A stretch of 64,000 nt of DNA from Nereocystis luetkeana (lineage: Eukaryota > Sar > Phaeophyceae > Laminariales > Laminariaceae), in the NCBI GenBank assembly GCA_031213475.1, contig JARUPZ010000025.1:6025676-6089675 (forward strand). The letters run 5' to 3'. Under the pieces are notes generated by a model. The model did no database searches and was not told the DNA's origin. It worked only from the letters and a program-made list of their open reading frames with translations. The translations under genes and the position numbers were made by a program. Shown here piece by piece: positions 1 to 64,000 of this stretch; positions within the stretch are counted from its first letter, which is position 1; each line of letters opens with the position of its first letter.

Positions 1-2680
1 TCATGCGTTGAAGAAACTCTTGAGAAGAGAATCCCAAACTCCTGATACAAAGTAAACCGCCGATAGTTTGAATCTTGCAAGTCCAACCAAAAGTTACTCG
101 GGCGGCGAGGAGCGAACATGCATGTTGTACGAGATGTGTATACGTCGTCAGTCGATTTCGTTAAACGAAACGTTGAGCGGTCAGAAAATCGAAACTGCTG
201 TCGGGCGCCGAATCTGAAATGCCACCGTTTTCGGAGAAAACTGGACACCCATATGTCCATGTATGTCCATGTATGTCCATGTATGTCCATGTACTTCGTA
301 GAATAATTACAAGGCGGTGCGCTGGTGTAGACGCCGGATCGGAGTGATCCCACGAAAGCCTATATTAATTATCACCCAGACTTGTCCAATCGTCTGCGCT
401 CCCGCAGTTCGCAGGCCATCCTCTTCCTCCGCCTCCGTGATTGTCCTGGGGCCTGAATACTCCGAAATACGTGCAGGCCCGGCCCCCAAAAGGCATCGTG
501 GGCTCGACGGCCACAAGGAGTATTTTGGAGACCGTGGCTTCGCCCCTTTCCTACTGTAGGATTCAGATACCAGACCAATCACGGAGAGAACTGAAGCGGA
601 CAATAGATGGACAGGCCTTCATGGGACCACCCCGGCATCTCCACCACCAGCGCAATGACCTGCTGTTGATAAAATACTCTGCACGGACAGCAGAGCGGCG
701 CTCAGTTTTCTCGTAAGGTGCTGAACAGCGCGTACACACGAACGAGTACGGATGACGAGGCAGTGGCTATTCATGACAGGAAAAACCGAGACAGACGTAG
801 ATATGATGGGATTGAATCGACTACCTCTTGTCCCGCCCGGGCTGTGTGGAGCTCCTTGAGCCTGCATAGCTGCTTCCCACTCTTGCGGTTGAGGTGAGGT
901 TCGTGCTTGCGCAAATGTGTTCGGCGCTGGAACCAATGCCGGGCGAAAGTACGTTATCCCTTCTTACAGCTCCGATGTGCTGCTATTGTGCGTCATGTTT
1001 TCGAATTACAGCGGTAACTGCTGTGGTGTAGATGGATACTTCTAGACGGGGAAGCCCGAGTTGCCGACGAGCTCTGTCCTGTTTGCTGCTTGCTTTCTTC
1101 CGGCATGTTGGTAGATCAACTAATAGTAGTATAATCTGACAATATAGCCGCATAAAAAATGACTTGACGCCTAGTGTGCTGTTGATCTTGCCGTCAGTGG
1201 TGTCGACGAAGTCCTTTGCCTCCAGAAATACTGCGCCTTGTCGATGTTGTGGCCTTGTATAGTGTACAGTAGTACTCATCGACGAAACCGGTGTCTGTCT
1301 GTGTTCCAATAGAAATCGGAAATCTCTATCTCTATTCCCCCGCTGGGGCCTCTTGTTCGTACAACCGCTGTTGTGTCACAGAGTCGAGCGGTGCGCGTGT
1401 CATGCATGATGGCATAGTATGGTGGAGCTCTCCGGCCGACATAGCTCATGTTCCTCGAATGGATGCTCAGATATATCCCCACTCTTAAACATCATCTATT
1501 ACCTCGTTTAGGGCGTCTGGCCCTTATTCGCACTCTCAAGCTCTTTCAGTTCCCCTCAAAAACTACCACCTGCATTCCCGTGGTTCCACCCAGCTTGCGG
1601 AACGTACGCCTGATCCATCTCCCAGTTGTCTCAGTCGTTAGTCGTTAGGTGTTAGGGCACGCTGCCGGCCACGGGACGAACTATAAGAAGCTGAAGGGGT
1701 GGAGAAAGGTTGTGACCGTCTGCTCACATCCCCCGTCTCCGGGTTCAACTCTCAGTATCCCCTTTTCCTACATGCCGTGTCTACGTCTGGAACCCCCCCG
1801 GATCGTTGGATTACCACCGTAACATCCTCCCCAGCTGGTTTGGCCGGATACGGCAAGCCACGAGATACCCTATACGGTGGACCCGAAGTATTCTATGCCA
1901 ATCAAGCTGAGGGCAGAAACCGCTGCACATTTTCGTTCGATCGGAAAGGCCGCCCCCTCCAACTACGTTCCTGAATGCGCTCCTGCCCCCTAAACTCACT
2001 ACCGTTCCCCCGACGTACAATACTGGTGCCACCTAACACTATTGTGTCAATCGAGAAGAAAGATCACAATCGTCGCGCCTCCAAGATGAAAACTAGGCAA
2101 AAACAGAATGTCAGAGATCGCAAGGAACCCCCGTCCTTTGGACAATAGTCTCCTATTTCCCCCTACTCCCGCCATAGATACACAGCTCGCGACGGTAATG
2201 CGAGATGACAGGGTCTTTTCTGCATGACTTCACCATAGTAATCATCTGACGCCTACCACCCCCTTGAACTCCTGCAAATTCGTAGTGCCGTTGCCGAGCT
2301 AAGTGGGTTAGTTTCCTCAAGTGCCACTGGCCTAAAACAACGCCCCCGGCGGCATCCCGCTCCTCCTCCCCAGCTTAAACAAGAGCTTCCAGAATCGCCA
2401 CCGCGGATCAATAGCCGTCGCCAAGCTAGCAACAGCCTAAAACGCTCCTCGTCCATCAATCCTCCCCGAAGCCCCGAAGCCGACATCGTCCTGCCAGGTG
2501 CGCCGGTATCGCACGCGACTGTAACCAAAGGTGGACACTTGCCGACACACGAAATGCGGAGAGCGGGCGCGAAGGACACAGGCGCGGGTGCGTGTGCGTG
2601 CGAAAGCAGACGCGGGAGTGGGCGCAGGTACAGATACGCGGGGCCATACACCCGGTGACGTGCCCGAGTGACGGCGAGGG
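1..2680. other. Non-coding or unrecognised left flank
   Basis: Nothing in this stretch is recognised as a gene. Open frames are short (under about 135 codons), occur on both strands and resemble no family I know. A four-copy 10-bp tandem repeat sits at 253-292. The 3-prime LTR of the gypsy element that ends near 2.8 kb might be expected here, but no sequence from this stretch was found repeated near the other end of that element. Confidence 0.5.
253..292. repeat. 10-bp tandem repeat (ATGTCCATGT)x4
   Basis: Four perfect adjacent copies of a 10-bp unit, ATGTCCATGT, are visible. They lie inside a small open frame that has no recognisable product. Confidence 0.9.
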
Positions 2681-2745
2681 GAAGGGAGAGAGGGAGAGAG
2701 AGGGAGAGAGAGAAGTAGAGAGAAATAGAGAGTAATAGAAGGAGA
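2680..2745. repeat. GA-rich purine tract
   Basis: A run of GGGAGAGA-type repeats degrades into AGAGAAATAGAG. It lies just downstream (minus-strand sense) of the gypsy integrase stop. On the minus strand it reads as pyrimidine, so it is not the polypurine primer of that element. Confidence 0.8.
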
Positions 2746-2811
2746 GGTCTTGCGCGAGACGGCGCGCCCGCGGCCCCGCCCTCGTTTTCACACTCCCAAC
2801 CTTCTCATTCC

Positions 2812-3453
2812 TGATGCCGTCAGCTCTTCCCAATCGTTGTCGGCGAAGCGGACGCGCCAGTACGGCGAGTAAAAGTCGTAGACCTGCCCGGGCCGCCTCG
2901 CGCACCCCTTTCCGCCTTCGACCGGCTTGATGACTTTCGTGCCGATCGGGAACCTTCTCAGAGCTTCCTTTCTACTCAGCGCGGGGCATCTCCTCGCCCC
3001 CTCCTCTCGGGCTACGGGGCGGCTCCACTCGCTGCTCTGATCGTACAAGTTCCACAACGCGTGACACGTATCCAACTGCAGCCGAGTGAAGCTGTTCAAT
3101 GACTCCGCGTCCGAGACCCATTCCGACGCCACCCCGTCGAGGTACTGGTCACGGTACTCCCATCTCACGACCCCGGTCGCGCTGACCACCCGCCTCCTGT
3201 CCAGCAGCGTGTACATCGGTGCTGCTGTAGTCGAGTGCCGTCCGAGCCCTAGGTCCGCTCCCCACGCCATCTGCGCGAACTCTGGGTACCGAAGATTGGA
3301 CAACCTCGTGTAGAATGGCTTCAGCGATGCAGCGGAGACCGTCTTGGAGCGTCGTCCAGTCCTGCATCGATGACGATGCTCATGCCCTCGATGACCCCTC
3401 CACCACCTTCCACGGGCCAACCCACTTCTTATGGACCAGTTTAGGCCCCACAC
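2812..3453 (-). pseudogene. Gypsy integrase C-terminus with chromo/Tudor-like end
   Basis: The minus-strand frame 2788-3453 begins with the end of the integrase C-terminal domain (RRSKTVSAASLKPFYTR). It ends with GQVYDFYSPYWRVRFADNDW followed by an EEL segment and a stop at about 2809-2811. The aromatic-rich YSPYWRVRFADNDWEEL block resembles the chromo- or Tudor-like modules that many gypsy elements carry to target chromatin. The frame is open over 221 codons, so this end is the best preserved part. Domain naming is by pattern only. Confidence 0.65.
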
Positions 3454-3454
3454 C

Positions 3455-4330
3455 CTACCGGTGGAGCGAGCTGTCGCTCTCCCTCGCCAGAACGAGGTCG
3501 CCCGTCACGACCCGAGTGCCCGCCGATGATCGCTGAATCGATGCGTTGCGACGTTGTCGCGCTTTCTCCCGACGCTCGTGTATCTTCTCGAGTGGCTCCC
3601 GGACCTTCCGTCGGTTGTGCCAGCGCTCTTCGATAAAGTTCTCGAAGCCTCCCGTGGTCTCCGTGTCATCCATCTGAGGCACTAACATGTCGAGGGACAT
3701 ACGCGGGCTGCGGCCGAACAAGAGCTGGAAGGGAGTCACTGCCGAAGGCAGGGACGGGTCTGACATGGTGCGTTTGATCTAGCATGCCAGAGCTACATAC
3801 TCGTCCCAGCGGGTGGGCCATGCCTTACACAGCTCGGGCAGCACATCGACTATCCGGGCCCCTGCTCGGTCTACACTACCCTGTCCCCGTGGGTGATCGG
3901 CAGGGCCGAAATCGATCTGTACTTTCAGCCAACGGCAGAGATGCCCCAATACAGTGGCTGTGAACTCGCCTCCTCCCTCGGCATGGATGAACGAAGGTAC
4001 TCCGAACGTTAGACACAGGCCCGTGCGACCCCTTGGCCCTCCTTCGAGGGAAGCGGGTATGCGAACAGGAAGCGATATGTCTTGCCCACCACCAGCAACA
4101 AGTACTCATTACCTGTCTCGGACGTGTTGGGGATCCCCAGCAAGTCCACATCCAGGACTTTCCATGGCTCGAGGTACCTGGCAGGCAGCATAGCTATACA
4201 CTGGCTTCGTGTTCGTCTCCTACGCCGGCACCCGCCCGACAAGACATATTCCCTCGCGTCTCTACACATCCCTGGCCAATGGAAGCGGTCGCGCAGCAGT
4301 GAAAGCGTCCTGCCGACCCCTGGGTGTCCA
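3455..4330 (-). pseudogene. Gypsy integrase
   Basis: The minus strand shows the H2C2 zinc-finger region near 4230-4320 (FHWPGMCRDAREYVL), the catalytic core beginning LDVDLLGIPNTSETGNEYLL (first Asp near 4141-4149), and then IHAEGGGEF and DHPRGQGSVDRAG. Frame 3455-3766 (TPFQLLFGRSPRM, RVVTGDLVLARES) is the core end and linker. Odd points: the zinc finger has only one of the two expected cysteines (VLSGGC), a stop precedes it, and the second catalytic Asp and the usual Glu motif are altered. Integrase would insert element cDNA into chromatin; this one is dead. Confidence 0.85.
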
Positions 4331-5419
4331 TATTAGCAATGTACAAATGCAAGCACGTCGGCTACCAAAAAGGCTAGAACGTCTAGGACCGACGTGCGCC
4401 ATGTTAGGATTCCGCTCTGCTCTACTTCGCACCATCCTAGGTCTTGGTCATCGAGGAGATACCTCGCTACCTCCGTCTCGCCCATTCGCTCTCCCCGCCC
4501 CGTCTCTACCTCGCCCCCAAGCGCTTCCCTAACCTTACCGAGGAGAGGGCCTTCCTTCTGTCGCCGCATCAAGCCCGGCACGCCTCACAATGCGTCGATA
4601 GCCCGCTCCACCACCGCTCGTTCCGGCGGCTGCTCACTTTGCGGCAACACTTCCCCCCTCGTGGGGGGTCCATCCGAGCTACGTCCGGGTACCGCCGTGG
4701 TCCTCCCAGCACCCGTTGGCGCCATCGCTGATGAGGTCTGCTTCTCTGTACCGCCACCTCCCCTTGGACGCCACCCGGCCACCTCCGTCGACGGCGAACT
4801 CGCCGAAGCCGTGCGGAAAGGAGGGGCCGGGGCCGCCCGAGGTGCCCTCACCGCGTGAGCCACGTGATCGGGGAGCGGACGAAGCCGCACGGACGGCGCG
4901 GACGCACGCGTCTATCGACGAAGCGCCACCGCCGGCGTTCCCACCTCTACCGAGGCAAGCCTGTCGTGAAACGCGAGCGTGCCCAGCTGTCTGTCAGTAA
5001 GGCCCTCTCCCCCCGATGTCTGTAGGGAGACGGCGCCTCGGCGAGCCTGAGGAATGCTGTCAACAACGGCTCCAAGCGGCGACGGCGTGGGGGGCGGGCG
5101 TGTTCTCGGCGTGCGTGGTTTCCGCGAGCATAATTCGGTGGCGTACGGCGTGATCATGCCTCTCTTCTCGTGCATCCCTCCCGGGTCTACCACACCTTCC
5201 TGCGAAGGTTCGAGCTCTCTCAAAGGGAAACCATTCAACACCGGCCCTTGCGGCCCGACGTAAGCATCGGGCTCGCCGGAGGTTGCGTCGTCGGGGAATG
5301 AATCATCGATGGCATCCGCAGTGGGGCCTGGTCTTAGCAGACGCGACAATGCATCCGGGAGCTGGTGGGACGAGCACGCCCTCCATCGTATGGTCATGTC
5401 ACACTCGGCCAGGCGCAGC

Positions 5420-5950
5420 GACCACCGGTACAGCTTAGGGTTGAGGTTGCGGCTACAGAACAGCCATGGTTTGCGCGGAGCAGTCAGTAACGAGCGTGAA
5501 CGGTCTACCCGCCAAATACGGACGAAAGCGTGCCACTGCCCACAGCACCGTCATGCACTCACGTTCTTTGCCCCCCCTCCGTGAAGCAGTTGCAGACCGC
5601 CGGTGACTTGCGAAAGCGAGGGATCGCTCCGCCCCCTCGTTTTCCTGCGTTAGGGCGGCCCCGGCCCCCGCCGCGCTAGCATCCGTGTGCAGCACGAACG
5701 GCCTGTCCCATATTGGGAAGGCTAAGATGGGGACCGGCTTGAAGGCAGACTTGAGGGCTAGAAAAGCGTGTTGGTGCAGCTCCAACCACGGGATCAGGGA
5801 GCGTCGGGATCGTTTAGAGGCAAAGTCCTTGTTTCGCAGTATGTCGGTTAGTGGCGCCGCCAATACGCTGTATCCTTCGACAAACTGCCTCAAGTACCCC
5901 GTCACGCCAAAGAACGCGCGCAACGCTTCTACGGTCGTGGGCGGGGAAAG
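5420..5950 (-). pseudogene. Gypsy RT thumb/connection and RNase H
   Basis: It lies in the same 229-codon frame as the YLDD palm (5453-6142). Motifs are VEALRAFFGVTGYLRQF (thumb), then FVLHTDASAAGAGAALTQ, with the RNase H catalytic Asp in HTDAS at 5675-5689. The fold continues with FRPYLAGRPFTLVTD, which is the conserved end of this RNase H type. The next frame upstream of integrase (4912-5397) holds LPDALSRL, a hallmark of the RNase H-integrase linker in gypsy elements. Confidence 0.88.
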
Positions 5951-6755
5951 CTCCGCCACCACTGCAATCTTGGACTCCGCCGGTCTTACGCCTTGTCGGT
6001 CCACTACCATGGCCACAAACTCCAAACTCACGCAACACCACTTGGACTTCGCGAAGTTCACCGAACGTCCCGCCCCTTGCAAGCGGGCGAGTACCGCTTC
6101 TATGGGAGCGAGGTGTTGATCGAAATCCGCGCTGTAGATCATAATATCGTCAAGATAGTTCTCTACTCCGTTACCCTTCTAGTCTCCCAAGAAGTCAGCC
6201 ACCATGCCGACGAAGGCTGGTGGTAGTAACTTCAAGCCGAACCTGCACCGCTCATACTCCCACAGCTGCCCGAACGCGTCCCGGAACGGCTGTTTTGTGG
6301 CGATCCGGCTCCGCGATCGGGAGCTGAAAGAAACCCGACGCCCACAAGTCAATATAAGTGAACCACCCACTACCGGCCAGCCTCTGAAAAATGCCCTGAA
6401 TATTGCCCAAGCCGCCACTATCCGTCTTCATGCAGGTACTAAGGGGGGAGTAGTCCTGACACAACCCCAAGGTGCCGTCCTTCTTCCGAACAGTCACGCA
6501 TCGAGCGGCCCACGCGAATGTGGATTTGCGAATAATCCCCGCCTCCGCTAGCTTCTTTACCCCTCCCTGAATGGCATCGGCTTGCTCTGGCGAGAGTCGC
6601 TGGTACTTTGCTGCGATCGGCGCACGCTCCTCGTCAATCAGGGGAAGTCGCAACTCTCTCACCGTACAAGCCCGGGCTCTCTTCTTATCCTCCAGGAACA
6701 ACCTCGCAACGTTCTGGGGGGTCCGCGCACTTGTCAGCTGGTTCTTCTGACCCAC
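5950..6755 (-). pseudogene. Gypsy reverse transcriptase
   Basis: The minus-strand frame 6252-6755 carries the RT fingers, including LAEAGIIRKS, VRKKDGTLGLC and WFTYIDLWASGFFQLPIAE. The next frame (6179-6418) carries FGLKLLPPAFVGM. The catalytic motif is YLDD at 6146-6157, in NYLDDIMIY. An in-frame TAG (6179-6181) separates the FGL part from YLDD, and a frame change separates the fingers from the palm. The usual SGY after the first catalytic Asp is changed to ASGFF. The enzyme family is clear and this copy is inactive. Confidence 0.9.
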
Positions 6756-7103
6756 GCCAAGCTGACCGATGTTCGCATGGGCAAGAACTACCCCGCGCGC
6801 CGGCGGTCTCGTCGTCGTTCGGGTCGGGGAGAGGCGAGGGGACGTCGGACAGCTTCGGATGTGGGTCAGGGGGGGGGGGGGTGTACGAACAGTGCACGAA
6901 ACCGATCTTCATCCCTTACGTTAAGCGCGATGACCTTCGCAATCGGGTGCCCGCTTCGCACTACCGCGGCCGCCCTCCCCGTGTTGACCACCTTACAGTA
7001 CAACGGGGTGCCCGGCTCCCACCATTGCACCCCCCTCGCCATCCCTACCACCGCTCCGCTGTCCGTGTCGTACTTCACCACCGGCTGGATCAGGACCAGC
7101 TTG

Positions 7104-7772
7104 TCATTCGCTTGGCTGGGGTCCCCTCCCTACGCACCCCTCGACCGTTTTCCCCACAAATCCCGCAACTTCCACCCGACGCGACAGCTGCAACTCCCAT
7201 CGCAACGTCCCGCCGTCCTCCCATGCTGCCTGGCCCACGGAACACGCCGGCAGCGGTGGAGCTAACGGAGGGGCTGAGGCGGGTGTGAGTAAACAATCCG
7301 CGGGTTGCATTGCACAGTACCGGTCCCAGAAATGCCTCGTAGCCGCGGCTGTAACGGCATCCACGGGGCCCCGGGCGACGGCTGGAACCCCTTTGCCCTC
7401 CCCGAGCGAAATAAACGCTGCTGTGCAATCTGAAAAAGCTGCCCCCAAGATAAAAGCGTACGGCAAGCCCCGTACAAGCCATACCGAGATGTTCCGGGCC
7501 TTGTCTTCTGGGGGCAGCACAACGGGTAACACCGTCGATCCCACGATCTCCATCCCAGGGACCTTGCTACCTGCCGGATTCGCAGCTTGCTGGGACCCCC
7601 TACCTCGACGGCCAAGCTTCCGCCGTCCTGCGCTGCTTCCCCATGACTGAACCCTGCTCCAAAACGCCATCGATATGTAGTTGCCTCCCCCGGCGCCCGT
7701 GTCAATGAGTATCCCTACCGGGATGTGCCCCACCACTCTCCGAGGGTTCCAGAGTCTGCCGTGGACCCACAA
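7104..7772 (-). pseudogene. Gypsy aspartic protease region
   Basis: A 222-codon minus-strand frame contains GILIDTGAGGG. The DTGA catalytic motif is encoded at 7692-7703 (plus-strand coordinates). In retroelements this protease processes the Gag-Pol polyprotein. The motif is intact, but the frame runs into Pro/Gly/Arg-rich sequence and a G tract near 6870, and Pol continues in other frames. The linker just downstream (frame 6866-7081) contains VVNTGRAAAVVRSG, typical of the segment between protease and RT in gypsy elements. Confidence 0.75.
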
Positions 7773-8129
7773 CTACAGTCCGTTCTGCGTCGCTGCGAAC
7801 CTATCATGGGCACCTATGTCCGCGTCCGACGGAGGTCCTGGCGCACCCACCTTGTTTCTCGGGGGCAAGTGCTTCCCCGGGGCGCGTCTTCAGGCGTCAC
7901 GCCCGTAGTCGTCCTCGCCGCCAGCCGATTCCACATCCTCGTCGAAGTATGCGGCTACAAGGTCGACCTGTTCGTCGGATAGAGCGTACAACCTGCGCTT
8001 AGGGCGCGACGTCTCACGTCCTCCCTCGCTCTGGTTCATTGAACTCTTCTCGCTGGCGTAAACCTTAAAGTAGCCTGCGGGGATCAGAGATTCATCGTGG
8101 TTAAACGAACAGTCGTGCAGGCTTCTTAG

Positions 8130-8940
8130 AACGCATATGCGAAGCAGGTCTTATGCCTCGGCAGGAATGCAGCACGCTCCTGGCCTGGGGCGTCCGCCCG
8201 TGGCAACCCCGATGGCCCCGCTGAACCGGTGCCCCATCCCCTGCCCGCAATTTGGTTGCTTCCCCGGGGCGGCCCCTGCTAGCGACAGGGGGGCGCGGAG
8301 GGATCCTCCTTCCCGAAGGGCACCCCGTGCTGACCCGGCGTGGAGGGCGTCTGGTTCGTGATCGCCGCGACGGCTCCGTGGATCTCCTCATCGAAGCTGT
8401 CCTCGTACCGGCCCATCGCGGCAAGCACGTCCTTGCTCTTGCCCTTGGAAGCCCCCCCCCCCCAGGAGCGCGGCTATATCGGCGCGCGACTGGCGGAAAA
8501 GGTTCTGCGTACTTGCCATCGACTCAGCACCGATGGACGCGAGGCGCTGTGACGTCCCGAAGCTTCCCCTGAGGAAGTTGCGGAGGGAGTGCTGATACAC
8601 CGAGCGGCGAGTGGACACGAGGGCGACCATTCCCACACAGAATGCCTTGGCCTTCTCGCCTCTCGCCACCACGGGTGCACCCAAAGGGTTCAACAAATTC
8701 ACCTGCATCGGGCGGATCGTTGGTGTACACGCCGGAGTCACTCATGCACCACCCCCTGCAGCCGGACTGGTCGAACGCGCTCGGCAACAACAGTGGGACC
8801 AGGCGTTCCTGGAGGTCCGTCAGCTGCGCCTCCGTGGTATGTCTCCAGTACAAAGTCGCTTCTGATCTGTGCGGCGGACCGGGTCGGCCGTGAAAGCCCG
8901 GTATTACACCACCAGCTTGCGCGCGGCGGCTGTCCACGCC
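8130..8940 (-). pseudogene. Gag-like region of the gypsy element
   Basis: The minus-strand frames at 8524-8937 and 8388-8741 lie directly upstream of the protease and carry helical, Arg/Gln/Ser-rich sequence ending near RQSRADIAALL, followed by Gly/Pro/Arg-rich sequence. Position and composition fit a gag capsid and nucleocapsid. No CCHC zinc knuckle was found and the frames are broken, so this call rests mainly on location. Confidence 0.4.
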
Positions 8941-9193
8941 TCCGTGTAACGTACCGTGACGGCGTGCAGTTGACAGTTGTCTCTTCGATGAATAAGAGCT
9001 TCAGCGAGCCCGACCTGTGTCGCGATTCTACGCGCTGAAGGTCGGTTTTGTCGCCGTAGTAGCCTATCAGGAGTTCCTCCCGAGGCCTATGCGTAGCTTG
9101 AAGTAAGTTTTGTGTATACAGCCCCCATCGCGCACGAAGGCTCGCTTCCACATGATCGTCAAGTATGAGAGATAGGCTTTCTTGCCGAACATG

Positions 9194-9222
9194 AGGTACT
9201 GTAGTACTGTAGTACTGTAGTA
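9194..9222. repeat. Iterated TACTGTAG (three TA-CTG-TA units)
   Basis: The sequence reads TACTGTA-G-TACTGTA-G-TACTGTA-G. TACWGTA is the classic scar left at a TA site by excision of Tc1/mariner-type transposons. Three in a row fits repeated use of the same TA, though simple slippage could also give this. Confidence 0.7.
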
Positions 9223-11354
9223 GAAGTGGGGTGAATCGCCTCCGATAGCCTTGGGAGGTACCAGGTAGGCGGTAAATCAAGACGGCTGTTGCCGCTATCA
9301 AATAACCCCCCATCGAACGTGTTCGGGTGGTTAATTCCGCCAAGCAGGCATCGGGCCATGCCCATGATGGTACGTCCGTCCCGTTTCAAACTACCAATTT
9401 TATGTTGTGGCATGTTTTGAGATGCGTCTTGCTGCTGCATGCGAACGGTGCTTGAAATTCAATCGCCTCCATCACCAGATCGCAAAACGTTGCACCCGAA
9501 GTCCTAGAGGAACAGTCAGACCTCGAATGGACTTGCAGAGGGTGCGTACTGCAGCGTATGATTCTTCTTGTAGATGAAGTACTGTATATACCAGATGGGG
9601 TCTTGACCCTGGCGCAATGATTCACAAATGCTTCCATGTACCTGAAACCCCCCAACATATTGGGTTGTGACCTGGTCCTCGCAGGTCTGTGCTAGCCATC
9701 TTGTGGCAGGCGTTTGCTGGTGTTGTCGAAGCTCGATGTCCCGGGGGTGATTGATCCGGGGTGCTTTTGTTCTTTAGTACGTATCATGCGCCGAGATTAA
9801 ATTAGTGGAACCAACACGACTCTCCGCGTTGCGTCTCACCCGCTCCAAGACTTGTTCGTCGGGATGTCCCTGTCGCTCACATCAGATGTTTTGGTACCTC
9901 GACTGTAGCCTTGAGAAAGCCACAGTAGATACGTGAGCGGCCAGAAGGGCCTCGAGCTGAAGGCTGTCGCTGGAAGCTGTCGAGAAGGCTGTCTCTGGCA
10001 CCTGCCCCTGCCTCTTCACTGCTGTGGCAAGCTTGAGATAGTCCAGTGTAGGACAATGGTTGTAGTCGTCTTCACCAAGAGGAATCTGTGGGCCGCCCAA
10101 GTCCAAATACGAACGATGTGCGATGGCCATGTGTACCCCCTTTGGCTGCTGCTGTTGTGTTCCTGAAAAATAATCAGGCGGCGTCCAAGTCCAGGCACAA
10201 TCATGACAGGAAGCCGCACGGGGTGCTTGGATTCTCTGATGATTGTCGACGTTGGCGGCCTAGACTCCATCGCGAACACAGAAAACACCATGTTTTTCAT
10301 CGACAATATTTGCAATCGGGGGGGCTGCACAGGTGTGCGTAGTGGTCGATCACTCCTGTTCGATACCACACGTAGACGCAGGACGAAATGGCTGGAGGTG
10401 CTGCCTGCTGTCTTACTGAAAGTTGATGGGATTGTTATGTGTTGATTTTGTTGACGCGTTGCGATGAAGAAGTGACAGATGCCTTTTGGAGGCGTTGATA
10501 ACGCGCCAGCACAACAGTCATAGACGTCGAACTCGAAGTAGCCGTAGTAGTTGCGGCGGCGTTTGCCGATGAGCCAGATGGAGCTGGGTTGTACAGCAGG
10601 TTTCCTCAAGAGTGTTTGGACTATAATTAATTAATGGCGGTGGTCACGTGATAACCGTTGGCGAGATGCTACGCCGACCGCTTGGTTGACCGTGGAGATT
10701 TTAGCACCTATTATTGCTGTTTTCACGCTCTCGCTTTTAAACCGTGCATTCGCTGTCGCCGTGGACGACCCGCGTGACGCGGTCGGTGTGACCGCGTGGG
10801 CATTGGTGATGCGCAGTCAACGTCTTGGAGGCCCCCCCCAGCGCATCTCAGTCCGCCCTGCATGACGCCATGCACGCGCACAAGTCGGCGCTGGCGGTTA
10901 TGCTCCAACCCGATCGCCGCACGATTTCCAGGCGAGATGGGTTCACAACTGACATATCTCCTCGAGACAGCAAATGCCGGCGTCAGTGTGACACCGCTAT
11001 TGGTGATAACGGTGTCGCGGGAGCGAGATCTTGGACGGCGCGTAGAAGAGGTCTTGCTGTTATGCGGTATTGTGCTCCACAGGTTAGCTGGTGATGAGTT
11101 CTGAGTCGTGGGTTGCCGCCGTGCTCTATCAACGTGTCTTTCGAGTCCCCGCTCTCCGTATACACCTGACAGCTCCCGAGATGAAGAAACGGAGAAACCC
11201 GGAAGACGCTCGAGATTCGCATAGACATGGGGTCGTTTCTCGGCGCTTGCTTTGTCGACAACGGAGAGACGGAGAGGGTACCAAAGCTGAGCAGTATATT
11301 TTCGTACACATACAGAATACGCGCGAACGGCTTTATCATACATTTTCTACTTCC

Positions 11355-11465
11355 AGCAAAAAATGGGGGTATAGACGAGACGTATTACGCAGCTTGCAAA
11401 GCTGAGTATCAACTATTTAGTAAGTCGAACTCACAGCTGACGTATTCCATACTTTTATAAAAATC
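11355..11465 (+). repeat. Dispersed repeat family F, copy 1
   Basis: About 110 bp containing TTACGCAGCTTGCAAAGCTG and AACTCACAGCTGACGTAT recurs at 20645-20765 (same orientation) and, diverged, at 23690-23795 (reversed). It encodes nothing obvious. The AT-rich edges suggest a non-autonomous element, but I could not define termini. Confidence 0.7.
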
Positions 11466-12799
11466 TCAAGACCAGATCATTCCAAACAACGCACTGTTGG
11501 GCACTGTCGCTGATCTTCCCGTTGGGGAAACATCGAGCGCAGGAAACCGATCGCACGCCTCAGCGAAACCACGGCGGCTTCCGGTATACTCTCGGATAAG
11601 GGGGGTCGCAAATGCTGGACGACCCTAGCACAGGTCGGGGGAGGAGTGGCGGGGGGGAAGGGGAAAATATCAGCGTGCTGTCTCTGTAGCGGTCAGGAAA
11701 CTGAAACATATCCGACGGTGCTCTTGACGCGCTCGTTCTTGTTTGTCATGTGTAGCATCTTCTGTGCCACCAAAACCTTACCCTTCGTGTAACACATACA
11801 ATAACTCTATATATAGCACACACACGTGTGACAAGGGACCGCACCAAGAGAACACACCCTTTCGGGGGAATTTCCAAACCGGTTTTCCCCTCGGCGACCG
11901 GAGGGGGGAGGGGGTGAACACGCCAAGCGACGTGTCTATTGGAAAGCCGCCTCGACGAGATCTCTCCGAAGCCCACGTTATATTTTGCGTGTAACCCCAC
12001 TCGTTTGGGCGAACATAGGGTTGGGAGTTCGTCGGTTTGGGGGGGGCGTATTGTCTTGCGCGTTAAAGCGGCAACAGTATCGACCATATCCAATCGCCCA
12101 ATACTGCCGTTGCCGCACGGTCAGAGGCGCCTTCTCAGCCCTCACCCACGGTTCCTCTAGTCCGTGCGTATCCGGCACCCCCAGGGCTCAACAATCAGCG
12201 GTACACAGGTCCTCACTGGCTCCTCTCGTCGTGAGCGCTCGGACCGTCTCGGGTCACAGTCATCGCGACGTTCGGGATGCCTGCTACTTAAAAGGTAGAG
12301 CATTGTTTGCCCCAACATTTTTTCTGACTGACCAGGAGTCCTTGATGTTATGGTATCCCCTCTCCCCTGTCCCAATATCGCTGGAATGCCGCTGGTGGTT
12401 TACAAGACATATGTATTCATGGTATTCCTACAGTGGGTCATGGATTTGTTCATCGGGTTAAGCCTACATACCTCCTCAAAAACAGTTTTGAGGCCGATGT
12501 ACAAACGAAGAGCTCGAGGGAACCTAAGATGCAAGCTTGATCGTAGCATGCGTCTCCGGTTCGCGGGGACGCTGTCGTACTAGACGGCCCGCAAGTTGGG
12601 GAGTTCCAGCAGTTACCCCGTGGGGCCAAATGGTTTAGGCACTCCAGCGCTCGCGATAAGTCCGACCGAAAATCAACGCAAGATTCATTTTCCTGCGGTT
12701 TTTGCAGTCTACTCTTTTAATTGCGTTGCGGACCAATTGCGCGTAGGTTTTCGCGTACACTTTGTTCTTTGGATTTACGCGCTTCCATTCTTTGTGTGG

Positions 12800-12965
12800 G
12801 TTGTGCTCAACTTGAACCGATCGTTCTACCACTCGGCATCGGCACACTCAGTGTCCGTTCTGATTCTCAGGGCCATAGAGGTACACGTTTTGAGGCCACA
12901 TACGGTGAGACAGAGGAAAACCAGAACTAAAATCGCAAACGTCTACGTGAAGCAAAAATAAATGT
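12800..12965 (+). repeat. Dispersed repeat family G, copy 1
   Basis: It shares CACTCAGTGTCCGTTCTGAT, GTGAGACAGAGGAAAACCA and the following A-rich, CGCAAA-containing stretch with 38180-38350 (same orientation). It carries no coding content. Confidence 0.65.
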
Positions 12966-13539
12966 CAGCGTACTGGGCAGGAGAACGCAACAAGCCAGAC
13001 CAGAAAATATGAAAAAACGTAGAGTAAATAAAGTAAACCCAAGCACGAAATGAAACATGATACAGGTGACGCAAGAAGATTAGAACGCCTGCAAGAATAA
13101 TACAATGCGTGCTGAAGAAGAAGAACAGATAGCTGCTGCACAGACGAGGCGACACCAAGAAGAGAAAGACACCGGCAAAAAAATGGCGTGGGGGGAAATG
13201 CAAACGAAGAGGGAAGCAGGACAAAGAGCAAGGAGTTCGAAAACAGAAAGAGACATCGAACTCAAGGCGGTAACATGCATGGTAACACGGATTGCCGTCT
13301 CTGATACAAAGCCGATCCGGGGACCTTCCCACACCCTGTGCCGTATCCTTTCCAATCTGGTCACTACTTAGCGATGCCAAGTGCCAGTAATGCCGCCGTC
13401 GCGCCCCTCCCAGTGCACAACTCAACAAAAAACAGACAACCACTCAATGGTTATAGTGACACACGTTCCGCGTGTTCTAGTCGAACCGGTACCTTGACAC
13501 ACGGTCTACCATTCCGTTTCTTCACTCATCGACAGGAGG

Positions 13540-14414
13540 CGTTCTGCGATAGTGCGGGTGCCCCCCCCTCCCCGCCATCCCTCTCCCCTTGTCGCCGCTC
13601 TTGGCGTCCTCATCTGCGTGGTGCAGCCAGCTCCTTTCGGCCTCGTCCCTGTGCCACCTCGTCGTGAAACAGTCCGCCGCTTCGACGGCCCCCCGAAACC
13701 ACTTCCCGCTCTTCTCAGCCACCCTCGGCCAGAACACCGTCGCTGCTCCGAACAGCAAAGAGGGGCATTCCATGGATCCGTCGGCGGTTTGCAAAACCCC
13801 GACGTCGTTTGGTAGACAACGAACCCAATTTTTCTGCTGGTCGGCCTGCTCCGGGGTTCTCCCCGCCAGCCACCGTCCCAAACACCTCCCGACGGGTCAG
13901 CCGCTCATTCAGTCATCCGCTGTACCGCCCCCGCAAAGAAGAGGCGTCGTTCGCGGATGGTGGTTTCAAAATGCTTCGCATGGTTGCTCTTTGGGGGTCC
14001 TGGCGTACGATATGAGGTGATCCGGGCGTTGTCGGCACTGGAAGCCATGGACGCGTAGGAAGAGGTTGTGGTATGTATGCCGTTCGGAGCTCAGCGGGGT
14101 GCTTCTGGCGTAGGGTCCACGTCACACACCCGTTCAGCAGGGTCTCAACCCTTTCGGCCTTTTGGCATGCACACCTTTAGGGCGAACGGGGCAGCCTCTG
14201 TATCGTACACCTCGCTCTTGCACCGAGTGTAGTATGTATGCCCTTGCAAGTTGGATCCATCGTTTGATCTTTCATCTAATGTCAGCTCGTTCGTCGACAA
14301 GACCGCCCAGGACCCAGGTACGAAAATTACATCGTTCGTCAGTACGATCGACCCACTTGCTTCGATGATGAGCGGTGAGGTCCGGAGTGCCAGGTTCGGT
14401 GTTCGCAGAAGCAT
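13540..14414 (-). pseudogene. LINE C-terminal region
   Basis: Minus-strand frames begin MLLRTPNLALRTSPLIIEAS (14145-14414), continue with VTWTLRQKHPAELRTA (13913-14125), then ECPSLLFGAATVFWPRVAEK, SGKWFRGAVEAADCFTTRWH and RDEAERSWLHHADEDAKSGD (13522-13881). These are the thumb and C-terminal blocks of the same element family. Frame 13522-13881 is open for about 119 codons, the least damaged part. Confidence 0.75.
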
Positions 14415-14419
14415 TGCCT

Positions 14420-15735
14420 CCCTTCGGGTTTCGTTTCGGAGACGGTGAGGCCTGCTGCTTCGAGAACGGTCACCAGGGCGGTCGTCATCCTCGCAAGGCC
14501 TTGCGCCGATTTGTCAGAAGGCCGGCGTCGTCGGCGTACGGCTCACCCCATACCGCGCCTTCCGTGCGTATGCTATTAATAGAGGATCAACCTCCCTCTC
14601 ATCCCCCCTGAGGTCCTCCTCGAGGTGATCCAAGGCCCTCACGGTATAAACGATCCCCACTGACGAATACCAGCACGGCGTGTATTACAGCAGCGAAAAA
14701 TACATTAAACAGAAGCACTGACTACACGCACCCTTGCCTCAGCCCCTGAGTGACGTCAAACCATTCCAAATGTTCATCGTCATCCGTAAGAGCCGGTCGC
14801 CCCGGTGGTTCAAGTGGTTAATTCTACTTGTTGTGTCTTGAGTCCTGGGTTCGAGCCCCAGGTGGGTCGGACATTTTACTAAATTTGCAAAAATAAAATA
14901 AAAAAAGGATTCAATTGTTGAGAGCGCCTTGAAGCGTGGGTAGGCACAACAATTCGATCCGAGTCGACGAGGGAAGAAAGGCTGAAATCTTCTCGCGATA
15001 AAAATAAAAGGCACGTGCCGTAGCGGAAAGGGGGTAGAAGAGTCTGCTATGTGACCCCGGATCTGAGTTACGAGTTGGAAGGAGAGAGAGAAGATGTGCG
15101 AAGATACTAAATGGGATGAGCAAAAAGAAAAAGAAAAAGTACGCAGTCCAACTCCTTCATGGAACTGGCGGATAAAAGCTGACATCTTCTCTTCTAGGCC
15201 GAGGCGTGCGAGCACCACCGCGAACAGCTATCGGCCAACGGAGTCACATCCTTTTTAGATATCGATGAAGCACACGCACAGGGGGACGGTTCTAGCTCGT
15301 GCGAGTTCCTGCTGTCAAAACCACCACGAACAGCATGTCGACTGTTGATCGCGCTGGGCGACAGCCGCATTGTCCGTCGGGGGGAGTATCGCTTCGACCC
15401 CGCAGTAGCTGCTGAGGCGGGACGGGACCATTTTCAGCAATGCTTTGCCCGAAGGCTCAACACGCAAAGTCTCCCCGGTAGTTGTTTCAAGCACAGCTAT
15501 CCATCTATTTACGAAAGACCCCAATGGTAACATAAGTCCATTGCTGGGGGACGTCTCCCGTCCCCCACACATTGGCAAATAAGTAAGTAGGGAAAATACC
15601 GGATGGGTTCGGGGTGGTCACGGTTCGGGGTAACTCGGCTGGAACGTAGTCTGGTCCCACCGCCTCCCAGTTTGGCACACCCCGGACTGCAGCCGCCATG
15701 CCGTCCATGGTCGGTTCCATCTTCAAACAAACGGC
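14420..15735 (-). pseudogene. LINE reverse transcriptase, interrupted by a SINE
   Basis: In order on the minus strand: MDGMAAAVRGVPNWEAVGPD (15505-15726), WGTGDVPQQWTYVTIGVF, GKALLKMVPSRLSSYC (15315-15578), then a palm-A block close to CFIDIxKxxDSV with two stops (about 15235-15280), LARLGLEEKMSAFIRQFHE (15150-15218), the SINE, then EWFDVTQGLRQGCV (about 14735-14775). The catalytic YADD is encoded at 14527-14538 in YADDAGL, but one frame away from its neighbours. RT function is clear from motif order and the copy is dead. A CTATTAATAG palindrome at about 14572 adds six bases between DPL and the next block. Confidence 0.85.
14793..15139 (+). mobile_element. tRNA-derived SINE, family S1, copy 1
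   Basis: The 5-prime head has RNA polymerase III internal promoter boxes: A box TGGTTCAAGTGG at 14806-14817 and B box GGTTCGAGCCC at 14848-14858. A unique body of about 280 bp follows, ending in an AAAAAG-rich tail. It is not a functional tRNA: the cloverleaf is poor and the head continues into the body. It interrupts the LINE RT on the opposite strand. A near-full-length reversed copy is at 19687-20043 and a body fragment at 28505-28640. Confidence 0.88.
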
Positions 15736-15772
15736 GATCCCAACGGCGGTTTTCGAAACAGGGCGCTGATGG

Positions 15773-15789
15773 TTAGGTTAGGTTAGGTA
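15773..15789 (+). repeat. Short (TTAGG)n run
   Basis: Three to four TTAGG pentamers lie between the LINE RT and its linker. They resemble telomere-type DNA but are very short. Confidence 0.7.
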
Positions 15790-16529
15790 AAGCTTAGGCG
15801 ATCCAGGGGTCCGGAGGGTGCCGAAAACCCCCGCTCACAGTTCAACGATGCGGTCCTTATGACGCATCTATCCCTAGAGGTAGCACGTTTCCGCTGAAAC
15901 GTTTTCTGAATGACGCGGCTTCTCAACCCAAATTCGTCGGAATGCCAATCTTGCGCCGAAAAATGACGTTTTTGTATGCTTGGGCCATGGGATTGTTCCT
16001 CGAGGTGCTTTTCGCTCATCAAGTCAGCCTTCGGGTGACGTGTTGAGCTCCTCAAGTGAGGAGCCCCCGCGAAGTTAGAGGGTGAAGACCTATCGTAGAA
16101 CGCCTCTTACCCCTAAGTAGCGCGTCGTCCTCGGTCACGATGAGGCTGCTCGCACTTCGCCTTACGCCCGTTCAGCCCCGCCGGGCCGGTCGAATGCTTG
16201 TGGAAGCTCCACTGGTTGTTGTTAGCGAGGAGTCTCTCCGTTTAAAAAAAAAGGTGCCCTTCGAGGTAGGCGTGCAGCGCTGCCCCAGCCCACCCCTTCG
16301 AAGATTCGCGCACACCGTCCTCGGCGTCTCCCACTTGGTCTCGTCCCTCATAGTGTGTGTGCATGAAACGTCGTGCATCCCCCCTCACATTCCTTTTGAA
16401 AGGCGGCAGAGGTTTCGGGGGGCTCGCTCGACCCGACTTCGTGTGTGCGCGACGCGGTCGAGGTGGTACACCTCTCTCGCTACTTACCGCATCAAGAGTT
16501 ATCTTCGGCAAATGATTCGTCCTTCTCAA
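15790..16529 (-). pseudogene. LINE linker between endonuclease and RT
   Basis: Minus-strand frames 16242-16529 and 15783-16055 hold charged, helical linker sequence (KITLDAV, RRFMHTHYEG, ALHAYLEGHLFF) in the position expected between endonuclease and RT. The 192-codon plus-strand open frame over this part (16140-16718) is the antisense shadow. Confidence 0.6.
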
Positions 16530-17110
16530 AGATGCTGTTGGCCTGGCAGGATCGGAAAAGAAACTTGGAGTGAATCCGCGAAAACACTCGCTGTCTGCAA
16601 TCTCCGTCCGTCTGAACCTCTGCGGGTCGGAAGGCCAGATTCATTTTTCGTCTGTACGGGTATGTTTGGGGGGGCAGAACGACCGCTGATGCGGACCATC
16701 GCGTGCAGGAAAATATAGTCTGGATCCGCCTTGGCTGGGGGCGGGGGCTGGGGGGTGGAAATCAACATCCTATGATACGCGCGAGATCGGTGTGCTCGGC
16801 GGGTTAGGAAGTCAATGGATCGGTTCTTGGTCTCCGCGGTTGGTTGCTGATGCCGTTGAACGTGTGAGATGCTCCACCCTTGCGTCTACTGAAAGACGTG
16901 TTTGTTAGAGCGAGCTTGATGATGCCTGAAGCGAATGCCCGCACCGGCGTCCGACCGTTCGTTGCTGTTGAGCTCATCACGTCCGTACGCTCTAAGCACC
17001 CTACATACAGTCACCACGCCCTTCCACCCTCCTTCCTGTCCACAGGCGTTGTTTGCGTCTACCAGTAGGAACATAACTTTCCTTCGTTGGGATGCGTTCA
17101 ACCATGTGCC
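16526..17110 (-). pseudogene. LINE endonuclease fragment
   Basis: Minus-strand frame 16886-17101 contains VMFLLVDANNACG and LRAYGRDELNSN, which correspond to the APE-type endonuclease region around the catalytic G-D-x-N/A-x-G segment. Frame 16526-16768 contains QPPPPAKADPDYIFLHAMV, the C-terminal endonuclease block, where the usual SDH is changed to PDY. This enzyme nicks target DNA to prime reverse transcription. The copy is broken by frame changes and by loss of the catalytic SDH. Confidence 0.7.
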
Positions 17111-19686
17111 TCATTAACTTCTTCTTCCGAAAAATCCTCCTTTGAGCTTTGTGTTAAGGCTGGCTTCCGTCGAGGCGCACCACTCCGGCCCGAAATATAA
17201 TAAACTTCAGTATATTAATATTAAACAAAACAATTGTTTTTTTTTGGGGACAGTGGTAGGCAACGATTACTACTTACTGCTACTGTAGGTTGACTGCAAC
17301 GCCTTACAACAGTCAACTCGAAGCGCATAGACTTGACCCGTTCGCGAATCAACTCGTGGGCATCAACGGACTCACACCACACAGTTCTATTATAGTTTCC
17401 TTGACTGCCAAACTATGACCTTGCCTGCCTTCCGTTTCTTCTTGCTCAGAGCAGAAAACCCGGTACCCTGCCGCTAAAAACTCGCTTTCCCCAGGTCTCT
17501 TTGTTGTGTCCTGCCGGTCGATGGCGCCACTGTCATGTCGTAGGCCCTTCGCCAGTAGGCTCTAGGCATGCCCATTCCCGCCCCCCCCCTTTCACTTCCA
17601 GGGTGCGTGGCACATTGCAAGTCGCTACCGTCACAAGTGCTCCTTCCTGTCTCGCTCGAGCCTCGCGCGCTGCATCCTTTGCCAGCCGGCGCGTGGTCCA
17701 ACCCCTCCGCTTTTTATTTTTTATTTTTCTTGTTTGTTTTCTTTATTTTTTCGTAGTTTTCCTTCTTTCTTTCAAGATGTAGGGGCTCTCTGTGTTCTAG
17801 CCCGGCCCACGCCTTCGTTTCCAGCGGCTGGGTTCAGCCGTCTCAGCCCATCCCAACCCCCGACACTCTCATCCTCGCCGTCTAGGAAATTGCTCTACCT
17901 ACGCGGGGCCTAGCCTCTCATCATACTCTCATGTCATCAGGTGGCCTCCGTGTTCTTCGTCGGTGCGCCTTCGTCGACGCGCAGAAGAGAGCCGCACGGA
18001 TACTTTGCGCTTGCTCGCGGCCGGCCATGGTCTGTAAAGAGCCTTAGGGGTGACCCTGGCCAGCCTTGTCTGCTTGCGAGGGGTAGCAAGGCTAGCATGG
18101 CGGAGCTGCCCGATCCTTTACCTAAAAACCCTGAAAAATAAACAAGAAATACCTAAAAACTTCGAGACGACTTTTTTTGGGGGGAACTTCGAGACGACTT
18201 TTTGGGGGGTGACTTCGAGACGACTTTTTTTGGGGGGGGGGGTGAAGTTTTTCGGCTTTTAAAATTCCCGAAAACAAAATCGGGAAAATACCGAATTTCG
18301 GGAAAATATCTAAAAAACCTAAGAAGCACTCCTCGTTGAGATCGGCCTTAACACTGTTACAGAGCAGCAGTACCATATTATTAAATCTATAGAATAGTAC
18401 CTTCCTTCTCTTCAGGGTCAGTCACGGCTATGATATTATCGATACTACTACTACTGTGCTGTAATTCGACGCGCGTTGACGAGGGGAGAAAATAAATGCA
18501 AGCCACTCTTCTCACCATAAGAATGTAGCACGCCACCTTACATAGTGGGGGCGGCGGGACGAATGCCAGCAATACGGCAGTAAGTAGCGAAATATGACAC
18601 CGCCGAATCTGAGTTGCGGAAGAAAGGGAGAGAGCTGGACGAATGTATAGATGGGGTGAGTCTCGTTGAACGAAAACAATAGTGTCGGACAAAAAAATCG
18701 CTTCTCCTCCCACAGCCCGAGAAAATGTTTTATCTTCCTTTTATTATTAGTAGGCTTGCCATCCGGCAGTAGTGTGCAGCATGAGCTTTCACGTTGATTA
18801 ATCAGAACATTCCTGAAATAAGAAATTCTCCGTAAACGAAGGAAACCTGCACACCAAGTCTATCTCCCTTCTACGAGGTATGTCTACTCCTTTTATATTT
18901 GACCTACGATACTCTTTTTTCCTTCTATTCTTCTGCCACGGGACATGGGAAAAACAAAAATCAGCCCTGATTCCCTCTGACCGCTTCGACTACACTAACT
19001 ACTACGTATAATAACGCATGTGATGAGATAACACAAAAAAAACTGTCATGGTATCCCCGCCCCCCCTCTGTTTTTTTGTTGTATAGAGAGAGGCGTTGGT
19101 AGTATTCATTATATATCATGAATAGCACAACCATACGACACGTGTGCTAAATAAACTAACAACACCCACCTCCGCTTCGGACGAATGAACCCATCATGAG
19201 CCCAAAGATACAACCCGTAGCACGCGCGATCGAAGTATTATATATCACACACATAGATGATAGATCAGTTTTTGAATGCTGCAAAGATGAGTTTCAACAA
19301 AATCCCTCGACATCACCAAGAAGAAGACATCAATCACAGCTGCTTTGCTGAAAAACTTTTGAACATTTTTTTTTTTATGAATACACCGGGACCGGGACAC
19401 CGACGTGGCAACGTCTCGGCCGCAACAGAGAGAGGCAAATAAGTACCAGGGTACCTGGTAAGGTGTTATACAGTAATTTAATATGTAACATCAATAAAAT
19501 TAAATAGCAAAATTTAAATCTACCAACACATACATCCATACATACATACATGTTAAAATAACTATTAGTTATTATTACTACGTGCGGTCGACTGATGATG
19601 TATTTTCAGCGGCTCAATCAGCACCACCTACCTGCCAAACTCGAGCCGACTCTTCCTTGTTGGTGGCGAGCGGCGGAATCCTCGGA
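17111..19686. other. No gene recognised
   Basis: No coding feature is supported. The stretch becomes AT-rich, with T/A homopolymers and a short three-unit tandem repeat at 18160-18250. 18560-18660 weakly resembles the S1 SINE body. The LINE 5-prime end may extend into 17.1-17.7 kb, but no endonuclease motif was recognised there. Confidence 0.5.
18160..18250 (+). repeat. Tandem repeat, CTTCGAGACGACTTTTT-GGGG unit x3
   Basis: Three units start with ACTTCGAGACGACTTTTT and end in G runs of different length. They differ only in homopolymer length. Confidence 0.85.
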
Positions 19687-20043
19687 TTTTTTTTTTTGCT
19701 CATCCCATTTATTATCTTCGCACATCTTCTTCTCTCTCTCCTTCCAACTAGTAACTGAGATCCGGGGTCACATAGCAGGCTCTTCTACCCCCTACCCGCT
19801 ACAGTACGTGCCTTCAGTTTTATCGCGAGAAGATTTCAGCCTTTTCTTCCCTCCTCGTCGACTCGCATCGAATTGTGCCTATATACCCACGCTGCAAGGC
19901 GCTCTCAACAATTAATTGAATCCTTTTTATTTTTATTTCTGCAAATAAATAAAGTCAAATGTCCGACCCACCTGGGGCTCGAACCCAGGACTCAAACCCG
20001 AGTAGAATTCGAGGTCAACCACTTGAACCACCGGGGCGACCGG
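19687..20043 (-). mobile_element. tRNA-derived SINE, family S1, copy 2
   Basis: It is the reverse complement of the element at 14793-15139. The T run at 19687-19696 is the complement of its A-tail, the body is about 85 percent alike by eye, and the head lies at the right end with A box complement CCACTTGAACCA at 20019-20030 and B box complement GGGCTCGAACC at about 19975. Orientation is opposite to copy 1, 4.5 kb away. Confidence 0.88.
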
Positions 20044-20243
20044 ATATAACCCCCTAACCGCCCCGAACGCAAAGATCGATAGCGGAGATGAGCCCAACTC
20101 TCTTCTTCTTCTTCCAGCTTGGATGGGCTGGAAGTGAGAGCTGTGGTTGACTCTCAGGGTTGGTTATTACATTTTTTAGTTTTTTTTTCACAATAATGAA
20201 TGAGCGAACGGCTTATTATTATCATAAAAAATGTAAATTCAGC

Positions 20244-20650
20244 AAAAAACAGACAAATCGGAAAAATGGGAACGAAGCCTAAAATGAGAACCAAGCCGTA
20301 TCTATCTCCAGAACCATGTGGTGTATCAGATAACCAAAATGATCCTGCGAAACCCCTTGGCCAGCCCTGTGAGAGGAGCTCGTCAGAACGGTCATGCTCC
20401 ATCTCGTGCCTTCGGGTGGGCGCAAAAAGCGATATACGCTGGCTCTATTGTGATTTCTCTAGATAGATGCTGGCTACCGCGGCGATGCCGAGGACTTCCA
20501 GCCTGAGCGACAGCTCATTCGAAGGCTGATGTACAGCCCCACAGGACTGTCAACTTTTTTTCTTGGAGTTGTACACAATTGGTTTGCTTTCTAAAAAAAC
20601 CCGTCCGTTCTCATTTTTTGTCTCGTTCCCATTTTTCAGATTTGTCTGTT
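20244..20650. mobile_element. MITE-like element with about 43-bp terminal inverted repeats (M4)
   Basis: The left end ACAGACAAATCGGAAAAATG through GAGAACC (20244-20292) is the inverted complement of 20600-20650 (GTTCTCATTTTTTG through ATTTGTCTGT), with few mismatches. The interior of about 300 bp has no coding capacity. Size and structure fit a non-autonomous DNA transposon. No second copy was seen in the window. Confidence 0.75.
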
Positions 20651-20765
20651 AAAAATGGGATATAAACGAGACATATTACGCAGCAGCTTGCAAAGTTGAG
20701 TATCAACTATGTAATCAGTCGAACTCACAGCTGACGTATCTCATAATTTTATTGAAAAAAATGAG
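20645..20765 (+). repeat. Dispersed repeat family F, copy 2
   Basis: It matches 11355-11465: CGAGACATATTACGCAG, TTGCAAAGTTGAGTATCAAC and AACTCACAGCTGACGTAT are shared. It abuts the right TIR of the M4 element. Confidence 0.7.
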
Positions 20766-21193
20766 AAAGGAAGGAAAACCGAGGACAAAGAGTCTCAGCT
20801 TTAAAATTTTAATTTCAAGTCTGGTCTTGCAGGTTAGTTAGGTGTTACTACTATTATCATACCTCGTACTACTATTATTTTTTATTGTGGTCTCTTCTTC
20901 CAACATAATAACGAAGAGTCACAGCAACAGTAATACTACTATTAATACAGATGGATGGATAGAACGTAATGAGAAGGAAGGAGCAAATAAATACAGCCAA
21001 TTAATAGATATAGAGTAGACAAGCCGAAAGTTGGCACGGAAGGGAAGTAGAATTACTTGGTGCATGGGTTTCCTCTTGTTTCCAAGGTTTTCTTCTTTCG
21101 GGAAAGTTATGAGTGATCCATGTAGAAGATCATGCTGCACATTGTCGGATGGCAAAATAAATAATAATACTGATGTATGTAGTGTTATTATTA

Positions 21194-21450
21194 TAAGGTT
21201 CATTCTTATCGGAGAGCTTTTTTCCAAATTTTCGACACTTTTTTTCGCGCAATTTTTCAATCTTCCATATTTTCCTGGTTTGTTTTGTTACAAAAGAAAT
21301 ATTGGAATGTTAACGAACTTGATATTCTTGGTTCTGGAGAATTTCACGAATAGTGACAGAACGCCTCCTCCGTATATTGATACGTATCTCCGATTATTTC
21401 CAAACTTTGGGGATTTTGGAAAAAACGCTTTGCGATAAGAATGAACCTTA
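21194..21450. mobile_element. MITE family M3, copy 1
   Basis: About 257 bp bounded by inverted repeats: left TAAGGTTCATTCTTATCG and right CGATAAGAATGAACCTTA, perfect over about 18 bp and imperfect over about 35 bp. A second copy lies at 37752-38018. The interior is AT-rich and non-coding. Flanks read TTAT on both sides, possibly a target duplication. Confidence 0.85.
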
Positions 21451-21988
21451 TTGATAGTTGGAGTGTGACAGGTGACATTATTAGATGACTAAACATCAGA
21501 ATGAATGGGTGTTCACCGTGGTCGATTGTTCTGTGTTGTTCTGTTGTTACGTTGTTGTTGTTGTTGTTGTTCTGTATGTAGTCACATCCGTTTTCAATGT
21601 GAACCATCTCTTCTTCCAAACTTCTTGTGTGTACTTCGTTATTGGTGGTGTCCGCAGTTGATTCCGATTTCTTCTGTGGTCGACAGTCGACAGTCTCTCC
21701 ACTCGAGGTTGTGGCCTGGACGCCCCAATAGGTCGCTCGTGGATAACCCGAGCCCTGCGCATGCCGCGCGGAGGCACCCTGCAGGACCACACCTACCTGC
21801 CAGGTTATACACCTACCTGTGGGGTCCAGTCTTCTACCCACCTGTTGTTGTTGATGAACCACTCAGTCACAGGTGAGTTACTCGCCTTCTACAATCAACG
21901 TGGTCGTCATTGCAATAGCTAGTACGGTTCTTGTAGTCGCGATTGAACAGACGTGATAATAAAAGTCCCATCCACCATCCGTACTATA

Positions 21989-22036
21989 CTACCTGGTACC
22001 TGGTACCAGGTAGTACCAGGTACCAGGTACCTGGTA
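21989..22036. repeat. Array of six TA-CCWGG-TA units
   Basis: Reading left to right, six TACCTGGTA/TACCAGGTA 9-mers share their TA ends, with one extra G between the third and fourth. Each TA of one unit serves as the flank of the next, as expected if the same site was hit repeatedly. Confidence 0.9.
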
Positions 22037-22516
22037 TATATTAGTAGCTGCCAAGGGCGGAGCTTTATTCAAAGTAAATCGGGCTGGTGGGAACTGAGGA
22101 GGGCTAATATTATTATAGGTGTGCAGTGATGAGGGGGGTGCAGACGAACGAGTTCTCCTGTTGTTGTTGTTGTCCATGCTGCGCCGGCTGAGTTAGATCG
22201 AGGGGTGTATGGTTTAGAACAGCAAGCACGGATCAAGTGCGAGATGCGAGGCGAGTTCGCGCGCGCGTTTACAAAAATCAAAGATACTTTTTGTTGCGAA
22301 GTCCTTCCAAACTAGAGAACCGGCCGTGTGATTGCCACTGTTCCCCTAACCCCGTGACCAGAACGCCAGCCAAGCCTATACGTACAACAAAAATACCGTA
22401 TTAATTACGTACCAACGATTGGCACCAACAGGAAAGCAAACGACACCAGAGAGGTCACCTGCTACTTCACTTACCAGCCTACCAGCCTACCATTGTTGAT
22501 TGACACTGCCTCTGCT

Positions 22517-23023
22517 ATGCGGGGTCGGCGAAGCAGACGAAAGTTTGGGGCCGTGGAAGGCGTGGATCTCGCGCCGGTGCCCCTCACGACGGTGGTGCTG
22601 GCTGTCGTTGCCGTGTGTTTGCTGTTTGCTTCGGGGACGGCAGCGCCCTCGTGGAAGCCTTTGCCCGAAACGGACACAGCAGCAGCAGCAGCAGCAGCAG
22701 CAGCGGCAGCAGCAGACTCTCCCGTCGATGTCCTTGCTAGCGTCGCTGCTAGCCTCGAAGCTCCTGCCTCCGCCGAAGCATCCGCTGCGTCGGAAGGAGC
22801 TCCACTGCCCGGGCCTTCGAGGCTCGGCGCGGATGGCAGGGCAGTTGAGAGAGAAGGATTGGAGGGGCGGTCTCCTCGTGAACCCGGAGCCGGGAGGTGG
22901 AGCGAGGAAGACATCTCGACGAGGAGGAGGAGGAGGAGGAGGAATCTCGGAAACGCGGATTCCTTTGGCAACGCTACGAGCAGACATCGGGGGTCATCAC
23001 GGCAGCTACAGGATAACACGTGA
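22517..23023 (+). CDS. Possible N-terminal membrane-anchor exon (type II, Golgi-like)
   Basis: From ATG at 22517 the product starts MRGRRSRRKF and carries a hydrophobic segment, LTTVVLAVVAVCLLFASG, at about residues 19-36. A stem follows with an Ala run encoded by (AGC)n, Pro/Ser/Glu-rich sequence and an Arg run. Short basic N-terminus, one membrane span and low-complexity stem are the layout of type II Golgi enzymes such as sulfotransferases. A good donor, GTGAGA, lies at 23020, just before the in-frame TGA at 23021-23023. It lies upstream of, and on the same strand as, sulfotransferase gene A. However, its exon end is phase 2 while the first recognised exon of A needs phase 1, so an unseen exon would have to intervene. 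Link to A is unproven. Confidence 0.4.
   Translation: MRGRRSRRKFGAVEGVDLAPVPLTTVVLAVVAVCLLFASGTAAPSWKPLPETDTAAAAAAAAAAAADSPVDVLASVAASLEAPASAEASAASEGAPLPGPSRLGADGRAVEREGLEGRSPREPGAGRWSEEDISTRRRRRRRNLGNADSFGNATSRHRGSSRQLQDNT
22676..22715 (+). repeat. (AGC)n microsatellite
   Basis: About 13 AGC/CAG triplets, one interrupted by CGG, encode polyalanine in the candidate exon. Confidence 0.9.
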
Positions 23024-23689
23024 GATAGATGCTCACATACAGCAGATAGATGCAGCGTAGAAGTATGTAGAAGGTGGCAGGCAGCAGGAGGTTGAATGGT
23101 CGGGTGCAAGGGCGATTGCTGATCTCTACCGACCGGTGTTCCGCCGCTCCTGTCGAGTGAATGAACGGGAGTTGATGAGTTGCACCATCGAGATCTCACC
23201 TTCGACTACAGACAGCAGCAGTATCTGCTCTGCTGTTGTCGAGTGTTTTATTGTATTTTCGTGGCTTTCAGTCTCAATTTTCAGTCTCATCAAAACCGGT
23301 GGATTTATACGTACGTAGGTTGGATATTGGATGATGGTGCGTGCGACTGGAGATCTGTCGCTTATCGTTTTCTCCTCGTTCGTGGTCACATGTATGTGGC
23401 GTGGTCATACGACATACGTCATGCATGATCATGATACTCGTACGTGCTCGTACCAGTCTGCTCTTCTCTTGCCAGAGTTCGAATTGCGAGCACGGTCACG
23501 GTGTGTCCCTGCCCGCTTGCCCACGGCAAAATCCGGCGCTGAAACGCCCCAGATCGAGTCTTCGCGAAGCCATACCTGGTGCCAATTACCGATGCGAGTC
23601 ATACGACCTGTACGACTTGACGGTCTACGACCTATTGCTTCCTGTTAGTGTTTGTGCTATTAATATTAATACAACGATTAATATTTTAT

Positions 23690-23795
23690 TAAAAAACTAA
23701 CAGAGTACGTCAGCTGTGAGTTCAACCGATCGGCAGATCGATCGATACTCAACTTTGCAAGCTGCGTGAACCGATTAATAAAAAAACAAAATGGA
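23690..23795 (-). repeat. Dispersed repeat family F, copy 3 (diverged)
   Basis: It holds ACGTCAGCTGTGAGTT and ATACTCAACTTTGCAAGCTG, the reverse complement of parts of the copies at 11.4 and 20.7 kb. The middle differs (a CGATCG-rich insert). Confidence 0.6.
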
Positions 23796-24227
23796 TCCAC
23801 CATTTTCATGCTCGGGGTACTCTACGTATGTTGATACTTTTTTCAGACCTTAGCCGGGATGGTTCGTCGCCACCCCCCCCCCCCTTCAAAAGAAGCGGGA
23901 CGGTTGATTGCGGAAGGCGCCTACGAGTATTATTTATGACTCGTACTTGTATAACGAAACGATAGTTGCGGACATGGCTGCGGACATGTTGCATTCCACC
24001 CTCCGGTACGACAGGCTGCAGGCACTCGCTGGCACAGCAGTACACTTGATGCATACCAGCAGGAACTCGTACCTGGTCACTTACTGCTGTAGCGTTGCCT
24101 GTGAATTTTGATACCAGGTACCAGGTATGTATATATGCTTTTTTTTTTTTTTTTGTGGCCTGTTCCCCAAGTTCACACCTCGCACAGACAGATCGTGATC
24201 TACAGAGTAAATAACGTACAGATAATC

Positions 24228-24355
24228 TATAACGGGGGTCCATAGTAAATACCTGGTAGGACCTTCAGTGCACACCAAAACCTATATATTTACATATTTT
24301 TACTATTGATAACAACATTTTGTTCTGCTTACTTTCTCTGGCCCCCCATAATAGC
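24228..24355. mobile_element. MITE family M2, copy 1 (carries a TACCTGGTA scar)
   Basis: The left end CTATAACGGGGGTCCATAGT and right end GGCCCCCCATAATAG are inverted. Where the copy at 30660 reads GTAAATAGGACC, this one reads GTAAATACCTGGTAGGACC, a clean 7-bp addition at TA. Confidence 0.8.
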
Positions 24356-24832
24356 AGTTCCTCACCTACCTGCCATCGTGAGAGGTTGAGCAGGATCTAT
24401 CCATTTGCTGCAGCATAACACCGGCAACTTGAGCTATCGTACAGCAGCAAGCAGTAGATCATACCAAACCGAGAACACAAACAGCAGGGAGCAGTAGATC
24501 TTCTTTGAAAGATGTATTGTAAGTGATCCTCATCTGGGAATCGATCAACTGTCCGAGATGTGGTCGGAAGTTTGCCCCGCCCTCGTTCGTGTGTATGTGT
24601 GCTGGGTGGGAGGGGCGTGGTGCTGACATCGGCGCGATGTAGTGGTTCTACCTTTATAGCTGAGCTCGCAGGGCTCTGCGTTTAGCAGAGGAAACGACAC
24701 GCCACAGTCCCTGAGGTCGGGATGGAAAACCGCTGCAGCCGTGGTGTGATCAGATGATATATAAACAAGAAACACGGAAAAAAATGATCCATATTAGTGT
24801 TTTTTCATTTTTTTCACTTGGTTCTAGCCCCC

Positions 24833-24985
24833 CCCCCTCTGCCTGGTCGGTGAAAACCCGACATGCTCCGTCCCTGCATTGTAGGGATGCGAGGGTCTGT
24901 GGTCGTACGACTACGGCCATGCATGAGATCGAGTACATCTCTCCTATCGAGTACAGCCCCCCCACCCCCCTCCCCGCCAGCCCCT
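24833..24985 (+). repeat. Dispersed repeat family E, partial copy ending in poly-C
   Basis: It carries TGCCTGGTCGGTGAAAACCC, GACATGCTCCGTCC, TGTAGGGATGCGAGGGTC and CGGCCATGCATGAGATCGAG, then C runs. It is the 3-prime half of the family seen whole at 44145-44440. Confidence 0.85.
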
Positions 24986-25182
24986 GCCTAGCGAGAAAAA
25001 AAACTGTGACGGTGTTCACATTTTTTTTTGTTCCCGGGGCGTCCTTGGATCTACTGTAGCTACCGGACGTTTTGTTTGTTGAGTGTGATATCGCGATCCA
25101 GTTTTTCCCGTCGTCTCGGCTGATGGAAATAGATGAACTCCTTCGTGTCGGCGTCATGCCAAGCGTGCAACTCCTTTCGGGG

Positions 25183-25216
25183 GGGAGGGGGGGGGGGGGG
25201 GAGGGGGGGGGGGGGT
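25183..25216 (+). repeat. Poly-G tract
   Basis: About 30 of 34 bases are G, broken by single A residues. It can form G-quadruplexes. No associated repeat copy was identified. Confidence 0.9.
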
Positions 25217-26108
25217 TGAATGCCGGTGATTGCCCTGATTTGCCATGATGTTGGGGTGGTTCGGTTGGGGGTGGGGCTCACCTGGTGAACGCGCCGACCT
25301 TTTAGGCTTCCCTTGTGCCTGGCGTTTGCCGGATGTACCTGAGAATTTGCCCAAAAAGCGCTCGAATGGTCACATTTTTTACGCGAAGTGATGAAATCGT
25401 CCTCGTGTGTACTGTGATGTATCATTCATCTCCCAAAAACAGCAGTAGCACGCGACAGCAGGTATTAATCTACCTTTTTTGGCTAAGGCTCGCGGCATAT
25501 TGTGATGTCAGCGTTGAGCATATAGACTTCTTGAATACTATCATGCCAGTAGGGTTTGGAGTGGCCTTCCGCGCTGAGCGGAAACGGTTGGAGGTAAGTT
25601 AGTATTCTTCAGAAGTTATCGGGCTGAAATGCCGACGTCCTACGTGAGTTGTTGGCACTTGTCGCGTACTACACTGTATGGTAGGACAAGACAAGGTGTT
25701 GCTTCTGCTGTAGTACGGCGTTTAAGTTTTTGATTACATGCAGCGCTGTCCAAAAATATGAGGGCATGCAACTCTGCCCCCAAAATATTATTAATTGGGC
25801 GTGCGCCTCTTTCCCAAGAATATGAGGACGGTTTTGATTGAATATTAAATAGTGTAAAAATGTTCCTTGCATCTTGGGGCAGAGTGGTGCACGAGTACAT
25901 GTATTGTTTTTTATTATTTTTTTTTGTTTCGTAGACCTACTTCTCTTGTATTTTTTTTCTTAAACCAGATTTATGCTTTGTACAGTACCTGGTAGTATGT
26001 ACGGAAATCGCAACAGCAATAAGAATGGTATTCACGAGCCGAAACATCTTTCGCATGATGCAAACCGCTTCCGTGGTTCGATTTCAAATACGTTGACACC
26101 CCGTCGAG

Positions 26109-26451
26109 TTTTTTTTTTTTTTTTGTCCAACATCACTTGTACCTTCCAGCCTTACTCGTGGGAGGTTTTATTACCCTCAACGAGCTTCTGGGCAAGCCGT
26201 CGTCACAGGTGTTATCCCTTCTCCCCCCCAGCACGTGCCTTTAGTTTTTTGCCGCGCATAAGGTTCAGCATTCCCACTGCTCATCGAGTTTCATCGACTG
26301 TAGCTAACTCACGCTCTCGCGCTTTCCGCCATTCAATTTCTTTTTTGCAAGAAATAACCACGAGCATGCACTCGGTTAGACTTGAACCCACGAAATTGAT
26401 CTTGATAGGCACGCGGACCACCTACCAAGCCACCGGGGACGCCGGCTCAGG
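26109..26451 (-). mobile_element. tRNA-derived SINE, family S2, copy 1
   Basis: Reverse complement of 39983-40330. T run at 26109-26124 (tail complement), body with GCACGTGCCTTTAGTTTTTT, head at the right end with B box complement AGACTTGAACCC and A-box region complement CCACCTACCAAGCCACC. Different head and body from S1, though the AGGCACGTGC-type body box is shared, which suggests a common design. Confidence 0.85.
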
Positions 26452-28150
26452 TACTATTTACAAGGCGCTTCGCTCCGCGGGCGGCCTACGCCGCCCGCTA
26501 CGCTCGCTCAGGAAGGAAAAGTACATAAAATTACTATGCGAAGCGAACAGAGGTCCATGATTCAATATAGTTTTTTTATTATGATCGTAGTTGCTGACTG
26601 GCGACTTGATAATGCCAAGAGCCCCGCCGCCATGCTTCAGGAGAAAACAGCTCGGACGCTACATACGCTTCGCATCGCGGACGGTTGCCGCACGTACGTA
26701 CATACCCCAGGTAGGGTACTTAATTTATTATTTTGATGTGCTGTACGTGCGAAAAAAGAGAAAGCACAGGACGGCACAGCGGCACAGCAGCACCGCAAAA
26801 ACACTGTAAAATGACACCAAAAAAATCGGGAAGAAAAAAAAATCCCCGTCCCTCTCCTGAAATAGTTTTCTGCCATATTGGAACACCTTGCACCTGTCAA
26901 AAAATAAAAATAAATAACAGCAGAGCCTCTCTCTCAGCCTCGTACGCCGCCCGCCTCTCTCGCGACCCCCTCGCCACCGATTCGGTCCAGGTAAAGCTTT
27001 CCTCACTCTCTGCCACAGTCAGCCCCGTCGCCCGCCTCGCGTGAAGCCCGGTGCTCACCGTGGGCTTCGTTCGCCAGTTCGACAGTATTGGTACTCAGAC
27101 TGGGAAGTCCCTCTTTCAACTCCAGCGTGGTTGCTAAAATAAGCACTGCTTCAATATTATCTTGCAATTTCCAACGACCCTTATATATCGTACACACTCT
27201 ATCCAAAATCACAAATTGAGGCTAGACAGAGCCCGTTCATGCATCCCTCGTGCCTCGAAGCACACACGACGCCTAGGCACGAAAGCGGCGACCGCGCTCC
27301 TTGCAACCCCCCCTCTACCCGTCAGCAACCGTCGACACCCGCGACGGCGCCGGGCTCTCCCGCCGTGCCGTGCTCGGAGTATACGCACGCACATGAAACG
27401 AAAGAAGAAAAAAGGAAGGAAGGACCGAGAGTGCCAACAAAATTGGAGAGAACAAAGAACCGCTGGAAATTTCCGGCAAGTAATGAAAGGAGGCGGTTTG
27501 GAAGTGGGAGCTCTGAGAGGCCAGGGATGTACCAACCCAGCACGCTCACGGATTTTGATATGAGTAAGTGGTTCTATAGAGGGCTTTGAGCCTCACCGCC
27601 CGCAGATGTTTTTTTTTTCCCGTTTTGGGGAAACAGCGGTCGGCCAGGCCCAGCGTTAACTGGGCTTTTGCCTTCCGCTCTCGCGGAGCGGTCGAAAAGA
27701 GGCGTCCGCCGAGGGAGCATCACGCGAAAACAGGCAGAAACGGGTTCCGCCGGCGAACAAGAAGCAGCCTATTAATAGTTACGCTGGAGCATAGTAGTCA
27801 AGACCCATCATTTACCTAAAACGTTTATATCATTCACTTGTCACAGATCCGCACTTCACGATGTATTGTAGATATATCAGGGAAGATACAGTACGTTCGT
27901 GGTGTGTATGATATGTGTGATCTGTATGATCTGTATGATCTGCGTGATGGAGCGCATGATTCCTGAGTTGGATATGTTCCGCATCTCCCATCCCGCCACA
28001 GTGCACTTACTTGCCGACTGTAAATATAGTATACGTCCGGGATCTGATGTCGATATAAAACGTTTCCTATGTTTCTGTCCATAGCAGTATCGCCCACCAT
28101 ACCCTGTACCTAAAAATGGAAGGCATGTTTTGGGTATTCATATTCGGACA
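26452..28150. other. No gene recognised
   Basis: Moderately GC-rich, with open frames up to 133 codons on both strands but no recognisable domain. A tandem TGATCTGTATGATCTG run at 27915-27950 recurs at 40478-40512 and near 61600. A CTATTAATAG palindrome lies at about 27770. Confidence 0.5.
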
Positions 28151-28179
28151 GGATGGTACCCACTTCACCAGAGGTACAG

Positions 28180-28450
28180 CAGTTCAGCAGTATGTAGCAG
28201 CAGGCATCACGTAGCCTGTTGTGGAGAAGGTCATACAGATCGGACAGATCATCTACAGATACATAGCGACCATCTAGATCATCTACAGATAGATCATCAC
28301 CTGCCGTCATCAGATGCATGCGCGGGATCTGCACAGTACAGAGCTACCTGTAACCCAGGAAGTACGTCCTAGATCATGCAGATTGCGCGGCTCCCACCCC
28401 GTCCACATGAGGTATATATAGATCATGCGCATCCGGAAAGGTCTGGGTCA
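28180..28450 (+). repeat. GATC-rich dispersed repeat, locus 1
   Basis: AGATCATCTACAGATAGATC-type iterations are followed by a more complex part (GGGATCTGCACAGTACAG, AACCCAGGAAGTACG, GATCATGCAGATTG). The same order, with diverged sequence, occurs at 31700-31890, 34225-34400 and 63568-63700. Confidence 0.75.
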
Positions 28451-28504
28451 CGTCATGCAGTGGGAATCAACTATCTGCCTGATGTCCAACAAGGTTCCGC
28501 GCTA

Positions 28505-28640
28505 TTTTATCAGCTCTACTCTTCCATCTTCATCCCATTTATCATCCTCGCCCCTTGTTTTCCTCTCGTCTCCCTTTTGATACCCGTAACTCACATCTGG
28601 GATCACACAGCAGGCCCTCTCTCTCACCCCCCCCCCCTCC
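28505..28640 (-). mobile_element. S1 SINE body fragment
   Basis: CATCCCATTTATCATCCTCG, ACCCGTAACTCACATCTGGG and ATCACACAGCAGGCCC match the body of the S1 copy at 19.7 kb in the same orientation. The tRNA-like head is missing. Confidence 0.75.
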
Positions 28641-28651
28641 CCCATCCCATG

Positions 28652-28852
28652 AGATGGATGGTGGCCACAGGCGGCCAAGCAGGAAGGGGATACGACGATT
28701 GATAGCAAAATGTTTCTATGTAGTATATGGAAACCACGTGATGAGCGCCCAACTGTTGGAGGTGTCTCTATTAGGAGTAGGAACGGTGCTCCGCCTCGGA
28801 AGAGATGCGTGGTCAATGATCAAATGACTAAGGCAAGCACCGAATGAGTTCC
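28652..28852 (+). repeat. Repeat family D, tandem copy 1
   Basis: About 190 bp from GGTGGCCACAGGCGGCC to GCACCGAATGAGTT, followed by a C run. Repeated almost exactly at 28865-29046 and in reverse at 33130-33330. Confidence 0.9.
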
Positions 28853-28864
28853 CCCCCCCCCCCC

Positions 28865-29062
28865 AGGCGGCCAAGCAGGAAGGGGATAAGACGATTGATA
28901 GCAAAATGTTTCTATGTAGTATATGGAAACCACGTGATGAGCGCCCAACTGTTGGAGGTGTCTCTATTAGGAGTAGGAACGGTGCTCCGCCTCGGAAGAG
29001 ATGCGTGGTCAATGATCAAATGACTAAGGCAAGCACCGAATGAGTACCCCCCCCCCCCCCCC
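28865..29062 (+). repeat. Repeat family D, tandem copy 2
   Basis: It begins directly after the poly-C of copy 1 at AGGCGGCCAAGCAGG and again ends GAATGAGT plus a C run (29047-29062). It differs from copy 1 at only about two positions, so the duplication is recent. Confidence 0.92.
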
Positions 29063-29257
29063 TCCACTACCCCTACGCACGGTGGTTGTCCTCCATTCTC
29101 ATGACGAAGGGTCGACCCGCGTCGATTTTTGCGGCTGCTCCCGCTGCGCGCTTTCAACGGTCGATTTTGTTTAAAATACAGAGCCCCACGACATGGTCGG
29201 GGCTCGAAACCCTGACCTCCGATCTTGTTGGTAGTTTCGGAGGCCATAGTATAAACA

Positions 29258-29372
29258 CTGTTACCGGGGGGGGGGCATAGTAAAATGGACCTACGGTACA
29301 CACGAAAACCGATATATTTCGCTATTTTTACTAACAACATTTGGTCCTGTTTACTATGGTCCCCCGTAATAG
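29258..29372. mobile_element. MITE family M2, copy 2
   Basis: It ends in GGTCCCCCGTAATAG, with left counterpart CTGTTACCGGGGGGGGGCAT. Interior GGACCTACGGTACACACG and TTTTTACTAACAACATTTGG is typical of the family. Confidence 0.85.
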
Positions 29373-29408
29373 ACCACGGGGGGCAACCGCCTGATTGTAG
29401 ATTGGTGT

Positions 29409-29524
29409 TTATTACGGGGGACCATAGACAATAGGACCTATCGTATACTTAAAAAACTATACCGGTATATTTAACCATTTTTAGTAACAATATTTGGTCC
29501 TATTAACTATGGTCCCCCGTAGTA
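29409..29524. mobile_element. MITE family M2, copy 3
   Basis: Left TATTACGGGGGACCATAG and right CTATGGTCCCCCGTAGTA form a nearly perfect inverted repeat. Interior TATACCGGTA replaces TATATA of other copies: a 4-base variant of the TA-CCWGG-TA scar. Confidence 0.9.
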
Positions 29525-29575
29525 TTGTGGCGTCGTTTCGATTCCGCAGCAGCAGCAGTGACCCTGCCTACTGTT

Positions 29576-29765
29576 CCCCCCTCTCTCCCTCTCTCCCTCT
29601 CTCCCTCTCTCCCTCTCTCCCTCTCTCCCTCTCTCCCTCTCTCCCTCTCTCCCTCTCTCCCTCTCTCCCTCTCTCCCTCTCTCCCTCTCTCCCTCTCTCC
29701 CTCTCTCCCTCTCTCCCTCTCTCCCTCTCCCCCTCTGTCCCCCTCTATCCCTCCCCCTCCCCCTC
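29576..29765 (+). repeat. (CCCTCTCT)n microsatellite
   Basis: About 18 perfect 8-bp units are followed by about 35 bp of degenerate C/T sequence. It keeps all frames open, giving spurious 100-190 codon ORFs on both strands (PSLPLSLS, GREGERER). It can form a triplex or mirror structure. Confidence 0.95.
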
Positions 29766-30129
29766 TCGCCTTTGGTGTACGCCATGCCCCGGTATTCACA
29801 GACACCCGAAGGTCTCGATGGGCGCTGGGGTAGGAGGGGAACCTCAATCCGGAGAAAAGTACTCCATCCGACCGAGAAAAATCCCGTTCCTTTATAAAAG
29901 AGGTAAGAGCGCAAGCGCACAATGCTGTTTTTTTGTGTGTGTGTTTTTTTAGTGTTTTTTTTTGGGTTTTTGTCCAGGCAACTTGAGCTGTGTTTGTTTT
30001 TTGACACGCCAAGAAAGCCTCCCACACGAGGTACTCCGTGGCCAGTTTTGGGCCGGACTGTGAGTCGGCTTGACTTCAAGGCTATTAATAGCTATCAGCA
30101 GGGCTGTTAACGGGTGGTGGCATCGAACG

Positions 30130-30370
30130 TCACGGGTCGGGTCGGGTAAGGATGGCCCGGTTGTGTCGGGTCGGGTTGACCCGACCCGACCCGACCCGAC
30201 CCGTGAGGGTTAGAAAAACTCCTGATCTGATTCGACGGACCGACAGGACCCGACCCGTGAGAGTTTGAAAAACTCCTGACTCGACCCGACCCGATCCGAC
30301 CCGACCCGACCCGACCGCGAGGTTTAAAAACTTCCGGACCCGACCCGCGGGTCAGGTCATGACCCGTGAA
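30130..30370. repeat. (GACCC)n / (GGGTC)n foldback region
   Basis: GGGTCGGGTCGGGT on the left and four or more blocks of ACCCGACCCGACCCG on the right can fold together. The blocks alternate with GTGAGAGTTTGAAAAACTCC. The same pentamer and inverted layout occurs at 36180-36480. Confidence 0.85.
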
Positions 30371-30659
30371 GCGCCCTGGTTACTGGTTATGGCTACTGGT
30401 TATTGGTTGGGTGTGGCGAAGTAAGCCCAAGTATTTGTAACTTCCTTTTTATCGAGTATCAGTATTTATTTACTGGCAACAGTGTACTGCAACAAAACCC
30501 CCCCCCGACTTTTCCGCTAAGGGGCTGCCGGTAAAAAGGAAAAAAAAAAAAGTCTTGGAACGAAAATTTAGAAACTCACAACCGTTAGAAATGTGGGCTA
30601 AAAACAAAGCAGTGGACTAGGCAGACGGGACGGGCCGCGCAGAAGCACGCGGGCTATCA

Positions 30660-30771
30660 ATATCACGGGGCGGCATAGTAAATAGGACCAACTATTTGTC
30701 AGTAAAAATATGTAAACATGTAGGTTTTTGTGTTTACCGTAGGTCCTATTTAGTATGGCCCCTCGTAATAG
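30660..30771. mobile_element. MITE family M2, copy 4 (no scar at the GTAAATAGGACC site)
   Basis: Left TATCACGGGGCGGCATAG, right GGCCCCTCGTAATA. It reads GTAAATAGGACC, so it serves as the unoccupied reference for the scarred copies at 24.2, 33.9 and 52.3 kb. Confidence 0.88.
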
Positions 30772-30799
30772 TTAGTTCAAGGGGTGGCGCTCGGCCCTT

Positions 30800-30893
30800 A
30801 GGGCTGTTAGGACTGCAGCGCCGTTTTGGGGACGACGTACTTAGAATTAGAGCGGTTTGCCCCTCAAAACGGGACTGCGATCCTAACAGGGTT
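30800..30893. mobile_element. Palindromic MITE family M1, copy 1
   Basis: Inverted arms TTAGGACTGCAGCGCCGTTT and AAAACGGGACTGCGATCCTAA lie around an AT-rich centre. This is the only clear M1 copy left of 46 kb. Confidence 0.75.
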
Positions 30894-30977
30894 ATTCTTG
30901 CCGTGTGATGAAGGCAGCAAAACGTTTCATGATCTGGGGGTCGACGCTATCTCTCCGATGTTCGGCTTTTCTGCTGG

Positions 30978-31196
30978 ATGTACCCGGTAGGGTGTTTGCG
31001 GAAGACCGCATGTTTATTGGGTTTGTTGGGCCCACGTACTGTTCGGATGTTCGGAACAGAATCGGGCGGGTCGAAACGTGCTTGCGAAGAAACCGAAGCC
31101 GTGCTTACGGGCGATTCGGGACAAAAAGGGGACACTGCTGCCGCCAGAGGAAAACGCAACGTGACGTTGCGAAGTTCAGCGAGTAACGAAGGATGA
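30978..31196 (+). CDS. Weak candidate exon (stem region?)
   Basis: One plus-strand frame carries hydrophilic sequence (ESGGSKRACEETEAV, GDSGQKGDTAAARG, RNVTLRSSA) with a consensus N-glycosylation site (NVT). A GTAACG donor near 31182 would leave phase 1, as required by the first recognised exon of sulfotransferase gene A. No acceptor with a matching phase from the 22.5 kb exon was found, and other frames are also open. Recorded only as a possible linker exon. Confidence 0.18.
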   Translation: MYPVGCLRKTACLLGLLGPRTVRMFGTESGGSKRACEETEAVLTGDSGQKGDTAAARGKRNVTLRSSASNEG

Positions 31197-31254
31197 AAAG
31201 TAGGAAGATGTTTTCGATACGAGGTGCTAGTCGGCAGAAAAGGGCACGCTGCTT

Positions 31255-31298
31255 GTTGTTGTTGTTGTTGTTGTTGCTGCTGCTGCTGCTGCTGCTGT
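31255..31298 (+). repeat. (TTG)n(CTG)n compound microsatellite
   Basis: About eight TTG units pass into six or seven CTG units. Confidence 0.95.
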
Positions 31299-31699
31299 CC
31301 TTCTGATGGTGTGTGTGTGAGCTCCGTGCTGCTCTACGGCAGTCATGGGAGGGGCGCATGGATCTCGATGCCACGGAGACGCGTTGAGCGGCGCGTGCGT
31401 GGGGCGTGGTGCGGTAGGGGTGTAGTACATACTTTTGCCTTCTGAGGGTCCTGGCTTGTGGAGCTCTAAACCTCGCCCAAAAACGGTGCAACCTGGTGAA
31501 CAATCCGTTATTAGTCTATGTACTCTTTGTAGGCATTTCGCGTATAGTATACTGGTAGTAAATCCGGGATGGTAATGCAACGACATTGGGTTGAGAAAGC
31601 CGTTCAGTCCAGTGACATATTTCTGGCCGAGACGGTGCTACCTCTATCTTGACGCGCGTCTACCGTGCGGTGCGAGTGTGGCGGGGTTTCACTGGTTCC

Positions 31700-31890
31700 A
31701 TACCTCGAACAGACAGATAGATCATCTTCAGATACATCATGATCTAGATCATCTGGTTGGTATCATCTGCCGTTATGAAAGGTTGTGCAGGGTCTGTACA
31801 GTACAAAACCAACACACGAAACTTGTCCTAGATCATGCAGTGGTACGAGTCCCAACCCGGCGACGTGAGCTAGATCATCACACAGAATCG
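31700..31890 (+). repeat. GATC-rich dispersed repeat, locus 2
   Basis: AGATAGATCATCTTCAGATA and further GATC-spaced units lead into the shared complex part (GGTTGTGCAGGGTCTGTACA, GTCCTAGATCATGCAGTGG, CCCAACCCGGCGACGTGA). Confidence 0.8.
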
Positions 31891-31949
31891 GGACTACAGA
31901 TGATCTATCTATCTGCCTTGAAACATCTAAAATATCATAATCTGTCTCC

Positions 31950-32210
31950 GCTGAGATAGCTAATGTATCATGATGTATCTGCTTGAACTATCTAGTAGAT
32001 CATGATCTGTCTCCCTTGAAATGTCTAATAGATCATGATCTATCTCCCTTGAAGTATCTCATAGATCATGATCTATCTCCCTTGAAGTATCTAATAGATC
32101 ATGATCTATCTCCCTTGCAATATCTAATAGATCATGCTCTATCTGCCTTGAAATATCTAGATCTAGATCATGATCTATCTGTGGATGATCTATCTGTGAA
32201 TGGTTGATTC
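31950..32210 (+). repeat. 33-bp minisatellite (CTCCCTTGAAGTATCTAATA + GATCATGATCTAT)
   Basis: About six 33-bp units change into 15-bp GATGATCTATCTGTG units at the right edge. 33 is a multiple of three, so one frame stays open and spells an 11-residue repeat (PLKYLIDHDLS). No start context or domain suggests a real protein. Confidence 0.92.
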
Positions 32211-32339
32211 AGTCTCGCGTATGTTGTGCGTCTGCAGAAAAAACAAACTGCGGAGAAAGTAGGTAGCAGCGTCACAGCAAGCAGCGAAGTAGCATCGCAA
32301 GCACCCCCTCGTACATTCATTGCGAGCAAATGCGCGTTT

Positions 32340-32454
32340 CTATTACGGGGGAACATAAATAATAGGACCTGTGGTATACATAAAAGCCTACCAGGTATAT
32401 ATTTAACCCTTTCTACTAACCATATATTTGGTCCTATTAACTATGGTTCCCCGG
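32340..32454. mobile_element. MITE family M2, copy 5 (carries a TACCAGGTA scar)
   Basis: TATTACGGGGGAACATAA on the left, CTATGGTTCCCCGG on the right. The interior reads CCTACCAGGTATATATTTAACC where other copies read CCTATATATTTA: the same 7-bp type of addition at a different TA. Confidence 0.88.
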
Positions 32455-33129
32455 AAAAACTGGGAACCCCTTGTTCGAGACTGGCCGAAGCCGGCTATCG
32501 CTTGATCATAGCACAGTATGTTTTTATTGTAATGCTGGTATCGTAGAGGATTTGTCCCCCTCAGGAACTCGTCACGATGAAACCGCCGGGTTTTATCTCG
32601 CTTGCGCCGAAATGTAAGGAGGGCTTGGTCTTCACAGCTCTACCGGTATGCTCCAACGCTTCTTACGGTTCGGTGCAGAGGGGTATACCCCAACGCTTCT
32701 TACGGGTCGGTGCAAGGCGGTATGTTCTGTCTCCCTAGCTGGAGGGGCAGCACGACACGTACGTACCAACACACACATACACACACACAAGTTGACTGCC
32801 TTTTTTTTTAATATCGCGCTGCGCGATTTTCCTGGGCGCAGCTGACCCTTACACACAGAAATGGACCGACTGGTCTTCGTGACGGCGTGTGAGCGGAGAT
32901 CGTTCCGTGCATCGGAGATCGTTCGGTACCAAACCGATGAGGAAATTGAAAAAAGCAAAAAAAAAATCCCTACGGTTTCGATTTTTTATGCGAGGTACGA
33001 GATCACCACTTACTTTTGTCCCGCGTTTTAAGGACCATTTACATGGAGTTTTAATATAGAAACCGCCGTTATATTTCGGGAAATGGTGGTATATATATGC
33101 ACGAAGAGCGCGGGGAGGCCGGGGGAAAG

Positions 33130-33330
33130 GGGCGTGCTCACTTTGTTGCTTGCCTTAGTCATTTTGACCATTGACCGCGCATCCCTTTCGAGACGGAGCA
33201 CCGTTCCTACTTCTGATAGAGACACCTCCAACAGTTGGGCGCTCATCACGTTGTTTCCATATATCCGATAGTTTTCGTTTTTGCTAGGCTTATCCCCTTC
33301 CTGTTTGGCCGCCTGTGGCCACCATGTATC
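33130..33330 (-). repeat. Repeat family D, reversed copy
   Basis: Reverse complement of the 28.65-29.05 kb units: TTGCTTGCCTTAGTCATTTT, ACAGTTGGGCGCTCATCACG and TTCCTGTTTGGCCGCC. It is more diverged and has no long C or G tract. Confidence 0.85.
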
Positions 33331-33864
33331 CCCTAGGATAGCGACCGTTTTCTCGCCTCTATGGTAGTGTGTCAAACTCCCCCATGTCACATTCGTCTAT
33401 TTTCCTCACTCTCCTGTTTTATCACATCCCGTTCCTCCATGCACTTTTCACATTATTCTACTATGTGGGTTCTACTCTCTATTGCTCTGCCATACGGGCA
33501 CATCTGTGCATCAACTTCCTCCTTCAACTCCTCCCGGCTACTGGCAAACCTGTTTATTCTTTCTGGCGGGTCCAGGTCCACCTATTAATAGACATTCTCC
33601 CCTTTCTTGGGGGAGGGAAAAATACATGAAAAGCGTTCGATACATAAATTTAGACACACACCCCCTCATGGAAGTCTGCTGCTCCAGGTTTGTCGTCCTC
33701 ATAAAACATACGGACTGTTGTGCTTCCTGCATGGCACCGCGATACGCGGGAGATCGAAGCACCACACGCAGCTTGCTAAGATGAGTTTCAACCAAATCCG
33801 ATATCTCGCATCTATAAGCTCGCTGTTGTCTTTGTAAATTTGTGAATATAGATATATACTCGTA

Positions 33865-33998
33865 CTATCGCGGGGGGTCATATTGAATACCAGGTAGGAC
33901 CTGCGATACACACGAGCACCTACAGTATATACTTATTAATAGCTGTTTTGGCCTACAATATTAGGTCCTATTTACTACGAGTATGTCCCCCCGAAATA
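33865..33998. mobile_element. MITE family M2, copy 6 (carries TACCAGGTA and TACAGTA)
   Basis: Left CTATCGCGGGGGGTCATA, right GTATGTCCCCCCGAAATA. GAATACCAGGTAGGACC replaces GAATAGGACC, and CCTACAGTATATAC replaces CCTATATA. Two different TA-flanked additions are present in one copy. Confidence 0.8.
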
Positions 33999-34052
33999 TT
34001 ACACATATATCCCTTTTTCGCTTCGATTTCGTTCGTGCGGTGTGGCCAACAG

Positions 34053-34179
34053 GAGGCGATGCCGCGCGCAACGCCATAACTATCACCGCGAAGGGGGAGC
34101 CGAAGTCCGGCACGACGTGGGTTGGAAGGCTTTTGCCCCAGCTCGCGCTTGAGCTGTGCGGGAGCCCGTCCAACACATG
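34053..34179 (+). CDS. Gene A exon with PAPS-binding loop
   Basis: 127 nt between acceptor AACAG and donor GTGAGA. It encodes AITITAKGEPKSGTTWVGRL then LPQLALELCGSPSNT and ends two bases into a Trp codon. The equivalent exon in gene B is 130 nt, in the same phases. Confidence 0.9.
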
Positions 34180-37100
34180 GTGAGAGGCACTTTTTCACAG
34201 CAACGATTGTAGAACATGTCATGATCTATCTATCTATCTATCTATCTAGCTATCTATCCGCTGCAGATGATCTAGCTCCCTCTCTGGCGCTGTGAGAGGC
34301 TGTGGAAGATGTGTACAGCTGCAGATCCGACTCAGGAAACTTGTGCTACTGCTGTAGATCGTGAAGATTATACAGGTCCCACCCGGCGACATGACCTACC
34401 TACTGTAGGCCGTACATATAATATCGGGAAGTATCTGCCTTGAAAGATCTGCGGTTCGTCATCAAGGGGGAAGCGATGATCTGTCCCTCGGCAGGGAGGG
34501 GGGTGGAGGCGGGGGGGGGGGGGGGTACGTACTTGATAGGAGAGATGTACTCGATATCATGCACGGCCGTAGTCGTATGACCATAGACCCTCGCATCCCT
34601 ACAATGCCGGGACGGAGCATGTCGGGTTTTCACCGACCAGGCATACACTGATTGCACCAAGCGCGAAGCGCCGTGAGGTGTCCGGCGAGTCGCATGAAGG
34701 GTGAGCTGCATCCTGCTAAGAACCGCGTGTGAGGCGGACTTGCATATGGATGACAGCTTCAATGAGTTGATTTAATTTCCGGTGCAGGGGTTTCCAGGGA
34801 CAATGGGAGTACTATGTAACTGCCTCTTGGGTGCCTTACCTTAAACACTACCTGGTACGTGATACGATCAATTCCCACCTGTGCGGAGTTAAGGTCGTTT
34901 ACCTCGCACAAATGATCTAACTCGACGACCAGCTGTGGGCGACCGCCAAAAAAGAAGAAGAAAAAAAACGGCACCCTGGTTGTCTAGCTCACGTAGTGAG
35001 CGGCATGGTTTACAGTGTCGTTGCCAACCGACGCCAACCCAACCTATACCAGGTATAAAATAGGGGGATGGGGGAACTAAGTCGTAGCTTGCCTTACCGG
35101 TGGTCATTTGGCCATTGACCATGCACGCCTTTCTAAACGTAGGGGGTGGGGTCAGTGACGTAGTTTGCTATAGCTCCGCCACCCAACTTATGTTAAACCT
35201 TGTTTCAGTCCAGCCAACTTTCGGGAACTCACAACCCTAAGATTCACATAATCGTCCCAACGGTTATATTCATATCAACGGTTTTATTCACCCCAACGGT
35301 TATACTCACTCCATAGGTTGTATACATCCAGCGGTTACATTCACCCCAATGGTTATATACACCCAACGGTTATGTTCATCCCAACGGTTGCATTGTTTCA
35401 TATCTGTTGTCCGGATCAGGTGCGAGATGGGGGGTCTGGCGGTCTACCCGAACGAGCCGTCGCCGTACTACGAGTTCGAAATGCTCGACGTCCGTAACAG
35501 GGAGAACGGGGGCAAGCCGGTCCTCTTCCTTCACTTTCTGGTACGTATGCACGCTGATCCCCCACCCCAACCAAACCCTTCAAAATCAGGGTTTCCACCC
35601 AAGAAGGCCACAACGCAACAAGAAAAACACTCTTAAACCAGCGTACCAGGTACACTTTATGGGTGTGCAGGGTTTAGTTTGTAGTCCCGGTGCGCTGGTA
35701 GGGTTCCTCTTAGTTGAAAGGCGATATGTCCTTGGGGATTCGGCGCTCCATTACGTTTTCGAGCTTTGGCACTCGTACAAAGAGCCTTGTTTTTCGTTGG
35801 AGATTTCGAGGCCTGTTTTTGTTCATTCCGAGATTGGGGGCTTGTGTTTCTCTCGAGATTTGGGGACCCATTTGTGACGTCGTTGCTCTCGTTAGTTTGA
35901 TCTACACACGGCAGGTGGATATGCACCCATACACTTACTCTGCACAACATATCATGACGGAAGGCTGCGAGGATGTGGATGATTCACTTGTGGATGATCT
36001 ATCTGTGGATGATCTATCTGCGGATGATCTATCTGTGGATGATCTAACTGTGGATGGTTTAGTCGACGAATGTTGTACCTGGAACTACAGTAATTGCGGA
36101 TAATGTGGTGTAGGTATTTTTGTCTAGTCGCGTCCTGTATTTTTCAAGGCTCTGTAGTATTTCTTATGTTTGATGCACGACCCGACCCCCGAACTGGATC
36201 AGGTTTGTTTCAAAATCTCACGGGCTGGGTCTGGTCGGGTCCGGCCGGGTCGGGGAGGGGAGGGGAGGGGAGGGGAGGGGAGGGGTAGAGTAGGGAGGGG
36301 AAGGGTAGGGTAGGGTAGGGTAGGGTAGGGTAGGGTAGGGTAGGGTAGGGTAGGGTAGGGTAGGGTAGGGTAGGGTAGGGTAGGGTAGGGTCGGGAGTAT
36401 TCCAATTTTTTCATGGATCGGTTCGGGCCACCCTTGCCCGACTCGACCCGACCTGACCCGCGAGGTTTCGACCCGACCCCCGTCAACAAGCAAAAACCCC
36501 TCGCATTACATCTGCTGCTGGCCGCCTTTTGCTTTTGCGTGTGTCGATCTCTCCTCGGCTTTTGTCTATCTCCCCACCCTCCCTCATCATTTTTTTTTTT
36601 CGCAGGGAAGTTGGAAACATATCATCCCCGGGATGACCACGGGTAGCGCCCCTGAAAACTGTCACAATGGGGGGCGTAAACACCGCAATTTCTTCCAGGA
36701 TGAGCCGGCGTGCGTCTCGGCGCTGCCGCCGACGAGGGAGCGGTTGCGGGGGTGCCTCTGGGACACGTCGCCGCGCTGCTTCGAGTTCGGGAAGAACACT
36801 GCCGAAAAACGGTCAGGGAGATGGCGCCATGTTTTGCATCCCCCTCTTGTTTTGTCGGCAGTTTATATACATATATATCATGTGGCTCAACTCGTGGGAG
36901 GTTACGCCGCTTTTTTTTGTTTTGGTGTTTCGAGCTGTCATAGTTTTTTTTTTTTTTTTTTTGTCGTGATGAGTTGAGCTCATCTTGTGGGACTTGTTTG
37001 TTTGTTTGTTTGTTTGTTTGTTTTTTTCTCGTTTTTGGTTTTGGGACACGCTTGTGCGGTATTTCGAGTTCGGGAAGAGATCGGTTGGACTTTCGGCGAA

Positions 37101-40100
37101 CGGCGCGTGGATTTGCGAACGCATCCCTGTTTTTTGTTGTAAGGTACATATATTCGTATTGTATGTTTATACTCTGGATCTACACGGGTATCTACGTGAG
37201 TGTCTACTCTGGTACCTACCCGGGTATACACTCGGATATATACCCGGTTATGTACTCGGGTATTCATCCGGGTACCTACTCGGGTATCTACCGGGGTATC
37301 TACTCTGGTGACTACTCGGGTATTCGCCTACTACTATTATTAAACAAATTCCGTACTCGTAGACTATTTTTGAACGAAACATGAAGAACAAACACACTTT
37401 GGCTACTCGTATTCTATCCTCAGATCGCGGGGCGCCTTTTTACGGGAGCGGGGTGTACACTCTTCGCTGGTTTGTGCGGGACGGGTTTGTGGGGGCACGA
37501 AAGTTCGCATTTATCCCGGGACGACCGGATTATCCCCAATCCCGCACAAAACCGTGGGGCATGTATGTCCCGCGGGAATTAATCCCGAGGAATGCTCTGG
37601 AATATTTTCCTCAAAGCTGCGAAACCGCAAGGTTTTGGTGCGGTGCTTCGATGCCGTTTCACGGGCCTCGCAAACTCTGGAAGTACATTGAGATTCACGA
37701 TTCACCTATGTGTGCCCGCCGGTTTCCCGCCCGGTACTGCTTATTGAGGTATATTATGGTCATTCTTATCGGAGGGCTTTTTTTCAATAATTTGGACATG
37801 TTTTTCGAGCAATTTTTCAATCTTCCATGTTTTCCTGATTTTATTTTCCTGATTTTATTTTTTCCCAAATACGTGAAATTTAACGAACTCGATTTTTTTG
37901 CTTCTGGCGAATTTCACGAATAGTGACAGAACGCCTCCGTATATTGATACCTATCTCCAATTATTTCCAAACGTTGGAAATGATGGAAAAAACGCTCTCC
38001 GATGAGAATGAGCCTTACCAGGTACCTGGTACCTGGCAAGGTTGGTTTTCTTCTGCTCTTATATACGATCCTGCCTGGTACATTTCCCTGCTACTACTGT
38101 ACTATACCCTGGTACATCCTACATACCACTGTGTCCGGGAATATGACCAACGCTTGTACGTCACTCCTGTTTTTGTTTTCTCGTTCGTAAATCGTCCTTT
38201 CTACCCAGCTTCGTCAGTACACCCAGTGTCCGTCCTGATTCCTCATCCTAGAGAGAGATACTGATTCTTCTGTGGTCACACACTGTGAGACAGAGGAAGA
38301 CCAAAAAAAAAATTGAATAAAAAACCCGCAAATTCAAGTGTCAAGCAAGTGAAATGCCAGCCTCCGTCACTATCGATATATAATCCTAAGAGGTTATTCT
38401 TCTTCAGCAGCACTCCGATATTCTCCGTTTGATACGCCTCTCGTAATCTACTGCGTGCCTCTGCTGCACCGCTCCATCGCGTGGCACACCAGGACGGCTG
38501 TTATCGTGAGAGACCCGCGGGACGTTATCTTGTCTGAGCGGAAGATGCGACTGGAGTACTACCACCATGCGTGGGTGGCGGAGATAACCTTGGACGAGTT
38601 TGTTCTGCTGCGGTTCGAGGTGAGTTAGGTTTTTGCAGGTCTTTCCGTAAATGACATGGCCCTATTTTGAGTATCCACCGCTGATGTAAGCCCCAAACAA
38701 ACTTACGTGATCTATCCTCAGTGCACCATACGAGACGAACGCCTCGAGGGAACGCCTAAAATCGTCCCGTCTAGCGGCGGTGCGCTCACTTTAAGGCCCT
38801 CCGGTTTCTTAGGAATTTCGATTGGATAAGAACTACGCGAAAAATCGGCTGTCACGATGAAAAACTACTCGCAAGTGGCATCGTATAGTTTTTTCCGTGC
38901 AGATAGCACCATGTTAGAGATAATATCATGGTGGAGATAATACCATGTTGGAGACAGTACCATGTTAGAGATGAGACCATACTGGAGATAGACCATGCTG
39001 GAGATAATACCATATTAGAGGTAAACCATATTGGAGGCAATACTGGTAGCGATGAGACCACATTAGAGAAAATATCACGTTAGAGATAAGACCATCTTCG
39101 ACATAATATACCATACCTGGTGCTAGAGATAGAACTATACTATATTAGAGATGCGACCATGTCGGAGATAGTACCATATTTGAGATATGACCATATTGGA
39201 AATGAGAGCATATTGGAGATATTACCATATTAGAAGAGATAAGACCATATTGGAGATAATACCAATCCAGGGTAGTAGAGATGATACCATATTAGAGAAC
39301 GCATCACATTAGAGATGAAGCCATGTTCGAGATGATACCATCCTAGAGCTAAGACCATATAGGAGATAGCACTACACCACATTAGAGATAATACCATATT
39401 AGAGATGCGACCATGTTGGAGACAATACCATATCCCAGATAAGAGCATGTTGGAGATATTACTGCTGTATTAGAGATAAAACCATACCATTGGAGATAAT
39501 GCTGTTTTAGAGATGATACAATACTATTAATAGAGCTGACATCGTTTTTGAGTTGAGATCGTAGAGTGAAGATCATGTACCAGTTGCGACCATTCTAAAG
39601 TTTAGATCATATTAGAGATAAGACCACATTATTACTAGAGATAAAGCATACCACTACTGTATATTCCCATGTCCCGTGCCCTCCAACCTCGGTGGCATAG
39701 CAGATATCACATTGCGGGGAAACACAGCCAGTAGCCGGAATCATAACCAACCATGGTGCGTCCATATTACGGGGAATGGTGCACATTCTTTCGCCCGTCG
39801 TGGGTTCTGCTTATTACCTTATTACGTTAGCCCACCCCGAAACAGCTGAGAGCTGTAACTCATCAGGTACTTTCACCCTTTTGACTACTTATACGTAGTA
39901 AGAGTGGTTTATCCCCCAAAAGGGACGGCGGTTTGCCCTGAAAGGATCAAGTGACCAGTTAGTTATCAATGTACTGTAGTTGGAGCCGGCGTCCCCGGTG
40001 GCTTGGTAGATGGTCCGCGTGCCTATCCAGATCCATTTCGTGGGTTCAAGTCTCGCCAAGCGCATGCTCGTAGGGACTTTTTCTTGCCTAAAAAAATGAT

Positions 40101-43100
40101 GAGCGGAAAGCGCAAGAATGTGAGTTAGCTACATTCGATGAAAATCGACGAGCACTGGGAATGCTGAACCCTATGCGCGATAAAAATTAAAGGCCCGTAC
40201 CGGGGGGGAGAAGGGGCTACACTTGTGACCACGGCTTGTCCAGAAGATCGCTGAGGGCAAAACCTCCCACGAGTTAGGCTGGAAAGGAAAAGTGGTGATA
40301 AACATATAAAAAATGTTGGGTGAGGATAAGTCAGTCGTTTTTTGTCGGAGGCGCCAACGTGCAAACCAAGTATCTGTCCGCAGCTCGGGCAGGGCATGAT
40401 GTATTCATACAGACAGGAGGCCATCGTGTCACAACTCGTGATCTATCTACTGCAGCTCTTACAGAGAAGATGTATTCTTGATCTGTGTGATCTGTGTGAT
40501 CTGTATGATTCATCTCACGTTGGCGCGTGGGAGCGGTATGATCTACTGTAGGGCAGGTTTCCCGGGTTGGACCCGTAGTACGGTACTCTATGATACATAT
40601 CCTGCAAAGACACCTGATAATACACGTAACGGTAGGTTAAGATCTGGAGTATCTATCTGTGGGTGATCTATCTGTACGTGATCTACCTGTAGATGACCTA
40701 TCGGTAGATGATATGTCTGTAGATGATCCATCTGTCGGTGATATTTCCGTAGATCACCTATCAATAGATGACATGTCTGGAGGATGTTTCCGTAGATGAT
40801 CCATCTGTAGATGATCTGTCCGTGGATCATGCTTCCGTAGACGTCTATCTGTAGATGATCTGTCCGACGGAGGGCTATAGGAATCAGGACCCATCATATA
40901 CACAAAACCTGCCGTATATTTAAGCATATTTTATCCTGACTACTATGAATATGCCCGTAATAGTGGGTTTCCTTTCCTGTAGGAAGGCTTGTTTTACTGA
41001 TGGATACACACGTTATGTACGTTTGGCACAGCAGGGTTTGAATCAGGACAGGCCGTGCGCGGCTTACACATGCAAAAAGCCTCTACGCAGCGCCGCTTGT
41101 TTTAGGTCCGCCAGTACAAAATTACCCCATGAATATATATCTGTATAAAACTTAGGGGGACGCTCGTCATATTTTTTGGACCAACCAAACCTCTTGCGGG
41201 GAGGGAATCGACGGGATAAAATATGACGGTGGCGGCCAAGTGAGCACTGCTTGTGATAATGTGGGAGATTGTACAAATCGGTGTCGGTATTTCAGTATGA
41301 TCAAGGTTTCGAAAGTTGACGTCATGGTAACGTCTCAAGGGTCTCTCAGGTTGAGACTTTGCACTCTGGTCGGAAAAATAACGCTCGTTTTGATTTAAAA
41401 TCATATAAATACCTGGTATGTTGACTATATTCCCGGTCAGCCCCGATTGAGTTGGTTGGGCTTCTCGGCTAGTTGCTTGCTTCGCCAGCCAACTATCTTA
41501 TATAGTAGTCCAGTCCGCTGGCGTTTTTTTGTTTTTGTTTTAGTTTGCATACAAGAAATACCAAAGACCAAAACGCCAATGGGTTCTTCGGTCGCTGCCA
41601 TCGGCACCGGCACCTTCGATAGGGTCTCTCTCTAAACCCACACAGTCGAGTGTAGCTGTAATACCTTAATACCTATGTATCGGAATATTTACGAGGTGTT
41701 GATCTTTAGTCATCCCAACTCACAGCGCCAGGGTACGAACGGACATTACGCGGTCGGTTTCGGTCGGGGGTTTTCACGCAAAAAAACAAAACCGAAACCG
41801 GAAAAACAAAAATGAAAACCGAGAAAAAACGAGTATGTCGGGGTCGGTTTCGGTCGTCTTTTCGAAAAATAAAAAAATAAAAAAAAGGGCTGGAAAAAAA
41901 TGAATGAAACCGACCGAGAAAAACGACTTTCGGTTCAACGAATACGGCCATGCATGATATCGAGTACGCCCCCCCCGCCCCCGCCTCTTGTTTACGCCCC
42001 GTCTCCGCACGTTTTTTTGTTTGTCTTGGATGTTTTGCGCCGTCTGCGCAGACCTTGGTTTCCTGGACACACCAGAGATGGGTGTGGCACACCCAAACAG
42101 CGATGAACGCATCTTCGCACGTCGTCTTCTACGAAGAGCTTCAGGTAGGTAGCTGGGGAGGGCTGTGACTTGGCTGATCTCTAGCCGCCGATTATTCATG
42201 AGCTGGCTAATTTTTTACTGCGGCTAGTATTTTACGGAGGCCCATATTGAATAGGCCCGAAGCCAGGCCAGAGCCCCGGTTTTGGTGCGTGTATAATCGA
42301 GAGCTACTACGTCAATCGAAGAGGTTGTCTGTGTAAAACATGCGGTCGGTGGTAGTCGTCCCACCGATGCTACACTTGTATTCTCTATAGACCCCCTTGG
42401 CAAGCCTCTCTCTTCTTTCCGTTTTTGGTCGTGTATATTATAGAGGCCACCGTGATACTGTAGGTGGAATTTTGCGGGTTGTTGCGCGCGGATGAAGTTG
42501 CTGAGTTTCTGCGTACACGGACGGACACATGTCACTTTGGCCGAGTTTCCGCGTACACGGATAGATGCCGCTTGGCCGAGTTGTCCTAAGTTGCCCGCCG
42601 GCTACTAGCGACGGGTTAAGTTGACACACCACACGCAGGTAGGTAGAGGCGTTGGGCTTGCAGGCCTGCGGTCCCGGTTTAGAGACAGTCTGGAGCGGTT
42701 TGTGGACTACAGTGCTGAAATGGTCAAAGCTTTAAGCCTATCCAAGCGGTTTGTTAACTACATACAGTCCTGATTTGGTCCAGCTTTAAGCCTAACCAAT
42801 CCGCCGGAAGGTGGAAATACTATAGAGAATGAAAAGTGTATCGTGTCATTTATTAGTTGACCAGTAAGTCGGAACCGTACGTATTTTTGTGTCTGACTGG
42901 CGGCTTTTGTTTTTTCATGGTTCATGCTGCTGCGAGTCGGTTAGTTGGCTTTACATTGCCACCCCAAAAAAATACAATTTTTTCAATCTGCTTAGCCCCC
43001 ACAGTAATTGTCAGCTGGCTTGCCTGGCCGCCCAACTTACTGCTTGCCTCACTTGCTTTGGTGCGAGACTACCACCTTGTTGGCTTGCTTCGCCGACCAA

Positions 43101-45044
43101 CTATTAATACTACTTAGTCGGCTTACTTCGCTACCCAAACAATGCTTGGTCGACTTGTTTCACCGCCCAATGACTGCAGAAAGTAGCCATGTAGTGCGCC
43201 CAAATCACACAGCTCTAAACATCCGGAATTCACTCCCGCTAAAACACTTGCCGCACCCACACTAGAAAAGGGCGCCGGCGAACCTAAAGAAGAATGCCTT
43301 TTACTTTTTCAACCCCTGTCTGGCGGGGGGGAAAAACTGTGGGCGTTGTGCCGCGCCCGGGTCTCGTGCAAATCCTTTAATTTTGTGTAGGACGCTCGGC
43401 GTAGCCAACATAGTCGCCGACGTAGGGTTAGTGTTAGGACTGCTGTGAATTGCCTGGACCCCCCTGCTACCATCCTATCCGTACGTGCAAGTACCGCTTG
43501 CGTATTGATATGTGATACAAGCATTCCCAATACTTCGGGACCTAGAGGTATGCTACAATAGTTTATCGCTTGGCTGGCTTCTCCAGCGATTTACTCAGGA
43601 GTACACTATATATATCCGTTAGGTTGGATATTAATAGTCCGCTGGAGCGCTATTTGGGCTTCATTTTACTCTCTAAATGGCTAAGTAAACGCCAAAGGCC
43701 TTCGGCGTGCTGCCGTCTTGCACGCCCGCCGTCGGTGTCGATAGGTTTTAGTGCTCCATGACAAAGCGACAGACCTCTCAGCCCTTTGTTTTCTCTTCTC
43801 TGAGCGAGTGGTATCACGGGGGGAAGGCGCACCCCGTAGCAAATATGCCTCCCATAACCAAGGAAAACCCGACCAGTCCGAAACGTTGGCATATCGGCGC
43901 AACTAACTACAAGCTTGATCTTTGCCAATCCGCCGTAGGATGACCCCCCCCCCCCCGCCGAAAAATTACAATACCTAGCCAACTAAGTTTACCTGGCGAC
44001 TTTAGGCAGTCAAACGCACATCTTTATTTTGAGGAGTCGTCCTTAAACTTTTCGTCACTCTTCTTGACTCCAGCCCAAGTCCAAATTTGATAACCCCTCC
44101 CCCCCCCTAGTACCCCCATTGCTGTCTCTGGGAATGCCTTCAACGGAAATTAAATCAACTCATTGAAGCTGTCGTCCATATGCAAGTCCGCCTCAAAAGC
44201 GGTTCTTAGTAGGATGCAGCTCACCCTTCATGCGACTCGCCAGACACGGCGCTTCGCGCTTTGCGCAAGCAATGTCTGCCTGGTCGGTGAAAACCCGACA
44301 TGCTCCGTCCCGGCATTGTAGGGATGCGAGGGTCTACTTGTCATACGACTACGGCCATGCATGAGATCGAGTGCATCTCAACTATCGAGTACACCCCCCC
44401 CCCGCCCCCCCCCTCCCCCCCCCTCCCCCCCCCCCTTCATCTACAAATCGCCGGACCAATCAACGTGGCTACTGCTGTACGCTATCTGTTGCTGTCATGA
44501 ATAGGTGCGAGGCTCCCCGGCAGGAGAAGCCCCGTGCCTCATCGAAAGCCCAACCTCGAGAAACGCTGTGCGCAGGCACCACTCGATGAGAAATGCCCTG
44601 TGTCGGCCTTAGGGTAGAACTCGAGTAGTTCATACGATTGTGAAAAAAACACGAATGGGATCCCAGTGACAGACGGGTACCCCCTCTGTCCTTCAATATA
44701 AACAACGTTTGTATTGAATGTTAATAAACACACGGTCCTTATATTTCGGCCGAAATTTGTCACGATACGCGTCTTTCTCTTATCGTGGTTGCCATCCGAA
44801 TAACGCCCCTTCTTCGCAGAAAAACTATCTCGGCATGGTCGACCTGGCTTCCTTCATGGGCCTCGACTGCTCCTCCGAGCAGGCGGAGCGCGTTTGGCAG
44901 TCGCACCAGAGCTCGGCCCCTCCCCGCGACTACTCCACCCAGGGGCTCGAGGTGGAAACCATCGAGTGGATGAACGCCACCATGGCACGCCTCTTGCCCG
45001 TGCCGGTGGTGTATCACTATGGGTTGCTCCCGACAGATCTTTGA
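34053..45044 (+). CDS. Sulfotransferase gene A (six recognised exons)
   Basis: PAPS-dependent sulfotransferase: transfers sulfate from PAPS to an acceptor hydroxyl or amine, probably a cell-wall polysaccharide in the Golgi if the host is a brown alga. Joined exons 34053-34179, 35420-35540, 36606-36811, 38493-38619, 42052-42144 and 44820-45044 give 899 nt (about 299 residues) with all frames and phases consistent. Motifs: PKSGTTW, the 5-prime phosphosulfate-binding loop, at 34100-34120; VRDPRDVILSERK, the 3-prime phosphate-binding region, at 38506 onward; a C-terminal helix region ending in TDL and TGA. Every intron has GT and AG; the weakest donor is GTCAGG after exon 3. It looks intact. The first exon begins in phase 2, so an upstream exon exists; the ORF at 22.5 kb is a candidate for it. 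Introns are 1.1-3.4 kb and full of repeats. Confidence 0.88.
34225..34400 (+). repeat. GATC-rich dispersed repeat, locus 3 (intron 1 of gene A)
   Basis: Six TATC units are followed by the complex part (TGTGTACAGCTGCAGATCCG, CCCACCCGGCGACATGACC) shared with 28.3, 31.8 and 63.6 kb. Confidence 0.75.
34500..34785 (-). repeat. Dispersed repeat family E, full copy (reversed)
   Basis: Read on the minus strand it runs from GGAAATTAAATCAACTCATT through CGCCTCACACGCGGTTCTTA, CCCTTCATGCGACTCGCC, TGCCTGGTCGGTGAAAACCC and ATCGAGTACATCTCTCC to a C run (G run at about 34512-34524 on the plus strand). Confidence 0.9.
35235..35400 (+). repeat. About 18-bp minisatellite (CCAACGGTTATATTCAC)
   Basis: About nine diverged units of CCCAACGGTTATATTCAC lie immediately upstream of gene A exon 2, within 20 bp of its acceptor. 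Confidence 0.85.
35420..35540 (+). CDS. Gene A exon 2
   Basis: 121 nt, acceptor ATCAG, donor GTACGT. Encodes CEMGGLAVYPNEPSPYYEFE and on to PVLFLHFL. Alignment with gene B (CGMGGLNVIPNYPAPKYEFE) confirms the boundaries. Confidence 0.88.
35965..36065 (+). repeat. 15-bp GATC tandem repeat (GATGATCTATCTGTG)
   Basis: Six or seven 15-bp units keep a frame open (VDDLS repeated). The same unit closes the minisatellite at 32.2 kb and forms the array at 40.6 kb. Confidence 0.9.
36180..36480. repeat. (GGGGA)n(GGGTA)n array inside a GACCC foldback
   Basis: About six GGGGA units (36253-36285) and about 17 GGGTA units (36300-36391) are flanked by GGGTCTGGTCGGGTCCGG on the left and CCCGACTCGACCCGACCTG on the right, which are inverted to each other. 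Strong G-quadruplex potential in intron 2 of gene A, 130 bp before exon 3. Confidence 0.9.
36606..36811 (+). CDS. Gene A exon 3
   Basis: 206 nt, acceptor CGCAG, donor GTCAGG. Encodes SWKHIIPGM, then CHNGG, LPPTRERLRGCLWDTS and FEFGKNTAEK. Gene B has the same blocks in 212 nt. A diverged echo of its end (ATTTCGAGTTCGGGAAGAGA) occurs in the next intron at about 37065, possibly a partial duplication. Confidence 0.85.
37150..37330 (+). repeat. 12-bp minisatellite (GGGTATCTACTC)
   Basis: About 13 diverged 12-bp units produce a four-residue repeat (GYLL/GYLP) in the open frame. Non-coding intron 3 of gene A. Confidence 0.85.
37752..38018. mobile_element. MITE family M3, copy 2
   Basis: Left ATGGTCATTCTTATCGG, right CCGATGAGAATGAGCCTTA. 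The interior matches 21194-21450 (AATTTTTCAATCTTCCAT, GAATTTCACGAATAGTGACA). Its right end runs straight into TACCAGGTACCTGGTA scars. It makes up the 3-prime part of a 180-codon plus-strand ORF (37381-37923), which is therefore not treated as a gene. Confidence 0.85.
38180..38350 (+). repeat. Dispersed repeat family G, copy 2
   Basis: Matches 12800-12965 (ACCCAGTGTCCGTCCTGATT, GTGAGACAGAGGAAGACCA). Lies in intron 3 of gene A. Confidence 0.65.
38493..38619 (+). CDS. Gene A exon 4 (3-prime phosphate-binding motif)
   Basis: 127 nt, acceptor ACCAG, donor GTGAGT. Encodes TAVIVRDPRDVILSERKMRL, then EYYHHAW and FVLLRFE. The Arg of VRDPR and the Ser of LSE are the residues that contact the PAP 3-prime phosphate in sulfotransferases. 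Identical in length to gene B exon 4. Confidence 0.92.
38905..39655 (-). repeat. 18-19 bp minisatellite (ACCATATTAGAGATAAT)
   Basis: About 38 diverged units of ACCATATTAGAGATAAT / ACCATGTTGGAGATAAG extend over 750 bp. Unit length varies between 17 and 21, so it does not maintain a frame. It fills much of the first third of intron 4 of gene A. Confidence 0.92.
39983..40330 (+). mobile_element. tRNA-derived SINE, family S2, copy 2
   Basis: tRNA-like head GTCCCCGGTGGCTTGGTAGA with B box GGTTCAAGTCT at 40043-40053, body with GAGTTAGCTACATTCGATGA and ATAAAAATTAAAGGCCCGTA, and an AT-rich end. Head, body and order match the reversed copy at 26.1-26.45 kb. Confidence 0.85.
40478..40870 (+). repeat. 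GATC-rich repeat, locus 4
   Basis: TGATCTGTGTGATCTGTATG at the left, then about 14 units of 15-18 bp (GATCTATCTGTGGGT, GATGATCCATCTGTCG) from 40640 to 40870. In intron 4 of gene A. Confidence 0.88.
40874..40963. mobile_element. MITE family M2, degenerate copy 7
   Basis: Only the interior and right end are clear: ATACACAAAACCTGCCGTAT, CTATGAATATGCCCGTAATAG. Confidence 0.55.
42052..42144 (+). CDS. Gene A exon 5
   Basis: 93 nt, acceptor GCGCAG, donor GTAGGT, phase 0 at both ends. Encodes TLVSWTHQRWVWHTQTAMNA and SSHVVFYEELQ. The FYEEL block matches the FYEDL/FYEDM strand found in sulfotransferases. Confidence 0.92.
42950..43170 (+). repeat. About 36-bp degenerate tandem repeat (GGCTTGCTTCGCCGACCAACT)
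   Basis: Four to five units with the core GGCTTGCTTCGCCGACCAA. Single related units occur at 41447-41495 and 43567-43592. Non-coding, intron 5 of gene A. Confidence 0.75.
44145..44440 (+). repeat. Dispersed repeat family E, full copy ending in a 40-bp C tract
   Basis: Starts GGAAATTAAATCAACTC, contains the same blocks as 34500-34785 and ends CGAGTACACCCCCCC running to about 44436. Intron 5 of gene A. Confidence 0.92.
44820..45044 (+). CDS. Gene A terminal exon
   Basis: 225 nt including TGA at 45042-45044; acceptor TTCGCAG. Encodes KNYLGMVDLASFMGLDC, then VWQSHQ and IEWMNATMARLLP and ends LLPTDL. A (GGT)n microsatellite begins about 35 bp after the stop, so the 3-prime UTR must be very short or contain it. 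Confidence 0.92.
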   Translation, partial: KNYLGMVDLASFMGLDCSSEQAERVWQSHQSSAPPRDYSTQGLEVETIEWMNATMARLLPVPVVYHYGLLPTDL

Positions 45045-45076
45045 AGATGGTTTGCCTGTTTCTTCGGACCGCGACG

Positions 45077-45330
45077 CCTGGTGGTGGCGGTGGTGGTGGT
45101 GGTGGTGGTGGTGGTGGTGGTGGTGGTGCTTGTGCTTGGTGGCGGTGGTGGTAGTGATGTTGGTGGTGGTGGTGGTGTTGGCGGCGGTGATAGTGGTGGT
45201 GGCGGTGGTGGTGGTGGCGGTGGTGGTGGTGGTGGTGGTGGTGGTGGTGGTGCTCGTGCTTGGTGGCGGTGGTGGTAGTGATGTTGGTGGTGGTGGTGGT
45301 GGCGGCGGTGGCGGAGGAGGAGGAGAAGGA
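45077..45330 (+). repeat. (GGT)n microsatellite
   Basis: 250 bp of GGT/GGC triplets with interruptions (GATGTTGGT, GCTTGTGCT) that repeat about 130 bp apart, so the array itself duplicated. It gives spurious Gly- or His/Pro-rich ORFs. It begins about 35 bp after the stop of gene A. Confidence 0.95.
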
Positions 45331-45774
45331 GGAGGACATGTAAAACCATTTGTGTCTCATTGTGGCTTGATCCCCGAGGTATCTCTGAAGAATATTCTGT
45401 TGGTTCGGACGATGGAGGTTGGTGCTAGTGCTGGTGCTGGTGCCACCCTGCACGGAACATGCCAGCCCGAGGACAGCACCTGCTGCTGCGGCCATCGCCA
45501 TGGACATGGTGTGAAACGCGGCAGGAATCCCGGCCAGGGGTATTATTGATGATCTTCAAGGTTCCATTTTACTACGTATCAGTCTTCTCTGTCTGTTTTT
45601 AGCGTTTCTACCGTACGTACTCGTATAATAGTACCTCTTGGCGGTAATTCGTCCGGTCATTCTTCCCGCCCAACCCGCGGAAGAGGGGGAGGGGGGCTGG
45701 ATCGTTTTATTTTTTTTGCGGCCCATGATTATCCCCTCAGGGACCTCATATATCACATTTGGGATACCATGTGA

Positions 45775-46395
45775 CCCTTGTCGGACCTCATGGGATCGTT
45801 TTGGGACCCCATGGGTTGTTTTTTGGGGACCCCACGTTTTTTGTTGGGACTGCATGTTTTGGGCGCCCCATGGGTTCGTTTCGGGACCCAATGAGGTGTT
45901 CTGGGACCCCATATGGGGTTGACCCTCGTGGGACTCCCGTTCATGTTCGTTGGGGCCCCACGGTTTGTTTTTGGGACCCCATGGGTTGGTTTTGGGGCCC
46001 CTTGGGTTGTTTTTCGGACCCCTTGGGTTCTTCGGGACCCCATGGATTGTTCTTGGGACCCCATGGTTTGTTTTTGGGACCCCTTGGGTTGGTTTTGGGA
46101 CCCCTTGGGTTGTTTTTCGGACCCCTTGGGCTCTTCGGGACCCCATGAATTGTTTTTGGGACCCCATTGGTTTGTTTTTGGGACCCCTTGGGTTGTTTTT
46201 CGGGACCTCATGTAATCCTTGTCGGACCTCATGGGTTCTTCGGGACCCCATGGATTGTTCTTGGGACCCCATGGGTTTGTTTTCGGGACCCCTTCGGTTT
46301 GTTTTTGGGACCCCTTGGGTTGTTTTTCGGGACCCCCTGTGTTCTTTTTGGGACCCCCATGGGCTGTTTGGGACACCATGGGTTGTATATCGACC
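45775..46395 (+). repeat. 21-24 bp minisatellite (GGGACCCCATGGGTTGTTTTT)
   Basis: About 27 units over 620 bp, each carrying GGGACCCCnTGGGTT. It yields a 322-codon ORF on the minus strand (45556-46524) and several on the plus strand, all simple 7-8 residue repeats; no start context or domain supports translation. Confidence 0.95.
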
Positions 46396-46478
46396 AAAAC
46401 AACGACGAGCGTAATATACACTGGTATGTGAAGCGTCTGTATTGTGCTTTGTGAAGCGTCTCCACGAGTATCTCCCCT

Positions 46479-46572
46479 TAACCCTTTTTGAGCCGCAGTT
46501 CCGTCTAGGGGACAAACCGCTCAAATTTTAAGTAGTTTGTCCCCAAAACGGGACTGCGGTTCTAGAGGGATT
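46479..46572. mobile_element. Palindromic MITE family M1, copy 2 (TTAA on both sides)
   Basis: TTAA-CCCTTTTTGAGCCGCAG at the left and CTGCGGTTCTAGAGGGA-TTAA at the right. Perfect TTAA target duplication. Confidence 0.92.
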
Positions 46573-46984
46573 AATACCCGGTCGCGCGTTTCGGGACTGG
46601 ACCCATGCGCTAAGGGGCTAAAAGAAACGACGAAGTACTCGTATGTACTACAGGTGCGATGGTGTGATCTAATTCTTAAGCGCCTTGTGTTGTGTGCGCG
46701 TGTCGTCCAGCTCCCGTGTATCATTGCGCTTTGGGCACATCCCCTACCCCAGCACGCGTCTATTGATCGTATGCCTCCTTGCTTCGTGCAGCGGAAGCTG
46801 TAGTCGTCGTTCGGGTTCGACAAAAAGTTTGCTTCCCCCCCCCCGGAGCCCTGGCTGCCTCAGCAAAAAAACAACTACGCGGGATTTGTGTTGGGTCATT
46901 GGTGCAGTGGTGGAAGGGTGAAGCTGCCTGCGTCGCACTGAGCAAACAGTCGTTGAAGCCTAAAGCGAGGGGTGCTGGTGGATA

Positions 46985-47515
46985 CTAAATTACCAGCCCT
47001 CTGTTAAGAAACCGAGAATTGGCCCACGCCCGATTTCGTAGTCTCTTATTCGAGAGGTGTGTTCCACAATAGGCTCGCGTATAGGACCAGCGTTCCATCA
47101 AGAAACCGGCGTGATGATGGGCTCAGGATGGTTTTCGCAGTTTCTTAAATTGAGGAAGGTGTTTTCCACCCTGAATTACTACAGTACCCGCCTTCTGCTG
47201 AGGAACCGAGATGGTGCTGGCCCGGCCAGTTGTGCTAGTTCTTATATTTCAGAAAATATATGTGCCACGCTAGTTTACAGTACGCGCCATCTATCAAGAA
47301 ACCGTGATAATGCTGCCCCAGGCTGGCTCTTTTCGGTTTCTTATTTCGGGAAAGTGTGTTTTTTTCCACGCTAACTTACATTTACCCGCCTTATTTTGGT
47401 AAACCGGGATGACTCTGGCCACGGCTAGATTTCTTAGGTTCTTCTTTGATGAAAGGGAGGGTTCCGCTCTAACTTGGGCATAGGAACGCTCACCGGGTTT
47501 CGTATTCCTCTCGAG
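46985..47515 (+). repeat. About 105-bp degenerate tandem repeat, five units
   Basis: Units begin AAGAAACCGNGATGATG (about 47010, 47098, 47200, 47296, 47400) and contain TTTCTTATTTCGGGAAAGTG and CGCTAACTTACAGTACCCGC. Two units carry TACAGTA. Confidence 0.85.
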
Positions 47516-47519
47516 GGAA

Positions 47520-49330
47520 ATCAAGCTCAGCTTCTTGAGGGGTTCTTTATGGTACGCATTATCAGAAGGTTGTTACGGCAGTGTGTGTCATGCGACATCT
47601 GGGTGTGTTTGTTCTTCGCCGTCCCGAACTTCACTCACGTGTGGAGGCTTTTTTTTTCTGGTCGCTTGGGGGCCGGGGGGGGGGGGGGGGGGGGGGGGGG
47701 GGAGAGAAGAATGTGCAAGTTGTAGTGTTCCACACCCCCTGGGTGGCCTGTCCGAGTTACCTCGGACGTTATCATACCTGTGTCTTCTTCGCGTATATGT
47801 ATACCCGATGTTTGACCGTCGGGTGTTACTCGTATCGTAGGATGTTTTTGCGCCGCAGAGCGCGCGGGTTGTGTGGCACCAGGTACGCTCGTTCAGTGTT
47901 GATGCATGCGGGGCTCGCGCACATTGGTGGGGAGGTACGTAGGCCTGAGAGATCAACCGCGAGCGGCATGAAGGAAGGCTTTGGGGCACGGCGTACGCGG
48001 CTTTTTTGCAGGCTATATCCGCCCTGTCGGTGGTGATATATTGTACCAGGTACACGCTAGCGTTGCGGTGCACTGCTGTGGTGAAGAGGCACATTGGAAG
48101 GAGGCAGGGATTGGCATGACAAGCAGTTCGTTTCCGTGTAACCCTCGGGCGGTATTCCTAGATCTGAGATTCGAACGCCGGAAATCAGGGGTTTGCGAGA
48201 GAGACGGGATTGAATTTATACCGTGTATGGACGGCGTTATCATGAAGTGTATATCGAAGTGTTTTCTTCCACAGAAATACATAGGATTTTTACCTCGAGC
48301 AATGCATCTGTCGTTGTAAAATACTTCGATGACTTCTTTCAAAAGCTCCTACCAGGTACCATTTTCGTGGTGTGTTGTACCCTCCTTGATTTGCAGAAAA
48401 TTGGCTTGGAACTCCCACCCTAGGTTTATCTGGTCTTGCATGTTACAACATGGAACGCGCCCGAATCACACTATCTTTTTGTGTTGCTCTTTGGTGGGGG
48501 GGGGGGAAGTCGAAGGAGACGGGAGGCGGCGTGAAAGCAGTACCACTAGTTGTTGCGTCACGGAGAACGCGGTTTGTATCTTTCGCTCGATACGTGCTCA
48601 CACATACCTGGTAAACATTGATAGCTTTGGGCACATTGCCGACGAGGTCTGTCTGTCGGAAGGGAGCAGGAAGCGGCATGAAGTCAGTCGATGGCGTCAC
48701 GGAACACGTGGCGCCTGTGTACTACGCTCGGTCGGTGTTGAGGTACTCGATATCCTTGCGACCGTTTTCGAGGAAGATTTTGGAGCTGTCGGAAAGCGGC
48801 GCGTACTCGGTACATGGATAGGCGATCCAACATATTTCTAGCTTTTTTTTCTTGCCGCGTCGATTTTGCCCCCTGTTTTCGTCCGTTCTCACGTCACACT
48901 GCCTGTTGTAATCGCCGTCTCATCGAGCGACTCGCGGCTGATTGGCCAACGCACGGCATCTGGGGAGGGCAAGAGTCTGGAGAAGCTCCGCCCGGTAGGT
49001 GTCTTGTAGAGGTCCGCAGGGAACACGTAACTGCACAGCGTCACTGCGGTCACGACGGCAGCGCTATCTTGGCTTAGGCACTCCGTGGATCCTTGCCTAC
49101 CATCGCTTCTGCCGTGAGTGGGCGTGGGTAAAATCTAAAGGGTTTCTCATTGTTTTTCTGGACAGGGGATGATTGTCTCGTGAGCGGAATTTCTACTTTG
49201 CGTACGAAGAGTTGCGTTTTCGATAGGGAGCCTACTGTTTATTCGGCGGTTCCCCTCAAGAAGCGTTAGTGGTTGGTTTTGTGGCGTAGCTGGAGGCCGT
49301 GTGCTTTCTTGGTAGATGGCAGCGTTGTGC
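47520..49330. other. No gene recognised
   Basis: Two stretches, 47880-48000 and 48600-48740, look like diverged copies of each other (CATTGGTGGGGAGGT / CATTGCCGACGAGGT, then GCGGCATGAAG). Open frames to 170 codons lack domains. Scars are at 48042, 48350 and 48605. Confidence 0.5.
47676..47701 (+). repeat. Poly-G tract
   Basis: About 25 consecutive G after GCCGG. Confidence 0.95.
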
Positions 49331-49520
49331 GGGGGTCGGGAGGGGGTACACCCGTTACATGCAGGGCCGTAGTCGCATGACCATAGACCCTGACATGTCT
49401 GGAATGTCGGGACGGAGCATGTCCGGTTTTCATCGACCACGGACACAGGCTTTGCTTGCACCAAGCCTGAAGCGCTGTGAGGCGCCCGATGAGTCGCATA
49501 GAGGGTGGTGGGCTGCGTCA
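49330..49520 (-). repeat. Dispersed repeat family E, diverged copy
   Basis: Reverse complement contains GTCGATGAAAACCGGACATG, CTCCGTCCCGACATTCCAGA and GTCATGCGACTACGGCC. It ends in CCCCCTCCCGACCCCC rather than pure C. Confidence 0.75.
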
Positions 49521-50514
49521 TCCGGGGCCCGGGACACAGTAGTACATCCGGATCCATCGCCCATCGATCTTTTCGGCGCAATCCGTTAGGGCCGTTTTGT
49601 TTTTTTTCGGTATCCAGACATTCATCAGGTACCAGGTATGTTTTTATATCGTCCATGTCAATTTACTAAGAAAGACGGTGCACGCACCCACCCACCGTTC
49701 TCACCGGCCAACCATCTCACCGGCCAACCATCGCATTGGTTGGTTCTCTTCGTGTTGCGGGCTCTCGACGAGAGGGCACGGCAAAAATGTATCCAGCTGC
49801 CTACTGCTGCACCCACGGGGGTCTGCGTCGATTTTTCCTCTGCGGCTTTCGTAGTGGTGCGGTTGTGGATGCCGGACACCTCAGACAAGACAGATCATCG
49901 ATCCCTGCTTTTTTAATGACCTACCTGGTAGATCATAGGGGAGATACATTTCCCGACCTGTGCGATCTGCGGCTGTAGCCCGTGCTCCCCGGTGGGAGCT
50001 GAACTTTCCGAAAAGCCCTCCCGTAAAGGACGTCCATAGTGTCTGGATTGGGTACTTACTATTATACGAATATTCGGACCTTGTACAGCACCTTACAACG
50101 TAAGATTGGGATAAGAGATGAGTGGCCTTTTTAGTAGATAGTGTTTTTTTTTTCGACCGAGTGGAATGCTTTTACGTAGCGGGAACGGGATTCGTGCCCA
50201 GCCGGTTTTGATCGCTGGCGCATACCGGCACTCGTACAGAGGGACCCTTCATTGCTGTACCCCTATTCCACTCGCGTCAAAGCCTTGTCCATAGTTCCCC
50301 TCTGACAATGATCGATTTCGAAGAAAATACCGTACGCGCCGCTAGACGTACAGTCGCACCCAATGGCCAGGTGAGCACACCCCCCGCCCCCAAAACGTTC
50401 AGAATCCAAATGGATGGGACTGCAAGAGCATCCATGATTGGGCGCTTCTTCAGGTGCTGAGGAACCCACGCCAGGCAGATCGTGTTGGGGCCCAACCACA
50501 CCCCTTCCACCGCA

Positions 50515-50585
50515 CTGTAGCGGCCTACCGCACTGTGGTGGGCTACCCCACTGCAGCGGTCAACCGCACTGTAGAGGCATGGCTC
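50515..50585 (+). repeat. 22-bp tandem repeat (CCGCACTGTAGCGGCCTA)
   Basis: Four diverged units of ACCGCACTGTAGCGGCCTAC. Confidence 0.85.
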
Positions 50586-50698
50586 ACGATACCTAATAGG
50601 CGCAAGGAGACCGTGAATATATTATCAGTATAAAATATAAAAAAAAACAATCTTTTCAACATTGAAGTGTGACAATATAAATGCGCCAAGACCAACAT

Positions 50699-50789
50699 CC
50701 CTTTTAGGACTCCGGTCCCGTTTTGGGGACTAACCACTCAAATTCTGAGTAGTTTGTCCCAAAAACGGGACTGCGGCACTAAAAGGGTT
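50699..50789. mobile_element. Palindromic MITE family M1, copy 3
   Basis: CCCTTTTAGGACTCCGGTCC at the left, GGACTGCGGCACTAAAAGGG at the right. Flanks differ (ACAT/TTCT), so no clean target duplication. Confidence 0.9.
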
Positions 50790-50879
50790 CTTAAGGGCTG
50801 CCCCCGACGAACAGGCATGCTTGAACCGTGGTATTACAGCGGTGATGCATAGCAAGTGGACGGGAGCCCTCCCCACCGG

Positions 50880-51175
50880 AAAAATGAATGAAGTCAGTGA
50901 AGCGGTCGTCCGTTTGCAGGTCCGTTGCACAAACGGTTCTTAGTACAGGATGCACCTCACCCTTCATGCGACTCGCTGAACACCTCACGTCGCTTCGCGC
51001 TGGCGAGGATGCAAGCAATCAAAGTCTGCCTGGTCGGTGAAACCCCGACTTGCTCCGTTCGGGCATTGTAGGAATGCGAGGGCCTATATGGTAATACGAC
51101 TGCGGCCATGCATGACATCCAGTACCCCAGTACCCCAGTCGCCCCCCCCCCCCCTCCCCCCCGCCCCTCCTCGAC
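50880..51175 (+). repeat. Dispersed repeat family E, full copy
   Basis: ATGAAGTCAGTGAAGCGGTC through CAAACGGTTCTTAGTACAGG, TGCCTGGTCGGTGAAACCCC and ATGCATGACATCCAGTACC, ending in C tracts at 51140-51165. Confidence 0.9.
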
Positions 51176-51445
51176 CCTCCCCTCCCCCGGATTCGAGTTC
51201 CTGTCGGCAAACGACAAACTTTAAATCCCCTTTTGAAAAGCCAGAATGTACCCAACGTTCGGATTGGCCGATGTTTCCATATACACAGTGCGTGGGGTTT
51301 CGCACGCCTCCCCAAAAGGAAACCCAAGGTAACTGAGCAATACCACGGTTTGAGGGTGGCGCCTTGTTTTACGAGCTCCTCGCGCCCCGAGGTGCTCACG
51401 ATCCCACCAGAAGAAGTTTTCTTCCCGCGACCAGACCAACCTTAG

Positions 51446-51546
51446 CCTTTTTAGGACTGCAGCCTCGTTTTGGGGACATTTGGGGACAAATTACTTGGAA
51501 TTTGAGTGGTTTGTCCCCGAAACGGGACTGCAGTTCTAAAGGGGTT
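51446..51546. mobile_element. Palindromic MITE family M1, copy 4
   Basis: CCTTTTTAGGACTGCAGCC / GGACTGCAGTTCTAAAGGGG-TTGA. The left arm contains a small duplication (TTTGGGGACATTTGGGGACA). Confidence 0.9.
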
Positions 51547-51597
51547 GAAACCTTGCTACAGTACGTTTCTTTGGTCTCCTGAAAGAAAAAACAATAC

Positions 51598-51719
51598 TAT
51601 TACGGACGACCATAGTTAATAGGACCAGATATTGTCAGTATAAAAGGTTAAATATATACGACGTACCTGGTAGGTTTTCAAGTATACCATAGGTCCTTTA
51701 AACTATGGTCCCCCGTAAG
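51598..51719. mobile_element. MITE family M2, copy 8 (carries TACGACGTACCTGGTA)
   Basis: TATTACGGACGACCATAG / CTATGGTCCCCCGTAA. ATATATACGACGTACCTGGT-AGG replaces ATATATAGG: two consecutive TA-flanked 5-base additions, CGACG and CCTGG. Confidence 0.88.
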
Positions 51720-52113
51720 AGTAGAAAAAATGTACCAGGTATAATATTAGTATTTGCGAAGATAGTAATCAGGCCGCAATCTGCTCAGTGATTACAATGG
51801 AGCATACAGGTTTTAGTGTGTATCATGGGTATTGATTTTACTATCGCCTCCTATAATGATCGATATAGCTCCCTTGAACAAGCTCCACCGCCGGTCAGAA
51901 AAATACTAAGCCCAAAAGCACAGTCAGTCGTCAGTCCCTATACTCAGTTCGATTTCCTACTGTTGGCAAGGAGCCAACCTTCTGCGTAGTATAGACGCCC
52001 TTTGAAACGCCGAGCATCACGCGAGGGAACGCTCCGATTTCGCGCCATGTTCCGTGCCCGTTTCTTGACGAGCGCGTTTTTGCTCACACACCCCAAGAGG
52101 TTTGAGATGGCCT

Positions 52114-52207
52114 TAACCCTTTTAGAACCGCAGTCCCATATGTGGGGACACACCACTCAAATTTCAAGTAATTTGTCCCCAAAACGGGACTGGGGTTCTA
52201 AAGGGGT
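52114..52207. mobile_element. Palindromic MITE family M1, copy 5
   Basis: TTAA-CCCTTTTAGAACCGCAG / GGACTGGGGTTCTAAAGGGG. Left flank TTAA, right flank TGTT. Confidence 0.9.
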
Positions 52208-52258
52208 GTTCCGGCTTCCGGAATGAAGCTCAAGAGGGGGGCAAGTCCCACCGACTAT

Positions 52259-52482
52259 TTCGGGGTACCATAGTAAATACCTGGTAGGACTTAACTACTG
52301 TTATTACGGGGGGCCATAGTTAACAGGACCAAATATTGTTAGTAAAAATGGTCAAACATATAGGTTTTTATGTATACCATCTGTCCTGTTAACTATGGTC
52401 CCCCGTAATAGTAAAAATAGGTAAATATATAGGTTTTCGTGTGCGCACCCTAGGTCGTATTTACTGTGGTCCTCCGTAATAC
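52259..52482. mobile_element. MITE family M2, copy 9 interrupted by another M2 copy
   Basis: The outer copy begins CGGGGTACCATAGTAAATAC with scar TACCTGGTA, stops at about 52300 and resumes at 52413 (TAAAAATAGGTAAATATATA) to GTGGTCCTCCGTAATAC. Between the halves lies a complete M2 copy, showing at least two rounds of family activity. Confidence 0.85.
52301..52412. mobile_element. MITE family M2, inner nested copy
   Basis: TATTACGGGGGGCCATAGTT / AACTATGGTCCCCCGTAATA with the standard interior. No scar inside. Confidence 0.92.
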
Positions 52483-53284
52483 GGTTCCATCGATCGGCCC
52501 CCCGAGACGCGACGGACACAGCGTCGAACCCCGTCCCTCAATACTTGCACTGCTGTTACGAGGCTGCACCTTCCCCTACTCCTCACGGCCCACTCGACAA
52601 AAAAAAAAAACTACCACGCCGCCAGACTTCACTACGTGGTCATGATGACAACTACTATGTACACAATCCAACACGACACAAGGCGTAGCACACCGGTGCA
52701 CCAAGCATGCCTTATGCCGCAAACGTCGCCTTGCAACGTATGGACCTCCCCTTCCGCGCAGTTCTACTCGGGGAGTTCCACAAACTCCATAGGCATGCAA
52801 GATCCATGCTACAGTCGGGCAGGGTACGAGAACTTATTGTTTCTCACGCTACCCACACGAAAAAAAAACCCATCGTCATATCTCACTTCGAAAACAAACA
52901 AAAAACAATTGTGAGAAAAGCTTTGACACACGTCCGAGAGCGGACCACGATCTACAGTATAGGTCATCTGAATCCCGACCCACCGTTCCTTTTCGAGATG
53001 CTCTGCTGCACGATCTATTTTTACGAATATTGCGGATCCAAACCCTAATCCCAACCCCGGGAGGTACACGTGGTACGTAGATCGTGACAATCTTGCTCTG
53101 CTCCCACTCCCCACTGGCAGCAGGAGGAGGAGCCATATAGGTTACGAACATCAGGAATCTACAGGCTTTGAAATTAAACCTAGATCATCAAGTCGGGGTC
53201 GATAGTCCGTCCGCCGAGGCGTGAAACCCTCTCTCGCGTTCATCCCGCCGTACACGCCCCCAGCACGTATCCCGAACCAACGTG

Positions 53285-53500
53285 TATGGTGCAAGTGGGT
53301 ACTGCAAATACGGTGGGCGCAAATAGCATTGCAAAAATGTGGTGGGGCACAGACGGGACTGTCGATGAAGTCGGGGGGAAAAAAACAACCCGTGTTGCAA
53401 ATAGGGCGGGAACAAACGGGGCTTGCAGATATGGTGGGAACACACGAGACTGCAAACGTGGTGGCGAGGGAACAGACGGGATTGCAAACAATAGGTTGCG
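53285..53500 (+). repeat. About 33-bp degenerate minisatellite (TGCAAATATGGTGGGAACAC)
   Basis: Six or seven units of GACTGCAAATGTGGTGGGAA, diverged 15-30 percent. ORFs across it have no recognisable product. Confidence 0.8.
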
Positions 53501-53744
53501 CAATCCTTCCAAGCCGAGGAGGAGTGGCATCACACCTAAATCTAGACCCTCGAATCACCCCCCTCATTTACCGTACGCACAACAGCGCTGCGATTGCGCG
53601 AGAGATCACCACGCACGAGGGTGGCCTCCGCCTAGTCATAGCCTCTGTCCAATTATATGACTTCAAAACCATACGATAACGAGAAACGCGTACAAAATCT
53701 CGTGGGAACGGGAAAAGCCGAGAGCCACTAGTTTGCGAGGAGAT

Positions 53745-53822
53745 GATCCTAATAAATCCGTTGGATCCACATTCCCCATCTCGGAGTCAACGGCTCGGGA
53801 GGCAGTCTTGCCATGGTAGCTT
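53745..53822 (-). pseudogene. Partial duplicate of the gene B terminal exon end
   Basis: On the minus strand it reads ATGGCAAGACTGCCTCCCGA then CCGTTGACTCCGAGATGGGG and AATGTGGATCCAACGGAT, closely matching 53861-53933 of gene B (MARLLPEPLARRWGLDPTDL), but with a small indel that puts DPTDL out of frame. It lies just downstream of the real stop codon. Confidence 0.85.
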
Positions 53823-53860
53823 GCCAACCAGGCCGCGCCCCACTCCAAGGGGAGGATCCG

Positions 53861-54085
53861 TTATAGATCCGTTGGATCCAGTCCCCATCTGCGAGCCAAC
53901 GGCTCGGGAAGCAGTCTTGCCATGGTTGCGTTCATCCATGTGATGGTCTCCGGCTGGAGCCCGTGAGTCGTGTAGTCCCCGTGGGGCGAGGCGTTTTGAT
54001 GAGCCTTCCGCACCACCTTGGCCTGGTCTTCCGAGCATTCAAGCCCGATAAAGGCGGCTAGGTCGATCAGTACCATGTGGGTCTC
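53861..54085 (-). CDS. Gene B terminal exon
   Basis: 225 nt including TAA (53861-53863 on the plus strand as TTA); acceptor GCCGCAG. Encodes ETHMVLIDLAAFIGLEC, WMNATMARLLPEPLARRWGL and ends DPTDL. Same length as the gene A terminal exon. Confidence 0.92.
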   Translation of the reverse strand, partial: ETHMVLIDLAAFIGLECSEDQAKVVRKAHQNASPHGDYTTHGLQPETITWMNATMARLLPEPLARRWGLDPTDL

Positions 54086-57000
54086 CTGCGGCGAGGGACA
54101 TCGGCATAAAAACAGCAAAGGTCCACCTCAAGTTAGAGATCTACACAGCAACCACGGATTCGATTTTTTGCGAGGAAGGTGAACGTGAGGCCAAAGTGTT
54201 CAACAACCTTTGTTTGTGCCTTGTTTTTTCCCCCACCTTCTTGTCTTGGTTTCTTCGGGCAATGCCACCTTCGAGGGGTGGTGCCCTACCGGAAGCTGTT
54301 GACACCATGAACCCTATTATGTCACCCGAAACAGGACTTCGAAGAGCGTTTGTTCGCGTTAAAGCCGACCAAGGTGTCTACGCGCCGGTCCTAGAGCACA
54401 TGCACTCTACAAAACGATTATCCTACTAACCGGAACACTAATAGTTTCTCACTGGAGGAGCTGTTCCGGTCAGAACATATTTTGCCTCAGAAGGCAAAAG
54501 TGTAGAGACCCCTACCGCGGGTCGAGTCTTTTCCCTCGTATTTAATTCTTTCGGGTAATATTGTGTACGAGAAAATCAACGCTGAAATCCACGATGCACA
54601 TTGCCAGGCGGCGAACGCTATAACGACGAAACCAACGACAACCTCAGCGATCCATCTCCTCGCGTCAATGGGGCGACCGTCTGGGTGAGGGGAGGGGGGG
54701 GGGGCGACAACCATGCGAAACACTAACTCTTGACGCGTGTTATCACAGCATTAATAGTGGTGTTTCATCTATATAGTTCCGGTCGAGTCGTCCCGCCTTC
54801 CCGCTATCAACAGTCCCTGTGAAATCGCTCGGCAGAGACGGTATTATCCAGAGAGGCAGTGCACGGAGTAGTGTCGTTCGCCTACAAAGTGGCAAGGGTG
54901 TTGTTGGCTTTTGCCCATACCGACACTGTAAAAGGACCGCTACTCTGTAAGCGTACGGCACCCAATGATCAAACAACGTTCTGACAGACGGGGGTTGTTT
55001 TTCTGAGGCAATACCCAATACCGTGGTCATTCGAGCTGCAGTCCCAGGCGGCGGGAGGATCGGTCATCGTTCTAAGCATGCACATTTTCTCCGACTTCCC
55101 CCCATCACACTATACGTGACTGTGAATTTCCCGGAAACGTCCCGAAAATATCCCACCGAATGAAGTGTGAATACTACTGTTCTTCTCAAAGTCGGCGTTT
55201 GTGCGGGCTATAAGAGCTCCTCAAGCGACAGTCCCCCCCCCCCCCCTAAGAACCCCTCCACAGAAAGCCAGAAAATCTAGGTGCACTTCTAGCACACCCT
55301 AGCATGCGTTTCTCCGGAAAAAATAGGGGGTGGTGGACACGCCCCATTGAGCTGCAGTTGGAGACAGCTTCAAAGACTATCTTTCGGCCGCGGTGCAGAA
55401 ATCTTGTTTATCTGGATACACCCCCTACCGGGGGTTGTTGCGTGCCAGGAGAAAATGCAACTCGTTCTCCCCTGCAAACAACGCCTACCTGGTAACTAAC
55501 AACTTCTAGGGATCTGATGATTGTAAATAGACGGTCGTTGTGAGAAGGAAATAAGCGCAATGCCATCTGCTGTGTGTTATAACGCCCCCCACTGAAATTG
55601 ATCACTAGAGCTCGGAAATCGAGGCTCATAACCAGAAAACAGTGCTGCGTGTCGAGTACCGAGGCTATGCACTTCTCTGCACGGAGACAGAGCGTCCACA
55701 AGCACGATAATTTAATTCATTCTCGCAGGGAATATGGGTATATACAAGCGTACTCGAACAAAAACAAAAGCGTTTTTGCCAAAATCAGATATACCTGGCC
55801 ACTTTTCGGCCACAATCAGGTACAAGCTAAAAATAAGTACAAACCACACCCCAGGAGCCCTGCTATTGGCCAGGCTGACATTGTAACTGATTTTGGCTCG
55901 AAAAGACCAAGGGATACCTGTTTAGTTCTACTCTGTCTAGCTTTCAACTGATTTTGGCCAACTTTGAACCAATCAGACAGACCACACGCACACTCTGTTG
56001 TTTCTCTCCGTATGCGTCTGCCCTCCCTCGGTTGAAATTGTTCTCTATTAACGTCTAAACTCTGTACTCGTACGTTATACCTGGTACGTGTATTACATAT
56101 GCATGCATGCGTACGTTGGATTCACTTTGTTTCTTCATTGGGGTGTGCGACGTGCTTCAGATATTTAATAGTTGTTGTGATGTGTCCTCCTGTCCCGCTG
56201 TGTGTTGTTTTCTACGTGGTATGTATGGTCACAGCGGTTTATACATGGTCGTTGTCCGCACTCTGCACCACCCCGCGTCGAGGTGATCTCAGGTTTCGTA
56301 CGGCAAGGTAATTTCGTGCCGAGCAGCCGGTTCGGCGAGGACGGTCTAAAAGAATTAGAGATGCCAACGTGGGGCGGCGGCAGAGTAAACACTCTTGTTG
56401 GCGCCCACGCCGTGGCAAAACAAACCACAAGAAGCCTATTAATAGTGACTCTCTGCAGGTCCAAGTGAAGCCCTTGGTATTTACTCTTTGAAGTAAACTA
56501 AACGATTTAGATTTTGGAGGCCATGTGGCACGCTTCATTTTTTACCCGACTTTCATGGACAGAACACCGCTCGTGGCGCGCGTTTTTCACTTGGTTTTAA
56601 TATGTACCTGAGTTTGGCTCAAACGGAACAGGTATAACTGATTCTGGCATTTGCCCACAACAAAAATAGGACACGCCGCTATATCTTTGTGGCCCTCGAC
56701 AGGGGGCGGGGGTGGGTACACTAACCTCAAGTAAACATGCACAAAACAAACGTGTTTTGTTTAATTTGTGTCAAGTTCTCTCATATTTTGGGGTTTCATT
56801 GTACATTGGCCGTTCTGACTCGAGAAAGAGTGCGTTCTCGGGTAAGTTTCGTGTCATTATACACACTGCAAACCGAAGCTCCAGACCTTTATCCATGCAT
56901 TTTATAGTTTGCGCCCGTCGCCGGCGGGGGTGGCCAAGTCGCACAGCTAAGGCGTGTTCGGGGGAGGGGGGGGGGGGGAAGAGACACGGCACCAACCTGA

Positions 57001-60000
57001 ATATCTTCGTACAAGACAACGTGCGATGACGCTTTCATCACCGTGTCCGTGTGCCACACCCACCGCTGGTGTGTCCAAGAAACCAGGGCCTGGTCAGCGC
57101 GGGGCAGTAGATGTGTCAGAACAGGAAGCATGAACGGGCATGACCGCAAAAGGGACGGGCATGGTTTACGCTCATATGCCGTTGATCGGGGGCGTGGGCG
57201 GGACGACAGAAGTCGTACATACGCGGCACCACATATTACGCAGCACCACATATTCTGGGCCTTCGCACTCAAAGGAGACCTCCACTTACGTACTTCTCAC
57301 TCGACACCACCGATTTTAGGCGAAAACTTGCAGGCTACAAAACCCTCCGACGAACAACCCCGTATAGCCTAGGTGCTAACGAAACACAGTTTTGACAGGA
57401 ACACAAACGGCATAAGGCACATGCCTCACAAGGCACAGGCATGAGCTCAACCGGTCAGGAGCATACAGCAGTGCCTCAGAATGCAACAAAAAAGCGCAAT
57501 CCCTCCCGCCGTGGGATGAAGGAGTCCAGGAAAAGGACCCACCTCGAAGCGTTGCCTTACGAAAGCGTCCGCGGCAAGGTCTTTCACCCAGTCTTCTTTA
57601 TAGTACTCGATGCGCATTTTCCTCTCCGACATTATCACGTTTCTCGGATCTCGCACAATCACGACCGTCCTGGGATCGGAAGCACGCACGCACGAAGCCG
57701 AAACCAAGAGGAAGCAAAAGGCGAGACGTCGCGCGGACGCACGTCTGCGATGGCGGGGGTAGCAGCACCTACTCGTCCCGAGGCTCCTAACACGAGGTGG
57801 TCTTACATCTTCACCGAAAAAAGCGTGCATCGATAGAGGTATGCACGCACGTAACAACGTATTTTGACAGAAAACGTCTGGCCGACCGGGCTCCCCACAT
57901 ATAACAATCTATATATATATGTTGTTGTTGTTGTTGTTCTCACATTAACTCTCTGACGAAGGAGTCCGTGGTCACACAAAGGTGCTGGAGCCCTAGGAAA
58001 ATCCGAAAAACAAAAAAATCGAAAATTCGGCTGCCTCAAAATACACGAGACGGAAAAAGCGCACACAAGATAAAACCAATGTGCAAAACTGAACTAACAT
58101 GGCCGCGGGTATATCCTCTCAACTATAATATAGATAGAAGAGTACCCCCGTTCCCACCACTAACCAACTCGTGGCTGCTGACTACAGCGGATGCTGTCTG
58201 AAGTGCTGCCTGCACCGTACGAAACGCACGGTAGTCGTGAAAACGAAAGAGGAACACACCTGCCTGCTATCTGGAGTGCTGTCAGAGTGAAGACTCGCGG
58301 ATATGCAGTGAAAAAAGGAGCAATCGAACCTTACTGCCACACGAATATCAACTATCGCCATATATATATATACCTGGTATATGTATTATATATAACACTT
58401 TTAGAACCGGAGTCCCGTTTGGGGAACATGCTACTTCAACTTTGAGTGGATTTGACCCAAAAGGGGACTGCGGTCCTAAATGGGTTGGCCCAACATCGTC
58501 GTGGAATGCTTCAGTAGCATCAATAGTGGCAAACGATGACACTCGTGAGACAGCTCGTAGCCTTTGAGACTATTCACCGGGTTGCACTTTTAGCTTTCCT
58601 CAGATGAGGGCATGGGGGTGATTGCTTTAGGAGTGGCTTGCTTACAGTATGAAGCTCCTCAAGTGGTGAGCCTTAGAAGGCAAATACAAGTAAAGCAGGT
58701 GCTATCCCTCCCGTAGGAGGTCTTACTGAAAAAACGGGCATCATGGAACACTGAACGCTCAGCCCTGTGAACGATCTCACGACCTCGCCTACATGACGAA
58801 AAATATGGTCAGTGGGGCACCCCTTCTAACACCATAGCATAACAAGCCCACAAAAGGGTTCCTATCTCGAATGTAGTCTCCATCAGTCTTACCACCGGAA
58901 ACATGACATCAACATACAATTTACTATTTTCTCGTGGCAAAGGTTGATTAGCCACCCTTCTTTCCACTACGGACTTGACCCTTTTAGGACTGCAGTCCCA
59001 TGTTTGGGGGCAAACCACTCAAACTCTAAGTGCTTCGCCCCCAAAACGGGACTGTCGTCCTAAAGGGGTTGAATCGGATGGCCTTAAAAGGGTACACCAC
59101 AAACGATGAAATTCCGTCGGTCGACGAAAAAAAAATGCTCGCGGGTCCTGCCCTTCCCTGGCCGTAAAGGACGCGCCTCACCTTCTGACCGCCGGGTCTA
59201 CGCTAGTCATGTGCTGAAGGCAGGCCGCCGATGTATTCCACAGGCAATCGACCAGTCGCTGGCGTGTGGGGGTTTCCCCTGACTTGCACGGTAGGCGTTC
59301 TTCGAACCAGTTCATGTGCATGATTCCCCCGTTATGGCAGCCGTCGTACTCCTTTCGTACGTCCATGCCGGGGATGAGGTGCTTTTCGCCCCCCTGTCAA
59401 CAAGAAGCGCGAAAACAAACAGATCGGAAGAAAATACACACAACACAACGGGGCACACGTGCGTCGGACAGACGATCGATTCCTGTATTTGATCGACCCA
59501 GATCCTCCAAGCTTGATATACTCCTGGGCCGTATGATATGCAGGTAGCTCATACAAAACAGGTGCATATGTATGCCCTCAAATATCGAAATCCCCCCACC
59601 GGGCACCATAAGCTCTACGAAGCTCATGCGCATTAGGAACGTATATTTCCCGAAAATATCTGTGTATCGGTGGTCTGCGCGACATATGAGTTGAAATGTT
59701 CTCGAGGATCGATATTTTTCCTGCGGCAGAAAAGCTCATGCTGAAGGTGGCAGCAAACTTTCTCAGAATTTAAGTGGTCTGGCCCCTCGACGGGCTGCAG
59801 CTTTTTCCCCAAACGAGCAAAAGGAGAACGGCCCGTCAGAATGACGTTTTCGGCCTTATCCCGACAGATTTCCCCGGCTTTGATGGCGATCTCGGGCGCA
59901 TCCCGACTTCAAGGCGTTTGCTAGCCTTAAATCGGAGTATATTAGTCAAACAGCAGTAGCGATGAGGCAGGTTCAACTGCCTTGTCCCACGCTTGCCCCA

Positions 60001-62829
60001 TTGCGGGGTAACTAACCACCGTAACACCGGTGTATGTGCTTTCCTCCGGCAATGTTCCGCGTGCGTCAATCGGAAGAATTAAAAATGAAAACCGAACAAA
60101 AGTGACGACCAATCAGGAATTGAAAACCCATAAATTGTTGCACACCCTCGAAAAGACAGATAATCGGTTCCTGCATCATGATCTATGGGTCTTTTATAAG
60201 GCACATCCGTCCGCGGTCTTGCAAGAAAATATCCAGCGCGTTACCGGGCGAGACCAGTACAAACTATTATCCCGCGCGTTTCCTGGATTGGATCTGCAAC
60301 TACAGTACATACTCAGGTCCCTCACAACCTCCTACGACGGCAGGTTGATGACCTACCAGGTATTAGGTATTATTATACGACCTACCGCTGTAGATAGATC
60401 ATAAGCTGTCTGAGTTGCGCGAGAGGGTGCAAGTCAAAAGCCGTCGGTATTTTCTTTTTCGTACGGCACTGCTGCACAGAAACTTAATCTGACTCTATTA
60501 CGGGGGGCCGTAGTAGATAGGACCAAATATTGTGAGTAAAAATACGGAAACGTATAGGTTTTCATCGTTACCATAGGTCCTATTTACTATGGTCCGCCCT
60601 AGTAATATCAAGTTCTTTTGTCAAAACAACGGGAGTGCATGCATGCATGCAGGCCGAAAAACGTACCAGGTAGGCGTTACATATACTAACCCGTTTGAGG
60701 GCTTCAGTGCGGAAACAATTGATGCCAACAACGAGAAAAAAAAAACGTACCCCCTACTGCTCATGCTTTATTCAACAAGCGTCCTTTTTGCTCTTTTGCT
60801 GTATCTCACGTTAATCCCTTCAACCCCTTTAGGACCGCAGCCCCGTTTTTGGGGACAAACCAAAATTCTAAGTAGTTTGTCCCCAAAACGGGACTGCGGT
60901 ACTAAGGGGGTTAATACTGCAATTCCGCTTTGGGGACGAATCACTCGAACTCTCAGTAGTTTGACCAGAAAACGGGACGGCGGCCTTGAGATGGTCAAGC
61001 GGGGCTTACCATAAAGTGCAAAAACAGGGTCGAGTTGTCGCTGCCATCCGCGCTCTTGGTGATCATCTCGAACTCGTACTTCGGCGCTGGGTAGTTGGGA
61101 ATCACGTTAAGTCCTCCCATCCCACACCTGTCGGTTCAAGCGAAACTTGAGACTTAGAATAGAAAATAAGAGGACGTACGTCGTAGTCGGAACAAGGGGG
61201 CGAGGGACAGCAAGCAGAGAGCACAGAGCTCGAGTCGCAAGTTCGCACAGAGCTAGAACTTCCTGCATGGTACGTACGAGGGCACTTTTTTCTGTCCCAC
61301 AGGTTTTCTTCTTTGGGAGTGCTTGCGAGCGATCAATGTCTGTCATCAGGTCACGTTATCAGACAGAAATAACAGCCAACAACAATCATGTACCAGCACA
61401 TGGTTAGGCACCCTGGAAGGTGGTGGGCAACAGACCTATCGATGCAATTTTTTCCTCCGACAATACTTCGTACGTACTATGCAATGTTCTACGCGGCTGA
61501 CAGATCCACAATTCGCACCTCATGATCTGCAGCAGATATTTCAGAGCAGATACCTGCATGATCTAGTTCATATTGCCGAGTGGGAGCCGAGCTGTATGAT
61601 CTGCATGATCTGCGTGATCTACAGCAGTAGCACACCTTTCCTGCGTTGAATCTGCACTACACCAGCCACGAGGTTACCAGGGTACATGTCCTGCGCAACG
61701 GGTCATAGCGGCAGGGTAGTAGCCACTGTAGCATCTAGATGGTCCATGTACCTACAAGTAGATCGTGATTTGTGCGGGGTGTGCAACGCTACACATATAT
61801 GTACAAAGCGAACCTCCTCACATGCAATTCTCGGGGGAAAATTTGGGGATAATTTGATATCAGAAAGAATGGGCGATTATACAAGGATATTTCGGTATCA
61901 ACAACAATAATGCAAAAACAGTATTTCTATACTTCCGCCCAGGTACTCAGTAATGTACCAGGTTTGCAAGCAGTAGTGCTCCTTTCTAGCACCCTTCAAA
62001 GCCAACCGTGCCCCGCTTTTCCCCCCATAAATTAAGGGCCCGCCTTTTTTTCACTTCCTCCCCGTTTCGTATTCATGCCGATTAACCCCTTTCGAGCTGC
62101 AGTCCCGTTTTGGGGACAAACCAGTCTAACTCCAAGTAGTTTGCACCCAAGACGGGACTGCAGTGCTAAACGGGTCAATAGTACTTCAGTACCAGTTCGT
62201 TAGGTATATAGATGATAGTGGTAAAAAAGCGCCCCCTTGCAAAAGAAGGGTAATCTATATCCCATGTACCGCACCTGGTAATTTTTTGCCATTATTGTTT
62301 CTAGTTTATTCGCCAAGCGGCAATGTTTTTACTGCTTGATCCAATCACACCATCCACATATACACATATTAAGGGGATTCAAGGATCCGATGACTTCGGA
62401 CATACTCGGGGAGAAATTACGTACCTGGTACACGTTTTCGCACTGCTGTGTGGAACTGTATGTATGCTCAGAAATCTGCATGACACACGCCTCCCACACT
62501 GATCGGATCGCGCCCAGACCCCGACAGCGTGTCCGGGCGATCACCCCCCCCCCCCCCCCACCTTATAAAAACTTCTAGTTTTTTTCTCAAACGACGCGCG
62601 CACGAAGAGACACCATCGAAAACAGACGAAACATGGACAGAATACAACTGCCGTACATGCCCTATGCCCCGAAAACTGCGCAGCACATGCTGTACGCACC
62701 ATTGATTATTCCAGCTGCCACACAGCTCGAGCGATAAGTGCGGAAGGATTCGACCGATCCACGTCGTCCCTGACTTAGGCTCTCCCTTAGCGTCCAACGA
62801 TATCCCGTGTCCAGGTACCCGCCAGTCCT
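53861..62829 (-). CDS. Sulfotransferase gene B (six recognised exons; N-terminus outside window)
   Basis: Paralogue of gene A on the opposite strand with the same intron positions and phases. Minus-strand exons 62829-62700 (130 nt), 61127-61010 (118), 59393-59182 (212), 57669-57543 (127), 57089-56997 (93) and 54085-53861 (225) join to 905 nt, about 301 residues, without stop or frameshift. PKSGTTW is encoded at 62759-62779, VRDPRNVIMSERKM in exon 4, and the protein ends DPTDL-TAA. All introns are GT-AG. The role should be PAPS-dependent sulfation as for A; residues outside the PAPS site differ enough that acceptors may differ. The first exon starts with two bases of a split codon, so at least one further 5-prime exon (membrane anchor expected) lies beyond 62.83 kb; none was seen before the window edge. 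Confidence 0.9.
54086..56996. other. Intron 5 of gene B: no other gene recognised
   Basis: 2.9 kb with scars near 55490 and 56080, a C tract at about 55234-55248, a G tract at 54695-54705 and a CTATTAATAG palindrome at about 56436. ATTTTGGCC-type sequence recurs at 55780-55970. No supported coding feature. Confidence 0.55.
56997..57089 (-). CDS. Gene B exon 5
   Basis: 93 nt; acceptor GACCAG, donor GTTGGT, phase 0 at both ends. Encodes ALVSWTHQRWVWHTDTVMKA and SSHVVLYEDIQ. Confidence 0.92.
57543..57669 (-). CDS. Gene B exon 4 (3-prime phosphate-binding motif)
   Basis: 127 nt; acceptor TCCCAG, donor GTGGGT. Encodes TVVIVRDPRNVIMSERKMRI then EYYKEDWVKDL and FVRQRFE. Confidence 0.92.
57918..57938 (+). 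repeat. (GTT)n microsatellite
   Basis: Seven GTT units next to TATATATATATG; intron 3 of gene B. Confidence 0.9.
58395..58486. mobile_element. Palindromic MITE family M1, copy 6
   Basis: CTTTTAGAACCGGAGTCCCG / GGGGACTGCGGTCCTAAATGGG. Intron 3 of gene B. Confidence 0.88.
58976..59072. mobile_element. Palindromic MITE family M1, copy 7 (TTGA on both sides)
   Basis: TTGA-CCCTTTTAGGACTGCAG / CTGTCGTCCTAAAGGGG-TTGA. A clean 4-bp duplication, 110 bp from gene B exon 3. Confidence 0.92.
59182..59393 (-). CDS. Gene B exon 3
   Basis: 212 nt; acceptor TTGACAG, donor GTGAGG. Encodes GGEKHLIPGMDVRKEYDGCH, NGGIMHMNWFEERL, TPTRQRLVDCLWNTSAACLQ and DPAVR. The end phase (2) matches exon 4. Confidence 0.9.
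60030..60404 (+). CDS. Unassigned open frame in intron 2 of gene B
   Basis: 124 codons with balanced composition for the last 90 residues (TTNQELKTHKLLHTLEK, DNRFLHHDLWVFYKAHPSAV, RDQYKLLSRAFPGLDLQLQY). Unlike most frames here it is not low-complexity and no equal frame opposes it. No family recognised. It lies antisense to gene B and ends in a TACCAGGTA scar, which supplies its last codons. It could be a remnant of a gene or transposon. Confidence 0.22.
   Translation: MYVLSSGNVPRASIGRIKNENRTKVTTNQELKTHKLLHTLEKTDNRFLHHDLWVFYKAHPSAVLQENIQRVTGRDQYKLLSRAFPGLDLQLQYILRSLTTSYDGRLMTYQVLGIIIRPTAVDRS
60496..60605. mobile_element. MITE family M2, copy 10
   Basis: CTATTACGGGGGGCCGTAGT / CTATGGTCCGCCCTAGTA with the standard interior and no scar. 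Intron 2 of gene B. Confidence 0.9.
60822..60914. mobile_element. Palindromic MITE family M1, copy 8
   Basis: TCAA-CCCCTTTAGGACCGCAG / CTGCGGTACTAAGGGGG-TTAA. Immediately followed by another copy. Confidence 0.92.
60912..60998. mobile_element. Palindromic MITE family M1, copy 9 (diverged, tandem to copy 8)
   Basis: Arms ACTGCAATTCCGCTTTGGGG and AAAACGGGACGGCGGCCTTG. It shares its left TTAA with the right flank of copy 8, and ends 12 bp before gene B exon 2. Confidence 0.8.
61010..61127 (-). CDS. Gene B exon 2
   Basis: 118 nt; acceptor GACAG, donor GTAAGC. Encodes CGMGGLNVIPNYPAPKYEFE, then MITKSADGSDNSTLFLHFM. Lies 12 bp from an M1 MITE pair in the downstream intron. Confidence 0.9.
61590..61625 (+). 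repeat. TGATCTGCATGATCTG run
   Basis: Three GTATGATCTGCATGATC-type units, as at 27915 and 40478. Confidence 0.8.
62082..62177. mobile_element. Palindromic MITE family M1, copy 10
   Basis: TTAA-CCCCTTTCGAGCTGCAG / CTGCAGTGCTAAACGGG-TCAA. Intron 1 of gene B. Confidence 0.92.
62700..62829 (-). CDS. Gene B exon with PAPS-binding loop
   Basis: 130 nt; acceptor TGCCAG, donor GTGCGT. Encodes DWRVPGHGISLDAKGEP, KSGTTWIGRILPHLSLELCG and SWNNQ. One codon longer than the gene A exon. The acceptor is inferred from phase match with gene A. Confidence 0.85.
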
Positions 62830-62927
62830 CTGGCAGTAGTCAGACGCAGTATGTAGGGCCGAGAATGAGAATCAACCAATTGATATTAAGAACGCCGTCA
62901 GACCCAAAATATTTTTGGGGGACAACG

Positions 62928-63039
62928 CTATTGCGGGGTAAATTAGTATTCAGGACCTAGCATGCGTAGTAAAAATACTGCAGTATATAGGTTTCTGAGC
63001 GTACCGTGGGTCCCGATATTTGTGGTCTCCCCGCTATAG
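62928..63039. mobile_element. MITE family M2, degenerate copy 11
   Basis: CTATTGCGGGGTAAATTAGT / GTGGTCTCCCCGCTATAG with TATATAGGTTTCTGAGCGTA inside. Upstream of the first recognised exon of gene B. Confidence 0.75.
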
Positions 63040-63278
63040 TCCCGTCGGAATAATAAAAATGGTGCTCACAGCGGCGAGCGCTATTTTATTGCACCGCTGT
63101 GTTCACGGAATCCCCGCAGTAGGTGGGTGTGCGCGGTCCCTGAATTATAGATATTCGGGAGCCCGCCCCAGAGGCGAGCACTTCAGCCGGTGTCAAACCG
63201 ACATATATTTGAGAAAGGGCAGCGAAATTTTTCGAACATCACGATTCGCTTCAACCATGCGAATATCACAACTTGCTT

Positions 63279-63383
63279 CAACCCTTTTTGGATCGCAGTC
63301 CCGTTTTAGGGGCAATTGGGGACAAAATACTTGAAAATTTGAGTGGTTTGCCTTCTAAACGGGACTGCGGTTCTAAAAGGGTT
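63279..63383. mobile_element. Palindromic MITE family M1, copy 11
   Basis: TCAA-CCCTTTTTGGATCGCAG / CTGCGGTTCTAAAAGGG-TTAA. The centre is slightly longer than in other copies. Confidence 0.92.
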
Positions 63384-63567
63384 AACTACGCCGACTGGCG
63401 CGGGTTCGTCATCGACTATCGTTTCACTTCGCTCTCCTGCGATACAATTGGTCCAGTTTTCGTGCTCGCCGAGCATAGACTACGAGCACAAAACGTGGTA
63501 CGCTTTTCGCATATTCAGCTCTGCTTGCAAGCCCTTGTTTGGCATTGGCGACGACTCGAAATAGACC

Positions 63568-63700
63568 ACACCTCTCGATGATCTACAGATAGATCATTAC
63601 CTAGATCATTTGGCTCCTTCGCTTGCCGTTGTCAAGGGGTTGTGCAGGATCTACATAGTAGTACAGGCCCAACCCAGGAAACAGGTGGCCACAGCTGTAC
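63568..63700 (+). repeat. GATC-rich dispersed repeat, locus 5
   Basis: GATGATCTACAGATAGATCA, then TTGTGCAGGATCTACATAGT and CCCAACCCAGGAAACAGG, the same order as at 28.2, 31.7 and 34.2 kb. Another end fragment (GATTGTGCGGGTCCCACCGG) touches the window edge. Confidence 0.8.
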
Positions 63701-64000
63701 CATGTAACACCCATGTAACACTATCATACTATTAATAGGGTGGTAAGAGAACACACCCGGGGAAAAAATTCCCCCCCGGGCTTTCTGAAACATGCCTTAA
63801 GGGGCACACACAACGAAAATTGTGGCTTTGGAAATATTGCGTCGAGAAGGTTGCACGCATCGCTCGTCGTACTCAGTACGCCCTACCTATCGTCGAGAAT
63901 CTCAGCTTCGAAAATAGCCCGAGGGGGTGTGTTATCTCATCACCCAGCGAGATAGTGTTACACCGTAAATCGCGTAGATTGTGCGGGTCCCACCGGGCAC

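Follow-up and report, generated by a model that had tools for sequence, protein, structure and literature searches.

The 64-kb window analysed here, one stretch of a contig of the brown alga Nereocystis luetkeana, holds 34 exact copies of the 9-mer TACCWGGTA. These 9-mers, referred to below as scars, are probably footprints left where a cut-and-paste DNA transposon with a TA target duplication excised; the donor and the enzyme are predictions of this reading. Seventeen copies read TACCAGGTA and seventeen TACCTGGTA, which are mutual reverse complements and therefore give equal totals of A and T on one strand. Joining copies that share a TA leaves 28 groups. The first-pass annotation of the window had put the number at about 34 and listed 14 start positions, all correct to within two bases. 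Over 100 dinucleotide-preserving shuffles, the mean was 0.33 copies and the maximum 3. In the whole assembly (465,085,209 bases, 1,987 contigs), TACCWGGTA occurs at 182,395 places, counted as places and not events, with copies in duplicated repeats and near-duplicate contigs included; this is about 105-fold above a reversed-letter control pattern (1,744 places). The genome-wide count, which the annotation had proposed as a check, is far from random, and together with the window shuffles it rules out a chance origin. Within a pool of 177,659 bases, the central letter of TACC-N-GGTA is A or T at 93 sites and C or G at 3 on one strand. This pool is random in part only: stretches of the contig C1 were chosen for holding sites and loci L001-L004 for holding pairs, the blindly placed part being L035-L044 (50 kb, 15 sites). 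Scars stand about once per 2.5 kb, and by an estimate via the pool's TA density they occupy some 0.7% of all TA dinucleotides (15 of 2,781 in the blind part).

The 9-mers are 7-bp gains at a TA. To see empty sites, each site was reduced to its two flanks with one TA between them, and this construct was compared with the pool. Under strict scoring, a plain-TA relative exists for 5 of 93 scar sites and, among 665 other words of the form TA-N5-TA, for 3 (Fisher p 0.001), with 3/645, 21/825 and 1/714 in further controls; looser settings also return empty relatives for the scars at window positions 24250, 34849 and 35047. A two-unit array at C1:38770 is missing from a copy with 98% identity over 162 bases, and the closeness of this pair suggests that activity lasted until recently. 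TACCWGG accounts for 10 of the 20 entries of 7 bp, at 7 distinct sites, that were listed by an indel survey blind to the motif; the survey also returned decayed forms, unrelated 7-bp entries and a few 6-bp TA gains (TACCGG, TACTCG). Empty relatives and indel survey thus bear out the 7-bp gain that had been proposed. These gains combine a short insertion, relative to the empty site, with a TA on both sides, as in an excision footprint, and the TA duplication is that of Tc1/mariner elements. Among the sequence pairs cited earlier from MITE copies, GTAAATAGGACC (30678), GTAAATACCTGGTAGGAC (24245 and 52273, the latter running on into GGACT, not GGACC), GAATACCAGGTAGGACC (33885) and CCTACCAGGTATATA (32387) are present; the short form CCTATATA was not located as such in a relative, the empty relative of the 32.39-kb site at ~52.4 kb reading CCTATATG. 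The converse history raised by the annotation, in which the 9-mer is ancestral and the short forms are deletions, was rejected: most copies of the repeat family described below are empty, and gains recur on their tree.

These comparisons also bear on the idea that the word is a functional or compositional motif, such as a protein-binding site, a restriction-type word or a product of mutation bias. The word is exact and palindromic-like, and CCWGG is a bacterial methylase and restriction site; the clean 7-bp gains at TA contradict a motif, however, the sites are scattered in repeats, and one-mismatch forms are in modest excess (128 on both strands of the pool versus 73 expected, beside 186 exact copies), leaving this idea scarcely credible. 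Mean scar divergence is roughly 3.5%, a crude value that assumes one neutral population. Table 1 lists the sites in the window.

Table 1. Putative scars ('scar'; 'minor scar' for the 6-base form) and associated features, in window coordinates
Feature	Position	Strand	Remark
Scar TACCAGGTA	9259..9267	.	exact 9-mer
Minor scar TACCAGGGTA overlapping scar TACCTGGTA	19444..19460	.	minor scar 19444-19453; scar 19452-19460
Three-scar array	21990..22012	.	TA in common; letters T,T,A
Three-scar array	22014..22036	.	TA in common; letters A,A,T
Two-scar array	24112..24127	.	letters A,A
Scar TACCTGGTA	24250..24258	.	inside MITE-like repeat; single TA in relatives at ~30.7 and ~60.6 kb
Scar TACCTGGTA	25986..25994	.	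exact 9-mer
Shorter relative TACCGGTA	29460..29467	.	6-bp gain versus related copies
Scar TACCAGGTA	32389..32397	.	empty related copy at ~52.3-52.4 kb
Scar TACCAGGTA	33888..33896	.	inside MITE-like repeat
Interspersed repeat, partial	34700..35075	+	hot TA sites 34849 and 35047
Scar TACCTGGTA	34849..34857	.	hot site 1 (aacacTAcgtgat)
Scar TACCAGGTA	35047..35055	.	hot site 2 (caacctaTAtaaaat)
Scar TACCAGGTA	35644..35652	.	exact 9-mer
Two-scar array, then partial third	38016..38031	.	letters A,T
Minor scar TACCCTGGTA	38105..38114	.	reverse complement of TACCAGGGTA
Scar TACCTGGTA	41410..41418	.	exact 9-mer
Scar TACCAGGTA	48044..48052	.	exact 9-mer
Scar TACCAGGTA	48350..48358	.	exact 9-mer
Scar TACCTGGTA	48605..48613	.	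exact 9-mer
Scar TACCAGGTA	49630..49638	.	exact 9-mer
Scar TACCTGGTA	49922..49930	.	exact 9-mer
TACGACGTA then scar TACCTGGTA	51657..51672	.	14-bp gain versus related repeat copies
Scar TACCAGGTA	51733..51741	.	exact 9-mer
Scar TACCTGGTA	52278..52286	.	inside MITE-like repeat
Scar TACCTGGTA	55486..55494	.	exact 9-mer
Scar TACCTGGTA	56078..56086	.	exact 9-mer
Scar TACCTGGTA	58371..58379	.	exact 9-mer
Scar TACCAGGTA	60354..60362	.	exact 9-mer
Scar TACCAGGTA	60664..60672	.	exact 9-mer
Minor scar TACCAGGGTA	61675..61684	.	
Scar TACCTGGTA	62422..62430	.	exact 9-mer

The sequence around the scars shows a palindromic target preference. Across 164 flanks from 82 groups, in a count that is symmetric by construction, base preference is confined to the seven positions beside each TA: T or A at -7 (chi-square p 3e-20), A at -6, few C at -3, a pyrimidine at -2 and few T at -1. 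Of thirteen positions beyond -7, only -13 (p 0.008) and -19 (p 0.046) fall below 0.05. Of the 82 sites, 13 have a TA exactly 7 bp off on both sides (background 1.4%) and 31 on one side (background 12.8%). Such a preference, running from -7 to -1 on both sides, is of the transposase type and favours selection of the sites by an enzyme. Because its own TAs stand 7 bp apart, the scar fits this preference itself; in a target model, a TA inside a scar is 8.9 times as attractive as the average TA. The model, trained on the same 82 groups it was applied to, predicts 7.0 array joins versus 11 observed, 2 of them in loci fetched for pairs, and target preference accounts for most of the arrays. Neighbouring array units carry the same letter 6 times and different letters 5 times; copying of units is therefore not needed for arrays, and 7-bp slippage was rejected as their source. 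The annotation had seen in the arrays a reuse of newly made TA sites. Reuse stands, and the arrays call for little more than target preference.

Repeated gain at one site is seen directly in the interspersed repeat at 34.70-35.08 kb. This family has 8,350 first-look candidate copies; the 40 that were aligned and scored are the top matches to a query in which both scars are present. Two TAs of the family vary between filled and empty from copy to copy. With 5 near-duplicates dropped before tree scoring, 33 distinct copies are scorable at site 1 and 13 of them are filled; the tree shows 7 changes between filled and empty there (9 with A and T as separate states). At site 2, 8 of 34 copies are filled, and the changes number 6 (7 with letters apart); 'filled' here takes in three variant forms (TACTTGGTA in L054 and 6-base forms in L057), and the pattern could not score two site 1 rows and one site 2 row, site 2 of L063 looking empty by eye. 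In the L057 copy, the 6-base variant occupies the two hot sites alike (TACCAGGGTA and TACCCTGGTA). With labels shuffled, the mean number of changes is 10.6 at site 1 (11.2 with letters apart) and 7.4 at site 2 (7.7), and two-state shuffles have changes as few as observed in 4/200 cases at site 1 and 26/200 at site 2. Inheritance is therefore visible to some degree at site 1 and hardly at site 2. Parsimony is blind to gain versus loss; most copies, however, are empty. As side observations on this family (34700-35075), G-runs end many of its copies, and a small contig, C1191, matches 1,100 window bases at 100%.

The same repeat also fixes a reading direction. The exact filled form of site 1 is present at 92 places genome-wide (at least two pairs of near-duplicate contigs among them), 44 with A and 48 with T, and both letters thus arise at one oriented site. 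Resolution of a mismatch in either direction would give such a split, as would an insert that lands in random orientation. The earlier reading of the A and T forms as mismatch repair is accordingly compatible with the 44:48 split, the equal overall totals being no evidence in themselves. In three near-identical contig pairs (window/L046, L052/L053 and L070/L072), all 5 scar letters agree; the scars therefore look heritable, not somatic, and random somatic excision is contradicted.

A minor class with a 6-base core is one-sided. In the pool, TACCAGGGTA is found at 4 sites versus 0.4 expected and TACCTGGGTA at none; genome-wide, TACCWGGGTA, which comprises both words, has 13,000 places versus 771 for its control. 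Among 100 matches listed, all lying within the initial 5.9 Mb of C1, A:T is 93:7, with TACCAGGGTA making up the 93, and the bias holds (p 2e-18) after one tandem array (8 of the 93) is counted once. That array, at G000:C1:1304145-1308353, has TACCAGGGTA at 8 places, mostly in 528-bp steps, and amplifies a minor scar. Slippage of G in finished scars was rejected as the source of TACCAGGGTA, as it would give A equal to T. The one-sided class therefore points to an element whose ends start with 5'-CCAGGG and are cut 5, occasionally 6, bases inside. The annotation had proposed ends of CCAGG or CCTGG; the minor class refines these to 5'-CCAGGG, although the searched parts of the assembly yielded no such element.

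In the proposed mechanism, the element would carry inverted ends beginning 5'-CCAGGG and duplicate its TA target, with TACCAGGG ... CCCTGGTA as predicted donor. Its transposase would cut one strand at the tip and the other 5 (sometimes 6) bases inside, and each donor-site flank would keep ...TACCAGG as a 3' overhang. The overhangs would pair C-G, C-G, A.A, G-C, G-C and be ligated, and resolution of the central mismatch to A or T would produce TACCWGGTA; the Sleeping Beauty footprint, TACWGTA, likewise reflects a mismatch resolved two ways. A 6-base cut would leave CCAGGG, pairing C-G, C-G, A.G, G.A, G-C, G-C, and this self-pairing could resolve only to CCAGGG/CCCTGG, which is one word on opposite strands (TACCAGGGTA or its reverse complement). 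The single assumption of ends 5'-CCAGGG would thus account for the core with its A/T centre, for the duplicated TA and for the lopsided letters of the minor class. The donor and its enzyme are inferred, as are any end sequence past CCAGGG, the polarity of the overhang and the route of repair; the overhang geometry is modelled on Sleeping Beauty and mariner.

The minor class also helps to weigh excision against direct micro-insertion, in which a transposase acting on pre-cut ends, or ligation, would add CCAGG and a TA duplication without a chromosomal donor. Such a process would suit the uniform 5-base insert and the lack of a donor in the searched parts, and random orientation would also yield A:T of 1:1 at one oriented site. 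It would, however, demand a second oriented species, CCAGGG, for the one-sided 6-base class, which excision yields for free. We know of no enzyme that adds CCAGG and TA in this way, and we regard direct insertion as unlikely.

Searches for the donor covered parts of the assembly. The annotation had called for TA-duplicating transposons with CCAGG or CCTGG termini, and none was found in these parts; because no intact donor or transposase with CCAGGG ends came to light there either, we infer excision rather than observe it. The Tc1/mariner profiles PF13358 and PF01359 have 0 matches in the assembly; these negatives are weak, since PF01359 had no match in any of 14 control genomes either, and such elements are to be expected in a brown alga. 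A pogo-type profile (PF03184) has 28 matches, and none of the 8 loci read has CCAGGG ends. A half-site search at hot site 1 (non-T after CCWGG) gave 22 places versus 17 for the control; the 20 read include no donor, and 4 of them are the repeat family with odd scars. A search for a donor within a scar (TACCWGGTACCAGGG + non-T) gave 197 places, and no donor was accepted among 40 read of the 100 listed. A paired-end pattern gave 24 places, none of them with the fill-in join TACCAGGGCCCTGGTA, which counts against excision; its control pattern, which resembles a window repeat word, gave 208.

Three of these 40 loci, L123, L130 and L160, are alike to the right of an array (84% over 134 bp; 72-73% over 170-178 bp). 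Read over 7 kb each, they prove to be divergent members of a single purine-rich repeat with the array inside. Their left flanks share a short likeness (TCGGCG or similar before the array), and at one locus the repeat occurs twice, the further copy having an array of its own and a shared left flank. No CCCTGGTA end lies within 7 kb at these loci. On the partly shared left flank and this lack of an end, we judged the array to be inherited, not an element tip, and rejected the shared repeat as donor. A diverged purine-rich repeat at L174 101-1662, L175 (-) 102-694 and L176 (-) 87-420 and 3358-3790 has TACCAGGTACCAGG near one edge in 4/4 copies; the lone long ORF of L174 (623 aa) looks like a Copia-type polyprotein. 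In the 177,659-bp pool, there is no convincing TA-flanked inverted-repeat element with CCWGG tips of the MITE kind, the best candidate being a palindrome within a longer inverted repeat. An inverted repeat at 55.79 kb was rejected as donor, as the inverted repeat of a related copy extends past the TA. The repeat at window 55760-55930 has CCTGGCCACTTTTCGGCC adjoining a TA and a related inverted-repeat copy in the C1 stretch starting at 82028; its palindrome CAGGTATACCTGG mimics a scar. In viral contigs, 9 stretches have one place each, which we put down to chance. On a rough reading, chromosomal copies with CCAGGG ends would number fewer than a few hundred, an unmeasured bound.

An ordinary Tc1/mariner-type footprint could arise from a 3-base CCA overhang joined at its last base and filled in (TACCA + TGGTA, one-base overlap). 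It would yield the CCWGG form, and Mos1-like ends begin with CCA; but a single mismatched base makes a poor join, the one-sided CCAGGG class is unpredicted, and the Tc1/mariner profiles, weak as these negatives are, have no match. Such a 3-base origin is very unlikely. To our knowledge, characterised Tc1/mariner footprints have 2-3 bases; the scars, with a 5-base core and a 6-base minor class, lie outside that range, a point against the excision reading proposed above.

That scars far outnumber detectable donors in the parts read would also fit excision of a donor that does not persist, whether extrachromosomal, viral or a family all but eliminated in an organised way, as with the IESs of ciliates. 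Yet the scars look heritable, contig pairs sharing both states and letters, and gather substitutions (~3.5%), and an ordinary donor, now rare or extinct, explains the same facts; a non-persisting donor is therefore improbable. IES excision leaves a single TA and no extra bases, unlike the scars, which keep extra bases and appear heritable. Paramecium IESs resemble them in being TA-bounded, with precise removal of tens of thousands of elements (PMC3077386).

Other TA-bounded words are over-represented in the pool: TACTCGTA/TACGAGTA (34 versus 7.6 expected; for example at window 23435, 33857, 37354 and 37404), TACTGCTGTA (22 versus 1.1) and TACWGTA (67 versus 29), which are possibly scars of other elements. 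In the empty-site test against the pool, TACTCGTA has an empty relative in 2/34 cases and TACCGGTA in 2/7, and TACWGTA (0/67), TACTGCTGTA (0/22) and TACCAGGGTA (0/4) have none, with controls at 0.1-2.5%. Elsewhere, a 910-aa ORF at L035:1-2730 (-) joins NADAR and reverse transcriptase domains and resembles NADAR-carrying Gypsy elements known in Ectocarpus (PMC12477816). Rfam has 0 matches on the window, and Pfam matched two of 10 sampled ORFs. The light-harvesting family has 68 matches in the genome; one such protein scores 398.4 bits against PDB chain 9ygv_17 (FCP17), the next being 6ly5_T (FCPI-12; 218.5), presumably from a diatom structure. TTAGGG-type repeats begin 6 of 8 contigs read.

In Sleeping Beauty and mariner, cuts 3 bases inside leave 3-base 3' overhangs at the donor flanks, which become the footprint (PMC7827188). 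The scars share with Sleeping Beauty and other Tc1/mariner elements the TA duplication and, on the excision reading, a footprint derived from a donor-site 3' overhang (PMC7827188); they differ in the core of 5, rarely 6, bases, the 7-bp target reach, the ~182,000 places and the lack of a donor in the searched parts. Stowaway MITEs and plant mariner elements likewise leave a small duplication and a short end sequence (PMC4561436), but here one uniform scar is present in huge number, without accompanying MITEs in the pool. Ectocarpus has 17 Mariner-Tc1 families with 11,912 copies, mostly non-autonomous, and such brown-algal families are a plausible source group; the words 'excision' and 'footprint' do not appear in the main text of that report (PMC12477816). 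We found no report of these scars in the literature searched, a set without preprints and most subscription papers.

Footprints are a known kind of event; what is new is that the core has 5 bases, that target preference reaches seven bases, that the scars are so many and that no donor was found. A still bolder history, in which a TA-targeting element with a 5-base stagger landed and was removed ~100,000 times or more in one lineage and was then cleared nearly completely, through organised elimination or an extrachromosomal donor, leaving heritable scars throughout the genome and hardly any donor, strikes us as doubtful. No 5-base stagger is known to us from TA-targeting transposases, and if true it would be, as far as we know, a new cleavage geometry. 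Excision footprints are usually studied singly; here one kind is found in very large number, which would be a fossil record of a transposon in which target preference, cleavage stagger and the first end bases may be read from scars without the element. The scars also provide a set of orthologous yes/no markers, and if they arose by excision, transposon exit would have supplied this genome with many small heritable indels.
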